From: Undaria pinnatifida
Lineage: Eukaryota; Sar; Phaeophyceae; Laminariales; Alariaceae
Assembly: GCA_012845835.1 (NCBI GenBank)
Contig: JABAKD010000010.1
Location: 9,676,311-9,740,310, forward strand
DNA length: 64,000 nt
Reading direction: 5' to 3'
The position numbers and the translations under genes are program-made. This document shows, piece by piece, positions 1 through 64,000 of the stretch. Position 1 is the first letter of the stretch. Every line of letters starts with the position of its first letter. The notes under the pieces are model-generated. The model did no database searches. It saw only the letters and a program-made list of their open reading frames with translations, and had not been told where the DNA came from.

Positions 1-594
1 AAAAAAAATTCCATGCATTGGCAAACGAAAACATCGGGCATTATGTCAGTGGGGCATGCATCCTCTTCGCCGATATTCGGGGGGGGGGGGAGGGGGGTCG
101 TTTATCGAACAAAACAAAAACAAGCGTCTCGCTGCGACGCGTGATATTATACGTACGCACCTGGTGTCAAAGACGTCAGGAGACGGCACTGTAACCCCTT
201 GACCGACGGCAATTTTCCAACAAGTTGTCTTGACTAACGCCAAAGTACTAGGTTTCAATATGGAACGATCGGTTCGACACGTTGATCGCTGGACGTTTTT
301 CCCTTGACTGGCCGTCTCCTGTCATATTTGCCTGGTATGTTGCAGGCACGACACCAGAAGATAGATCAAGCTGTCCCCTCGAATCGCGCAGCAGAATAAT
401 CGATATTTGTAACTATCTGTTGTCAAGTTGCGTTGGCTGAGTATTCGGAGACGACGCGTATCGATGAATCTCGGCCGGCGGCGCACACAAAACCTACATA
501 AGAACAGGCTTCATCCATCCATCCATCCATCTCCATCTCCAAAAGGGTCCCCATGTTTTTAGGCGCCGCGAAAAACGACGAATTCGCGTCTCAC
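1..594 (-). other. Start of aminopeptidase intron 6
   Basis: No further exon seen on either strand. Contains a G-run at about 79-96 and a CCAT repeat near 515-530. Short open frames here look like chance. Confidence 0.5.
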
Positions 595-3500
595 CTCTCG
601 CCCTGATGGGCCGGCGAAGCCATGTCAATGTGGAGCCACCGCCCGCCGCCAGCCCCTGGGCCGGCCACGAAACTCTCGATGTGATTCGCGATGAACTGCC
701 CCGCGCACGAGACCTGAGCATTCGACCGGTCCGCCACGGAGTTCTTCATGTCCGCCACCGAAGACCTGCAAAGCAACGGTGGGCGGGCGGGCGGGGGGTG
801 CAGTAGGAGATACAGGTCGGCCAAATAAAGCTATGATACAGTATTAATAGTGGTCCCTCTATAGTGCCGGTATGTGCATTATAGAGGGAAATAACCGCAC
901 TATAGCGACAACCGGCACTCCTCCGTGTACTGCCACGACTGGTGTGTTCACATCTGTGCCAAGCGATTTCACAGGCACTATAGCGGGCAACCGGCACTAC
1001 TCATACGGCGTGATACAGGAACCATAATGCTACTACTGCGTATGATGATGCGATGGCAGCATGTACGATACCATGGTAGACCAATCCAACACAACCTGTG
1101 CTGTGAGAATACGTCGGGTCAGACGACACGCATCCTGAACTCCGAAACGCAGCTCTTTATACTCCCACCCGACCACCAAACGGGGGGGGGGGGGGGGTAG
1201 GAGTCAATAGCGAATCTGCAACACGCCAATACAAGCCATCTCCGGAGCGGGGTTGGGGGGGGTGGGGGGTGGGGGGGGCGTACTCATTGTTGCTTGCCTT
1301 AGTCATTTGACCATTGACCACGCATCCCTTTCGAGACGGAGCACCGTTCCCACTCCTAATAGTGACACCTCCAACATTTTGGCGCTAATTACGCTTCTTC
1401 CATATGTTACATAGAAACTGCCGTTTGCTTATCCTATCCCCGTCCTGTTTCGCCGTCTGCGGCACCATCTATCTCCTAGGATAACGATCGTTTTATCGCT
1501 ACTCTCTAGTCTACCAAACTCTTCCATGTCGCATACGTCCAATTTCCTCATCTCCTCTAACGCATCCCGTTCCTCCTTGCATATTTCACATTCCCCTACT
1601 ATGTGAGTCCTACTCTATTGCTGTGCCACACGGGCACATATTTGTAGCCACGTCCTCCTCCTCCCACCTACTGGTATATCTCTTTCTTCTTTCTGGTAGG
1701 TCCAGGTCCCCTACACGAAATCGCAGTTTCAGCTTTTTCGCGTAGTCCAGTGGGCCGTGCAGATACGTTTTCATTCCAATATCTTCCCTCAACCCCCCGT
1801 ATAGCTCTAAGTAATTCTCCTATTTCACCTTTTTCTTAGCGCTAGCCTTTCCCTTTCTTCTATTCTTGCTTTTACTTCTGTCTTGTACCCGCCAAACTTC
1901 TCTCAAAGACAGTACTTCTTCTTGGTCTCCCCCTAAATCTTCCCATATTTTCTCGACTACGTCATCCCATCTTATTCCAGCGTGCCCTTTTGTTATTTTC
2001 TTCCATACAGCCCTATCAATTATGGCTGGCAACCTCTTTTCTGACGTATTCTTTACATTGCCATTTTAACTTCCTTACGTCTCTATTTGCTTTAAATGGG
2101 TACATTCCTAGTTCTGCTCACAATACTGCTGTATTTTACTCGTCGCACTTGAGCGTCTATTATTCTTTTAGCTGCTGTCATCTGCACCGCTGTTTCCAGT
2201 TGTTTTACGAACTTCGCGTTCCCTTCCCATACTTCTACTGCATACTCTAACTTTTGGTCCAATCACATTCATCAGAGTACATATTTTGATCCTAGTGTCA
2301 AGGTGCGGGTCTGTTAGTATCGCATCGATCTTGCCTACTTGTGATTTACCCTTTCCTATTATTTTCGCTATGTGTGCATCCCAAGGGCAATCCTTTGACA
2401 TCTCTACGCCAAGATACGTATACTGGTCTACGATCGGTAGTTCATCTTCTCCCCACTTCCATCTGAAATTTACCGGATTCACCTCATCTTCGTTACATAC
2501 AACAACAACTGCTGCGCACTTTTTCACCTTCGCTGTGACTCTCCATTTCCTATTTAAAAAATGGTGTACGATCGTACGCTAGTGCTTTCTCTTTTAATAT
2601 CTGTTCCTGCAATCCTTCGGGTGTTTCTGATATCCCCACGAAATCATCCGCAAACATCAACCCCGATACCGTATCTTCCCCCATCGTGACTCCTTGCTTT
2701 GCTGTTTCGACTGCTACTATAATACCAGGTATCATTAATATACACCTTGAATAGATTGGGTTATAGTGTACATCACTGCTGTGCAACTCCTTGTAAAATA
2801 TCAACATACTTGGATATTTCTCCGTTCAGCATCACTTCACTTCTCGCACATTCCGCAATATTTCGCGTAATTCTCCACATCTTTCCTCTGATCCCAATTT
2901 CCCGCAAATTTTCCCACAACCCATTCTTCCATACTGTGTCATAGGCCTTCTGTGCAGCTAGGAAGAAAAAAGGACGTCGTTAGCCCGGCGTCTTTCTACC
3001 TTGAATTATCTTACCCAATGTGTACACATGGTCTACGCAACTACGGTTTGGCCTAAATCCTGCTTGCCCTTCGCTTTTTTTTTTTGTCCTTCTCCAATAT
3101 TGTTCCCATTCTATTATTATATTTTTTGCCCTCCAACAACATAGCGTAGATAGATGCCGTTCCGATGGAAATCGAATACTTGTATGCTTCCATAAAGCAT
3201 TCTATCGCTCAAAATCTTACAGAATGTTTCGCCTATGGTGCTTAATAGCGTCATCCCTCGGTGGTTCCCCGGGTCAGCCTTATCTCCTCCCTTGAACAAG
3301 TTCACTACTACTCGTTCTCTCCATCTCTTAGACGCGTACGAGTACTCGTTTTCCATATCCAATTACACGACATAACCATCACGGCAAGCACACCTTCTCC
3401 CTCGCACTTCATAAATGCATTCACTATTTTATCTGCCCCTGCTGCCTTTCTATTCTCAAGTTTAGATACACATTTCTTTGCTTCTCTTGTGAACTCTCTC

Positions 3501-6500
3501 CTGTCTCTGTAACCCGTCTGAACCACGCTCTTCCCTTTCTGACGCACCCACCTACGTTCGCCTCTGCCCACGCGTTGATTTCCTTCTCGGATTCTGCGTC
3601 GAACGTTCCATTGGCTGTGGGCGTTCCTAGCTTGCGGTAGTGCTCTACAAGTTCTTCCCCCTTCCCCTTCGACCTACTAAATTCATTTTGTTTGTTTCAT
3701 TTTTTGTTTTATTTTTATCTTTGTTTTTATTTGTTTTCTTATTATTATTTTGTTTTTGTTTTTGTTTTTGTTTTTGTGTTTTTCGTATTTCTCTCTTCCA
3801 ATGTATTTCTGTTGCTGACGTATGTATGTTGTGCCTGTCGTACCCAGTACTAGGGCATGACATTGCGTTGTCGAATGCATTACGATGCATTATCTCTGTG
3901 TCGTAGCTTGTGACCACAGAGCTGATCTTTCTAGGGTGAAGAATCAGTACGGACACTGGGTGTGCTGGATGTCGACGAGTAGAAGAACGGTTTAATGTGA
4001 AGAACACACACACACACTAACCATTTTACCGTTCTGTGCTCTTAATGTAGCTATTCCCGTATTTGCCTCGCCTGCTTGTTGAATCAGTATCCCTTTTATC
4101 CCTACCCACATTTGCTTCATCCCGCCATCGAAGTCTTCGTTTCTTTCATGACTTACGTCTTTCCATAATCCCTCCTTCTTCTCTACCATTTAGTTTTTTA
4201 CTTTCTTTCTAGCCGTAGCATACTCCTCCCATTTCTGCCGTAGTTTTGTTCGATGTATATCTTGCGTACACCTCTCTCCTTACTCTTATGGCCTCTTTTA
4301 CTTCCTCGTCCCACCATTTTACTGCTGCTCTGTTGCATTTTATCACTTTCTCCCCTATTACTTTTACTTGGTGTGTTCTTCAACAATTGCTCCCATCCTT
4401 CTTTACTCCTATCTCCTGCACTATCTCGTCCCAGATCGTTCTCTGTTTGTAACTATTATTTCCAACAGCTCAGAAAAACGCTCTTCATTCTTGGCCATCT
4501 CTTGTTGGAACTCTCGCTGTTTTTCTTTGACTTCTAGTTCATCTATTCTCCATCTGCACCAATTTCCTACCTCGTCTATTCTTGACAACTCTCGTCTGTT
4601 GACTCTCTGGCAATATTAGGCAGTAGTCAGTACTTCCTACGTCCGCTGCGCATACCTGTATTTCCGTTTCCTCACCATTTCCATTTTCTATCACTGTGAA
4701 GCCAAGAACGGACATTTCTCCCTTTCGTATGCACTGTCTGGTCCATTCTGGCCCTGCCTTCTTCACTCTATCGTTCAACGTGTTGATCTCATGTTAGTTG
4801 CTCTTGAGGAATTCCAACATCTCTGCCCCATTCTTACCATTTGTTACTTCCCCTTATTGTCCAGTGTTTTCATTCGAGTTACTCGCCTTCCCGATTAATG
4901 AAATTAAATCTCCCACTTCTACTACTACTTCTCCTCGCCTTTTATAATTTCGTAGGTCTACTGTTATCTCTCCGAATTTCTTTTGTATAACGTTTACCGT
5001 ACTCTTCGACTCTGGGGGCATGTAGATGTTTCCCAAGAAAAAACATTTCGCTTCCCTTTCCCCTCGTACCCTTGACCATACGTTTTCGTCATAGTTTGTG
5101 TCTTCGATCACTGTACTATGTCACACAATAATTCTTTGACTAGGAATCGTACTTCCCCCGCCCCCCTTTTCTTGCTATCCTGCCCCTTTCTTTTTGCCCC
5201 TATCCATGCGTACTCTCCAACCTTGCATCCTATTCCCCCCCCCCTCTTTCTCCCATGACTCTTGAATTCCCACTATACCTACGTAGGTCGCGACTACTTG
5301 CTTGTTCGGCTATTTCTAGCCTATTGCGCTCTTCCGCGGCGACTCCACTTACATTCCATGGTCCTATTCTCAGCTTCTTTTTCGCTTGGCTTTCCACTCT
5401 ACTCTTGTCTATTGTTCCTTGTCCGTCTTTTCTACTCCTATTCTCTCTGCTGTGAAGCTGTATTTCTGCTGCTGTTTCTGGCTTGTCTTTGCCGAATTGT
5501 TCTACACCACTAACTATTGCTCTCCCCCATATTCTTCGGGCCATAACTATCTCTATCTCCTGCCTCCCATTGTCTCCGTTCACTCTGGGACTGCGTCTTA
5601 CTCTATAGTTCCGATATTCCATCAGCTATACGTACATACTCTCCATCCTAGTCTTCTAACCCATGCCGACACTTTTTCTGCCATTTATCCTCTGCCGCTC
5701 CGTGCTCGCTTTCGGTGTTAGCGTGGCTCTGAAATGCTCTCCCTCCCTTTCTACTGTTCCTACTGCAAAGCAGTGCCATCCTACCTCGTTGCACTTCTTC
5801 TTGAACTCTATTCTCGTCATGACGCTAGGGACTCCAAATACCAGCACTACTATTAATGGCGATTTACCAATAGGAGGCCGTACACAGAGCCCGCAACCCG
5901 GCAACACGAGTGGCCCCCCTGGTGAGGGGAAGGGGGCTGAATATACAAGACGCAAAATTACGGTAGGGTGTGCGCGAGGGTGCCCGGGGATTGGGATAGC
6001 ATACAGCTCACATAAAAAATGGCCGGAATGGAAAACCAAGCGGAGTGTTGTGACCGCAGGACGATTGAGGAAAAAAATCAACTTTTTTTTTCATTCTTTT
6101 CGGTTTTTGGATCACTTGGTTTTAGAGACCCCCCCCTGCCCCCCCCCAAAACACACTTTTTTTTTAATCGTCCGGCGATCACAACGCTCCGGGTAGTTTT
6201 CCATTCTGGCCATTTTTGATGTGAGGTGTCGAAAAAATACTTCCCGGGCGCCCTCGGTGTACAAAAAAATCAGTTTATAAATATTCTGAGGATTTTCACT
6301 TGAGGAGGTCTTACACAGCGTATCCCACATATTCCACATATTCCCAAAAACGACCATTAGACAGAAACAAATTGCTACCCCATGAGCAACCCTATGGCCC
6401 AGGCATGCATGTATCGACATATACTATTACTACGTATAGCTGTCGCTAGGAACGAACTCGCGCTGCAGAAAACTTGTAACTGCCATCAAGTTGTCTGCGT

Positions 6501-9500
6501 TGTGCAACACTATCCAGCAGCAGCAGCAGCAGCTAGCAGCAGCCAGCAGCAGCTAGCAGCAGCCAGCAGCAGCCAGCAGCAGCAGCATCAGCAGGCATTA
6601 AGGCCAGCAGAGGCATCAGCAGACAGCAAAGCCCGTCGCGGATAGCAGCAAGCAGCAGCAAACCCAGTGGCAGGCAGCAGCAGTAAGCAGCAGGCAGTAA
6701 AGCCAGCAGCAGCCAGCAGCAGCCAGCAGCAGCCAGCAGCAGCCAGCAGCAGCCAGCAGCAGCCAGCAGCAGCCGGCAGCAGCAGCCAGCAGCACATAGC
6801 AGAAGCAGCAGCAGCAAGCTCGGTGCGTGCGGGTGGGCGGCTGTTGTGCAGACTTATAAAATGAAGGGACACGAAACTCCAAATTTTGATCCTTGGAAAA
6901 CGCGAGATACAACGAACAACCAAGAACAGCTGTGACTTCCGGTCAGGCTTCAGCCAGGCTTCAGGCTCCAGCCATCTCAAACAGGGTCCCTACTTTTTTT
7001 TGGCGTCGTCAAAATTAAACGCGTGCTAGGATAGAGGTATACCACCTTTTGGCGTCGTCAAAATCTCAATGACGGGTCTCTCTGACCCCAAATCGTCGGA
7101 AATGTCACACACACTCTTCTTTCGCTATACTAATTCACAAAATTATTTCACATGCATACATACGTAGTCTACACACATACGTGAGCTGTGAGCTCGACAA
7201 AAAAATTGGGGGTCGACACTCATCGTTTGCCAGTCGGCGTGACATAACGACCGCTCGTTTTTACGTTTGTTACCCTTTTGAACGTGTACGACTCCTCCTG
7301 TGTGTACGTTGCTGGGATTATTCTGTTGGTATACGGCTGTACCTACAGCAGCAGTAGGCCATGCGCTTTGTTTGTCGGTTTGCATTTTCAGGTTACTACA
7401 AAATCAGCTTTTCGTCAGAAGGCACAGCAGCTGTCTCACACGAACGAGGAAGACTACGGTAGGGGTTTCCTTTACTTTTGAGGCGTTTTTTTCGCAGTGG
7501 CTCGGGGTCACTCCCGCAAGTCACCCCCCCCGTTATTTCGCGGTCTTCAGCTTTTTTCCACGATAATTTTACGTTTACGGCCTGAATACGTAATGGAACG
7601 GTAAGCTACACACTGCGCCAAAACAATCGCCTAAAGCCTTTTCCTTTGTCTGACAGTGAGGGCGAGTGGTGAAGACCCGCCATTGAATAAGGGATTTACC
7701 CCCCGCCCCCTACCGTGCGTAGCCTTGGCCGCCTCAGAAAAAAAAACAAAACAGGTGCACGCCTGCCATAGCACGTGATTCAAAAATTAAAATAAAACAA
7801 AACGTATTCCAGCGATTCCGGGTATTTTTCTCACTTGGAGAGGCCCGTCAACCTGAAAAAAAGAAAGGCCAAAAACTTCACCCTAACATCCATAGGACGC
7901 ATATATACATTCGAAGGATACTACACCTTGAGAAAAACGAGCGGCCGGTTTGGTATCTCACGGAGCTTGCAAAGATTACCATCGACCGTAAATTTGTCGA
8001 ACTCACAGCTGATGTATTCATAACAGCTCTATACAAAAAGTGCCACTCCGTATGATATCGTATACCTTGTATAGCACGCGTCAGAATCCGCAATATATGG
8101 CAACACAAAAGCCACCCCAGGCCGGGGGGGGACGTGGGGCGGGGAGGGTAGAGCGCAAAAGGCTGAATACCGAATACCGAGTTCGCACCTCGGCAATACG
8201 AGAGAGTGCAAGCCTCGGCATCAGCGCCTTACCTGAACTCCTCGCAGAAAAACTCCGGGCAGTAGACAACAGGATGTACGAGATCCCCCGAGCTTTGCCC
8301 GCAAGCCACCACCATCCTCTCGAGCCCCTCGTCGTTGGACAACACGGAAGCGTGCCGCCTCCCCGTCGTGACCCCCTGCGCGCCCGTGAGCGTGGCCATG
8401 TCGATGATGACCGCCGGTTCGAGATGGCGCGCGGCGTAGGCAACCCCGTCGCCTAGGACGAGCCGGCCCTCTGCATCGGTGTTGTTGATTTCCACCTGTC
8501 GGCCACCACAACCCAAAAGCAAAAAAAGCAAAACGGCCGGGGGGGGGGGCGGGGGGGGGGGGGGGGGTACTCGTTTGCTGCTGGCCTTAACCATCAACCA
8601 CCCATCCTTTTCGAGACGGAGCACCGCCGTGCCTACTCGTAATAGAGGCACCTCCAACGTTTGGGCGCTCACTGCTGCTACGGGAAAACATAGCTAATCA
8701 AGACTGCAACCAAGACCAAACACGGTTACTAAAGAGTATTTTTTCGGAAATACACATGCATAGGTCTTTTGTGCTTATCGGAGGTCTTGGCTACTATGCT
8801 CTCCCGTAAACACATGTTTTCCACATATATTACATTCAACAAAAAAGCTAATCTTATCACCCCCTTCTTTGTTTCGCGGGCGCGGGGGGGGGGGGGGGGG
8901 GGAGGGGGGGCTGTACTTTCGCGTTGCCGCGACGTACCTCACACCTCACACCCTAGGTGGTGGCTGGTGGCGCACGCTGCGATAGGGATGCACCACTATT
9001 TCCTCAGGCTCTCGAAGAGGAACGAGTCATGCCACGGTAGGTACGGGGGCAGGGGAAGTTTCTGGGGTCGTAACACGAGTGAGCTCAACATCTCACCCGA
9101 AAGATGACTTGGAAGACATTCCTTCGCGCGATCCGACCAACACTTCTACGCGCTAGTCGTTCTTAATATACCATACCAGTAACAGTGTCAGACTAACCGG
9201 TAGGTACTGCTGTGGTTCCTCGCGTGAGGAGCTCAAGCCGCCAGGAACACCATTTAGCCCGTAAAATGCAACAACCCCGCTAGCGTGGGATGACTCAGAG
9301 GTATACCGCTTTTTGGCCATTTTTTTTTGTGTGAAAGACACGACTCCTGAACGCCGTATATTGTCGGAATGTCCTTCTTGCTTCCAAGTATGTTATTTTT
9401 GGTATACACCTACGAGGCCGTGGGTTTTGTTCACCGCTGTTGGCATTTTCTGTCTGCCCAAAATCAGTTTTCTTGGTTAAGAAAGATATAGAGCTGCTCA

Positions 9501-12500
9501 AGTGGTTATCAATAGGAGCCCCAGAACAGAGTTAGTGGATCTTTCGACCGTAGCTCGTAGCACGTATCCTTGATGAGCTCTCAGCCTCGCCAAAAAGCTG
9601 ACTTTCAAGGAAAAAATGAAAGCACAATGCGACGGATAACCAATCCTATGGCCCAGGTATCTGACGAATGGTACGCCCAAAAACACACAAGCAGCACCCT
9701 AACGGATTCGGGCATTTTCCCACTTCAGCAGTCCCGGCACAATAGTCAAGAGATCTCGCCAAAAAGTCCTCGTAACCTTATCGTGTGGGTTGTTGTTGTT
9801 ACTGTTGTTGCTGCTGTTGATGCTGATAATCTCACATCAACAGCCCCTGTGGGTGGCTTTAGAGGGTGTCCTACACTATTGTGTGGCTTCAGAGGGAGGG
9901 TAAAAACTGCCGAGAACGTCACTGACGCTTGCAGCATCGGCCACACCAAGCAGCCCCGAGTCACCGGGATAGGGTGGCGCACTCAAAAACTGCAACACGA
10001 GGAGCTGCGCCGCACGCGCGCCACATGGTGATTTCCTCTACTGCTCGAGGCCCTTCCTATTACGGGGGTATGATACAATAATCACAACCGAATATGGCTC
10101 GCAAAAAAAAGCAGGGTTTTTCACGGACCAGAATCCGACCAGCGGGTCGGTTAAGGAGGTTTTCAAGTTCCCGCGGGTGGAGTCGGGTCGGGTCAGGAGG
10201 TGTTCGAAATGTCACGGGTCGGGTCAGGAGGTATTCAAGTTCCCGCGGGTGGAGTCGGGTCGGGTCAGGAGGTGTTCGAAATGTCACGGGTCGGGCCAGG
10301 AGGTATTCAAGTTCCCGCGGGTGGAGTCGGGTCGGGTCAGGAGGTGTTCGAAATGTCACGGGTCGGGTCGGGTCGTCGGGTCAGGAGGTTTTCAAGTTCC
10401 CGCGGGTGGAGTCGGGTCGGGTCGGGTCGGGTCGGGTCGGGTCGGGTCGGGTCGGGTCGGGTCGGGTCGGGTCGGGTCGGGTCGGGTGGGGTGCGGTTGG
10501 GTGGGGTCGGGCCGGGTCGGGTCAGGAAGTTTTCAAGTATGACACGTCGGGCCGTGTCACCCTGACCCGATTCGACCCGGGATTATCTAATCCGTGAAAA
10601 GCTCTAAAAAAAAACATGCGTATTATTGCAGGTTTTCGTGCTTATTGTGCATTCTAAGTACGTATAATACTACATATGTATCTATATATGTATGGTGAGG
10701 AGCTTGACCACATCGCAGTCGTCGGCTGTTTTGATCGCTATAAACGGCTCCCAAGAATGTCTTGAATCCAGCCCGTGCTCACGAAAAGGCACAATAAATA
10801 CCGTCTGCAGGCGAACGATAGCGTCGCTCAAGAGTCGGCAAATATTCAAAAGGGGGGCTTACATCACAGGAGGTCTATCATCGTCAGGTATTCACGTGGG
10901 TCTGACTGGTATTAACAACATCTTCCACTGCCCAATGATGATGTCGTTGAATGTTCTGCATTTCCCTTGCACAGCGTCCCCCTTCTGCAAAACTGATTGA
11001 TTACCACCCTCCCCCCTCAAACATCTAACAACGAAATACGTCGGTACGATACGTGATGGCACAGCAGTTCGTTTTTTTATTCGGCTCGGCGGGGGCGACG
11101 ATGATGGCGGTATTGGCACCAGAAACAGTGCGCAGGCGATGGACCGTGCTGCATTGCGGCAATGCTCCTACTCCTTCGGTAGGGTCCTAACATGGTTAGT
11201 GCCCCCGATGCTGGTTGGATGGCGTCATCTGCCGTGTCGCCATTAATGTTTTTTTGCTGTCTGTTGTTCTTTGGTTTTCATTTTTGTCGTGCCGTCCTGT
11301 TCCCTTGATTATCTCCAATCGCTTCTTCCTTTTGTCTTTCTTGTTCGTTTCTTTCTTTCGTTTTCACTGCAATTAGTCTGGTGTGCTGGTGTGCTTTGCT
11401 GGCTTGTATGATAGGACCATCGGGTTTGTTTTTTGGGTGGGTGCTCATTGCGGCTAGCAAAGCATTGCATGGCCAAATCACCCTGCTGTATTTGCAACGT
11501 GTAGCTCTGCCTCGTAGATTGTTCTCAAAGAGCTCGTCTCCCTGTGATGCATCGACGCGGACACTGGCTATGCTGGATGTAGATGGGTGGAAATATCAGT
11601 TGAGCGTGAAAAACACACATAGTATTGGATAGTAGTGGGTACGATCGGAACAAGCGACACGCATCATTGTCATATGGGACATGGAATAATAATGCCTATA
11701 ACATCACATGTATTACGACACCACACTACTTAAAAACGAAAGCCAGTCGGGGTCCCAGGAATATAGCCAGTTCCACGACCTATACTAATGTGCGAACACA
11801 AAAAAGAGACACGCGTCACGTGTAGGCTGAGCCTCCGTGGGCTTTAGCCTAAAAAGCCTAAAAGAGCCTTCCTTTGTTTTTCGGAGCCCAAAAACAAGGG
11901 CTTCATGAAGGGCCTGAAACGAAGGCGATTGGAGCCTTTTTTCGGGGACGGCGCCTATTTCCCGTCTATTTTTACCCCCGGAGCCAACTTCTAATAATTT
12001 AGCCTTTTTGAATCTGCCCCTCCGTAAAATCGCCAATAAATAAGATGTGAACCCTGTTCGAACAAGTGACACACAACAATCGCTACACTATACTAAGAGC
12101 GCGACATACATAGCTACACGGGCTACGGCCGAAAACAACGCCCGCGTTAAAATCAATAGGGTGCATACCACAGAGTATACTGGGGGTACTTTGCACGGTA
12201 AATACCCTACCTAAGTTTTCGGTCAATACCGGTACCCGACTAATCGGTGAGTTCGAAAATAACTCAATAGCAGTACCCGACACTTCGGTAAGTCCGGTAC
12301 GAACTCAATACCGCTACCTATCACTTCGGTAGATTCGGTACGACATCAATACCGGCACCTGGCACTTCGGTAAACTCGGTATAACCTCAATACCGGTATC
12401 CGATACTTCGGTAAGTCCGGTACGACTTCAATACCGGTACCTGGTAAATCGGGAAGTTCGGTGCAAACTCAAAACCGGTACCGGACACTTCGGTAAGTTC

Positions 12501-15500
12501 GGTACCTCATTACCGATACTCGACACTACGGTAAAATCGGTACGCCCACCAAAAGTACCCTCCGTACCGGTATATTCTGCAGAACATACCCTTGACACGA
12601 TGTGTATATGGCATATATGTGGTGTAATCTGGAGTCTCTGCACCTCAACCCCGTCCCACTGTGTTAAAAGTCTGCCAACACCTCATGGAACAAGCAGCAA
12701 TTTACAAAAAAACACCTCAACCACGTCCTACTGTAAAATGCATGTCAACACCTTGCGGGATAACCCAAGGATGCGCATTCCTTCATTTTGGTCGACACCG
12801 CATTGAGTTCTTGAGGCCCAGACACGTGGGGTTATGCTAAAATCAAGTAAAAAAAGCGAAAAAAAATGCCTTTGTTCTGTAAACCCGTACAGAAATACAC
12901 CCCACTGGTTTGTCCTCCACTCCGGACCTTTTAATGAGTGTGACTCCGTTTTCTCTTGTTCTCGAGTACCCCTCAACAAGCAATAAGCTTGTCTGAAATA
13001 AAAAAAAGAGTCCTCACCGTGCGTCCCGAGTACAAGGTGTGCACGTCGTCGGGGCGAGTGGCGTTCGAGGCCACCGAGTTCTCGGCGAGGCACAAGAGGG
13101 CGTGGAGACTGCGGTGCCGGGTTCGCCCAGATCGCCCGACCTCGGCGGTGGCATTTTGTGCCTTTACAGCTGCCTGAAACGCCGCCAGTACGGCTGCAGC
13201 ACCTCCCATGTCCCGTTTCATGCCAATCTGCCACGAGGGCAAGCGCAAGGAAGCGAGGAAGCGAGGAAGCGATTAGATTTTTTTTTTTTCGGCTTGTAAT
13301 CAAAAATCCTAAATGAAGAGTTGAACCAAAGTCACTCATTGATTCATATAAAAAACCTTCGTGTCTTGCTTCACCTCTAGACATAAGAGCAAATCCTTCA
13401 GCCAAGAAAGGGTTTTTCGTTTCAAAGTTTTTTGAGTAAGCGAGAAAGCGGCCTAGCGAGGCGAGTAGTAGGCTAGCAAGCGGAGTGGGCGAGCAAGCGA
13501 GTAACCGAAGCGGGTAAGTCAGCAAGCAAGCGCGATCAAAGAGACACCTGGACTTCCGCTGGTCGGCGAGAGACTTAGCAAGCGAGCCATCAAGCCACCA
13601 GGCCATCAAGCTAGCACGCTAGCAAGGCTGCGCAAGCAAGGATGTAAAACCAAGGTTGTGCAAGCAATCAGCCACGCCGGGAGAGGAGTCGCAAAAGTAT
13701 AGGGCCACTATCAGCACAAACGCCATCAATAGAAAGACACTTTGTGCCCGCAGTTTTCTGATGGGTCATTTTTTAGGTTGGAATTCTTGATTGGTGAGAA
13801 ATCCTTGGTCGGCATGTGTCGCCAGCGAATGCGGAAAGGTTGGGGGACGAACCTTATGTAGTGCTGCCATCAGGCGACGTAAAACCTAGGGTGTCGAGAA
13901 TCTTCCACGTCGCAAGCGCTTCAGGAGCAGCACTGGCTGGCAATAATAGCAGCAGCAGAGCTCAAGGTAGAACCACCATGTATTTTGGTCGTACAGTCAG
14001 AGGTTGGCGTCGACGAAGAAACGTGCAGGTTCCCCTCGTGAGGGTTGGAGATGGGCAAGAAGCAAAACACAGCACTGTTCATAAAACACACCAGGTACTA
14101 ATGCGATATTTATATGAGTACGAGCATAGAAATGTGCATCAGCTACGTACTTGTATACGTACTCGGACTCGTTCCATAAAACATGGAAAGCACATGTTCC
14201 TGAAAAAAATAGAAAGATGGGTCTACTATTAATAGAACCAACCATGCCAGTCTTGGTCTTGATCGACAGCCCGCCGGTGTCGTACACAATCCCCTTGCCC
14301 ACAAAGCACACCGACCCCGGCTGCCGCTGCCCCCGCCGTTGCCCCGTTAGCCTTCCCGAGATACCGCCGCCACCACCGCCGCAGACGCCGTCGCCGTCAC
14401 CGGTGCCCATACTCGAATCGATGGTTCGCTTCCGCTCCCTTTCCTCTTTCTCGTCGACGACGTGACTGAGCACAACCAGCGCCGGGGGCTCCACGGCCGC
14501 CTTCCCGACCCCGTACAACCCCCCGAAACCTTGCCTCGCCAGGTCGTCGCCGCGTATGACCTTCATCGTCACCCCAACCCCCAGGCCACGCGCCACCGCC
14601 ATCGCCTCCTCTATAAAAGCGGACGTGTGTAAGACGTTGGGGGGGGTGTCGACTAGCCTAGCAGCGAGCTGGATGCCCTCGGCCGCCGCGGCTACGTCCA
14701 TCCGAACCGCGGGCCAGCTGTCGTGGGGAACCCTGAGGTATACCGTCACATTTCTAGACGGCAAGGGAGCGGGGGAGGATGGGGCGCCGGCCGGCCGCTT
14801 CCTGCTCGCACTGCTGTACAAGGGGAACGCTCGCGCAACAGCGCTTTTCGTCAACGGGAAAAGGGCGAGGGCGGAAAGGGAGGGAGGGGGTAAAATCATT
14901 GTCATGCATGGTCGCAGTCTGTCTGACCATAGACTCTAGCATCCCTGTATAATGCCGGAAAACGCCGGGGCAGAGCATGTCGGATTTTTACTGACACCAG
15001 ACAGACATTGCACCAAGCGCGAAGCGCCGTCAAGTGTTCAGCGAACCGTATACATAGGAAGGGCAGAAGGGGGGCTGGGGCACTGCTACTGTGTACGCGC
15101 ACGAGCGTATATGCTGCTGTACGGAAAAGACAGCCAACCACCGTGGGGAGGGTAGGTGGTTCGCGAATTTTGCCCGATATTGATGTTTGACGAAAATAAT
15201 TTGAAGAAAAATTATCCACCCGTCGCATTTTCCACCTGTTCGTTAGAGGCACGACCAAATTAGTCGGTGCTCAGGTTTGATGTTTGGCTATACCTGGTAT
15301 ATGGGACAGCAGTAAGAGCTCGCCAACAAGAAACGGATAATTGAATAAGGCTTGAAACCTTGCGGTGACACCAACCTTGGGCACCCTTGAGCACAGGCTT
15401 TCCGTAACTGGTAGCATCTAATGGAGCGCTCGCCGCTGAGGGCCATTTCTTAATCCAAATTTCTTATCATCCCGAAAAAAGTGAGTCTGACGTTCTTAAG

Positions 15501-17704
15501 TTATTTCTTATTCTTGGCCGCACACTTCTGTCCCGGGCAGCATTATTTTTTACTTTCAACATATGTATCTTGTTTAATATTTTATATCTTATGTTACCAA
15601 GTTTTTTCTCTTAAGATTTATTTCGTTGCGCGCAGAGTTCAGCTCAGGCGTGTAACTTGTGATATTACAAAAATATTTTTCAAGTATGATTTTGTGGATC
15701 ACTAAAAACCAGCTGAAAAAAACTGATTAGTGATTTATCACACACGCTGCTGTTTCTGGGATACTTACTGCTGCTGCTGTTGCTGCCAGGATTGGGACGA
15801 AAAGCTCCGGCTGCACGAACGATCGCGGTCTCCTCGTCGAAACGGCGGCGTTCGCTCGCTCACTCACTAGCTGTCACTCATCGGCGAAACAAGGTGCAGC
15901 CCACGCAGGGGCGTTCAGGGACGCTTCGGGCACGCATGCCGCATCGCGAGGCACGGCGCCGCGCGGCACTTCATCGCAGCAATAAAACGACCGGGTCATT
16001 TTCATACCATGCGAACGACAGCTTCTTCCATGCTTCCGTAGACAATACGGCGGTACGGGGTATGTACAATAATACCTCGGTACATAGGCTACCGAACGAG
16101 AACAGAAGCTGTACGTTTAAACCTGGTGTGCGGTACCGGTACTATTTGCCGGGCAAAGTTCGTGTAGAATTCCTGGATCACAACGGCTGCTAGTCTGAAT
16201 ACCAGGTACTGCCTTGTTGATAATCTCCATGTCTTAACATTATGTAAGTACTTCGAAGTATGTATCTACCGTAAAAAAATGTACCACGTACCAGGTACCG
16301 TATAATACTGTACCGGAGATACGGTACCCTCATATAGCGGTAGTAAGCTCATGTTACGAGTATATGTACAGTACAATGAATGTTAGGCTACGATATCATA
16401 TCATACGTACGTCCTCGTGCAAGCAGTGGGTTGGTAACCCTCTCGTGCTATCTCACCAGCCTGCGGCGAAGGCGTACGAAGGGTGCTCAAGGCACATGAT
16501 GATGGACACGTTCCCGCTCCCGCTGATGCTTCGCACACAGTCGGCGATAGCGTGGGGTTGGGGGGGGGAGTTGTGGCGGCTGCATTCCTCGGGGAGGGCG
16601 CACAGGGCAACCCGGCGAGGCTGCCCCCTCACCGCCGGCGACTGGAGGCAGGGCAAGAAAGTCTCCGCCGTGCAGGGCCTCGCGCCGGAGGGGACAAGGC
16701 CGGAGATTATGTCTTGGAGGAGGAGGGCATGGCAGGGGTCCTCGCAGGCTAGCGGAGCCGTGACGCCGGCCAGAACCTAATTGGTTGGGTGGGGTTGGGG
16801 GGGGGGGGGGGGGGTCGAGGGAGAGAAGGAGGCGGGGGGGGGGGGAAGAGGAAGGGGGGGAGGAGAAGGAGTAGGAGGGGGATAGGGGGTGGGAGGGGCG
16901 GGAGGATGGGGGGGGCAGGTTATCGATTATGGGGGCATAGCGCATGCTGCACCAACACTGGTGGTGCACTGCTGTCGATCACGTAAGTTTCTCTCTAGGG
17001 CATGCCAAGGCTTCCCCCCGGAAGCTCGCGAGCTGTGTACCACAAGCGATACCTCGTACGTCGCACCAGTTACAACGTAACATTACGCTGTTGTAATGTT
17101 GTAATATCGGTAACACCAGGTACCCTTGGGTACCCTCGGGTAAATGACACCTGCACGTGTTACACACGAACGGATGAGAGAGCTCGAGAGCACGAGACCC
17201 CATTCATTGCCCGCTGAAAGAACAAATTATTTCGATTTTCCAGCTGTTATTTTTCCCCCTGGTACCAAGTACATAGAGCAGTGCGACGTACAGTTTAGTA
17301 GCTTGTGTTCGGTCGCGAGCAAAAATAGATATCGATGGTACTAACAGGACTCGCATCATATCAGGCGCAAGCTGAAAAAAAAGGAAGTGCTTGACACACG
17401 GAATTGCGGCAAGATAACTGACCGCGCAGCGTGACCGCCAGGCAGCTGACACGGCCTAGGAGGAAAGAGCAAGGCAGGCAATCATGGATCGGTGACAGCT
17501 TTCGTCTTCGGTCTGCTAGAGACGATGTTAGTGGGTAGGCGAACGAGGTACGCGACAGAAAAGTGATTGATGCCCGGCGATCCGCCCGCACGCCCAACCC
17601 GCAAACAGAACCAACACCGAACTCACCGCCTTGCGGTCGATAAGCATCACGTTTGGAGGTCGCGGCGAGGGCAACTCGTCTACGTGGTGGAAGGAGATCG
17701 GCAT
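1..17704 (-). CDS. NPEPL1: NPEPL1-type leucyl aminopeptidase (peptidase M17), spliced, 3' end outside window
   Basis: Metal-dependent aminopeptidase that removes N-terminal residues from peptides, presumably cytosolic (no signal peptide seen). Six exons join in frame into about 547 residues, against roughly 520 for the human protein, whose order of motifs I recognise. Metal and catalytic motifs are complete: [14 protein letters not shown] (about residues 315-328), MKRDMGG (336-342) and NNTDAEGRL (407-415). The C-terminal run [14 protein letters not shown] breaks at a donor, and the expected final stretch (ATGFGVALL in relatives) is not found between 594 and 1, so the last exon lies beyond the window. 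Introns 1-5 are about 850, 1,613, 1,015, 4,522 and 7,467 bases; introns 4 and 5 are filled with repeats and a LINE. Start chosen at the ATG of MPISFHHV; the frame is open further upstream, so an earlier start is possible. Family known; exon joins are my inference from splice sites and phase. Confidence 0.9.
595..765 (-). CDS. NPEPL1: Aminopeptidase exon 6
   Basis: After acceptor tttgcag reads [30 protein letters not shown] and [15 protein letters not shown], 171 bases, phase 2 to 2, donor [19 protein letters not shown] and HIDMA are typical of the C-terminal catalytic domain. The following exon is not in the window. Confidence 0.95.
766..1200. other. Acceptor side of aminopeptidase intron 5
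   Basis: Contains the C-rich acceptor tract (plus-strand GGGCGGGCGGG, 780-800) and a G-run at 1,181-1,198. A short ATAGTGCCGGT/TATAGCG motif recurs at 860, 900 and 975. No gene seen. Confidence 0.4.
1281..5960 (-). mobile_element. LINE (EEP endonuclease + reverse transcriptase), near full length, decayed, C-tailed
   Basis: Minus-strand non-LTR retrotransposon in intron 5. In element order: N-terminal piece with [15 protein letters not shown] (about 5,820); endonuclease fragments with [15 protein letters not shown] (about 5,400) and [14 protein letters not shown] (about 5,030); linker with [12 protein letters not shown] (about 4,110); RT fragments [14 protein letters not shown] (about 3,450), [16 protein letters not shown] (about 3,290), [10 protein letters not shown] (about 2,650) and [15 protein letters not shown] (about 2,430); C-terminal CPCG zinc knuckle (about 1,630). 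The frame shifts repeatedly and several stops occur, so it is inactive. The 3' end reads into a poly-C tail (plus-strand G-run 1,255-1,280). A SINE interrupts it at 3,676-4,018. The 5' limit is approximate. Clade not assigned. Confidence 0.9.
3676..4018 (-). mobile_element. SINE-like insertion with (CAAAAA)n tail
   Basis: Interrupts the LINE between codons that otherwise join (KMVS / SRSKG). On the minus strand it starts at a GT repeat, has a body of about 250 bases, and ends in an A-rich (CAAAAA)n tail; a TTAGT target duplication flanks it. A diverged relative lies at about 11,250-11,625 in the same orientation, sharing the GGACACTGG and TGCTGGATGT segments. Confidence 0.7.
6008..6228. repeat. 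Imperfect inverted repeat, 65-70-base arms
   Basis: Arm 1 (6,008-6,076) and the reverse complement of arm 2 (6,160-6,228) share CTCACAT, AAAATGGCC, AATGGAAAAC and GACGATT at about 80% identity, separated by about 85 bases with T- and C-runs. Could be a small foldback element or the two ends of a larger deleted element. It lies just upstream of the LINE 5' end. Confidence 0.6.
6516..6815. repeat. CAG / CAGCAGCCAGCAG microsatellite
   Basis: Some 300 bases of interrupted CAG, with longest pure CAGCAGC(C)AG runs at 6,700-6,790. Open in several frames on both strands, encoding Ala, Ser, Gln or Cys/Leu runs. It lies inside aminopeptidase intron 5, so there is no reason to think it is translated. 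Confidence 0.85.
6816..8232. other. Remainder of intron 5 proximal to exon 5
   Basis: No exon seen. GGCGTCGTCAAAAT occurs twice (about 7,000 and 7,050). A coding-like 12-codon motif occurs at 7,966-8,023 on the plus strand (see findings). Confidence 0.4.
7964..8023 (+). repeat. Recurrent LTAD motif, copy 1
   Basis: Reads [18 protein letters not shown] in one frame. Similar segments occur at 21,661-21,719 (-), 48,070-48,122 (-) and 63,800-63,860 (+). All start GC(T/A)TGCAAAGAT and keep CTCAC(A/G)GCT. Confidence 0.6.
8233..8495 (-). CDS. NPEPL1: Aminopeptidase exon 5 (active-site NTDAEGR)
   Basis: Begins [17 protein letters not shown], the M17 signature holding the Asp/Glu metal ligands and the catalytic Arg, continues [12 protein letters not shown] and [15 protein letters not shown], and ends EEF plus AG of a split codon at donor gtaagg. 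263 bases, phase 0 to 2. The acceptor (ggccgacag) lies about 45 bases downstream of a C-run that is the tail of a truncated LINE. Confidence 0.97.
8539..8690 (-). mobile_element. 5'-truncated LINE copy (3' end with C-tail)
   Basis: Some 110 bases of the 3' end of the 1.3-5.9 kb LINE: minus strand encodes [16 protein letters not shown] then LEKDGWLMV, followed by a C-run of about 28 (plus-strand G, 8,539-8,568). Lies in aminopeptidase intron 4, just upstream of exon 5. Confidence 0.8.
8700..10120. other. Repeat-poor part of aminopeptidase intron 4
   Basis: No exon recognised. Has a G-run at 8,884-8,909 and a GTT/GCT repeat at 9,790-9,830. Open frames up to 153 codons (9,570-10,031, plus) have no recognisable motif. 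Confidence 0.4.
10140..10590. repeat. 72-bp minisatellite followed by (GGGTC)n array
   Basis: About 3.5 copies of a 72-bp unit (10,145-10,400; unit contains GGAGGT.TTCAAGTTCCCGCG and GTTCGAAATGTCACGG), then about 20 GGGTC units to about 10,525. Since 72 is divisible by three, all frames stay open; the 24-residue repeats seen in translation are a by-product. The G3-TC spacing is a G-quadruplex pattern on the plus strand. Confidence 0.9.
10600..11240. other. Intronic, no feature recognised
   Basis: Part of aminopeptidase intron 4. No exon or repeat recognised apart from short AT-rich stretches near 10,660-10,690. Confidence 0.3.
11250..11625 (-). mobile_element. Diverged SINE-like element, relative of 3,676-4,018
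   Basis: Shares the GGACACTGG/TGCTGGATGT head and the T-rich plus-strand end (A-rich tail on minus) with the element nested in the LINE. Borders approximate. Confidence 0.5.
12150..12575. repeat. 41-bp minisatellite rich in ACCGGTACC
   Basis: About nine degenerate copies of a 41-bp unit of the form ACTTCGGTAAGTCCGGTACG then CTCAATACCGGTACCTGGC, clearest at 12,270-12,480. In aminopeptidase intron 4. Several units end in near-palindromic ACCGGTACC. Confidence 0.85.
13018..13227 (-). CDS. NPEPL1: Aminopeptidase exon 4
   Basis: Starts after acceptor gtggcag and reads [17 protein letters not shown] to [11 protein letters not shown] to [15 protein letters not shown], 70 codons, phase 0 to 0, donor [16 protein letters not shown] carries a zinc-ligand Asp. 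An ~11-residue Arg-rich insert follows QNATAEVG. Confidence 0.95.
13228..14242. other. Aminopeptidase intron 3
   Basis: Contains an AAGCGAGG/AGCAAGCGAG-rich stretch at 13,240-13,620. No coding signal in the gene's frame. Confidence 0.5.
14243..14843 (-). CDS. NPEPL1: Aminopeptidase exon 3 (first metal/catalytic motif)
   Basis: One base completes the Cys codon, followed by 200 codons: [37 protein letters not shown], then [15 protein letters not shown] with its Lys/Asp metal ligands and catalytic Lys. Ends KTKTGM at donor GTTGGT. A 45-50-residue Gly/Arg/Ser-rich insert (EKEERERKR to QRQPGS) sits between LSH and VCFVGKG and is absent from the human protein; it is probably a surface loop. Confidence 0.95.
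14844..16456. other. Aminopeptidase intron 2
   Basis: Holds TACC(A/T)GGTA sites at 15,291, 16,200 and 16,289. The 137-codon plus-strand frame at 15,780-16,193 has no recognisable motif and lies wholly in the intron. GTAC-rich sequence at 16,060-16,370. Confidence 0.5.
16457..16776 (-). CDS. NPEPL1: Aminopeptidase exon 2
   Basis: Begins after an acceptor (ccaattag) preceded by a long C-rich tract, which is the poly-G run at 16,798-16,860 on the plus strand. Encodes [14 protein letters not shown] through [12 protein letters not shown] to [10 protein letters not shown] and ends in TG of a split Cys codon (donor gtgaga). The SRHNSP and [12 protein letters not shown] (across the splice) segments match the N-terminal domain of NPEPL1-type enzymes. 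320 bases, phase 0 to 2. Confidence 0.85.
17627..17704 (-). CDS. NPEPL1: Aminopeptidase exon 1 (start codon)
   Basis: Encodes 26 residues from [12 protein letters not shown] to NVMLIDRKA and ends at a strong donor (GCG/GTGAGT), phase 0. It joins exon 2 to read [13 protein letters not shown]. The upstream frame is open for at least 40 codons, so the true start could lie higher. Confidence 0.65.
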
Positions 17705-18734
17705 GGCTCCGTCCTCTTTGCGTCCTCTCGCTTGAGCGACGAGAGTTCCGTCGTTGCTGGAGAGTTCGTGCTGCTGCCGCTGCTGGTGTATCCTGTTCGA
17801 AGCTTTTAGACTTGTGTAGAAATCGAAGGCTTTTTTTAAAAGGGAAGTAGGCCCTGAAAGACCCCTGGCACTGATTGTTTATTTTATTTATTTTATTTTC
17901 TTCTCAAACCCCATGCCAACCGGTTGTGCCGGAATCGTTGCGTATACTGGTTAGCTATAATTTATACCTGGTACCTGGTAGCTAGCTGTCGACAGAGGGC
18001 TGCTAACTGAGGCCTGAGGGAGACATGTTAGAATATTGGAGAACATATATATGGCTGAGAAGATAGCTGGTTGGAGTTTGAGGTAAAGTTATTGTAGATC
18101 ACCTGCCAGTCTTACTTTTACGTGTGTATCATATCACCACGGTTGCACAGAAGGAAAAAAAATGATGTCTCTCAAGACTCTTTTTTTAGACCGACTGCTG
18201 CTGCTGCTGCTGCTGTGTTTTGAGACCCCCCTGGTCTGCTCCTGTTCCATCATGAGTTAAATCGACACACGACGCGTATGAAAATACGTGGAAGTGTGGT
18301 GAGCTAAGGCTTTATTTTTCCCCATCCGCCGGAGGATAAAAAAAAAAAAAAAAAATCCTGTTCCATCATCATATTAAAATACCCGTCGCTTGATTCAAAA
18401 CAAAAAATACAAAAAAAGTACTCCAGCTCGTAGAACCTGACAGCTAGCTGCTGCTTGCTGTGCTGCTGTGTCAAACGTCTCATGTATGTATGTGCGCTAT
18501 GCACACAGACAAAAAAAAGCACATACACACGCCGACGCTGCGCGAGAGCGCCAAGCACTATTTTTTCGTTGATGAACCCCTTTTTTGAATGCACGCGCAG
18601 CAGCCGCTACTATTATTAATAATACTGCTGCTGTTGTTACAGTAACAATACTACACACTCGTGCACACTACTATTAATACTACCACTACTACTCTACTAC
18701 TACTAATAATAATACTGCTACTACTACTATACTA
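17705..18734. other. Region upstream of aminopeptidase
   Basis: Expected to hold the 5' UTR and promoter, but no defined element can be named. Tandem TACCTGGTACCTGGTA at 17,965-17,980, an A-run near 18,338 and an ACT/AAT microsatellite from 18,600. Confidence 0.4.
18600..18734. repeat. ACT/AAT trinucleotide repeat
   Basis: Interrupted CTACTACTAATAATACTG sequence adjoining the miniature LTR element at 18,735. Confidence 0.75.
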
Positions 18735-19080
18735 TGTTAAGGTATTAGTGGGGTATTAGTCCGTTTGACCACTTAGTTTCTTAGTCTTGCAAAAGGTTAA
18801 CCAATCAATAGCTCACCCAAACTAAACCTTGTAACACTCTTCCCCCCTGAAACGGCGGGAGAGCAGGTCGGCCGGATATATGGGCGGGCCTGTCAATTAT
18901 CCAAGCCGTTTCATTTCCTGGGTATACCGGGGAGAGTATTTTTCAAGTTCGACATGAATGGGGAAAGTCTGAAAAACTTGATTCGGGTGGATGTGGGATT
19001 TGAACCCACGACCTAGAAAAAAAACATGGTCTGTCGACGACGCCATTTGTTAGGGGCACTCTGTGTCCCCACCTATAACC
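18735..19080 (-). mobile_element. Miniature LTR element (TRIM), copy 1
   Basis: Terminal repeat 18,735-18,836 (TG...CA), internal 18,837-19,048, then the start of a second, variant terminal repeat at 19,049. Read on the minus strand it has a 5' LTR, two bases, a primer-site-like TGGCGTCGTCGACAG, an internal tRNA T-arm-like GGGTTCAAATCCCAC, a polypurine AGGGGGGAAGAG and the 3' LTR. Non-coding fossil; one end incomplete. Confidence 0.7.
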
Positions 19081-19112
19081 TTACGACTACTATTACTATA
19101 CCACTACCACTG

Positions 19113-19144
<32 letters not shown>

Positions 19145-19305
19145 GCTACTACTGCTACTACTACTACCATAATACGTTCTGCTCCTCTTCTACTATTTAT
19201 TACTACTATACTACTACAACGCTGCTATTACTACAACGCTACTACTACTACTACTGCTACTGCTGCTGCTACTACTAATACTACTACTATACTACTACCA
19301 TATGT
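19081..19305. repeat. TAC/CTG trinucleotide repeat
   Basis: TACTACTACTGC-type repeats between the TRIM and the repeat at 19,325. Confidence 0.8.
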
Positions 19306-19324
19306 AATGGAGCGCCCTCCGTAG

Positions 19325-19490
19325 AAGGATAGTTTATAGATTCGACGACGTGAAACCATGTCATGGTTGAGGTGAAACCACGTGATGTTAGATGTCACAC
19401 TCACGTCAAGGCCATCATAGATGGGCGATAATGTAGGTGACGATGATGAGACAAGCAGGACGCGCCCCTCATCTAACTACCTACCCTGCC
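19325..19490 (+). repeat. Left half of a dispersed ~350-bp repeat split by an LTR element
   Basis: Starts AGTTTATAGATTCGAC, contains GAAACCATGTCATGG, and ends ACCCTGCC. Its right half resumes at 25,329. A copy not split by that element lies at 26,942-27,379. Confidence 0.75.
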
Positions 19491-21547
19491 ATATATTAGA
19501 GATGGTACTTGTCAGTAACCATCATGTCCATACTTGATAAGACGTTAAAACCATCTGGTGGTATACATTGCGAGTTGTTCGTACAACAGCCAGTTATAAC
19601 AAGTCTGCTAGATGTCGTTTATCGATGCGGTATTTAGCATGCAGAAGTTCCAGCAGTAATAACTTGGATATATGATGCACAGCAGTTTACTGGCTAATCA
19701 TATCCAAAAGCTGGTACATGTAGTACGTATGAGCAATGCGGTGTAATTAGTACGAAAAATAATGCGGCGCAATAACGTACGGTTAGCAACATTCATGGAA
19801 TATGATTTTAGGTTGACCGTCGGGATGTTGACGTAGCTAAGTTCCCAGAATAAGCAAACCTCAGGGAACGTTGCCAAAGGTACGTTTGACAACGAACAAG
19901 CCTCAGGAAACGCTGCTGTAGGTAGATCAGACAACTACACGTAGAGTACATCTGTCCGTAGCATAGGTATTGTGCCGTCTCGATCAGATGATGGTCAGAC
20001 CCACCTCGATCACTCCACTTTGCTCACCATCAGCATTATCAATCAATCAACATCGGCCTGGAGTCGCCAACCACCTTCTTCTCTTCTTTGAAGCTATTCT
20101 ACCGACACTTCACCGTGAGTCTGCGTGCGTTAGCCTCTAAAAATTATACAGGCTGTGTCTTGATCGGGTCACCCGCAAGCGAGTCTACGCAAGCGTATAC
20201 CAGCTACGGGCTGACACACGCTACACACCGCCACCTACAGGTCTACAACAGGTTATCAGCCTCGTATCGCCCAAACGCGTTAAGCAGCTGGCACATCGGT
20301 TCACGACCATCGTCACCACTACTGGATAGGCGAGCGTCAAGAAATCTGCTATTATTGCTGGTGCTTACTGGGGAGCTTCTTCATCAACTTTAGGAGTACG
20401 ACAAGAAGAATCCAGCATCGAAGAGCACTTCTCGTTGAAAAAGTGATTGGTATACGGTTCGTTTGGGTACCACGTGTGTATCGTAGAAGGTCCTGCGTAA
20501 AGCAACTACTGCTGCTGTAGTCTACCTGCTACAATACGACAAGTAGTGATACCCACCGAGCACCGTTACGACCGTGTCATCTCATCTTCGTCTAGATCTA
20601 CAGGCGATATCTCGATAAAATCGAGCGAAACTGCTGAACACTGTAACTCAGCAACTCCATCTCACAACCACAGCATCGCTGTAGGTTAGGGACCCTACTG
20701 AAGCGTAATCCATACCTGGGGATAGTAAGCCTCAATTACATTGAGCAACAACAGCATAATATAAGTCAAACACTCCCAATACGCCTGATCGCCATCTGCC
20801 AAAGGAGCATTGTACTTACTATCATTTTTCAAGAGGGACAGAGTGACAGAGCTGTCACCCACGGAAAATGCTGGTCACCAGATTCATCGTAGATCTAGGA
20901 ACCCAAAACGAAACCTCGATATACTCGAGTATACAACTGCTGCTGTACGTTGCCTCAACTCAAAATAAACCATCCGTTCTAAGCAACAGCGGTACAGAGG
21001 CAACTCTCGACGGTATGACTACTGTCTGTTAATAGAGTTCTGACTTCTAATTCAAGGCATCTTCACGTGTGATCATCGTGATAGACTGACCAAAATTCGA
21101 GCCCAACGCACCTCTCGCTGAGGGCGGGCCAAGGCTTCACGTGCGATCATCGTGATGGGCCAACCAAAATTCGAGTTTAACAAGCCCAACGCACCTCCCA
21201 GTGCGGGCCAAAGCGTGACTTTTCAAAAAGGACTCGACAAACTCCAAGCGACAAGCTGTATTAAGAGCACTCCCGGCAGTAGAGTAGCTGTCTGTTAAAG
21301 GAGACTCTTATCATCAAGGCCACTAGTACAAGCCAGTACCTAGCAGCATACGTACTACTGCTGCTTTTTTTGGAATTTGGTAATTTTGGAAATCTCCATA
21401 GCGCCTTCGATGCCTACACAAGCACCCCTACTGCACTTGAAACGGCTTTTTAATATAGCAACACGTATCACACGTGTGGCGGGGTTACTGGTACTACTAC
21501 ACTGCTGTACAAGTACTGGCATCATACAAGACATATGAGTGAACTGC

Positions 21548-21802
21548 TACCTGGTACATTCTACTCACCATCATCATGAGGGAATCCAACAGCAGCAACA
21601 GCCTCACCCAACACCCAGAGGACAAGGGCGTATGCTCTTACGACGTATTTTATAACTAATTTTCAAGGACGTCAGCCGTGAGTTTGACGAATTTCAGGTC
21701 AATACTCATCTTTGCAAGCTGCGTTGTTGGTACTCGTAATATACTATATGAGTGAGTTTTCTTACGACGTATTTATTTGTTCGCACCCTGGGCGGCACGG
21801 CT
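21548..21802 (-). mobile_element. ~250-bp insertion in LTR element A carrying the LTAD motif
   Basis: Absent from element B at the matching place (GAGTGAACTGCT then CTGATACGTCATC are contiguous there). Begins with TACCTGGTA, has two TCTTACGACGTATTT copies (21,635 and 21,759), and on the minus strand reads LAKMSIDLKFVKLTADVL at about 21,719-21,661. Confidence 0.6.
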
Positions 21803-22379
21803 GATACGTCATCAACGCCTGCTGTAGTTCCTGCAGCACAGGCAAGCAACGACGCCAATCGAGGCGACCGCACCTTCACAGAGACCCAAGAATTCTGCAC
21901 CAACTCCAGCATCGCCATGGAGCACACCACGACGGTAACACCCCAACGAAAGAAGGTATCCGCGCGGTATGGACAGAATATTGCGAGCCAAAAGGAGTGC
22001 ACACCAACAGGCGGAAACAACACGCCTCGAGAGGCTACTGTCACGTAGACTGGGCGTCAACATGCGCAAATTCCGAACATCACGTCCGAGAAAGCCAATA
22101 TCACTGAGACGGAGCGCTTTTGTGAGCCAGTCCAGGTCATGCTACACTACTACGACAACAACCTTCTGGAAGAGGAAAAGTCATCGACGACAGCCGGAGC
22201 GTCATCAACGAAAGCTGGAGCATCCTCATCAGAAGAAGAAGCGTCATCATCACCCGAGATTGGAGAATCGTCATCACGCGCTGGAGCATTACCGCAAGAA
22301 GTTGGAGTGTCCTTGACAGGAGTTACAACTGCTATTTCGCCCGGGGACACACATTCTACAACCGCTGGGGCCGCACCGG

Positions 22380-23060
22380 ATGTACCACATCACGAGACCG
22401 CCAGTACAAGACCCAATCCAAGAGTCGAGGATACCTTCGGCAACACGCACACGACAAAAGCATCGGGGACAAAGCCACCGACCACGAGTGTGGAGTTCAC
22501 CTACGCCGAGAGATCCGTTTCGAATCTCGGAGGACGAAAATCGGGTGATTAAAATCCCAAACGACATACTAAGATGCCATCCACTCCACGGATCAGCATC
22601 GCCTGGAACCACCGGAACCGGAATTACCGGAGCTGGCATCTTGAAAGCATATTCGCATGGGATCTTCGGAGCAATGTCATCTGGATCACCATCGCATATC
22701 GGAGCAACTGCATTCGGGATCACTGGATTAACTTCATCTTGGATCACCGGAGCATCAGCCGGACCAACAGCATCACATGGGACCATTGGAGTCGCTGGAT
22801 CATCGCCATCTGGGACTACCGGACGATCAGCTGAGCCAAGGGTCGACGGATCGACAATGTCCGCTTCACCCGGGATCGCACCAGCTACGTTTGAGCCAAG
22901 CCTTGGAGCTCAACAACGAGACCGACCGTCAGGAAGAGGTTCAGACGCTCACGACAGCAAAAGAACAACCGCGGGCAAACCCCGAGACAGGACCTGCGGA
23001 ATCAACACAGGACGATCAAGAGCCACTGGCGACATCTCCGGCCTTCGTGTACACCCGTAA
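22380..23060 (+). other. Gly/Ser/Thr-rich open frame inside LTR element A
   Basis: Open frame with shared tracts such as DPFRISEDEN and IKIPND followed by GTTGTGITGAGI-like repeats, also present in element B (minus, around 31,300-30,700). The DNA is a degenerate GGATCACCGGAGCA-type repeat, open in more than one frame. No known domain; coding status uncertain. Confidence 0.3.
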
Positions 23061-23986
23061 GCCAACCTCAAGCTTTCAAACCATCATGAACGAAGAGTCC
23101 ATAAACATCGAGGGCAAGACGCAGAGACTGGCTGCATAATTAACAGTCGAGGTGGAGCCGATGACGACAATATGTTTTGAGGGAAAGGCAGCCACCTCTC
23201 CAACTTCAAGATGAAGTTAAGCCTCTAGTTCCAAGCGACGGACATCGGGCCAAGCACATCTAACGACGTCTACATCAACTACGTCCACATCAACAATGTC
23301 TACACCGACAATGTCCACAATATCAAGGTCGAGCCACTGGAAGTGTGAAATGCGTTATTTTTTCACCAAAGCTGGACGTAGAGGTTCGCGTGTTCTCTTT
23401 GTACGGGGCGAGCAGAGACAGCGACCGGTGTTGTCCATGGTTTGGAGATTGCGAAATATCGCAGTTAGTACCACGTAAGGGTACAAGTCGAACAGGCATT
23501 TCGACTGGATAGTTGAATCTTATATCTGACTACGCCATTCATCTCCGGTACTTAAGGATATACGACCGGAAAACCCGCCACCTGGACAAGTACACACGGA
23601 AGATTAATATAGACGGGAGGTAACGTCGGTCTTATCCAGCTGTAAACCGCTGGCAGTGCCCCTTTGTTCCTTTGTTTGAGGGCGGCAGGAACACTGGTAG
23701 GCTGTTCAATCCTATGATTGTTGCGGAATGATGAACACATTAACTGTTTTAGACTATTACAAACATCTTTTATTCCTTGGTCGATTAATCGACCGGAATA
23801 TAGTTCACATCTGATGATTTTAGTGTTGTGAGCTAGTAAGTTAACTTGCATAAACATGCAGAAGCACGTATAGGGTCAGAGCAGGATTTTTCGTGTCCGC
23901 TTATTTTGTGTTCACCCCTTGGGTATTTTAGCAAGATGAATTTGCTCTACGCGAAGCATTTCTCCCAACATGTGTATCTGTTGGTT

Positions 23987-24480
23987 ATATAGCACTACCC
24001 ACTGGCCCACGTAGTCATGTGACTACGTAGCTCAGTGGGTAGTTCAATACAACCAACAACATATATGTTTGCGAGTCCGCCAATTGACTCTCACCGACTT
24101 CGTAACAGGGATCTCCGGGGCTCTCTCTCCTCGTCACGCACTTCCGTAGTACTCATGAGCAAACTATCATAACCATTCATGTCTCCGGCGCGCACGCTCG
24201 CAAAGACGTTATTCCCTTTTTAATTTTTCCAGAAAAAAATGGAGATATGAAGTCGGTGGGACTCGAACCCACGACATATCTTTTGTTTGTTTATATATAA
24301 CTACCCACTGGCCCACGTAGCCACAAGACGTTATTTCCTCTTTGATTTTCCCGGAAAAAGCGGAAATATGAAGTCGGTGGGACTCGAACCCACGACATAT
24401 CTTTTGTTTGTTTATATACAACCACCCACTGGCCCACGTAGTCACGTGAGTACATCGCTCAGTGGGTAGTTCTATCTAAC
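23987..24480. mobile_element. tRNA-like foldback element inserted in LTR element A
   Basis: Termini CTGTTGGTTATATAG (left) and CTATCTAACCAACAG (right) are inverted and flanked by TATC. Element B lacks it. Inside, the tRNA A-box-like TAGCTCAGTGGGTAG and its variant GGGCCAGTGGGTAG occur repeatedly, two of them head to head as palindromes (24,001-24,045; 24,425-24,470). Two minus-strand copies (24,236-24,325; 24,364-24,455) also carry the B-box GGTTCGAGTCCC. No unit folds as an intact tRNA (acceptor arms do not pair). Confidence 0.65.
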
Positions 24481-25328
24481 CAACAGTATCATTGTTGCTG
24501 CATGAATTTCTGTTATGGAGTGTTTTAGTGTGTAACGCAGAGCGAGAAAGTGTTAACTTAACGGGAGGAGGTATTAGAGATGGTACTTGTCAGTAACCAT
24601 CATGTCGTTACTTGATAAGACGTTAAAACCATCTGGTATACATTGCGAGTTGTTCATACAGCAGACAGTTATAGGTCTGTTAGATGTCGTTTATTGACGC
24701 GGTATTTAGCATGCAGAAGTCCCAGCAGTAATAACTTGGATATGTGATGCACAGCAGTTTACTGGCTAATCATATCCAAAAGCTGGTACATGTAGTACGT
24801 ATGAGCAATGCGGTGTAATTTGTACGAAAAATAATGCGGCGCTAACGTACGGTTAGCAACATTCATGGATTACGATTTTAGGTTGACCGTCGGGATGTTG
24901 ACGTAGCTAACCTCCCAGAAGCAAACCTCAGGGAACGTTGCCGTAAGTACGGTAGACCACGGGCAAGCGTCAGGAAACGTTGCTGTAGGTAGATCAGCCA
25001 ACTACCCGTAGAGTACATCTGCCCGTAACATAGGCATTGTGCCGGCTCGATCAGGTGATGATCAGGCCCACCTCGATCACTCCTCTTTGCTCACTATCAG
25101 CTCTCATCTGCTGAGCAAATTAACCAATCAATCAACATCGGCCTGGAGTTGCCAACCACCTTCTTCTCTTCTCTTCTTATCTCCTCTTCTACAGGCATAC
25201 GTGAGTCTGCGTTAGCCTCTAAAAATTATACAGGCTGTGTCTTTATCGGGTCACCCGCAAGCGAGTTTACGCAAGCGTATACCAACTACGGGCTGGCACA
25301 CGCTACACACCGCCACGTAAAGGTCAAC

Positions 25329-25508
25329 ACCCTGCCCTGCCTAACCCTGTTATGTCTGTCTGTTTTCGCATTTCCATTCAGGGAATTAATGCACAACCTT
25401 CGAGCCTAGCCAGCGAGCCATGAAGAGAGACGAATAAAGACACCGGAGCCCATGAGGGGCACGCTTCCCAACACCGACCAACTACGCATCCCCCCCTCGG
25501 AGTACCGT
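25329..25508 (+). repeat. Right half of the dispersed ~350-bp repeat
   Basis: Resumes with ACCCTGCC and ends CGGAGTACCGTGAC, matching 27,075-27,379. Confidence 0.75.
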
Positions 25509-25757
25509 GACATTTGGCGTCGTCGGCAGGACCGCTAGTGAGCTCCATCATAGGGTTATAAATCTTGCAATGAGGCATTTTAGACTCATTATTACGAGGC
25601 GTGGCGGAATCTATAGCCTCATTTTCGTTTGTTTCGAATAGCCGCATCTTCGATCCCCTTTCCAATTCTGGGTGTTTTTTTGGCATTCTTCGATTGCCAT
25701 GTGATCTTCATCTACGATTATTTAGGGTGGCCTAACATAATGGGGTGCCCTCCGACT
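25509..25757. other. Spacer, no feature recognised
   Basis: About 250 bases with no recognisable repeat or gene between the split repeat and the MITE. Confidence 0.3.
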
Positions 25758-25995
25758 GATTCTACGATAGCCCCCCCTAAAACCAGCGATTTTCTTTAAC
25801 GGACGCTTCGTGGCTGCTCGATACAAGGAAGGATACTGTTGAAGTCAAAGTATCCATATATTTTCTTGGGTGCAAAGGTCTATCGATCGATGACGTCGGG
25901 GTGTCGAGTGACGCCGTATTGGAGGGGACACGATCGGGAGCTGGTTTTGAAACCGGCGATTTCGTTAAAGAAAAGTTGGGGGGGCTATCGTAGAA
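25758..25995. mobile_element. MITE, copy 1 (238 bp)
   Basis: Termini TTCTACGATAGCCCCCCC are inverted; CGACT flanks both sides (25,753-25,757; 25,996-26,000). A second copy lies at 46,641-46,883. Non-coding, non-autonomous DNA transposon of unassigned superfamily. Confidence 0.75.
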
Positions 25996-26014
25996 CGACT
26001 CCTCCGTAGAAGGA

Positions 26015-26940
26015 TTGTTCGGTGAAGCGGAGGTTAATACGCGGCTTGCGCGATTGTGTCACCGAGCGGGCGCGCAAGTGAACCAGCACCAACCCCTCGT
26101 GCACGCGCTCTCCCGCACCCTTAAGAGCATGTCCGTCCGCCACCAGGTGGAAAGCGGAGCCCCGTTCCACGCAGACAGGGATTTGCGAATGGACATCGTG
26201 ATTGAGGCAGGTGGACTAAGAGATGCTACGGCACCGGAGTATCGCGACAAGTCGATACTCCTCGACGTGACGTATGCGGACCCACGAGCAGGGGTCCACA
26301 TGCGGGCAGGAAGCGCGGATCGAAATGGATCAGCGGCTTCCACTTCCGAGGCGCGCAAGCGCAACCACTACGCTCGTCCGGGACAGGTGTCCTTCGACGA
26401 ACGCAGCTACAAACTCGCCACCCTCGCGGTGGAAAGCTTTGGGCGCCTCGGTAAAGAAGGCAGCGACCTGATAGATCAGGTAGCGGCAAGCATCGTTGGA
26501 AGGACGGACGCATCGTCCCTAGCGCGGAAAGGCGTGTGCAAGGAGCGACTATTCCAAATTATTTCTGTGACCACTCAGGTCGCGATTTTGCGCAGAGTTC
26601 ATCGATATAGACTATCTCTGAGGGATCGTCAGGCCGCGAGGGGAAAGGGGGAAGAATCGGGAGGACTGAGGCCACTGGCCTGGGGTGGCAATGTTGATGA
26701 GGATTAAGGTAGACTCTCAGCTATAACATACCAGGTATATATAGGGAAAGGAAATAGTAGATAAAAGGAGCAGATGTGGGGAAAGGAAATGGGCGAATGG
26801 TTGGCGGAAGATATCCCTGCATTATGGTGCGATCATTCGACTTCATATTAGGTGCTACTGCTGCTTTAAGGAAGGATATTCGATTTATATCGGAGAGGCA
26901 TCTATGCTACATTGTCGGAGGGCAAAAATATTAATAATAA
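26015..26940 (+). mobile_element. Fragment of a LINE C-terminal domain, copy 1
   Basis: Open frame 26,015-26,707, then 3' UTR to an (AAT)n-like tail at about 26,940. The protein repeats the copy at 28,010-28,786 (LCHR.GAQVNQHQPLVHA, FHADRDLRMDIVIEAGG, DKSILLDVTYADP), but its zinc-knuckle half is missing: homology starts at GEAE. The 3' UTR carries an extra CCAGGTA at 26,731 relative to copy 2. Confidence 0.75.
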
Positions 26941-26941
26941 T

Positions 26942-27379
26942 AGTTTATAGATTCGACATGAAACCATGTCATGGTTGAGGTGAAACCACGTGATATTAGA
27001 TGTCACACTCACGTCAAGGCCATCATAGATGGGCGATAATGCAGGTGACGATGACGGGACAAGCAGAACGCCCCTCATCTCACTACCTACCCTGCCCTAC
27101 CCTGCCAAGCCCCGTTCTGCCTGTCTTTCAGCACACTATTTATTTAGGGAAATCATGCATAAGTTTTGAGCCTAGCCAGCGAGCCATGAGGAGAGACGGA
27201 TAAGGACACCGGAACCCATGAGAGGCACGCTTCCCAACACTGTTATAAGGCTTAGTTTGGCACTAATACCTTAGCAACACCGACCACAACCATTCCCAAC
27301 ACTGTTATAAGGCTTAGTTAGGCACTAATATCTTAGCAACACCGACCACAACCACGCATCCCCCACTCGGAGTACCGTG
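26942..27379 (+). repeat. Dispersed ~350-bp repeat, unsplit copy, with nested TRIM remnant
   Basis: Same repeat as 19,325/25,508. At 27,241 a 36-base TG...CA remnant of the TRIM terminal repeat is inserted with an ACAC duplication; that stretch plus flanks (about 62 bases) is tandemly duplicated. Confidence 0.7.
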
Positions 27380-27545
27380 ATACATATACACTACTACTAC
27401 TGTATTATACTACTACAACAACAGCAATACCACTTATACTACTATTACTATAATACTACTACTATTTTATACTATAATGCCACACTACTGTACTACTACA
27501 ATACTACTACCATGTATTACTACTACTTATACTGCTATATACTGC
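27380..27545. repeat. TAC trinucleotide repeat
   Basis: CTACTACTGTATTATACTAC-type sequence between repeats. Confidence 0.8.
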
Positions 27546-28992
27546 TGATTCGTCCAGCGCTATGAGGGACAAAGTCCGAAGGGAGCCGCCCGATTCTGAC
27601 CTTGTGCGGCACATCTGGAACAGCGTCAGGAACCTCCGCGATGTGCATGGGTTTTCAGAGGAGGCCATGGCCAACGTCGTGCCGGAAAGCTGGCGGGACA
27701 GAGCCTTTAGGGCAGGAGAGCAAGGTACCTCAGGGCAATCAGTTGCAGGCGCGTTGCCTGCACACGACGCCGAAACTATCAGCTCCAGCAAAGCACAGCA
27801 CATAGATAGACTGGTTAAACTGGTAAACCGAGTACGTTATGAGGGGCACGTCGCTCCGCTGGACCAGCTCCCCGAGACGAGGTCCCAGCGAGACGCAGGC
27901 GACTCTCAAGGCGAGAAGAAGACGGGAGGCTTGGCCAAGGCCCGGCAACGGAGTCAATCGGGATCAGGGGCTACCGCCTCCCTAAGGGCCTGTAGACTCA
28001 GCTAGAACCATGCCTGCATCAGAGTTCGTGACGGCGGGGAAGAGGTTTCTGGAGGTAGAGGAATCACTGGCGGCAAGGTGCCCATGCTGCGGTGAAGCGG
28101 AGGCTATTACGCGGCATGCACGATTGTGTCACCGATCGGGCGCGCAGGTGAACCAGCACCAACCTCTTGTGCACGCGCACTCCCGCACCCTTAAGAGCAT
28201 GTCAATCCGTCACCAAGTGGAAAGCGGATCCCCGTTCCACGCAAACAGGGATTTGTGTATGGACATCGCTATCGAGGCGGGTGGCCTCCGAGATGCTACG
28301 GCGTCAGAGTATCGCGACAAGTCGATACTCCTCGACGTCACATATGAGGACCCACAAGCAGGGGTCCACATGCGGGAAGGCAGCGCGGATCGAAACGGAT
28401 CAGCGGCTTCCACTTCCGAGGCGCGCAAGCGCAACCACTACGCTCCTCCGGGACAGGGGTCCTTCGACGAGCGCAGCTACAAACTCGCCACCCTCGCGGT
28501 GGAAAGCTTTGGGTACCTCGGTAAAGAAGGCAGCGACCTGATCGATCAGGTAGCGGCGAGCATCGTTGGAGGGACGGACGCATCGTCCCTAGCGCGAAAA
28601 GGCGTCCGTAAGGAGCGGCTATTCCAACTCATCTCTGTGACCGCTCAGGTCGCGATTTCGCGCAGAGTTCATCGATATAGGCGATCTCTGAGGGACCACC
28701 AGGCCGCGAGGGGACGGGAGGAAGAAGCGGAAGACTACGGCTACTGGCCTGGGGTGGTAATGTTGATGAAGATTGCGGTAGACTAATAGCTAAAACATAT
28801 GAAAGGAAAGGAAGCAGTAGATAAAGTGAGAAGATGTGGGGAAAGGAAATGGGGAAAAGATTGGCAGAAGATATCACTGCTTTATGGCGAGATTCTACTT
28901 CATAGATACTACTGCTTTACGGAAGGATATTCGATTTATATCGGAACGGCATCTACGCCATATTGTCGGAGGGCAAAACAACAACAATAATA
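27546..28992 (+). mobile_element. LINE with zinc knuckle and PD-(D/E)XK-like C-terminus, copy 2
   Basis: Two open frames: 27,562-28,005 (LVRHIWNSVRNLRD, basic end) and, in the next frame, 28,010-28,786 (258 codons), implying a frameshift between them. The second has a CCHC knuckle (RCPCCGEAE...HARLCH), then MDIAIEAGG and SILLDVTYEDP. I infer a restriction-like endonuclease from spacing and the LLDVTY strand, as in REL-type non-LTR elements such as R2 relatives. No RT domain is present, so it is 5'-truncated. A 3' UTR and (CAACAATAATAAT) tail end at 28,992, where LTR element B begins. Confidence 0.7.
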
Positions 28993-31900
28993 ATCCTTAG
29001 GTGGCATGTGGCGTGTATCAGCTCTTTGCTGGTGTACGCTCGTAGGCTCGCTTTCGGATGACCCGATGAAGACTCGGCATATATATATATGATTTGAGGC
29101 AAACAAAGGCCACGGTTAGGTGAGCCTGTAAGAGCAGAGAACTCTAGCAGAGAAGATGTTGTTCGGCGACCCCAGGCCGATATGTTGATTGATGATTTAT
29201 TTGCTCAGCGGATGAGAGCTGATGGTGAGCAAAGAGGAGTGGCCGAGGTGGGCCTGATCATCACCGGATCGAGACGGCACAATGCCTTAATCTACGGACA
29301 AATGTACTCTACGGGTAGTTGTCTGATTTACCTACAACAACGTTTCCCGAGGCTTGCTCGTGGTCTACCGTACCTATGGCAATGTTCCCCGAGGTTTGCT
29401 TCTGGGAGGTTAGCTACGTCAACGTCCCGACAGTCAACCTAAAATCATATTCCATGAATGTTGCTCCAGGTACGTTATTCCGCCGCATTTATTTGATAAC
29501 ACCGCATTGCTCGTACGTACTACATGTACCAGCTTTTGGATATGATTAGCCAGTAAATGGCTGTGCATCATGTATCCAAGATATTGCTGCTGAGACTTGT
29601 GCTTGCTGCGTACTGCATCGATAAACGACATCTAACAGACTTGTTATAACTGTCTGTTGTACGAAAAACTCGCAATGTATACTAGGTGACTTTTAATTGT
29701 TATCAAGTAACGACATGATGGTTACTGACAAGTAGCATCTCTAATACCTCCTCCCGTTAAGTTAACACTTTATCACTCTGCGTTACGTGCTAAAAAACTC
29801 CATAACAGAAATGCATGCAGCAACAATGATAAATGTTGGGAAAAATGTTTTGAGTAGAGCAAACTCATCTTGCAAAATACCCGAGGGGTGAACACAAAAT
29901 AAGCGGACACGAAAAATCCTGCTCTGACCCTATACGTGCTTCTGCATGTTTATGCAAGTTAATTTACTAGCTCACAACACTAGAATCATCAGATGTGAAC
30001 TATATTCCGGTCGATTAATCGACCAAGGAATAAAAGATGTTTGTAATAGTCTAAAACAGTTAATGTGTTCATCATTCCGCAACAATCATAGGAGCGAACA
30101 GCCTACCAATGTTCCTGCCGCCCTCAAACAAAGGAACAAAGGGGCACTGCCAGCTGTTTACAGCTGGATAAGACCACATGTTATGGAGAGACATCACCTC
30201 TTGTGTATATTAATCTTCCGTGTGTACTTGTCCAGGTGGCGGGTTTTTTCGGCCGTATATATCCTGAAGTACCGAAAATGGCGTATTCAAATGTAAGATT
30301 CAACTATCCAGTCGATATTACCGATTCGACTTGTACCCTTACGTGGTACTAACTGCGATATTTCGCAATCTCCAAACCGTGCACAACACCGGTCGTTGTC
30401 TCTACTTGCCCCGTACAAAGAGAACATGCGACACTCTACGTACAGCTTTGGAAAAGAGATAACGCATTTTACACTTCCAGTGGCTTGACCCTGTTGGTGT
30501 AGACGTTGTGGGTGTAGACGTTGTTGATGTAGACGTCGTTAGGTGCGCTTGGTACGATGTCCGTCGCTTGGACTTAAAGGCTTTACTTCAACTTGAAGTT
30601 GGAGAGGTAGGTAGATTTATTTCTCTCAAAACTTATTGCCGTCATCGGCTCCGCCTCGACTGTTATTTATGCAGTCAGTCTTTGCGTCTTGCCCTCGATG
30701 TTTATGGGCTCGTCGTTCATGATGGAAAGAAAGCTTGAGGCTGGCTTGCGGGTGTACACGAAGGCCGGGGATGTCGCCAGTGGCTCTTGATCGTCCTGTG
30801 TTGATTCCGCAGATCATGTCTCGGGGTTTGCCCGCGGCTGTCCTTTTGCTGTTGTGAGCGTGTGAACCTCCTCCTGACGATCGGTATCGTTGTTGAGCTC
30901 CAAGGCTTGGCTCAAATGTAGCTGGTGTGATCCCGGGTGAAGCGGACATTGTCGATCCGCCGACCCTTGGCTCAGCTGATGGTCCGGTAGTCCCAGATGG
31001 TGATGACCCAGCGACTCCAATAGTCCCATCTGATGCTGTTCCAGCTGATGCTCCGGTGATCCAATATGAAGTTGATTCAGTGACCCCTGATGCAGTTGCT
31101 CCGATATGCGATGGTGATCCAGATGACGTTGCTCCGAAGATCCCATGCGAAGATGCTTTGGAGATCCCAGCTCCGGTAATTCCGGTTCCAGTGGTTCCAG
31201 GCGATGCTGATCCGTGGAGTGGATGGCGTCTTGGTATGTCGTTGGGAATTTTTATCACCAGGTTTTCGTCCTCCGAGATCCGAAACGGGTCTCTCTCGGT
31301 GCAGGTGAAGTTTACACTCGTGGTCGGTGGGGTTGTCCCCGATGCTCCTGTTGCGTGCGTGTTGCCGAAGGTATCCTCGACTCTTGGATTGGGTCTTGTA
31401 CTGGCGGCCTCGTGATGTGGTACATCCGGTGCGGCCCCAGCGGTTGTAGAATGTGCGCCCCCGGGCGTAATAGCAGGTGTAATTCCTGTCAAGGACACTC
31501 CAACTTTTTTTGCGGTAGTGCTCCAGCGCGTGATGACGATCCTCCAATCTCTGGTGATGATGACGCTTCGGCTGTTGTCGATAACTTTTCTTCTTCCAGA
31601 AGGTTGTTGTCGTAGTAGTGTAGCATGACCTGGACTAGCGCACAAAAGCGCTCCGTCTCGGTGTCAATGGCTTTCTCGGGCTTGTTCGGGATTTGCGCAT
31701 GTTGGCGCCCAGTCTACGTGACAGTAGCCTCTCCAGGCGTGTTGTATCCGCCTGTTGGTGTGCACTCCTCTTGGGTCGCATCATTCCGTCCATATCGCGC
31801 GGATACCCTATTCAGTTGAGGCGTTACAGTCGTGGTGTGCTCCATGGCTATGCTGGAGTTGGTGCAGGAATCTAGGATCTCTTTGAAGGTGCAAACGCCT

Positions 31901-33713
31901 CGATTGGCGTCGTTGCTTGCCTGTGCTGCAGGAACTACAGCAGGCGTTGATGACGTATCAGAGAGCAGTTCACTCAGATGTCTTGTATGATATCGGTACC
32001 CATACAGCAGTGTAGTATTACCAGTAATCCCGCCGCACGTATGGTACGAGCTGCTGTATTAAACAGCCGTTTCAAGTGCAGTAGGGGTGCTTGTGTAGAA
32101 GTCGAAGGCGATGTGGAGATTTCCCAAAAAAATCGGAATTCCAAAAACTGCAGCAGTACGAAGTACCTCCTGATGCTGCTGGTTGCTGGCTTGCACTACA
32201 AGTAGTCGCCTTGATGACAAGAGTCTCCTTTAACAGACAGCTACTCTACTGTCGTGAGTGCTCTTGATAAAGCTTGTCGCTTGGAGTTTGGCGAGTCCTT
32301 ACTGAGAAGTCACGCCTTTGGCCCGCACTCTCAACGAGGTGCGTTGGGCAGCTTTGGTCGGTCTATCACGATGATCACACGTGAAGCCGATGGCCCGCAC
32401 TCAACGAGAGGTGCGTTGGGCTCGAATTTTGGTCGGTCTATCACGATGATCACACGTGAAGTCCTTGAACTAGACGTCATCGCTCTATTAACAGACAGTA
32501 GCTTGTACCGTCGAGAGTTGCCTCTGCACCGCTGTTGCTCAGAACGACCTGCTCATTTGGAGTCGAGGCAACGTTCAGCAGTTGCTTACTCGAGTATATC
32601 GAGGTTTGCTTCGGGGTTCTTGACGATGCAAAGATGGGTCCCGTGCGCGTGGATGGTTGATTTGGTACAACCTGTGACGTAGTGGCGTTCTATACCTCTG
32701 GGTACCTCGATCACAGCTCTGGCATCAATTGCTCTGATTGAGTGCGTAGGGTCCTCTAGATATGCCCACTCACTCACCGCGCGTTTCCAACGAAGTACTC
32801 GTAGTCCTCCGTCTGATACTTATCGTCGTACTCGTGTAGAGATGTAGAAGCTCCCATGAGCAGCAGTAGATTTCTTGATCAGCCGTCCTCAGTGATGATG
32901 ATCGTAAATCCGTGCTGCTGCTTTCCTCGTTTACGCGTGCGAGGCTCATAACCTATTGATCCTTAGGTGGCATGTGGCGTGTATCAGCTCTTTGCTGGTG
33001 TACGCTCGTAGGCTCGCTTTCGGATGACCCGATGAAGACTCAGCATATATATACATGATTTGAGGCAAACGAGGGTGGGCCTGTAAGAGCAGAGAACTCT
33101 AGCAGAGAAGATGTTGTTCGACGACCCCAGGCCGATATGTTGATTGATGATTTATTTGCTCAGCAGATGAGAGCTGATGGTGAGCAAAGAGGAGTGGCCG
33201 AGGTGGGCCTGATCATCACCTGATCGAAACGGCACAATGCCTTAATCTACAGACAGATGTACTCTACGGGTAGTTGTCTGATTTACCTACAACAACGTTT
33301 CCCGAGGCTTGCTCGTGGTCTACCGTACCTATGGCAATGTTCCCCGAGGTTTGCTTCTGGGAGGTTAGCTACGTCAACGTCCCGACAGTCAACCTAAAAT
33401 CATATTCCATGAACGTTGCTATTCGTACCAGACCAGGTACGTTATTCCGCCGCATTTATTTGATAACACCGCATTGCTCGTACGTACTACATGTACCAGC
33501 TTTTGGATATGATTAGCCAGTAAATGGCTGTGCATCATGTATCCAAGATATTGCTGCTGAGACTTGTGCTTGCTGCGTACTGCATCGATAAACGACATCT
33601 AACAGACTTGTTATAACTGTCTGTTGTACGAACAACTCGCAATGTATACTAGGTGACTTTTAAGTGTTATCAAGTAACGACATGATGGTTACTGACAAGT
33701 AGCATCTCTAATC
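28993..33713 (-). mobile_element. LTR retrotransposon B, non-autonomous (LARD-like), younger
   Basis: Same family as element A, opposite orientation. Terminal repeats 28,993-29,745 (3' LTR) and 32,959-33,713 (5' LTR) are nearly identical apart from a few small indels, so it is younger than A. A primer-site-like AGGTTATGAGCC follows the 5' LTR; a purine tract precedes the 3' LTR. Internal region about 3.2 kb with a Gly/Ser/Thr-rich open frame (minus, about 31,645-30,626) shared with A and no recognisable retroviral-type domain. Fossil or non-autonomous; outer target duplication not identified. Confidence 0.8.
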
Positions 33714-34730
33714 GTGTTTTGCTCTCCGCACGTTGTCTACTATCTACCATCTGCGATTTTCGCTAAAACCACAGAACAAGTACTCGTTAAAGCACTGCCT
33801 CTGTGGAGGTATATGTATTAGGATGGGTTGGTATCTGAATTATTACTTTTACAAAGAAAGGTCCCTATATTTCCGCATCGATGGACACGCGCACCCAGAG
33901 TGGCAGCACAGCAGAAACGTGTGGGATGGTGGGGTGCCACATTATGACAGGCTCCGACACAAGCAACTCGCCGCAGCATAGCGAGGACACGCCAAGCGCA
34001 CACTAATGGTGTCACCTATCGCTGCTGCTGTGCGGCAGGGTTGCAGCGTTGTGCTCTCGGCATGTTGTCTGCTGCCTGTCATCAGCGATGTTACATAAAT
34101 AGTGTTGCCTACCGCTGCTGCTGTGGGGTATAGAGTTGTAGCGTTGCGCTCTCTTGACATGGTACGACGTCATATACGAAGCACACCAACATGAAATGTT
34201 GTGCTCTCTTGATATGGTACGATATCATGTACGAAGCACACCAACATGAACATGTTGTGCTCTCTTGATATGGTACGATATCATATACCAGGTACGAAGC
34301 ACACCAACATGAACATGAATATAAGAATCGTTTGAGTACTAATATGATATTCAAACGATCTTTACATTTTACGCCGGCATGTCACTTGACAGAAGCAGCA
34401 GAAGCAGCAGTAGCAGCAGCAGCGAGAGGTAGTGGCGTATAGGCGGGTAGAGCATCGCAGGCTAGCGTTGTGCTCTCCGCATGTTGTCTGCTGTCTGTCA
34501 TCTGCGACCTTACATAAATGGTGTTGCCTACCGCTGCTGCTGCGCGGCAGAGTTGTAGCGTTGTGCTCTCTTGGTATGGTACGATATCATATAAAAAGCA
34601 CACCAACATGAACTTAAATATAAAGACCGTTTGAGTACTAATGTGATATTCAAATGATCCTTACACTTTACGCCGGCATGTCACTTGACAGAAGCAACAG
34701 AAGCAGCAGCAGCGAGAGGTAGTGGCGTAT
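33714..34730. repeat. Duplicated block with 55-62-bp tandem units
   Basis: A block of about 300 bases (CTGCTGCTG, GTTACATAAAT, ACGCCGGCATGTCACTTGAC) occurs twice, about 34,020-34,445 and 34,460-34,735. Inside the first, three 55-62-bp units (34,144-34,318) share TTGTGCTCTCTTGATATGG and GAAGCACACCAACATGAA. The third unit has an extra CCAGGTA. Confidence 0.7.
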
Positions 34731-34731
34731 A

Positions 34732-35652
34732 CCGTAAACTACACAAGATAACACACCCACATAAGATACCACACCCCCCACAGAATACAATACCCCGGTG
34801 ATAATTTTGGGCGCATTTTGCAACCATCGATTTACCACCGGGGCTACACAAGATACCACACCCCAGTGATAATTTTAGTTACGCCGCATACATTCACGGG
34901 GCCCCTCCTTTCTACCACCGGGGTCATAGAACATCTGCCCCGTGGGCACACAACACCACACCCTGTGTGCGGGGGGAACACCCCGTGTGGAGACCTCCAA
35001 AAACATGAACGTTGAGGGAGAGCAGAATGCCTCTGCAAGTGCCCCCGCTTCTCCAACAACTGCTTCGACCGCAGCAGTACAGCAGGCGCCACAGATCACG
35101 TCGTTCTTTCAACTCGAGCGCACTTCTCCTACACAAGCGACTCCTGCCACGAGTCCTCCTGCTGCTGCTGCTGATCTACCAGCAGCAGCAGCAGCAGGCA
35201 CCAACATGACAGCCCTCGCATCGCCTCACCAGCAGCGGCTCAACTCTATAAGGAGTGTTTCGGTATCCCCCCCCAAGCACGACCTGTGGGTGTTCGGCGG
35301 TTATCACACCCCCTGCTTTATCACACACCCTCATTTATCACACCCCCAAACACACCCTGTGGGTGTTCGGACGTGCTATCACACCCCCTGGTTTATCACA
35401 CCCCCACATTTATCTCACCCCCACATTTATCACACCCCCACATTTATCACACCCCCAAACGTACCCAGTGGGTGGTCGGACGTGCTATCACACCCCCTGG
35501 TTTATCACACCCCCTGGGGGGCGCCGCGACCAGCACTCTATCACCGGGGCTACACAAGATACCACAGCCCCCACAGGATACCACACCCGGTGATAATATT
35601 TTCAAGCGCTCAAATGTATCACGGGGGGTGTGTTATCTTGTGTAGTTTACGG
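34732..35652. mobile_element. 921-bp TIR DNA transposon at a TA site, non-autonomous
   Basis: Perfect 27-base inverted termini beginning CCGTAAACTACACAAG (34,732 and 35,652), flanked by TA (34,730-34,731; 35,653-35,654). The paralogous empty site GGCGTATAGGCGGG is at 34,434-34,447, fixing the target duplication as TA. The interior is rich in TTATCACACCCCC subrepeats. A 104-codon plus-strand frame (from 35,005; Ala/Ser/Pro-rich with QITSFFQ) has no known transposase motif. A TA target is compatible with Tc1/mariner-type elements, but the superfamily is unproven. Confidence 0.85.
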
Positions 35653-35654
35653 TA

Positions 35655-36168
35655 GGCGGGTAGAGCATTGCAGGCTCCGATCAAAGTAATCACCTACTAC
35701 AACAACAGCAGCCACACGTGCATAGAGTTGCAGGCTGCTGCTAGGGGGCTGGACTGCTGCTGGGCGGCAGGATCGTAGCGCGATGCTCTATGCAAAAGTA
35801 GGGAAATGTACGTGTAGTACCCTCTACGAGCAGAAAAACCCGGTTGGCCTCCAAATCTTACGTGCGTACACGGGGATAGGGGATTCAGAAACCCAAACCC
35901 CGGGGATGTTGCGGAAACCCGGGGATTTGCCTTAAGTGTGCCCAAGGCCGAAAAGGTTTAAAAGGCTTGCCACGCGCGCCACACTGCACGGATCCCGCCC
36001 AAACCTCCCGCATCGTGGCCTCGACGGTCGAATTGTGCCCACCCCATCCGACCTTTCGGACAAAGGTGCGAGAACGAAGAGATATGCCCGAAAAAAAAAA
36101 TGACAGTTATACGTATACATATACTAGGCGCTACGAATACAATAATAATACTCGTAATCACTGAGATA
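35655..36168. other. Non-coding, no feature recognised
   Basis: No convincing gene; short ACAACAACAGCAGC and ATACAATAATAATA stretches. Confidence 0.3.
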
Positions 36169-36217
36169 TGTTAAGGAATTAGTGGGGTATTAGTAGTCCG
36201 TTTTGACCACTCTGTTA
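36169..36217 (-). mobile_element. TRIM terminal-repeat fragment
   Basis: TGTTAAGGAATTAGTGGGG and PyTAGTCCGTTTTGACCAC match the plus-strand left end of the miniature LTR; the rest is absent. Confidence 0.6.
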
Positions 36218-36299
36218 CTCACTCCCCGTGACTGCCGATACTAGCACACGGAACTCCCGACTGAAATCAGAAAAAGGCGTGCCGTTACACACTCCAAAA

Positions 36300-37010
36300 G
36301 TGTGCAACTTAGTGTAGCCTTCGCCCGTGTCGAGGCGGGGGCTCGCGTACAGCCGACTACAATTCCGCTTCGGTTTTTGCTGTACCCATCGTGACCAACG
36401 AGGATTCCGCCGAAGCCCCGGCTGTCACGACATCAGTGGCCCAACCGACTCCTTCCCGGAGCTCGGTACAAGGGACAAACCCCGTCAAGCCCATGGGCCC
36501 GACCGCGTCCGTCCCAACCTCGCCTGGATCTCCGGCGCCCCAGACGATGACGCCCTTTTCGGACCGCATCTCCACTCGGACGCGCCGGCGTTCAGCAACA
36601 GCAGCTGGTAAGGCACCCCCTGCTGTCGACTATGGCTTCGGGCCCGGCGGGGTTCCCCAGTCATCGCCCAGACGAGTTACGACTCCGCCGCGAGCCCGAC
36701 GGCCGCGGCCGGCTCCGCCAGTGGCTGGGGATATTTGTCGTCGTGATGTCTCCGCGCCCGGTAGGAGTTTTTCCGCCTCGTCGACCGGCGAGTCGGGGTG
36801 GTCGGACGGTGTGCCGTGTTGTTGACTGGTGTTGGAGTCACTATCGTCGTCCAGGTTTTCGGCGCGTCCACCTCGTCTCGATTCGCGGGATCCCCTTGGA
36901 CTACGGGCACCGTGCTCTAGGAGTCGCGTGTTCCTGGCTCCATAGCCAGACGGTTAGAGGTGTGGGAGTGGGGTTTGAGGAGCCGCATCCTCGACTCATG
37001 GTCTAGTTCG
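36300..37010 (+). other. GC-rich region with unrecognised open frames
   Basis: The longest frame (36,391-36,825, 144 codons) is Pro/Ser/Thr-rich (PTSPGSPAPQ) with a basic RTRRRSATAAG stretch. It could be a disordered exon or a decayed element protein. No start context, splice pair or domain supports a gene. Confidence 0.2.
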
Positions 37011-37299
37011 TAGAACCGGAGTTTCCCCGAATCTCCCATGTTTCTGCATATGCGACTCATCAGGGTGGGCTAGTGTTAAGATACGGCCTCGAAAGGCCTG
37101 TAGGTATCCGAATTTGAGATCATTTGGATGGGTTTCGTATGATAAGGTTGGCGTTTTATATTCGGGGAAGTTAGGAATTAGATCGGAGGCACGCGCCTCC
37201 GATCTCAGAAGCTATCCCGGGCTCTGGTGGAAACGAATAAAGCTACATCTCTACGAAGGAACGAAAGTGAGTACTCTCCGAAGACCTGCTCAATTGGCA

Positions 37300-38358
37300 G
37301 ACCTGCAGGGGGCACTCTGTGTCCCCCACCTTTAATTTCACAACTCGCAAAAGGTTAACCAATAGCTTACCCACAGTGAGCCTTAAAACACTCTTCCCCC
37401 CTGAAACGGCGGGATACCAGGTCGGCCGGATATATATATGGGCAGACCTGTCGATATCCAAGCCGTTTCATTTCCTGGGTACACTGGGGAGAGTATTTTT
37501 CAAGTTCGAGGAAAGTCTGAAAGAGTTTATTCTATGGTGGATGTGGGACTTGAACCCACGGCCCAAAAAACCCATGGTCTGTCGACGACGCCATTTGTTA
37601 AGGAATTAGTGGGATGTTAGTCCGGTTTAACCACGTGCAAAAGGTTAACCAATAGCTTACCCACAAGCCTTATAACAACCCCCCCCCCTGAAACGGCGGG
37701 ATACCAGGTCGGCCGGATTTGTGGGCGGACCTGTCGATATCCAATCAATCCGTTTCATTTCCTGGGTACACTGGGGAGAGCATTTTTTTTCAGGTTTGAC
37801 ATGGGGAAAGTCTGAAAAAGCTTATTCTATGCCGGATGTGGGACTTGAACCCACGACCCAAAAAAACCATGGTCTGTCGACGACGCCATTTGATGAGGAC
37901 GTAGTGGGGTACTAGTCCGTTTGACCACTTGCAAGAGGTTAACCAATAGCTTACCCACCAATAGCTTACCCAAACGAATGTTAAGGTATTAGTGGGGTAT
38001 TAGTCCGTTTGACCACTTGCAAAAGGTTAGCCAATAGCTTACCCAAACTACGCCTTAAAACACTCTCCCCCCCTGAAACGGCGGGATAGCAGGTCGGCCG
38101 GATATACGGGCGCGGACCAGTCAATTATCCAAGCCGTTTCATTTCCTGGGCATACCTGGGAGAGTATTTTTCCAAGTTCGACATGGGGAAAGTCTGAAAA
38201 AGTATATTATGGTGGATGTGGGATTTGAACCCACGACCCAAAAAACCCATGGTCTGTCGACGACGCCATTTTTTAAAGGAATTAGTAGGGTATTAGTCCG
38301 TTTGACCACTTGCAAAAGGTTAGCCCATAGCTTACTACCCGAACTAAGCCTTATAACA
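37300..38358 (-). mobile_element. TRIM tandem array: three internals sharing terminal repeats
   Basis: Terminal repeats at about 37,300-37,390 (variant), 37,596-37,677, 37,891-37,978 (incomplete), 37,979-38,062 and 38,271-38,358; internals at 37,391-37,595, 37,678-37,890 and 38,063-38,270. Every junction is CGCCATT then TG(T/A). Each internal holds the primer-site-like segment and the tRNA T-arm-like GAACCCACG (plus). Such LTR-sharing arrays arise by recombination between copies. Confidence 0.75.
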
Positions 38359-38419
38359 CTAAGCTTTATAACAGATATCATAGTAGTAGTATTACAGCAA
38401 AAACCAGTATTATTATAAT

Positions 38420-38730
38420 AATAGCGGTCAGTGAGCACTCACGCGTACGTTCATATCCTCCCACCAGCACCCGACGCGCCTCCTCCGCCAGCACCACCAC
38501 TGTCGCCCGCGCGGCGGTGGTGGTTGCCACCCCCACATCTTTTCTTTGTTGCTGCCACCTCCATCTTGGCCGCCGCCACCCCCGGGGCCACCGCCCCCAC
38601 GGTGGCGGTCCCCGCGATCGCGACCGCGTCGCCGCGTCGCTTTTTGCCACGGCGGCGTTCCTCCAACTCCTCCTCCGGAGTCGGCCACAAAACGGGGTCG
38701 TGGGCGTTGTCAAGGCCACTGCGAAATATA
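38420..38730. other. GC-rich island
   Basis: Minus-strand frames give Gly/Arg-rich (GGGGPGGGGGQDGGG) or Ala/Val-rich peptides depending on frame. No splice-site pair or domain identifies a gene. Confidence 0.25.
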
Positions 38731-39920
38731 TGTCATAACCAAGTTGTAGCGATTTTCTTAGTTTAGATAAGCGAGACTCGTTAATTTATCTTCTCTGACT
38801 AGCGGTCGAACGGACTGATGATACTACTACTACTGCTGCTGTTGCTGTTGTTGATATGGCGCTAACTCCGTAGATGTCTGGGTTATTATAGATAAGACGT
38901 GACACGATGTATGTTAGTGCTCTTTCGTTGATGAACTTCGTGATTGTCATGTCATCATCGCAGACAGTGTTACAGCTCCTCTATTACTCCAAGATTGCCC
39001 TAAACAAAAGGCACCGTCAACCGACAGACCATGGGGTTCTTGGGTGGTCGTGGTTTTCGAACCTCACCTGAATGAAGTAAATCCCAATAATAACCTTTAC
39101 GACATTTCCCCCAGGACATACAGCAGTGGGGGCGCCCGTACGTAAGAAACGTCAATTTAGCGCCCAGGCCAACAAAGGCTTATTTTGTGTGCCGTCGCCA
39201 GCGCCACCAGCATAATATGTAGATATAGATTGGTTGAGTTAAAACATCTATATTTGTTTTTCTCGCCTCAGATTACACCGTTTGTTTTCAGAGTTGCTTG
39301 TTTCTTGTACGATGTCGTTATGTACCGCGAGTTCCATCTTACGTTGGCGTTTTTTACAGGCCACAGCCGCAATCCAAAACGTTCTACTAACTGTGTTTGT
39401 TTGTAATACCAACAAGGTGCCAAGGCAAAAAAATGGAGAGCACATCTCACTCGATCTTCGATTTGACCAGTCAGGAAGGCTTCCTCGCTTGTTGTGTTTA
39501 GATGGAGGCAAAAGGGACATACATAGTGTTTTTTCATGCTTCGGTGTTATCTCTGTCAGATAGATACTGCTCTGTACTATATTAATATTAACCTCTAAAA
39601 AATCTGCCAGTTCTTTTCTATTCTTTTGGTGGAAAACAATGAAGAAAACGTGGGCGTTCTCATGAGACTTGGAGATGTGCACTGTTGGAAGGTTATTATG
39701 CATTTATTTGGCGCTTCTGATTCCGTGCCAGGCTCCGGTGCGACCTCGTTTCTTAGATTGGGTAGCGGCAATTGGTTGATGTTTTTTTCTTTGTAGTCTA
39801 GACTAGACTAGACTGTTTTTGTGTTTTGTTGCTCGGCTTGAGCTTTGTTTCTTACACCTAAATTATTACTTTTTTCAACAATCTCAGCCTGAGTTTCTTG
39901 ACAAACTCCTTGTTAAATGC
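38731..39920. other. Non-coding or unrecognised
   Basis: A 151-codon minus-strand frame (39,703-39,248) overlaps another with YVCPFCLHLNTTSEE (a CxxC pair). Neither is recognised. TAGACTAGACTAGACT at 39,795-39,815. Confidence 0.25.
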
Positions 39921-39924
39921 GGGC

Positions 39925-40116
39925 GCCGACTGTATGTCGAACTTGAAAAATACTTTCCCGGGTATCCCCAGGAGCAGACTCTTTCTTAAATGCGGGCGCC
40001 CACTGTATGTCGAACTTGAAAAATACTCTCCCGAGTATCCCCAGGAAATGTAATCGCGTGGACATTGACACATCCACCCGTATATACCCGGCCGACCTGC
40101 TATTATACCGGCGGCC
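39925..40116 (+). mobile_element. TRIM internal-region fragment, opposite orientation, partly duplicated
   Basis: GTCGAACTTGAAAAATACT followed by TATCCCCAGGA occurs twice about 75 bases apart, then GGCCGACCTGCTA; this is the reverse complement of the TRIM internal region. It abuts the LINE fragment at 40,118. Confidence 0.6.
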
Positions 40117-40117
40117 C

Positions 40118-40322
40118 AGGGGGGCGCGGGGGGGTACTCATTTGTTGCTTGCCTTGGTAATTTGACCATTGACCACGCATCCCTTTCGAGATGGAGCACC
40201 GTTCCTACTCCTAATAGAGACACCTCCAACATTTGGGCGCTTGTTGCGCTTCTTCCATAGTCTATACCACATAGAAACTGTTTGCCTATCCTATCCCCGT
40301 CCTGTTTGGCCGTCTGCGGCCG
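40118..40322 (-). mobile_element. 5'-truncated LINE copy (3' end with C-tail)
   Basis: Minus strand encodes [18 protein letters not shown] and [15 protein letters not shown], then RQATNEYPPAPP running into the C-rich tail. Same 3' end as the 1.3-kb LINE. Confidence 0.85.
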
Positions 40323-42166
40323 TGTGGGTTGGGGGAGATCTTCTAGGTGATACTTAACATCTACCTCTGTTTCGACCTTGCTTGTTGGCGGTTCTCTTCT
40401 TGGGGCGGAAGGGGGGTGGAAACCCTCTATTGACCACGGGCACACTCACTCGCTCACTCGCCGTGCCGTACGATTTGCATATATATATGTCGTTGCGGCG
40501 GACCTGATGACGTCGTATGGGTAGACTATGCTTTGTATATGTTGTTGCGGCTGAGCTGAACTGATTACGTTGTTCGTTGTATCATGTTGATACTCGTACC
40601 GCGGTATGCAATATCTTCATCGAAGCTTACCGGTAAAGACAAACAACTTTTTTTGCCCGCGTGGCATATATATGACGGCGTTGCTTCATTCGCGGAAGAA
40701 CGACTGAACATCATTACTGATCCGTCCAGCCAGCCGTCAACATGAATTCAGGTGATAACGTCATGCAGAAGTTTAGGTTAAACTTGCAGCCATTTCAGTC
40801 TCTCGCCTGACTCGCCCGCGGTTCGCCCGCACAACAAGAACCACCGCCAAATAATAGGGAATACGTGTGCGTGCGTACGTGCTGGTTGGTGGTGTAGACT
40901 GGTTTGCTTACAAAATATCGGTACTTACGGAGTGGTACGAAGATGTACGATGATACTACTGTATTTTGTTGGTAGACAGCGTACGTGCGTACGCACTGCG
41001 TGTGGTGCCCTGGTGAATTCACGGGAAATAACCACCACGCGTGACCGCCAACCAGCCCTGATCATTGTCTTGTTGAATACCATTCGAATTGTGTCCCCTT
41101 TCGTGTAAAAAGTACGCAGCTGTTGCTCTATTAATAATAATAGGTGATACATACTATAGAGTCCGTCCAGGAAAACATGCTGACGTTTTCCCCAACTCAC
41201 GTGGAATTAAACTCCGGAGTGACTGACGTATCCCCTGGTCCTAATCGAATCACCGTTGGAAAAAGCTCAGTTCCAGGCGGAGGTTTCGATCGCGGAGCAT
41301 TTTCTTCTTTTTTTTTTCGCGATCGGCGAGAAAATCGCGATTTTCGTCACAAATTTTTTTGTGAGATTTTCCATATATATATGTATAGTTTTATTGGGTC
41401 GAGTGTGGAGTCCATTTTTTTTTTTCTTTTTTTTTTCTTGTTTGACGCCGCGGATTCAAACAGATCTCGCCGAGGCGTTCACAGCAACCCAACCAGTTTT
41501 CTGGATTCTCCTGTTGTTACTTTATCAGGCATACGAGGTCCTCCAGACACAGCGCCCAGTCAGTGTATAGTTTTTTTGGGAGCACAGTATTGGAACTTTT
41601 TGGGGGAGTAGTATTGGAACGATAGATAGATCGTGAAAAACTCGTCGGAGATTCGGGCGAATTGGACCTGCACCCGGGGACTCCGTCTTTTGTTTTTTGA
41701 AGAAAAAAATGTTCAAAGCGAGATATCGCCCGTCGAAGTTGAAGTTTCCGCTGGTACCCCAGGTGTAAGGACCCACACACACCACCCACAACACCACCGG
41801 GCGGCGGTGTTGGTTGGTATTTCTTGGTGCCTCTCTGTTGTTGGTGGTGGTAATGATCTAGCGCATCTGTGCATGTGATTACGAGTCGACAGTGTACGAT
41901 TGCGGAGTAATTTTGTCAAATTTTCGGGGCAATTATGTGCCTTTTCGGGGCAATTTCGGGGCAATTTTTGCCAAAAGAAGTGGCCAATTTCGCCTCTTTA
42001 TCTTTTTACACCGGATTTCGATTCCGTTCGACCCCGCGATTCGTGCCAACTTTGTTTCACGTGTCAACTCTCAAAAAAATTGTGAGCGAGAACAATTGGG
42101 GGTCATGCCTTCATAAATTTTGCCCGGACGGACCATACCAGGTTCAGGCAAAAAAAATATTTTCGT
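40323..42166. other. Non-coding, no gene recognised
   Basis: T-runs at 41,307-41,318 and 41,415-41,440 and a TTTTCGGGGCAATT direct repeat at 41,920-41,970. No domain or splice structure seen. Confidence 0.3.
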
Positions 42167-42493
42167 GTAGAGGGGGGGGGGGGAGGGGGCGTACTCATTT
42201 GTTGCTTGCCTTAGTATTTTGACCATTGACCACGCATCCCTTTCGAGACGGAGCACCGTTCCTACTCCTAATAGAGACGCCTCTAATATTTGGGCGCTCA
42301 TTACGCTTCTTCCATATACATACCACATAGAAACTGTTTGATGATTCTATCCCCGTCCTGTTTCGCCGTCTGCGGCCACCATCTATCTCCTAGGACAGCG
42401 ATCGTTTTCTCGCTACTCTCTAGTCTACGAAACTCTTCCATGTCACATCCGTCTAATTTCCTCATCTCCTCCTCCAACACATCCCGTTCCTCC
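42167..42493 (-). mobile_element. 5'-truncated LINE copy between two G-runs
   Basis: Minus strand encodes [40 protein letters not shown], then the 3' end and C-tail. Both flanks read CGTGTAG followed by G-runs (42,163 and 42,496), consistent with a target duplication that included the G-run. Confidence 0.85.
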
Positions 42494-42499
42494 TCGTGT

Positions 42500-43129
42500 A
42501 GGGGGGGGGGGGGGGGGGGGACGCAATAACGCGAAATAACTAGTAACACCGTTCTTTTGTGCACGAGTTCTAGTCATAGACACAACCAACGCCAGTCCAC
42601 CACTCGAAGCATATCATTCACAGCAACTCGGTCTTACTCAGCCAAATAAAAGTCGGTGTTCGAGTCGTATGATAGCTCTAGTACACGGGTGGCTAGCCAG
42701 CGTAATTGATCCTTGTCGGAGGGGGGGAGGGGGGTTCTTCTCCTTCTAGGCGAAAAACGACAGACCCCTCCCCCCCCCTTCCCCCCCCCCGAGGCCCGCA
42801 GCATCATCCTTGGCGATGTCCGTAAAAAAATGATCGCTTGACGTGACCACAGCAAGCGCAGGGGCCCTGCTCCACAAAACATGTGTGCCTTCGACGCATG
42901 CTACGATAGAGAGGTAGATTTTTTTCGTGTGAAAAATGCAGATTTTTTTGTGTGAAAAACGTTTTTTGAATGACTGGGCTCCTTAACCCCTTTAGAGCCC
43001 CAGAGGGCCTGTACTAACTTCAAGTAAATTTGTAAAAAAAAAGGGTTTCCAGTTGTCAAGGCGTTAACTTATTATTACGATCGTCGGCGTTTCATTATAT
43101 TTACGCACCATATTTCCGTTATATACCTA
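42500..43129. other. Non-coding with mononucleotide runs
   Basis: G-runs at 42,500-42,520 and 42,719-42,737; C-runs at 42,765-42,791. No gene recognised. Confidence 0.4.
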
Positions 43130-43428
43130 TGTTAAGGTATTAGTGGGGTATTAGTCCGTTTGACCACTTGCAAAAGGTTAACCCATAGCTTACCCAAACC
43201 GTTTCATTTCCTGGGGATACCGGGGAGAGTGTTTTTCAAGTTCGACATAGGGAAAGTCTGAAAAAGTTTATTGTGGTGGATGTGGGATTTGAACCCACGA
43301 CCCAAAAAAACATGGTCTGTCGACGACGCCATTTGTTAAGGACTTAGTGGGGTATTATTAATAGTCCGTTTGACCACTTGCAAAAGGTTAGCCCATAGCT
43401 TTCCCAAAAAAAAACAAGCCTTGTAACA
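43130..43428 (-). mobile_element. TRIM, internally deleted copy
   Basis: Terminal repeats 43,130-43,200 (shortened) and 43,334-43,428 around a shortened internal. The outer flanks share CCTA. TG...CA ends present. Confidence 0.7.
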
Positions 43429-43521
43429 CCTATATATAGGTCCGCCATGGGACTACTTCTTCATCTTCTTTGTGTGGCAGTGTTAGTTTCCTCCCGGTCG
43501 GGTTTTGGAGATATGATTGCT

Positions 43522-43858
43522 CGAAAGTTCCCCATCAAATGAGGACCCTCAGACAAAAAAAGGTGTACCTCTTCTACCGTACGTAGCGTGTGTCTTTTTC
43601 GCCTGCTGCTGCTGCTGCTTACCTAGTACTAGCTCGAAAATCCCCCAAGTGAGGACCCTCGGACAAAAAAAGGTGTACCTCTTCTACCGTACGTCGCATG
43701 TGTGTCCTTTTCGCCTGCTGCTGCTTACCTAGTACTAGCTCGAAAGTTCCCCATCAAGTGAGGGCCCACAGACAAGAAAAAAGGTGTACCTCTTCTACCG
43801 TACATACGTAGCATGTATGTGTCCTTCTCGCCTCCTGCTGCTGCTGCTTGCCTGGTAC
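43522..43858. repeat. ~110-bp tandem repeat, three copies
   Basis: Units at 43,522, 43,635 and 43,741 share CGAAAGTTCCCCATCAA, AAAAAGGTGTACCTCTTC and GCCTGCTGCTGC. A diverged relative of the middle part is at about 44,210-44,270. Confidence 0.85.
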
Positions 43859-44850
43859 ATGTATGTACGTCCTAAAACCCTGAACCCACACCACTACTGT
43901 CAGGCAACTACTACCACAAAAAAACTACTAATAGGGGTAGCACTTTTCGTCTGAGATGTTTTCTGAAGGACGGGGCTCGCCTTAACCCCTTTACAACTGA
44001 AAACCCGTTTTTGGGGACAAAATTACTTGGATTTAGTATAGGGAGGGGTTCGGGGGCTCTAAAGGGGTTAACCGATAATCGGCGGAAATTAGCCTTTTTT
44101 TTTGTCGCTTCTCGGTGTGCGCCTAGGTCATTGGGAATGTTCATCCTGTCGTAGCAGTTTTATTTTCCTCTCCAAACTCAGTTTCTGGGAGAGGTCTTAA
44201 GCTCCCAGATTGAGGAACCTCGGGAAAAAAAAGGTGCAAGCACCTTTTATCGTAGCGCGCGTCACCACAAGCGTGCGGGGAGAGGGACGGACAAGAAGCC
44301 TTTTTTGTCTTGAAAGACTCAACGGCAGTGAAATGGGTAAGTGCGCGCACCGTTTGAGTACTACGACGACGGCGGATCTCAACCACAAGCCAAAGGGAGC
44401 ACTGGACCGACGGGTTTAGTACTGTCGTGGTTTCGGTGGTTTAGGCGATGTCGTTCTGCACCTCTTGAACCACAAGTAAGTATATATCCCCCCGCATCCT
44501 TCCATGACGAGAGGTATCTGTCAGTTCCACCTCTCACAGGTCGAAATTGTTCCGCAGCGCCAGCGGACGGTGCAGAACACGCCGTCTGTACCTTGCCGCG
44601 AGGCGAAATCTGTCCGTCATCATCATCGAGACAACAAGGTGCGCCTCAACAACTCCCCGCAAATTGATAGCCCTGTGTGATAGATTCACGATTGCTCGTC
44701 TGCGCAAACCACGGCGACAACCGTGGCGGTGACCCACACCACTGCCACGGTGGGGTGGTCGTATTCTTGGCGTGTTCTTCGATACTGCTCACTTTTCTAG
44801 AAATTGTCACGTCACTGTATATATAGACTAGACTATAGTCTATATATATA
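43859..44850. other. Non-coding or unrecognised
   Basis: Plus-strand frame 44,341-44,667 (108 codons) has no recognisable motif. No splice structure identified. Confidence 0.3.
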
Positions 44851-44851
44851 T

Positions 44852-45050
44852 ATTTTTTTTTTTTCTTCGTATCCCATTTATTATCCTCGCAACGCTACTA
44901 CTCTTGCGCTCCCTCCCAGTAGTAACTCAGATCCGGGATCAAATAGCGGGCCCTCCTCCCCCCTCCAAACTACACGGCGGTACGTCCCTTCGTTTTCACC
45001 GCGAGAAGAATTCAGCATTTTGTTCCCTCGTCGACTCGCGTCGAATTGTG
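44852..45050 (-). mobile_element. tRNA-headed SINE (family 1), head missing
   Basis: The minus strand matches the body and A-tail of the element at 57,915-58,254: GACGCGAGTCGACGAGG, GAATTCTTCTCGCG, GAGGGCCCGCTAT and GGATAATAAATGGGAT, then A-run (plus T-run 44,852-44,864). Confidence 0.8.
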
Positions 45051-45685
45051 CCATATTATACCACCATATCAGTAGTCTATATGGGATGATCATGTTCTTC
45101 GGTACTGCTCACAGTTCCACCTACTAATAGAACTTCTCACATACATGCAACCGCCCAACCGGATGGTGAACACTTTCGTTCGTGCAAAACTCGTATTTCC
45201 GTTTCCAAGCCTGGTTCTGGAGCTCATCATCACCAAAGTAAAATGCAACGCGCGCCAGTGTCGTAGGTCTAGACTATACTATTAATACCAAAGTTGTAGC
45301 GCCGCCCCATATTACCTGCGCAGCGAAATCTGTCCGCTACATCCGTGTGCCTCCTCCGCGCGGCTAACCAGCCGCAACAACAGCAACGCGGCTCAGCCTT
45401 TTTTCTGAGTTCGTCCAGGGGCGTGAAAAAAACACTAGACTCTCTGCTGAGACGTCAACCAAGCTCAAACCAAGCTTGATCCGCCGGTTGATCCGTCAGA
45501 ACGCCCCATCATAATAATGTAGTATTAATAGTACGAGTTTTTTAAAGCCACCGCGCTGAGACATTTGTATCCATCGGCGGGGAAGCGCATTTTTACGTTA
45601 GATCCGTTCGAGATGTCTTCAAACTAGGGCTGTGATTTGGCCAACTATACTAATAGTAAGTCGCGACCCGGGCTACGGCAGAGCA

Positions 45686-46012
45686 GCCGGTCGCTCCGGT
45701 GGCGTACCAGGTTGTGCTCGAGCCTGGCATTTACCAGGTAGGTCAGTTTCGTGAGTTCGAGTCCCCCCGAATGCATAGACTACTCGTATAGAATCGTAGG
45801 GAGTTTTTCATGGACATAAATTGACTTTGCGGAAAGCGCGAGAGCGTGAGCTAGCAACACACTCGATGGAAATTCGACGAGCAGAGGGATTGCTGAACCC
45901 GATGTGCGATAAAAAATGGAAGCAAGAACCGCGAGGGAGAAGGGACGACACCTGTGACCACGGCTTTACCAAAAGCTGGGAAGTACAAGTGTGAAAAGAA
46001 AATAAAAAGTGG
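45686..46012 (+). mobile_element. tRNA-headed SINE (family 2), copy 1
   Basis: Head GCCGGTCGCTCCGGTGG with B-box GAGTTCGAGTCCC. Body GCGGAAAGCGCGAGAGCGTGA, GACGACACCTGTGACCACGG, A-rich tail. The reverse-oriented copy is at 56,530-56,826. Copy 1 has an extra CCAGGTA in its head (45,734-45,740). Confidence 0.8.
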
Positions 46013-46640
46013 GATCACTTTTGGGGACTCTTTGTTCAGTGGGTCGGGCAGACTTGCGCGAGGGACCCCTCCTGCTCCTTTTTGCGACATGACATCTCTG
46101 GTGTGTTTTCTTTTGCGATAAGACACCCCGCCATGGAATGGATAGCTAGCTACACTGCGCCAAGCAGATCGCCTCAAGATTCTTTTGAGGTGAGAAACAG
46201 AGTCACTCGGGCGAATGGCCCAAAACCCGGCGGTGCAAAAGAGGGTACCCCCCCCCCGACCGTAGCCTTTGTCGAGCCGACTAGTTACTAGTTGGCAGCT
46301 AGGTACTACAGCTTGTTGCGTGCGGCAATGTGCCGAACTCTGCGCATTTGCATCCGAAATGCCGCGTTTGTAACTCGACGTGTGGTGTCTCTTTTTAACG
46401 ACTGTAAGTCAGGCCAGTTAGTTGGCCCAGGCCAGTTAGTTGGCCCTTGTCTCGCCACTTAACAAATAACTAGCCGTTGACGTCCAACCAACTCGCAGCC
46501 CTACATACACAACCCCCTTGCAGACTTGTCAAGGGAAAATAGGGTCGAACCCCCCTCCCGCGCCACACACAGCATCGGCCATACGAAACGGTTCGAGAAC
46601 GCGTGCTACGACAGAGGTGGCACATTTGGTCCGATGACTT
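46013..46640. other. Non-coding
   Basis: GGCCAGTTAGTTGGCCC occurs twice near 46,411-46,448. No gene recognised. Confidence 0.35.
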
Positions 46641-46883
46641 GATTCTACGACAGCCCCCTCTTAAACCAGCGATTTCATTTAACGAACGTTTCATGGCTGC
46701 TCGGTAGGAGGAAGGATGCTTTGGAAACTATGCCTGTCATACATTTTCTGATTTGCAAAGGACTATATCCAACGATGACGTCGGGGTGGCGACACGGGGC
46801 ATAGTATTTCAGGAGATACGGCCGAGAGCTGGTTTCAAAACCGGCGATTTCATTAAAGAAAAGCTGGGGGGGTTACCGTAGAA
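46641..46883. mobile_element. MITE, copy 2
   Basis: Same TIR and interior (AACCAGCGATTTC, GATGACGTCGGGGT, ACCGGCGATTTC) as 25,758-25,995, with several differences. Flanking GACT is present on both sides. Confidence 0.75.
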
Positions 46884-47440
46884 CGACTCCAATCCTTTTC
46901 TAAATGACAGGGCTAGACCGCGGTCCAAAACGGGTTACCCCCTTGAGAACTTCACCCACATTTTGGGAGACGAAATACTTGGAATAAATATTGCATATTT
47001 TTGCAGGGGCGAAAGGGTTGAAAAAAAAAAAAAGCGCGCGCTCGAGCCAACGAAGCCAAACCAAACCCAGCGTAACGCCTTCACAGCTGTCAAAAACGTT
47101 TCTTGAGGAAAATTACTTGGCATTAGTATAGGGAGGACGCAGGGGCTCTAAAAGGGTCAAGGGCGTTAACAGAAAAGGAAAACAGAAAAGGAAGGATCAC
47201 GGCCGACAAAACAAAAACAACACCACCAGGTATAATGCTGCACTGGGCTTCGTCCTGAGCAAAACAATCACTGCTACTACAAGAGCATCCCGTTGGGTTT
47301 CGCCGCCATGGTCAGGTCGGTCTAACATCACTCGTGACAGAAAGTCGACGGCGTCGACAATTGCGCAAGCTTCGTCTGTTGACATTCCCCACCCCCATAC
47401 CTCACGACTGTCGCAAGTTTTATCCCTTGAACTACCTCTT
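46884..47440. other. Downstream of UTP3, no gene recognised
   Basis: No convincing coding exon. An A-run lies at 47,021-47,033. Confidence 0.35.
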
Positions 47441-47444
47441 AAGC

Positions 47445-47610
47445 CGCTGGCAAATTGTCCCCTGAGCGTACCCTAAGCCGTTGGGAAAATGTATCCCGTG
47501 AGTTTTTCGTACGCCACTCGGAAAATGTTTCCGTTGAGACCACCCTATGCCGCTCGGAAAACGCACCGGCGTCCCTTAGGCCTACCCTATACCGTATCGA
47601 AAACCTATCC
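47445..47610. repeat. Degenerate 39-42-bp tandem repeat at the UTP3 3' end
   Basis: About four units containing CGCTCGGAAAA(C/T)G and (C/T)TGAG, open on both strands (plus: LSRWENVSRE, VRHSENVSVE). It reaches the UTP3 stop codon, so it forms the first part of the 3' UTR. Confidence 0.55.
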
Positions 47611-47700
47611 CTTGAGCTTCCTGCTGCGCGTGACGTTGGACTTGATTCCGGTAGACTCGCCTCCGTAGGTATCGGCTTCTCCCGTGCGGATATCCCGAAC
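47605..47700 (-). CDS. UTP3: UTP3 exon 8 (stop codon)
   Basis: Acceptor gtaccag, then VRDIRTGEADTYGGESTGIK and VTRSRKLKG, TAG. 31 codons. Completes the conserved GQVR...Y.GE..GI...RKLK end of the Sas10 C-terminal domain. It lies 1.6 kb downstream of exon 7. Confidence 0.93.
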   Translation of the reverse strand, partial: VRDIRTGEADTYGGESTGIKSNVTRSRKLKG

Positions 47701-50700
47701 CTGGTACACACGCACACGTATACATAAGTGAGTAGTGAGACGTATGCACCGGCCTGGACCTGGCACATCGTAGACTGACTCCCGATTTCACTTTTATATG
47801 TATCTGGTGGAGGCATGAATTGCATCAGCTGTGATATATGCGTGTACCACCTTGGGTTGTGTGTTTTTCCTTGGGGTATTCCTCAGCTCCAGAGTGACTG
47901 GAGCCTGTCCTGTGACCACGGACTTGATTATGCGAGTTAATGTGAGAACAACAACAACAACAACATAACACAGCACAACGGGTTGGGCGGGAGATGATTG
48001 GTATGTGTGGCTCACAGGCCGTAGAGCTATTTGCACGGCTGGAATAATAAGAAAGAACAAACACAAAAACCTTCAGCCGTGATATCGAGGAGTTGGTTGA
48101 AATTCATCTTTGCAAGCTGTGCGTGACACTTCGACCGCGCGTGTTACGGAGTGTTTACGTCTCAAAAAGAAACGTACCAGGTATATGCCACGCATGTTCG
48201 ATGCGCTTTTTTGGCGGAGAACATTTTTTCTGTTTCATTTTCGAACGTAAGTGAACACCAGAGAGTGGGTGAGCGGTGCGCTGGGAACCAGTGATCAGTT
48301 CGTAGCACAGCAGGATAGCATGCGCAAGGCAAACATGTAACGCGGGAACAAGCTGTTGTACAGCCCAACCTTGTTCCAGATATCCGACGGGTGCACCAAA
48401 AGAGCGCCCGCGCCCATGGCCAAAAAGACCCAGCACCCAGCACCCAAATCGTCATCTACGGCTGGGAGTTGGTTGACTGCAAGCCGCCGAGACATTTAGT
48501 CGGCTATTATTACAGTTAGTTTCGTGCGGTGTTTACCTGCGGAGTTCTAGCTGACTATAATATTAGTATACAAAATAATAAGTCACCGACCAGTTGTTAG
48601 TTGGCTAGGCGCTGTAAATACATCACCGTCAGTTGCGTGGGTAGTGTGGGGAGTTTTCCGTGTTTGCTTGTGACTGATGCATTTTAGACTCGAGGCGTGG
48701 TATTTACTACTAGCAAAGACTACGGCACGCCAGTTAGATGTCCTTTGCTCCGCCAACCAACTAACAACTATTAATAAGAGCAAATGCCATTAATAGCAGT
48801 GAAGTCCACCTACATCAACCACCTTATTACCAACAGCAAGCGACGAAATGCGCGAAATTGTTGATGCCGTCTTTCCTCGGGCGAACTAACTATCTTGTTT
48901 GGTGCCCTCGTGCTCGTCGGTATCGGGTTCCGGGTACCCTGAGGTGCCTCGTAGGGAACACAACCGCTCCCAAACACATATACCAGCTGTTCCTACCTGC
49001 ACCAAAACCGAGAATCGGTGCAGTGCTCTATACACAGACTCCAAAAGAGCGAAAAAACGCCTCTGAAAGAATACTCTGTGTGGCGTAGAAACAGCTGTGT
49101 TGCGTAGAAACAGTTACATTCTCAGCAAGACGTCCGATCCGTCCACTCGACGTGCCATATAGAATGTCCAGAATCACAATTCCCGAAAAGCGAAACACAA
49201 CCACCCAAACAGCGCTTTCTTTGTGTTTTCAAAGCAGACCCGCCAGCAATACACCCCCCCCAAAAAAGAAAACGCCTCCATACCCCTCTCTCACCTGGCC
49301 CTTCCGACGGATCGTAGCCTTGCGGAAGGCCTCGCGCTTCTTCGAGCGCGGATTTCTGTTGAGCTTGTTCTTGTGCGGCGTCAGCCCCCTGTTCTTGATG
49401 ATGGTATAGCTGGCGCCACGCTTGGTCTCTCCCCGCGCCGCCCTCTCCGCCTCCAGTTCGGCCTCCAGGGCGCCCGCGACGCGGGACTTTGGCTGGTATT
49501 TCTCCTGCTTCACCCGTTTCTTGCGATTTTTCTCCTCCGCCACGGCGGCGTAGAACGCGTCTTCCTCGTCGTCTCCCTCTCCACCGCCGCCGCCACCGCC
49601 ACCTTCGCCGCGCTCGCGCTTGCTCGCGCCCCCCTTCTTCGACTTGTCCTTCTTTTCCCCGCCTACTGCCGCACCGTCGCCGCCGCGGCCGCTGAGCCCC
49701 TCCAGAAGCCCCGGCGGTAGCCCCCCCATGAAATCGCCGCCTCCCAAAAAGTCGTCGCTTTCTGCGCCGCTGTCCCCGTCCCCCTCGCCGCCAGCGCCCT
49801 TTTCCTCTTCCTCATCGCTCTCTCCCGGAGCGGGTCTCCGGACGCGAATGGTTTGGTCTCGTTCCCGGATAGGGACGTCGGCGTCGCCCTGAAGCCTGCT
49901 CCCGCGTTTGGCAGTGATAGCTATATCTCTCTGCGATATTCGGTTGACCATGCCCTGGAGGAGATTCTCGCCCCCGCCACTGCCATGGCTGGTAGTTGTC
50001 GTCCCCGACCGCTCGTCCACGTCCTCGTCTCCAAAGTCGCCGAGGGAAGAAAAGCCTCCGGCCTCGGCCCCCAGCATCGCCTTTGCCTTGGCCTTCGCCA
50101 GGGCCCTCTTCTTCAATTCGCGCCGCGCCTTCTTCTTCGCCGCTGCCGTGGACAGCTTATGCCTGTCGCCCTCTTCCGACCCACTGCCCCCGCCGCTCGC
50201 GTCGCCCATAAATCTCGCCTCCTCATCTTCCAGATGCTCTTCGTCGATATCTCCCCCATCCGCGCTGCTACCGTTACTGCCGGCGCCACCTTCCATGGCG
50301 TCAACGCCGCCACCACGGCGTCCTATAGGGTCGCCTTTGGCGGCATCATCACTCGTCCCTTCCTCGTCTCCGCTGTCGCCGGCGCCGGCGCCGGCAAGGT
50401 CAACCCCGGACGCGAGCGCCCGCAGGAGGAGTTCGACCTGAGGCGACATCTTCTCGTCCAGGGTGGCCATGTCCCCGAGCAGGGCGCGCAGGGACAGGAG
50501 GCGACGCACCACGGGGTGGTCCTTGGCGGGTTCGCCTTTAGCCTGAAAACGACGGGAGGCGAAAACAAGAGTTGGTTCAAGCTGTAGACGTACGGTTGAG
50601 AGCAGTAAACTACGGTACATCCTCGCGCTATGAAAGCGCAGTCAGCCGCGTAACAGGTACGACGACAGAAGCATTCCGGCAAATCGAGCAAGGACCTGAG

Positions 50701-53700
50701 AAAATATGTACCAAGTTGCATACGTACCAGGTACGAGGCATGATACGACCTGTTCCCTTCGGAACTGCACCCACTTTTTCCGAGAGTACGAGGCATGATA
50801 CGACCTGTTCCCTTCGGAACTGCACCCACTTTTTCCGAGAGCAATGCACTTGGAATTCTTATGGAATATTTTTCGAAGTTGCAAAAGAAGGGTAAGAGCG
50901 GGGCTGAAACTCAAGCTAGGGCCCGCCGACGGAACTACACGCCGGTACTCGTACATGCCGTTCAAGAAAAACGCCGCGCTTGCAGGTGCTGATCACAGAT
51001 CAAGGACAGCCTTTTTTCAGGGGCAAAATATTAATAATTAGTACCAGGCAGCACGCAGCAGCTATACACAGCAAGTGTTTTGGTACGATATCACTGTGCT
51101 TTGGTGGGTCGCTTCGGCGAGAAGGCAGTCTTCGGGAGTGCGTGTTGGTGGCTCGAACAGCGTTCATTCGGGGAGAGGAGAGCTTGCTTATGCCGTCAAC
51201 AGGGACACGGGAAGCTACAGGAACAGCCATTTACATGCACCACGTCACACAACAGAAGAGGATCGGTAGAGAGTACACATGCATGGTAGCGGGCTGGTCC
51301 ACAAGATCTGTGGTCCAAGCGTCGACGAGAACTGCTCTGTCGAAGACTTCGTACCGTATGAACCACCCGACATCTCGAAATGAACGGTGCTCACCATGCT
51401 GCTGGAGGAAATTTCCGACATCGGCTGTGTGTTTTTATTCCCGAATACACCCCGAGCGTGCGTAGGAGACTCGAATCATCAATCAATTTATTGGCTGTAT
51501 CGCCTCCTTACACGTGGCAGGGGTCTGCAACCCTTCGAGCGTTAACTTGCATCTACGGGCTAGGGACAAGTTACTTCCGAGTCAGCGCTGGCTTTTTCTT
51601 TGAAGCGGTAAAAGGGGTAAATCGGTAGCTACTGCCTACCAGGCTTTACAACAACCAAAACTTGTACTCTTAGTCCGTTCAGAAACTACACCCTCGTTTT
51701 GGGGTTCACAATGTCGGCACTAGTGCAGAAACATGCTTACAGTTCTGAAAGGGCTAACGGCCCACTCAGAAGGACGAGATTGCCCCCATCACCTTGAGGA
51801 TCATGTAGAAACAGGTGTTCAGGCAGGAGGCCAGCAGCAGCTGCTGGCGAGTGCGCAGGTAGACCAGGCCGTCCTTGCTGGCGCCCAGGTCAGCCGTCAC
51901 GTTTGACACCAGCGGCTGCACCGACTCCGTCAGGGTCTGCAACTGCACGCGGACCTCTCCCAGGAGGGCGGGAAGCTCCGGCGCCTCGGAAAGAACGAGC
52001 TCCAGCTTGTCTCTGCGGCTCAGTTTGGAAGTGTCTCTCTTCACCACCGACGTTTCCACCTGCCGGGTTTTCCAATCAAGGAGGCATCAGGACCGAGTGG
52101 TGGAGGGGAGAAGGTTAGCTATTTACGGTACATCCCAAGACATCCAGACATTACGGTGGGGAGGGGGGGGGGGGGGTCGATAGATGGAGTTTTGGAGGCG
52201 GTGGCAATGGCGGCGGGGATAGTGGCAGCGACAACTGCTGCGGAGACGAAAACACGAAGGAAAAAAACAGCAACGCAGGATAAACCATCGCCGCGGTAAC
52301 AAGCCGACACAGTGCTCTCGCGCAGCGGTGAATCGCAGATGCGCTCTAAATCGGATACAGGCGACAGCAACTTTCAACCGTTGATAGCTGCCACACGAGG
52401 ACACGGTGCGCCTCAAAATACGAAAGAACGCAGGAGAGCGCGCGGAGGAGTGCGAAACGCGAAAAGCGAACGAACGAAAACAAACAAATAAAAACGTTAC
52501 CTTTCCAGCCCCCCCAAGAGCGATCTGTTCGAGATCGCTCTTCATCGCTGACAAAGCTGCTCCATGAGCGGTTTTACCCCCCGCCACCTTGTTCTTCCGT
52601 TTCTCCTTCCCCTTCCGCGATCGCCCTCCCTTGGCACCCTTGTTTCCCTCATCCTCCCCACCCTCCTCCTCCTCTTCCTCATCTTCCTCCTCCTCCTCCT
52701 CCCCCTCTTCCTCCTCTTCTCCGTAGTCTGCGGCGTCGAGTCCCTTGTAGCTCGCCCTCTGCAGCTCGAGGGCGGCCTCTTCCTCGGCTTCCGCGTCCTC
52801 GAACTCTTGCCCAATCTCAAGGTCGGCGGTGTCCGCGTTGTAGTAGGAAGACCTGGCCAGGTAAACACGCACGTACCAACGCGCACACGCGTGCACGCAC
52901 GCACGCGAGAAACATAAGGGCAAAAACGGTGTTCGGTTCGCTCTGCCACGCAAAGCACATTATGAAACCAAAGCACGCAAAACACCCCAGGTACGTAAAT
53001 GACACGAAAACACCCAAAGCACGTGAAAACGCAAAGAACACAGAGCGAGCTAAAAACGCCAAACGCCAAACACCCAAACCACGCAAAGCGGTAGGTCGAT
53101 TTGGCGATCGATTACCCCCACCCCCTCACACCCGCCTGCTGAGATTGAACGGAACATACGCAACCATGCCGTGTGCAGCAAACTCAGTAGATACGTGAAA
53201 TGTGGGTTGCGCTTGCCGCCGGGGCGGCTTCGCGTCGCCGCTTGCGTACGTACCACTATATCCGAAAATATAGGAGTCGTCCGTACAATAATAGCAATAC
53301 GAAAGGTGCTTAAATTTCCGAACAGAGTGGGACGTCGTAGGAAAAGTACTGTCCCCGCTCGGTTGGTATCACGGCCCGCACCTGTTCTTGCCCCAGCCCG
53401 CGGCGAACTTGCCCTTCCCTTCCCCCTCTTCGTCGCTGTCGCCTTCGTCCGAGGAAGCTTCCATCGCAGCCCGCCGCACGTGCTCCGGCAGCTACCGAGG
53501 TGGGCAAGGCAATGTGGCGGGCGGCGAGGCGGACAGAGCAACAGGGTCGGACAAAAACAAACATAACCCCCCTGGAACACAAACTGGTATTCATACACCC
53601 CTGCTCAATCATACTAGTCAAACTCAATTATTGATTTGGCCTAAACGCCCCTGGACTATGAAACCACCTAAAAACGTGAAAATATACCAATATCTGCCCA

Positions 53701-56194
53701 AAAGCCGAGAGGAGACGACGCAAAGCGACGGATACTCGTGGGTTTGACAACCTCATATGGGTAAGGCATACATCAACGGCGGTCAGGCGGGCGACAAGGT
53801 GGGGGAAGATACCACTACCGCCTTCGCCGCGTGAGACGCCCGTCGGCAACAAACGAGGGCGTAGGGTACGTCGTAAGCGGTGGTGAAAAAAACGCACGGT
53901 AAAAAACAAACAGCAACGCTGCGGCGTCGCGACATCTCGTTTCGGGTTGTACGCAGGGGGCAATTTCGTGAGGGCATCGTGGAATAAACAGCCTGACAGG
54001 GAGCCCACTCTGCTCCAGAGTCTGCCCGACAAGTCAGCACGTAACATTATTAAGGATACATGGACAGCCAGACATCTGCTTGGCGCCCTACCTACTGCGT
54101 ACGACTAGAACTTGGTGCAACAAATCGCAAGGTTAACGTTTATATATCTCGGGCCTTTTTCCTCCTATGCGTACTACCGGTAGCCCGTAAGCGGGCGAGG
54201 GCCTTGACGCAGGTCGCATCACGTCGCAGCAGCAGAAGCGGCAGAACCACCAATAGGGACGACAGCAGCATTAACATCAGCAACAGCGCTTCAATGTCTG
54301 CATCAACATCAGCTGCAGCGACAGCTAGACCTACAGCTACACATCAACATCGTCAGCAACCTCTACAGCAACATCAACATCATCCACAACCGCTACGGCT
54401 GTGGCAGCAGCGCCCTCAGCAAAACAAACCTCTGCAGCAACATCGACATCATCAACAACCGCTACAGCTGTAGCAGCAGCGCCCTCAGCAACACAAACCT
54501 CGGGCAAGTCGGAGACGTCGGAGTCGTCGTCTTCCTCCGAGCTGTTGTCTTCTTCGTCGTCGTCGTCGTCGTTGCTGTCGCCGCCGACTCCTTGGAGGTC
54601 CATCACGCCCTCCTCTTGATCGGACTCGTCCTAATAATATTACAATACATTAAAACGTAAACACGTCAAATCAAGCCGTATAGTTAGAGTTACGCGTCAA
54701 AAAGTACATATACAGCGGTAGCTGGCGGCACGGAAATCGTTCGAGATGGGATGTACAGCTTCTGCACGATGCAGATGCGTCAGCTGGCGTGATAGCGCGG
54801 CGTAAACCTACGGCACGTGATTTATGTTGAAGCGCTCGGGCAAGCATTTCTGCACCCGCAAACCGCAACATCAGCAGTCATCTGGATGGTTGATAGGCGT
54901 GTTCATGAAGATAGAGCAGATTGGACTATTTGCAACAGCAGGGGTCTCCGCAGTAAAGGCCGTGTGGTGTGCCCGAGCAACATGACCACGTTATAGAGGA
55001 AAGCCGCCGTATTCACTCCAGGTTATGAGTGCAATGCCCCAGTCGCGCCAAGCCATTTTGACCGCCTTATATCGGGAAACCGCCTTATATAGGGATACCA
55101 CCGTATTGACGGACCCCTATTGTAACGCGAGTGAGGTGCCTAACTGCCTCTTAGGGTATCCCTTTAGACGTCTGCTGTAAGGCAGCGTCGTAAAAACATT
55201 ACCCCCTTTGGTAGGGCTTTGGGGCTTCAGAGGGAAAACGGGAAACAAAAACGACGATTACAGCATTGGGCACACGAAACAGCCCAACTCACGCGTGTCC
55301 TAACTGCGACCGAAAGAGCTGTAGCACGCTCGCAGCAGCACGATGTTTGGTTTGTGCTGCTGCATCCCATTCCTCATGTGTGCGATCATATCGCACTCGT
55401 CGTTTTGGTTTGATACAGAAAAAAAATAAGAGGGTTGTATTGAAAGGGTAAAAGCACCGAGGACAACGCGCCAACCGACTCTAACTCTCTAACTGAAAGA
55501 ACGAAGAAGCGTCGGCGTCGGCGTCGGCGGCGTCGGCGGCGTCGATCGTTTGGCGTGGATGGTTGAGTTTCGCGATTAAAACGGTCTAACGGCTGATGCT
55601 GATCGCCCGCAGCCGATACGCCGGCAAGCAACAAACCACATATTACAACACGAGCATCATCCCAGGTGTTTAATTATGTACCAATACCGGGTAACAAGAA
55701 CAATACCAAACATTTAAAAACGAAACCCTGTCTGACTCCATCACGAGCTGGAGTCTATGCACTGCAGGTAGCACCCACGCTTGCGCTCTACGAGCACTCT
55801 CGGAGGGCCAAAATAGGGATACTTTCACACACGAGAGAGCACACGAGTTCATGGCGTACCGAGTCGTCGGAGTCGCTGTCCCCTCCGCCGAAGTCGATCT
55901 TGTCTTTCTGCATGTGGAACTGGTCGACGTTGGTGTAGAGGTGCTCATTGTTTGGGTTACCTGGCACACATTGCACAGCCGTAGACGAAAGGAAGGGGGC
56001 GTACAGCACATCATTCCAGGTACCTGGTACACGTCAATTTTGATACACGTTATACGTAGAACTACTTACAAATATCGTTTTTCTGAGCCGCCTCCACCTG
56101 TTCCTGTCACGCACTCACGTTGACATATTCTCGTTTCCAGACTGCTGAACGGGCTCAAACGCCTGAAGCAGAGCTCCTCGGAGACTTCTCTCAT
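47605..56194 (-). CDS. UTP3: UTP3/Sas10 small-subunit processome protein, spliced
   Basis: Nucleolar component of the SSU processome needed for early 18S rRNA processing. Exons 55,860-55,960; 54,499-54,630; 53,382-53,491; 52,501-52,852; 51,793-52,059; 49,295-50,542 and 47,605-47,700 join in phase, and a tentative first exon (56,119-56,194) gives 793 codons. Order: acidic N-terminus, WGKN-R-SSYYNADTADLEIGQ hallmark (about residues 137-157), very acidic Glu run, Sas10/C1D domain (PELPALLGEVRVQL to FYMILK then HPVVRRLLSLRALL), a long Gly/Asp/Glu-rich linker, and the Sas10 C-terminus (ASYTIIKNRGLTPHK, RNPRSKKREAFRKA, RRKGQVRDI, YGGESTGIK). Much longer than human UTP3 (about 480), mainly through the linker. 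The family is identified with high confidence; only the first exon is doubtful. Confidence 0.93.
47701..49294. other. UTP3 intron 7
   Basis: Holds an LTAD motif copy, a TACCAGGTA site at 48,175 and an AAC run. Minus-strand frames at 48,155-48,495 have no domain. Confidence 0.5.
48070..48122 (-). repeat. Recurrent LTAD motif, copy 3
   Basis: In UTP3 intron 7, antisense of the plus strand: GCTTGCAAAGATGAATTTC, reading LAKMNFNQLLDITAEG. An (AAC)n run follows at 47,948-47,965. Confidence 0.55.
49295..50542 (-). CDS. UTP3: UTP3 exon 7 (rest of C1D domain, linker, Sas10 C-terminal domain)
   Basis: Starts AKGEPAKDHPVVRRLL after acceptor gttttcag; 416 codons. Contains the end of the C1D domain, coiled basic AAKKKARRELKKRAL, a Gly/Asp/Glu-rich disordered stretch, then RVAGALEAELEAERAARG and the C-terminal signature to RRKGQ. 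Donor CAG/GTGAGA. Confidence 0.97.
50543..51792. other. UTP3 intron 6
   Basis: Contains a 55-bp tandem duplication at 50,732-50,841 (unit TACGAGGCATGATACGACC...) and a TACCAGGTA site at 50,725. The plus-strand frame at 50,980-51,465 (161 codons) has no recognisable motif. Confidence 0.5.
50732..50841. repeat. Perfect 55-bp tandem duplication
   Basis: Two identical 55-base units, starting at the right end of a TACCAGGTA site. Recent, because no differences are visible. Confidence 0.95.
51793..52059 (-). CDS. UTP3: UTP3 exon 6 (Sas10/C1D domain)
   Basis: VETSVVKRDTSKLSRRDKLE, SEAPELPALLGEVRVQ, YLRTRQQLLLASCLN and FYMILK; 89 codons, phase 0 to 0. This is the first half of the Sas10/C1D helical domain and ends at the conserved FY.ILK. 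Confidence 0.97.
52501..52852 (-). CDS. UTP3: UTP3 exon 5
   Basis: RSSYYNADTADLEIGQEF, then EEEAALELQRA, a long Glu run, a basic GRSRKGKEKRKNK stretch, and SDLEQIALGGAGK at donor GTAACG. 352 bases, phase 2 to 0. YY.AD.ADLEIG after WGK is diagnostic of Sas10. Confidence 0.95.
53382..53491 (-). CDS. UTP3: UTP3 exon 4
   Basis: LPEHVRRAAMEASSDEGDSD to KFAAGWGKN plus AG at donor gtgcgg. Two acceptors keep frame: ggtag (53,491) and, three codons in, gccggag (53,482). The latter would avoid a repeated LPE after exon 3. Confidence 0.8.
54499..54630 (-). CDS. UTP3: UTP3 exon 3 (acidic)
   Basis: Acceptor attattag, then DESDQEEGVMDLQGVGG and an Asp/Glu/Ser run to SDLPE; donor GTTTGT. 44 codons, phase 0 to 0. 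EEVMDL-type motifs precede the acidic tract in relatives. Confidence 0.8.
55860..55960 (-). CDS. UTP3: UTP3 exon 2
   Basis: Acceptor gtgccag, then NPNNEHLYTNVDQFHMQKDK and an acidic tail DSDSDDS ending at donor GTACGC. VDQFH corresponds to the VD(D/E)FH motif in the family's N-terminus. 101 bases, enters with two bases, exits phase 0. Confidence 0.8.
56119..56194 (-). CDS. UTP3: Candidate UTP3 exon 1
   Basis: ATG then MREVSEELCFRRLSPF to RICQ plus one base at a strong donor (CAAC/GTGAGT). The one-base overhang fits the next exon and keeps the whole frame. The peptide does not resemble known N-termini, which are usually basic, so the true exon may lie elsewhere. Confidence 0.35.
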
Positions 56195-56275
56195 GAAAGA
56201 AGCAATGTTTTGAACGCTGAAAACTGGGTTTTCTTTTTCTTTCTTTCCTTTACGAAGTATCATTATACCAGGTCC

Positions 56276-56440
56276 TAGCTGAGCTGAGCTCAGCTCAGCA
56301 GCGCACCGCAGCGCTAGCTCAGCAGAGCAGCGCCGTGCGGTGTCGTGCGGTGCCCTGCCCTGCCGTGCGGTGCGGCCGTGCCCTGCTGTGCGGTGCGGTA
56401 CTGTGCCGTGCTGTGTCGTGCTGCGTGCTGTGGTTTACTT
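56276..56440. repeat. CAGCTGAG palindromes and GTGCGGTGC repeats
   Basis: GCTGAGCTGAGCTCAGCTCAGC palindromic stretch followed by degenerate GTGCGGTGCCGTGC units; a shorter relative lies at 56,862-56,912. Confidence 0.75.
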
Positions 56441-56529
56441 ACTCTTTCGTACACACCAGGTCTCATTCGACGAAGTAGTACACCACGTACAGCAGTATCG
56501 AGGTACATCACACCAAGTTTGTACGAGCG

Positions 56530-56826
56530 TTCTTCTTCTTGTTCTTTTCACACTTCTACTTTCCAGCTTCTGGACAGGCCGTGGTCACAGGTGTCGTCCC
56601 TTCTCCCCCCCCGTTTTTGCCTTCAACTTTTATCGCGCATAGGGTTCAGCATTCCCACTGCTCGTCGAGTTTTCATCGAGTGTTGCTAAATCACGCTCTC
56701 GCGCTTTCCGCAAGTGAATTTGTGCACAAGAAAAAGTCCCAACGAATTTATACGAGTATGCACTCGGCGGGGCTCGAACTCACGAAACTGACCTATACCA
56801 GGCTCGACGAGCGTAACTGGTACTGA
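56530..56826 (-). mobile_element. tRNA-headed SINE (family 2), copy 2
   Basis: Reverse-oriented copy of 45,686-46,012: head GAGCCTGGTATAGGTCAG, B-box GAGTTCGAGCCCC, same body, tail with GAAGAAGAA. Lacks the CCAGGTA found in copy 1. Confidence 0.8.
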
Positions 56827-57650
56827 ATAACAAAAATTCACTCCCAGCCCAACTAAGCTCAGCTATAGCTCAGCAGCGCGCGCCGCAGCGCCGTGCAGAG
56901 CCGTGCTGCGCTGTGCTTTCTTTCGAACACATAGTACCAGGTACCAAGTATCATGCGAAGTACCAGGTACCAAGTACCGGTACGTACGTGTGTAATCGTC
57001 TTTTGGCTTTGTTCATTGATTGCCGTCCCTCCGTGCTCATGATTTCTTCCCCGCGCAAATTACACCCGTTCTGCCGAACGTGACATCGCTGACAAGCACA
57101 CAGCGCAGCACAGCGGGGCAATCAGCTCTGCACAAGTAGCTCTTGGTATCGCTACGTAGTGACACCATATCATGGGCCTCTTCTTTGTGTCCCTTTAACA
57201 TCTAGTTGTATTCTTGCTTGCGCGAGCTGTCGCGGCCGGCGTCAGCCGCCCGCGGAGCGGAGCCCTTGTAGCTCCGCCTTTGTACATTGTATCATACAAC
57301 AGGCTATCGGCAGCAGTCTCCAAGCAGCACCGACAGTTCGAGTGCAATAGTTATACTCACACACAACATTCAGTACGTGTGTAAGCAAACGCATAATAAG
57401 CCACCGGCAGAAGTCCATGAGAGAGCATGGCATTGCTTTGCTGTCTTGCACACATACAAGCCCGCGGTAAATTTTTATGTATGGCTCTATACCGGTATAT
57501 TCAAGCGTGGGCTGTTCTCGAGTGTTCCTGAATATAGCTTGCAATGGCCGCCAGAACGCAGGACAGAGGCAACTCGCACGACAACGAGTACGAGGAGGAT
57601 ACAGAGATGCATAGCCAATTCATCGAGCTTATTACACATACCACCCCCCC
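56827..57650. other. Non-coding
   Basis: GTACC-rich stretch with two TACCAGGTA sites (56,935; 56,961). No gene recognised; a UTP3 5' exon could lie here but none is evident. Confidence 0.35.
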
Positions 57651-58560
57651 GGACAATTGCCTATAGAATATGCCCATTGATTGTCAATAGGTTGGGGTAT
57701 TGCATACCGATACCTATTGAAACCTTCGATAGGTATGCGAATTTATCGATCGATACCCATTGCTTGGACCAATAGGTCCAGATAAATTGGTACAATAGGC
57801 TATTGTTCTTAAGATAGGTGTGTGAATCTGTTTGTCGAGACCTATTCCTTCGACCAATAGGTTCTGATAAATCGGCACAATAGGCTATTGTTCTTACAAT
57901 AGTTATGTCACACTGCCGGTCGCCCCGGTGGTCTAGTGGTTACCCTCGAATACTACTAGCGTTGTTCCTTGAGTTCGATTCCCACCGTGGTGAGTTTTTG
58001 AATATATTTGAAAAAAATGCAAAAAAAAAGGACCAACGGCTGAGAACGCCTAGCAGCGTGGGTAGGGACAATTCGACGCGAGTCGACGAGGGAAGTAAAT
58101 GCTGAATTCTTCTCGCGACAAAAATAAAGGCGTTATTATACCGTAGTGGGGAGGGGAGAGGAGGGCCCGCTATGTGACCCCGGATCTGAGCTACTATTGC
58201 GAGGGAGCGCGAGAGTAATGCAAGGATAATAAATGGGATGGGGAAAAAAAAAAAACGTCGATCGATGCCTAATACTGTGACCAATAGGTACGTGAAAGTG
58301 TCGATCGATACCTATTGCTTGACCAATAGATATGTGAAATTGTCGATCGATATCTATTGCTATGACCAGTAGGAATAAAGCCCTGCTCAGGAGTCTACCA
58401 TGTATTGAGTACGCCTGTTGGTCTGTCCACAAAGTTGGTGTATCGAATATCGATACGTATTGTAACTTGTAATAGGAGGCTTAAATTGTCGATAGATATC
58501 TATTTCTTTGCCCAATAGGTCCAGAGGAATTGGTATGATTGATACCATGGAAAAGAAAGT
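57650..58560. repeat. ATCGATCGAT palindromic repeat, block 1
   Basis: Degenerate units with (C/T)AATAGGT and ATCGATCGATACCTATTG, interrupted by the SINE at 57,915. Confidence 0.75.
57915..58254 (+). mobile_element. tRNA-headed SINE (family 1), full-length
   Basis: Head GCCGGTCGCCCCGGTGG with a good A-box (TGGTCTAGTGG) and B-box (GAGTTCGATTCCC), a body of about 250 bases, and an A-run at 58,243-58,254. Looks complete. Shares its head start with family 2. Inserted inside the palindromic repeat. Confidence 0.85.
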
Positions 58561-60500
58561 AGTGAGAGGTGTTTCTGGTGTTCAACAGCAGCAGCAGCTA
58601 TTGATTGAAACCCTGACAAGTCTATATCGATTAAAACTTGTGTTAATACCAGGTATTATCGTAAATCTGTTGTTTTGAAACAAAAAGCAAAAAGTAGGTC
58701 AAGGTACATATGTATATGTAAAAATATTATCTTCGTTTTGTTTTTACTCGCTGCTCTCCGGCGGCCGAGTGTTTCTTCTCGCACTTTCGGCCGCGGGGCA
58801 AGCTAGCCTGCCATGGGTACATTATGAAGCATGTCTGGATCTCGGCCGAGCTCCGTGGCGGCGTTCGGCGCGTTAAACGTCGCTTAGCTGGCCCTATTTG
58901 GCAAGGGATTGCGTTCCGCCTCCCTGAGACGAGCAGGTCACTTGGAACACCCCAAATTGTTTTTCACTTTTTGATATTTCGATTAGCTTTTACAATTTTT
59001 TGTTCTTCGTTGTTTTGTTCGTGAACAAATGGCCCGCTACTCAACTAACCTTAGCAGCAGCGCAGCAGCAGCAATCGTCCGGGCTAAATTAACCTCAGCA
59101 GCAGCAGCACAACAGCAGCAGTAGCAGCAAAATACAGCAATAGTAGCAGCATTACACATGTGGATCGGATTAGTATGAGGTTTGGGGGCGCGCCGCCCTG
59201 GGCCCTTTCGGCCCCGGATCTCGACTAGGGCGCAGACAAGGGTAAACCGGCCTGCGCTCTCCCGCCGGGCGGGCGGCCGCTCGTCAAGGCAGGAGCGAAA
59301 GCGTCTGTAGGCGTGGTGGACCCGGTGTGTTTATTTTTCCCTTGCGGGGTAACTAGACGTGTCCGAATGTAAGGACCGTTTTTACTTCAACAAAAAGATA
59401 TATCCAGGTATTGTATTTCCGGACAGAGCGGATGCCAGCAGGAGGGGGCTGGGAGGTAGAGGCCGGGAGCAGCCGGGTGTTGGAACGAGCGCCATAGGGC
59501 ACGGTATCTCTCCGCGCGGGAGACGGGGCTCACAGGGACATAGAGCAGGGAAAGCTTGGAAGATGGCACCGAGCGCGGCGAGGGTGGCAGGTATCGCGAG
59601 CGCAGCATGAACCGAGTCTCGACCAGGCCAATTTTTTTGGGGGGGCAGAGTGGAACCATTGGTAGGGTTCAAGGATATAACACCTTATTAGCGACAGCCG
59701 AACTCGGGTATATACACGGTGCTGCTGCAGTCAAAATCGGGTACAGTTCTATTTCAGCGTTCGCCACGCGCCCTGAACGCCATCTGATTGGCTGGGTGGA
59801 TCGGTTTTAGGTCTGTTGCTATTATCGTACACACGTATGATACACACATACTTTTCTGACCACATGCTTCAAGTAGTGGCGGCTTCGGACGGGAATGCTA
59901 TCGATCTAGCTCTACTTTCTACGGGGATAAACGAGGAGTATATCAAGGTTTCGGTTCACCTCAAACCCAGAACCAAAGCGTTGAATATTACCTCCAACTC
60001 ATGCAAAATCCTACCACGTACGCCACACGTACCAAACTTGTTGCTGCCAACCAATTAATAATTGTACATTCAAGAGCGACTGACATTGGCTGGTCAACCC
60101 TTTCCATTACCACCAAGTGCAAACACACGTGACGTACTAAATAGCAACGAACACTATTCCACGTACGGTAGGTACGCAGCATTCCCTGATCACTGATAAT
60201 TCGTTTGCGCGTACACAAGTGCAACGTGCACCCACCGCTATCACACTGTTCCCGTTCAGTACTACTAGTACTACTCTTTCTTTGGAGCAATGCACTAGCT
60301 CATGCCACATGTTTCCTCTAAGAGCAGTGGGGTTTATCTATGTGAGTACCAGTAACACCATTATAGGTGGAACATTATTGATACGTGTGTTACCGGTGTC
60401 TCCCTTTTCGCCTTGCGACGCCCCCGGGAATTCACGTTACCCGCATCCCGAACGGGAACCTTGTATTGCTATATATCATCCAAGGTGTTCATTCAAACAA
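58561..60500. other. Non-coding or unrecognised
   Basis: CAG/AGC-rich at 59,050-59,150, GC-rich stretch at 59,180-59,300. Plus-strand frame 59,359-59,610 (Gly/Arg-rich) and others lack motifs. Confidence 0.3.
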
Positions 60501-62060
60501 TAGTCTGGGGTATACGGTGCGTATAGGTATGTCTTAAGCAGTACGAGGGTATAAATTTACAAGCAGTAGGTATCGATCGAAACCCTTGCAAATATATTTG
60601 TTAAATTGTCAGTAGGTATCGATCGATACCGTTGAGAACCTATTAAATTGGGCAATAGGCATCGATCGACCCCCTGGCAAACCTATTACATTGATCAATA
60701 GTTATCGATCGATACCATCGCACACCTGTCGCTTTAACTAATAGGTATTGATTGGTGGCAATAAAAAGGTATTGTTCGAACGATAGCCTGTTGGGAGTCA
60801 TTTTCAAATTATGTTCGTGCCCAAGATACCTATCGATATACACCTTCGCAGGCATATCGGTCGCACAATAGGATGTTGTGGCCACTGCCCTAACCCTATT
60901 GTTGCTTACAATACCAATCGATAGACCCCAAAGCCGAGCTATCGTGACCCTCGATAGGTATCGATCCTCATAGTTGCCGACCTATTGTTGGCCCAATAGC
61001 CTATTCGATAGGGCATTATCCAGGGTATAAGAAATAACTGAACGGCACACAAACAGGTCGCTCTAAACACTGCAGGCTTAAGCTTCGCATCGAACACACA
61101 CACGTAGTAATCACCACCTTGTTGTTGAGAACATCCACCCACAGCTTCTTAGGGCACAACAAGGACAGACAGTGCCGTTTTGGGGATTCTCCGCTGGGCT
61201 GGGGGAGCGTGCGGCGTGGATGATGAATGGCGAACAAGAGTTTATTGTACCAAGACTAGTTGGGCTCTCTTAGAACGCCTTCGCTCTCCAACACTGAAAC
61301 AATAAATTTGCGAAAGGTCTACGTACCGATACCTATCATGCGAAACCATGGAATGGTGAAAGGTCTGTCAATACCTACTGTATCGTCCGAAACCATAGAA
61401 TGATGAAATGTCTACCGATACTTATTTTTCGAAACAATAGGTTTGGTAAAAAGTATATCGATACCTATCACACAAACCCATAGGTCCCGTCTCTCAGCGC
61501 CAATATTCTATCGCCTAACCAGTATCGTCCTGAAAATGTCTATCGATACCTACTTGTTTTATCAATATGTTCAGATAAATCAGTACACCCTGGACAATAG
61601 TAGTCAATAGGCAATCGATAGGATCCTATTCAAACAGGAGGCCTATTGTTGCCCGCGATAGGTATCGATAGGTACTTTTCGTATCCTATTGCGGTCGACA
61701 ATGGGTATCGATTGGCATCTTCAATGATCTACTGTTCGGCCAATAGCCTATTGTATATATTTACCTGAACATATTGGCCAAACAAGTAGGTATCGGTAGA
61801 CATTTCCAGGGCAGTACTGTTCGGGCAACAGGATATTGACAATGAGAGACGGAACCTATGGGGTTTGTCCGATAGGTATCGATAGCTGTTTCACGAAACA
61901 TGTTGTTTCTACAGATAGGATCGATAGACGTTCCACCATTCTATTGGTTCGGCCAATAGGTATCGATAGACGTTCCACCATTATGTTGATTCGGGCAATA
62001 GGTATCGATAGACATTCCACCATTCTATTGGTTCGGGCAATAGGCAGACATACAGCAGTC
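60500..62060. repeat. ATCGATCGAT palindromic repeat, block 2
   Basis: The clearest tandem part is 61,915-62,050: 42-bp units CAATAGGTATCGATAGAC...CCACCATT(C/A)TATTG. Translates as repeats of IGIDRRSTI, which is a by-product of a period divisible by three. Confidence 0.85.
60945..61170 (-). repeat. Inverted duplication, arm 1
   Basis: The minus strand reads LSLLCPKKLWVDVLNNK, then GCGACCTGTTTG(T/C)GTGCCGTTC and CCCTATCGAATAGGCTATTG, matching 62,995-63,190 on the plus strand. Confidence 0.75.
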
Positions 62061-62841
62061 CATTATACTCTATCTATCACCATACCGGTAACAAAAAAGT
62101 ATCACATTCACAACTGCTGTCCACCAAGTACATTTTTTTGTATGTTCCGATGGAGTTGGAAAATCCTAAAAAATGAAAGAGATCGTTGTGCGAGAGCACA
62201 CCAAAATATGGCGTTGTCCACTCGACTCGAGCACCGACAGCAACGCAGCAACAAACAAGCTCCCCATTCCGGAACGGAAGCGGGGGCAGACGTGGGCTTG
62301 CCTCGCGAGCACCGGGTGTCTTAACAACTGCAGTATGCTTCGGATCCAATCGGAGTGCACCACGGGGGCCACGCAACACCTGGTGGATGCCCATGGATGG
62401 CATCCAGAGCACTACTACTACTGTAGCAGCTGCGGGCACCGACCGAGAGGTGAGTCTCGCGCCGATGTTCTTTGGGTATGGGTTGTGTGTGCATCATAAT
62501 GAATTTAAAAAAGATACCGCGCTCATACTCGCAAAGGCGAAAGCGATTTCGTGCTTGGTTTGTAGTAGTTTACTTCCCCTGACTCTGGAAATTGTACCAG
62601 GTATATTATGTTCGTATCCGTATGCACAACTTTGAATGCCAGGTAATAAAAGTGGGGTGTCGCGTTTGTTTTTGGCGTGCTCCCTTCTGTGTCAGCCAGC
62701 ATATGTGCCCCACGGGCACAGCATCATGTGCCATGCATGTACATGCAGAAGAGTGCTAGGATTGTCCTGCCTTGCCTTGCCTTGCCTGCTGAATCGGCAC
62801 GGCCACCAAAAAAAGAGCGCTGTGCTGTTGAATAAATGCAG

Positions 62842-63052
62842 GAAACAAGAAGCGCAGGAGGAGGAGAACGAGGTGTTGGACAGCAAGGCGTTCGATGACA
62901 ACCCCTCCGGTTTCAACCAACTCCAGTTTATGAAGAGCTTCACTGTCCACGCCACATGCCCCTTCAGCATAGCGAAACATGCTCGGATCCGGCGTTGTCG
63001 GTCGCTGTTGCGCCCCAAGAAGCTGTGGGTGGATGGCTTGAACAACAAGGCG
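62842..63052 (+). CDS. Candidate exon of unknown gene
   Basis: Bounded by acceptor aataaatgcag and a strong donor (GCG/GTGAGT); 70 codons, from KQEAQEEENEVLDSKAF to FNQLQFMKSFTVHATCPF to RPKKLWVDGLNNKA. No family recognised. Its 3' part is duplicated on the minus strand at about 61,110-61,170; over 18 aligned codons four differ silently and three change the residue. No compatible upstream exon was found. Confidence 0.4.
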
Positions 63053-63190
63053 GTGAGTACCGTCTCTCTTGTTTTCTACAGCGACCTGTTTGCGTGCCGT
63101 TCGGTTGCCTTATACCTTGGACAATACCCTATCGAATAGGCTATTGGGACATCAATAGGTCGGAAATTATGACGATCGATACCTATTGCG
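62995..63190 (+). repeat. Inverted duplication, arm 2
   Basis: Matches arm 1 across both the exon-like part and the following non-coding part, so it is a segmental duplication, not exon conservation alone. Confidence 0.75.
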
Positions 63191-64000
63191 AGCCACAATC
63201 GGTTGGGTTCGGGACTTATCGATAGGTATTGGAAGATACAATAGGATTAGAGCAGTGGCCACAATAGCCTATCGTGCGACCGATACGCTTATGAATGTGT
63301 CTATCGATAGGTATCTTCGGTACGAACAGAGTTTTGAAGTTTACAACCAATAAAATATTGTTCGAGCAATATATTCGTCGCACCATCGATCGATATCTAC
63401 TGGGCAATGCAATAGGTTCGCAACCATATCGATCGATACCTATTGCCCAATGCAATATGTTCACAGTGATACCGATCGATACCTATTGCCCAGTTCAATA
63501 TGCCCCGCTCCCTCTTGTTCAAACCCAGGCCCCCACGCCCTTAAAAACTCCGCCCTCCCCTCACCGGTTAAACGACTAACAGGATACACTTGATAAACTG
63601 ATGCATTTCCTTCCACAGCTGTCACATTTTGCTCATCTCAAAAACGGGTTTTATAGTTTTCGCGCACAGACTAACATCACCCTGTTGACCCTAGTACAAG
63701 CTACCCTGTAGTTCCAAGGGGAGTCGCTGACCTACTTCAAAGTATATCCTTGATGAGGACACACACCCAGTAATACGCGCGATCGGAGTATCACACACAG
63801 CATGCAAAGATGAGTTTCGACGAAATCTTCGATCTCACAGCTAGAGTGTATTTTTTTTTAATAATATGTTCACATTGACATCGATCGACACCTATTGCCC
63901 AATTTATTAGGTTTGCCAGGTTGTCAATCGATACCTATTGCACGACATAATAGTTGTTCGACGGTATCGATCGACACCTATCGCCCAATGCAATATGTTT
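63100..64000. repeat. ATCGATCGAT palindromic repeat, block 3
   Basis: Units such as CGATCGATACCTATTGCCCA followed by TGCAATATGTT, spaced about 43 bases (63,425-63,500), running off the right edge. Confidence 0.8.
63800..63860 (+). repeat. Recurrent LTAD motif, copy 4
   Basis: GCATGCAAAGATGAGTTTC, reading MSFDEIFDLTARVYF, followed by a T-run. Confidence 0.6.

Follow-up and report, generated by a model that had tools for sequence, protein, structure and literature searches.

TACC(A/T)GGTA, an over-represented TA-bounded palindrome in a 64-kb window of the Undaria pinnatifida genome, as a probable footprint of transposon excision

Why does a single nine-letter palindrome, TACC(A/T)GGTA (hereafter TACCWGGTA), recur along a short stretch of an algal genome, and does it arise by insertion at TA dinucleotides? 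The stretch analysed here, referred to as the window, comprises 64,000 bases and contains exactly 18 copies of the word, a density of about one per 3.6 kb. A preliminary description had placed 17 of these copies; every one of its coordinates was exact, and an additional site was found at 2723. The window carries a minus-strand gene for an M17 aminopeptidase, whose coding stretches lie near 14.9, 13.2 and 8.4 kb (the first assigned by Pfam, the other two by motif matches), and a Sas10-like coding stretch at 49.2–50.6 kb, also on the minus strand, for which codon scores predict upstream exons at ~51.8–54.6 kb. LINE copies, SINE-like copies and many tandem arrays are also present, whereas neither tRNA genes nor Rfam families at the gathering score were found in the window. 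For the aminopeptidase and Sas10-like coding stretches that were placed, the earlier remark that no site falls within an identified exon is upheld.

The excess of TACCWGGTA in the window is real. One hundred dinucleotide shuffles yielded a mean of 0.40 copies per shuffle (sd 0.68, maximum 3), and Markov models of order 2, 3 and 4 predict 0.60, 0.68 and 1.01 copies respectively; the excess over chance claimed earlier therefore holds within the window against shuffled controls (18 versus 0.40). The word ranks first among TA-N5-TA words (18, runner-up 5) and among nine-letter palindromes (18, runner-up 7), and it still heads all 9-mers in enrichment once copies within 200 bp of each other are merged (15 versus 0.67). 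The base at the centre of the core is A in 12 cases, T in 6, G in 1 and C in none. The word TACCATGGTA was seen once in the window, and TACCGGTA is enriched too (10 versus 0.98). The 25 words that differ from the 9-mer by one mismatch occupy 36 sites, or 31 after merging within 200 bp, versus 14.2 expected, which is what decaying scars would give. Some of these one-mismatch sites fall inside repeats.

The origin of the word was addressed by comparing repeat copies that hold it with copies that do not. Each TA-N5-TA word was aligned locally against the rest of the window with and without seven bases (the core and one TA); a word was considered alignable when a second copy scored at least 50, and better empty or better full when the two scores differed by at least 8. 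A second copy was alignable for 5 of the 18 nine-mers and for 98 of the 237 control TA-N5-TA words, the other 13 nine-mers being without a copy. Three of the five nine-mers (26729, 34286 and 45732) aligned better empty, versus 1 of the 98 controls, 76 of which aligned better full (3/5 versus 1/98, Fisher p = 2e-4, the control words being common to repeat families and not fully independent). These three sites are the ones for which paired copies had already been proposed to show an insertion, and each pair was upheld. At 34286–34294, in a 55-bp tandem unit, TACCAGGTA represents a clean insertion of 7 bp, the seven bases being missing from the three other copies to which the unit was compared. 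At 26729–26737, TACCAGGTA lies in a LINE tail whose 28.8-kb copy lacks the word (empty 78 versus full 67), and at 45732–45740 it lies in the 5' part of a SINE-like repeat and aligns better empty with the 56.8-kb copy (84.5 versus 74.5); because the flanks of these two sites have diverged, their exact breakpoints are less sure. By contrast, TACCTGGTA at 12438–12446, located in a 41-bp minisatellite within a predicted aminopeptidase intron, aligned better full (88 versus 73) and is not an insertion. The fifth alignable site, TACCTGGTA at 21548–21556, scored 62 full and 57 empty, a difference below 8; it marks the exact break of homology to a 32-kb copy, with ~243 bp extra at the 21548 copy. These data support insertion at TA with duplication of the TA. 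As three of the five testable sites align better empty and 12438 aligns better full, insertion is the usual but not the sole origin among them, and the earlier proposal that TACCWGGTA represents a gain of CCWGGTA at TA stands for those three sites and fails at 12438.

The remaining sites are informative through their surroundings. No alignable copy was found in the window for TACCAGGTA at 2723–2731 (the site missed earlier), 16200–16208, 48175–48183, 58647–58655 and 62595–62603, or for TACCTGGTA at 15291–15299. At 50725–50733, possibly within an intron of the Sas10-like gene, TACCAGGTA borders a perfect tandem duplication of 55 bp. Of the 18 sites, 6 have beside them a second unit with no more than one mismatch, versus 13 of the 237 control words, some of which sit beside the same six sites. 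In TACCTGGTACCTGGTA (17965–17980) two units have a TA in common, giving sites 17965 and 17972; TACCAGGTA at 16289–16297 adjoins TACCACG, one mismatch from a second unit; TACCTGGTA at 56021–56029 has CCAGG just before it, again one mismatch from a second unit; and TACCAGGTA at 56935–56943 is followed by CCAAGTA, as is its near-duplicate 26 bp away at 56961–56969. Such adjoining units are expected if footprints make new TA targets.

Tc1/mariner transposons insert into palindromic, A/T-leaning targets. The nine-mers likewise favour a palindromic, A/T-leaning context, W-N-R-TA-Y-N-W: a purine adjoins TA in 31 of 36 flanks versus 348 of 559 other TACC words (p 0.004), and A or T occupies position -3 in 30 of 36 flanks versus 281 of 559 (p 1e-4), counts that include the non-independent pairs 17965/17972 and 56935/56961. 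A palindromic AT repeat is also described as the preferred target of the ZB transposon (PMC7913693). No longer flank is common to the 18 sites, the best ungapped match being 13/20 and located in a local duplication, and the sites are not clustered above random (5 gaps below 1 kb versus 4.2 expected).

One TA could be compared in four copies of a repeat, at 19.5, 24.5, 29 and 33 kb. Two of the copies read GTACGGTTAGC at this position and are empty (the TA is at 19778–19779 in the 19-kb copy, and the 24-kb copy is likewise empty), one reads GTACCTGGAGC and one GTACCTGGTCTGGTACGAATAGC. The scar of the 29-kb copy is CCAGGTA at 29466–29472. The 33-kb copy bears the composite scar TACCAGACCAGGTA at 33426–33439, which reads as a doubled unit minus 2 bp or as both transposon ends joined. 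The two CCTGG scars thus differ between sister copies, with a flank deletion in one and a doubled or two-ended insert in the other. Different CCTGG scars at one TA appear to be the trace of imprecise transposon excision; a deletion that one of the copies suffered afterwards could equally account for the difference. Scars that vary at a single TA, a mark of Tc1/mariner footprints, were found at this one locus only. A similar variety of scars at one site is described for Stowaway MITEs in Triticeae, together with reinsertion beside an older scar and flank deletions (PMC1925063); in Triticeae, relatives show elements in place, whereas here the scars are deduced.

A TA-flanked element is present in the window. 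It is 921 bp long (34732–35652), has 27-bp perfect terminal inverted repeats beginning CCG, and is surrounded by a duplicated TA (34730–34731 and 35653–35654); an empty sister site with like flanks and a single TA lies at 34429–34455. Both a TA target duplication with an empty site and terminal inverted repeats are features of Tc1/mariner elements. The 921-bp element shares a repeat block with the clean scar at 34286, and Pfam gave nothing above cut-off for its 237-aa frame (best E 0.19, unrelated). Together, the element and its empty site indicate past activity, in the window, of an element of broadly this type. A three-base 5' cut of the 921-bp element would leave the scar TACCGTA or TACGGTA; TACSGTA occurs 23 times versus 8.05 expected, two of these being the element's own ends and several being repeat copies. 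A search of the 64-kb window found no TA-flanked element with CCWGG ends, and for this reason we infer the parent element of TACCWGGTA. The TA-targeting transposon with CC...GG ends suggested previously is therefore matched in part, by a CCG...CGG element with an empty site but not by a CCWGG-ended one. Two pairs of sites with similar spacing, 15291/16200 (909 bp) and 56021/56935 (914 bp), were considered as element ends and rejected, the two segments showing no significant similarity (best E 0.089) and their inward flanks only weak similarity. Searches of viral and genome contigs, with LINE and Sas10-like proteins and with motifs, gave one weak LINE match (L001), which lacks the 9-mer; the doubled word occurs in nine contigs (L002–L010) and, within the stretches examined, a further 9-mer occurs only in L003.

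We consider that TACCWGGTA is probably, in the main, the excision footprint of a TA-targeting cut-and-paste family of the Tc1/mariner type. The observations that support this reading are the excess of the word, its W centre, the 7-bp gain at three of five sites, the target context, and the presence of a CC...GG element with an empty site. The two different scars at one TA, the adjoining second units, the surplus of one-mismatch words and of TACSGTA, and the abundance of Mariner-Tc1 copies described for Ectocarpus (PMC12477816) point the same way. So do small inserts at TA: when all 16 dinucleotides were compared, cores of 3–5 bp that align better empty were found at 8 distinct loci for TA versus 9 for the other 15 dinucleotides together, with 45732 outside the repeat copies used. 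The parent would be another family of the same kind as the 921-bp element, with CC(A/T)GG ends, and this family is probably non-autonomous and MITE-like. An element with CC(A/T)... ends would insert at TA, with duplication of the TA; on its leaving, the body of the element would be lost and five bases would remain between the two TAs. The postulated transposase would cut the 5' strand with a five-base stagger, that is, five bases inside the element, and the resulting single-stranded 3' CCAGG overhangs would anneal to one another at every base but the central A:A. Repair of this A:A mismatch would yield CCAGG or CCTGG, so that self-pairing of CCAGG ends followed by repair would explain the palindrome as well as the W centre. 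If this is true, scars by themselves suffice to reveal a transposon family, with roughly one word in every 3.6 kb of the window; excision would have left a neutral record that can be dated, and a five-base scar of fixed length, longer than the usual Tc1/mariner footprint, would point to an unusual cleavage stagger.

Several observations weigh against an excision footprint: no CCWGG-ended element was found in the window despite a word every 3.6 kb, the 237-aa frame of the 921-bp element gave no recognizable transposase, site 12438 arose without insertion, site 21548 favours neither form clearly, and 13 of the 18 sites have no copy. The outcome is unusually uniform, TACCATGGTA occurring once, whereas non-canonical scars are reported to be common for some mariners (PMC3770610). 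The core measures 5 bp, outside the 2–4 bp described for Tc1/mariner footprints (PMC7913693); Stowaway footprints are given as terminal fragments of 1–4 bp (PMC1925063). In filtered gapped self-alignments, TA led only narrowly among the junction repeats of 99 events of any indel length (TA 7, AC 6, CA 5, TT 5). For pooled cores of 2–10 bp, TA (18/668) was not far above GG (21/751) and TC (15/631), the latter two counts being inflated by tandem arrays, which were left unmerged. Literature searches by motif and topic, covering titles and the starts of abstracts, revealed neither a published TACCWGGTA scar nor another 5-bp scar of this type; whole-word matching of the motif gave two papers, each with one ACCWGGT.

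The footprint of Sleeping Beauty is TAC(A/T)GTA, and its W centre results from annealed 3' overhangs. The footprints of Sleeping Beauty and ZB (PMC7913693) resemble TACCWGGTA in being short inserts between duplicated TAs, pseudo-palindromic and with a W centre; they differ in that the core here has five bases and not 2–4, and in that the parent and transposase are here postulated. A likeness in letters, CCAGG beside TA at the 5' end, is found in the Mos1 mariner, for which the 5' terminal-repeat primer contains TACCAGGTGTAC (PMC2642840). Mos1 differs in its other end, which starts with TCAGG in the primer list of the same source, and in its 5' cut, two or three bases inside the element; the flanks examined show nothing Mos1-like after the 9-mers. 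The superfamily proposed here is abundant in another brown alga, Ectocarpus, for which 17 Mariner-Tc1 families with 11,912 copies, mostly non-autonomous, are listed (PMC12477816); a search of that survey's main text for the terms gave neither footprint nor MITE.

Among the alternatives, TACCWGGTA could be a palindrome to which a protein binds (RTACCWGGTAY) and which selection has maintained or promoted, for instance as a regulatory or nuclear-architecture site. We regard this as unlikely. It would fit the perfect palindrome with its extended symmetric context, and the location of 5 of the 18 sites in the ~3.1 kb that precede the start of the aminopeptidase (14905); however, an exact 7-bp insertion into repeats with duplication of TA is not the usual origin of a binding site, several sites lie in LINE, SINE-like and tandem copies, and the spacing, with its 5 short gaps versus 4.2, shows no clustering beyond chance.

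Somewhat more doubtful still is the idea that CCWGGTA itself is an ultra-short mobile or templated unit, inserted repeatedly at TA, sometimes in tandem, with no long element at the site. A transposase-like activity acting on a minimal, short or abortive donor, an equally doubtful proposition, would be the agent. The stacking of units at common TAs, the uniform outcome, the failure to find a CCWGG-ended parent in the window and a best flank match that is only 13/20, ungapped and local, all agree with such a unit. On the other hand, the two different scars at the TA of the four-copy repeat resemble the end-joined remains of something longer, and the window does contain a TA-flanked CC...GG element. 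No enzyme that mobilizes 7 bp is known to us, and CCWGGTA, if mobile, would to our knowledge be the smallest dispersed mobile unit.

Excision footprints of a single family have also to be weighed against a mixed origin, in which several TA-targeting families acted and CCWGG is the commonest convergent end-joining outcome of CC... and ...GG ends. Its probability is as low as that of the ultra-short unit. The CCG ends of the 921-bp element are compatible with it, as are other TA-bounded micro-insertions: TA[CAAG]TA at 32197–32204 and TA[TTAA]TA at 43356–43363, TA[GAC]TA at 45776–45782, in the repeat copy that also holds 45732, and TA[CTG]TA at 61376–61382. In filtered gapped self-alignments, all five indels of 5–7 bases with a junction repeat of at least 2 had TA at the junction (3176, 32196, 34285, 43355 and 45775; this list was read by eye).

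TA-bounded palindromes are enriched as a class, which also suits a mixed origin: observed versus expected counts are 106 versus 51 for 3-bp cores, 62 versus 14.7 for 4-bp cores, and 34 versus 12.7 for 5-bp cores, 18 of the last being TACCWGGTA. Control 4-bp palindromic cores gave 18 versus 16 when bounded by CG and 22 versus 18 when bounded by GC, and words bounded by TA are somewhat in excess whatever their core. However, the class enrichment comes partly from simple repeats, AT-bounded palindromes are also raised at most core lengths, and the uniform W centre and exact length of TACCWGGTA favour one family.

The least probable account is a word bias, in which the 9-mer is often made by point mutation in a genome rich in TACC/GGTA minisatellites: site 12438 belongs to an array of this type and needs no insertion to align, and TACCGGTA shares in the enrichment, but the order-4 Markov model expects only 1.0 copies, the one-mismatch variants reach 36 sites over 25 words versus 18 for one word, and three sites behave as insertions, so that word bias is disfavoured and explains 12438, not the whole.

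Besides the 9-mer, the palindrome TACCWGGTA, other palindromic words with TA at either edge were enriched over the whole window: TAG(A/T)CTA occurred 19 times against 4.3 expected, TATTAATA 12 times against 1.7 and TAGSCTA 12 times against 3.2, repeats contributing part of these counts. These three words are possibly scars left by other families. At the 9-mer site at 21548, this repeat copy carries a segment of ~243 bp (21557-21801) that is absent from the 32-kb copy, and the left edge of this segment coincides exactly with the 9-mer; the difference may stem from a gain in this copy or from a loss in the other.

Inside the 921-bp TA-flanked element (34732-35652) lie tandem repeats of the TATCACACCCCC type; a Pfam search with its 237-aa frame gave no match above the cut-off. 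A further stretch, at 42983-44071, has inverted terminal repeats (CCCCTTTAGAGCCCC) separated by ~1.08 kb and adjoined at either end by TTAA. It looks like a non-autonomous element of the piggyBac type, with TTAA as the target.

At 23978-24486, tRNA-like pieces (with a GGACTCGAACCC box) are present in both direct and inverted copies and are accompanied by a tandem duplication of 121 bp; ARAGORN identified no tRNA gene. Tandem repeats also abound in a big inverted block at 60560-63940, built on ATCGATACCTATTG / CAATAGGTATCGAT units of ~42-43 bp, and at 10143-10523 units of 72 bp are followed by ~24 copies of CGGGT.
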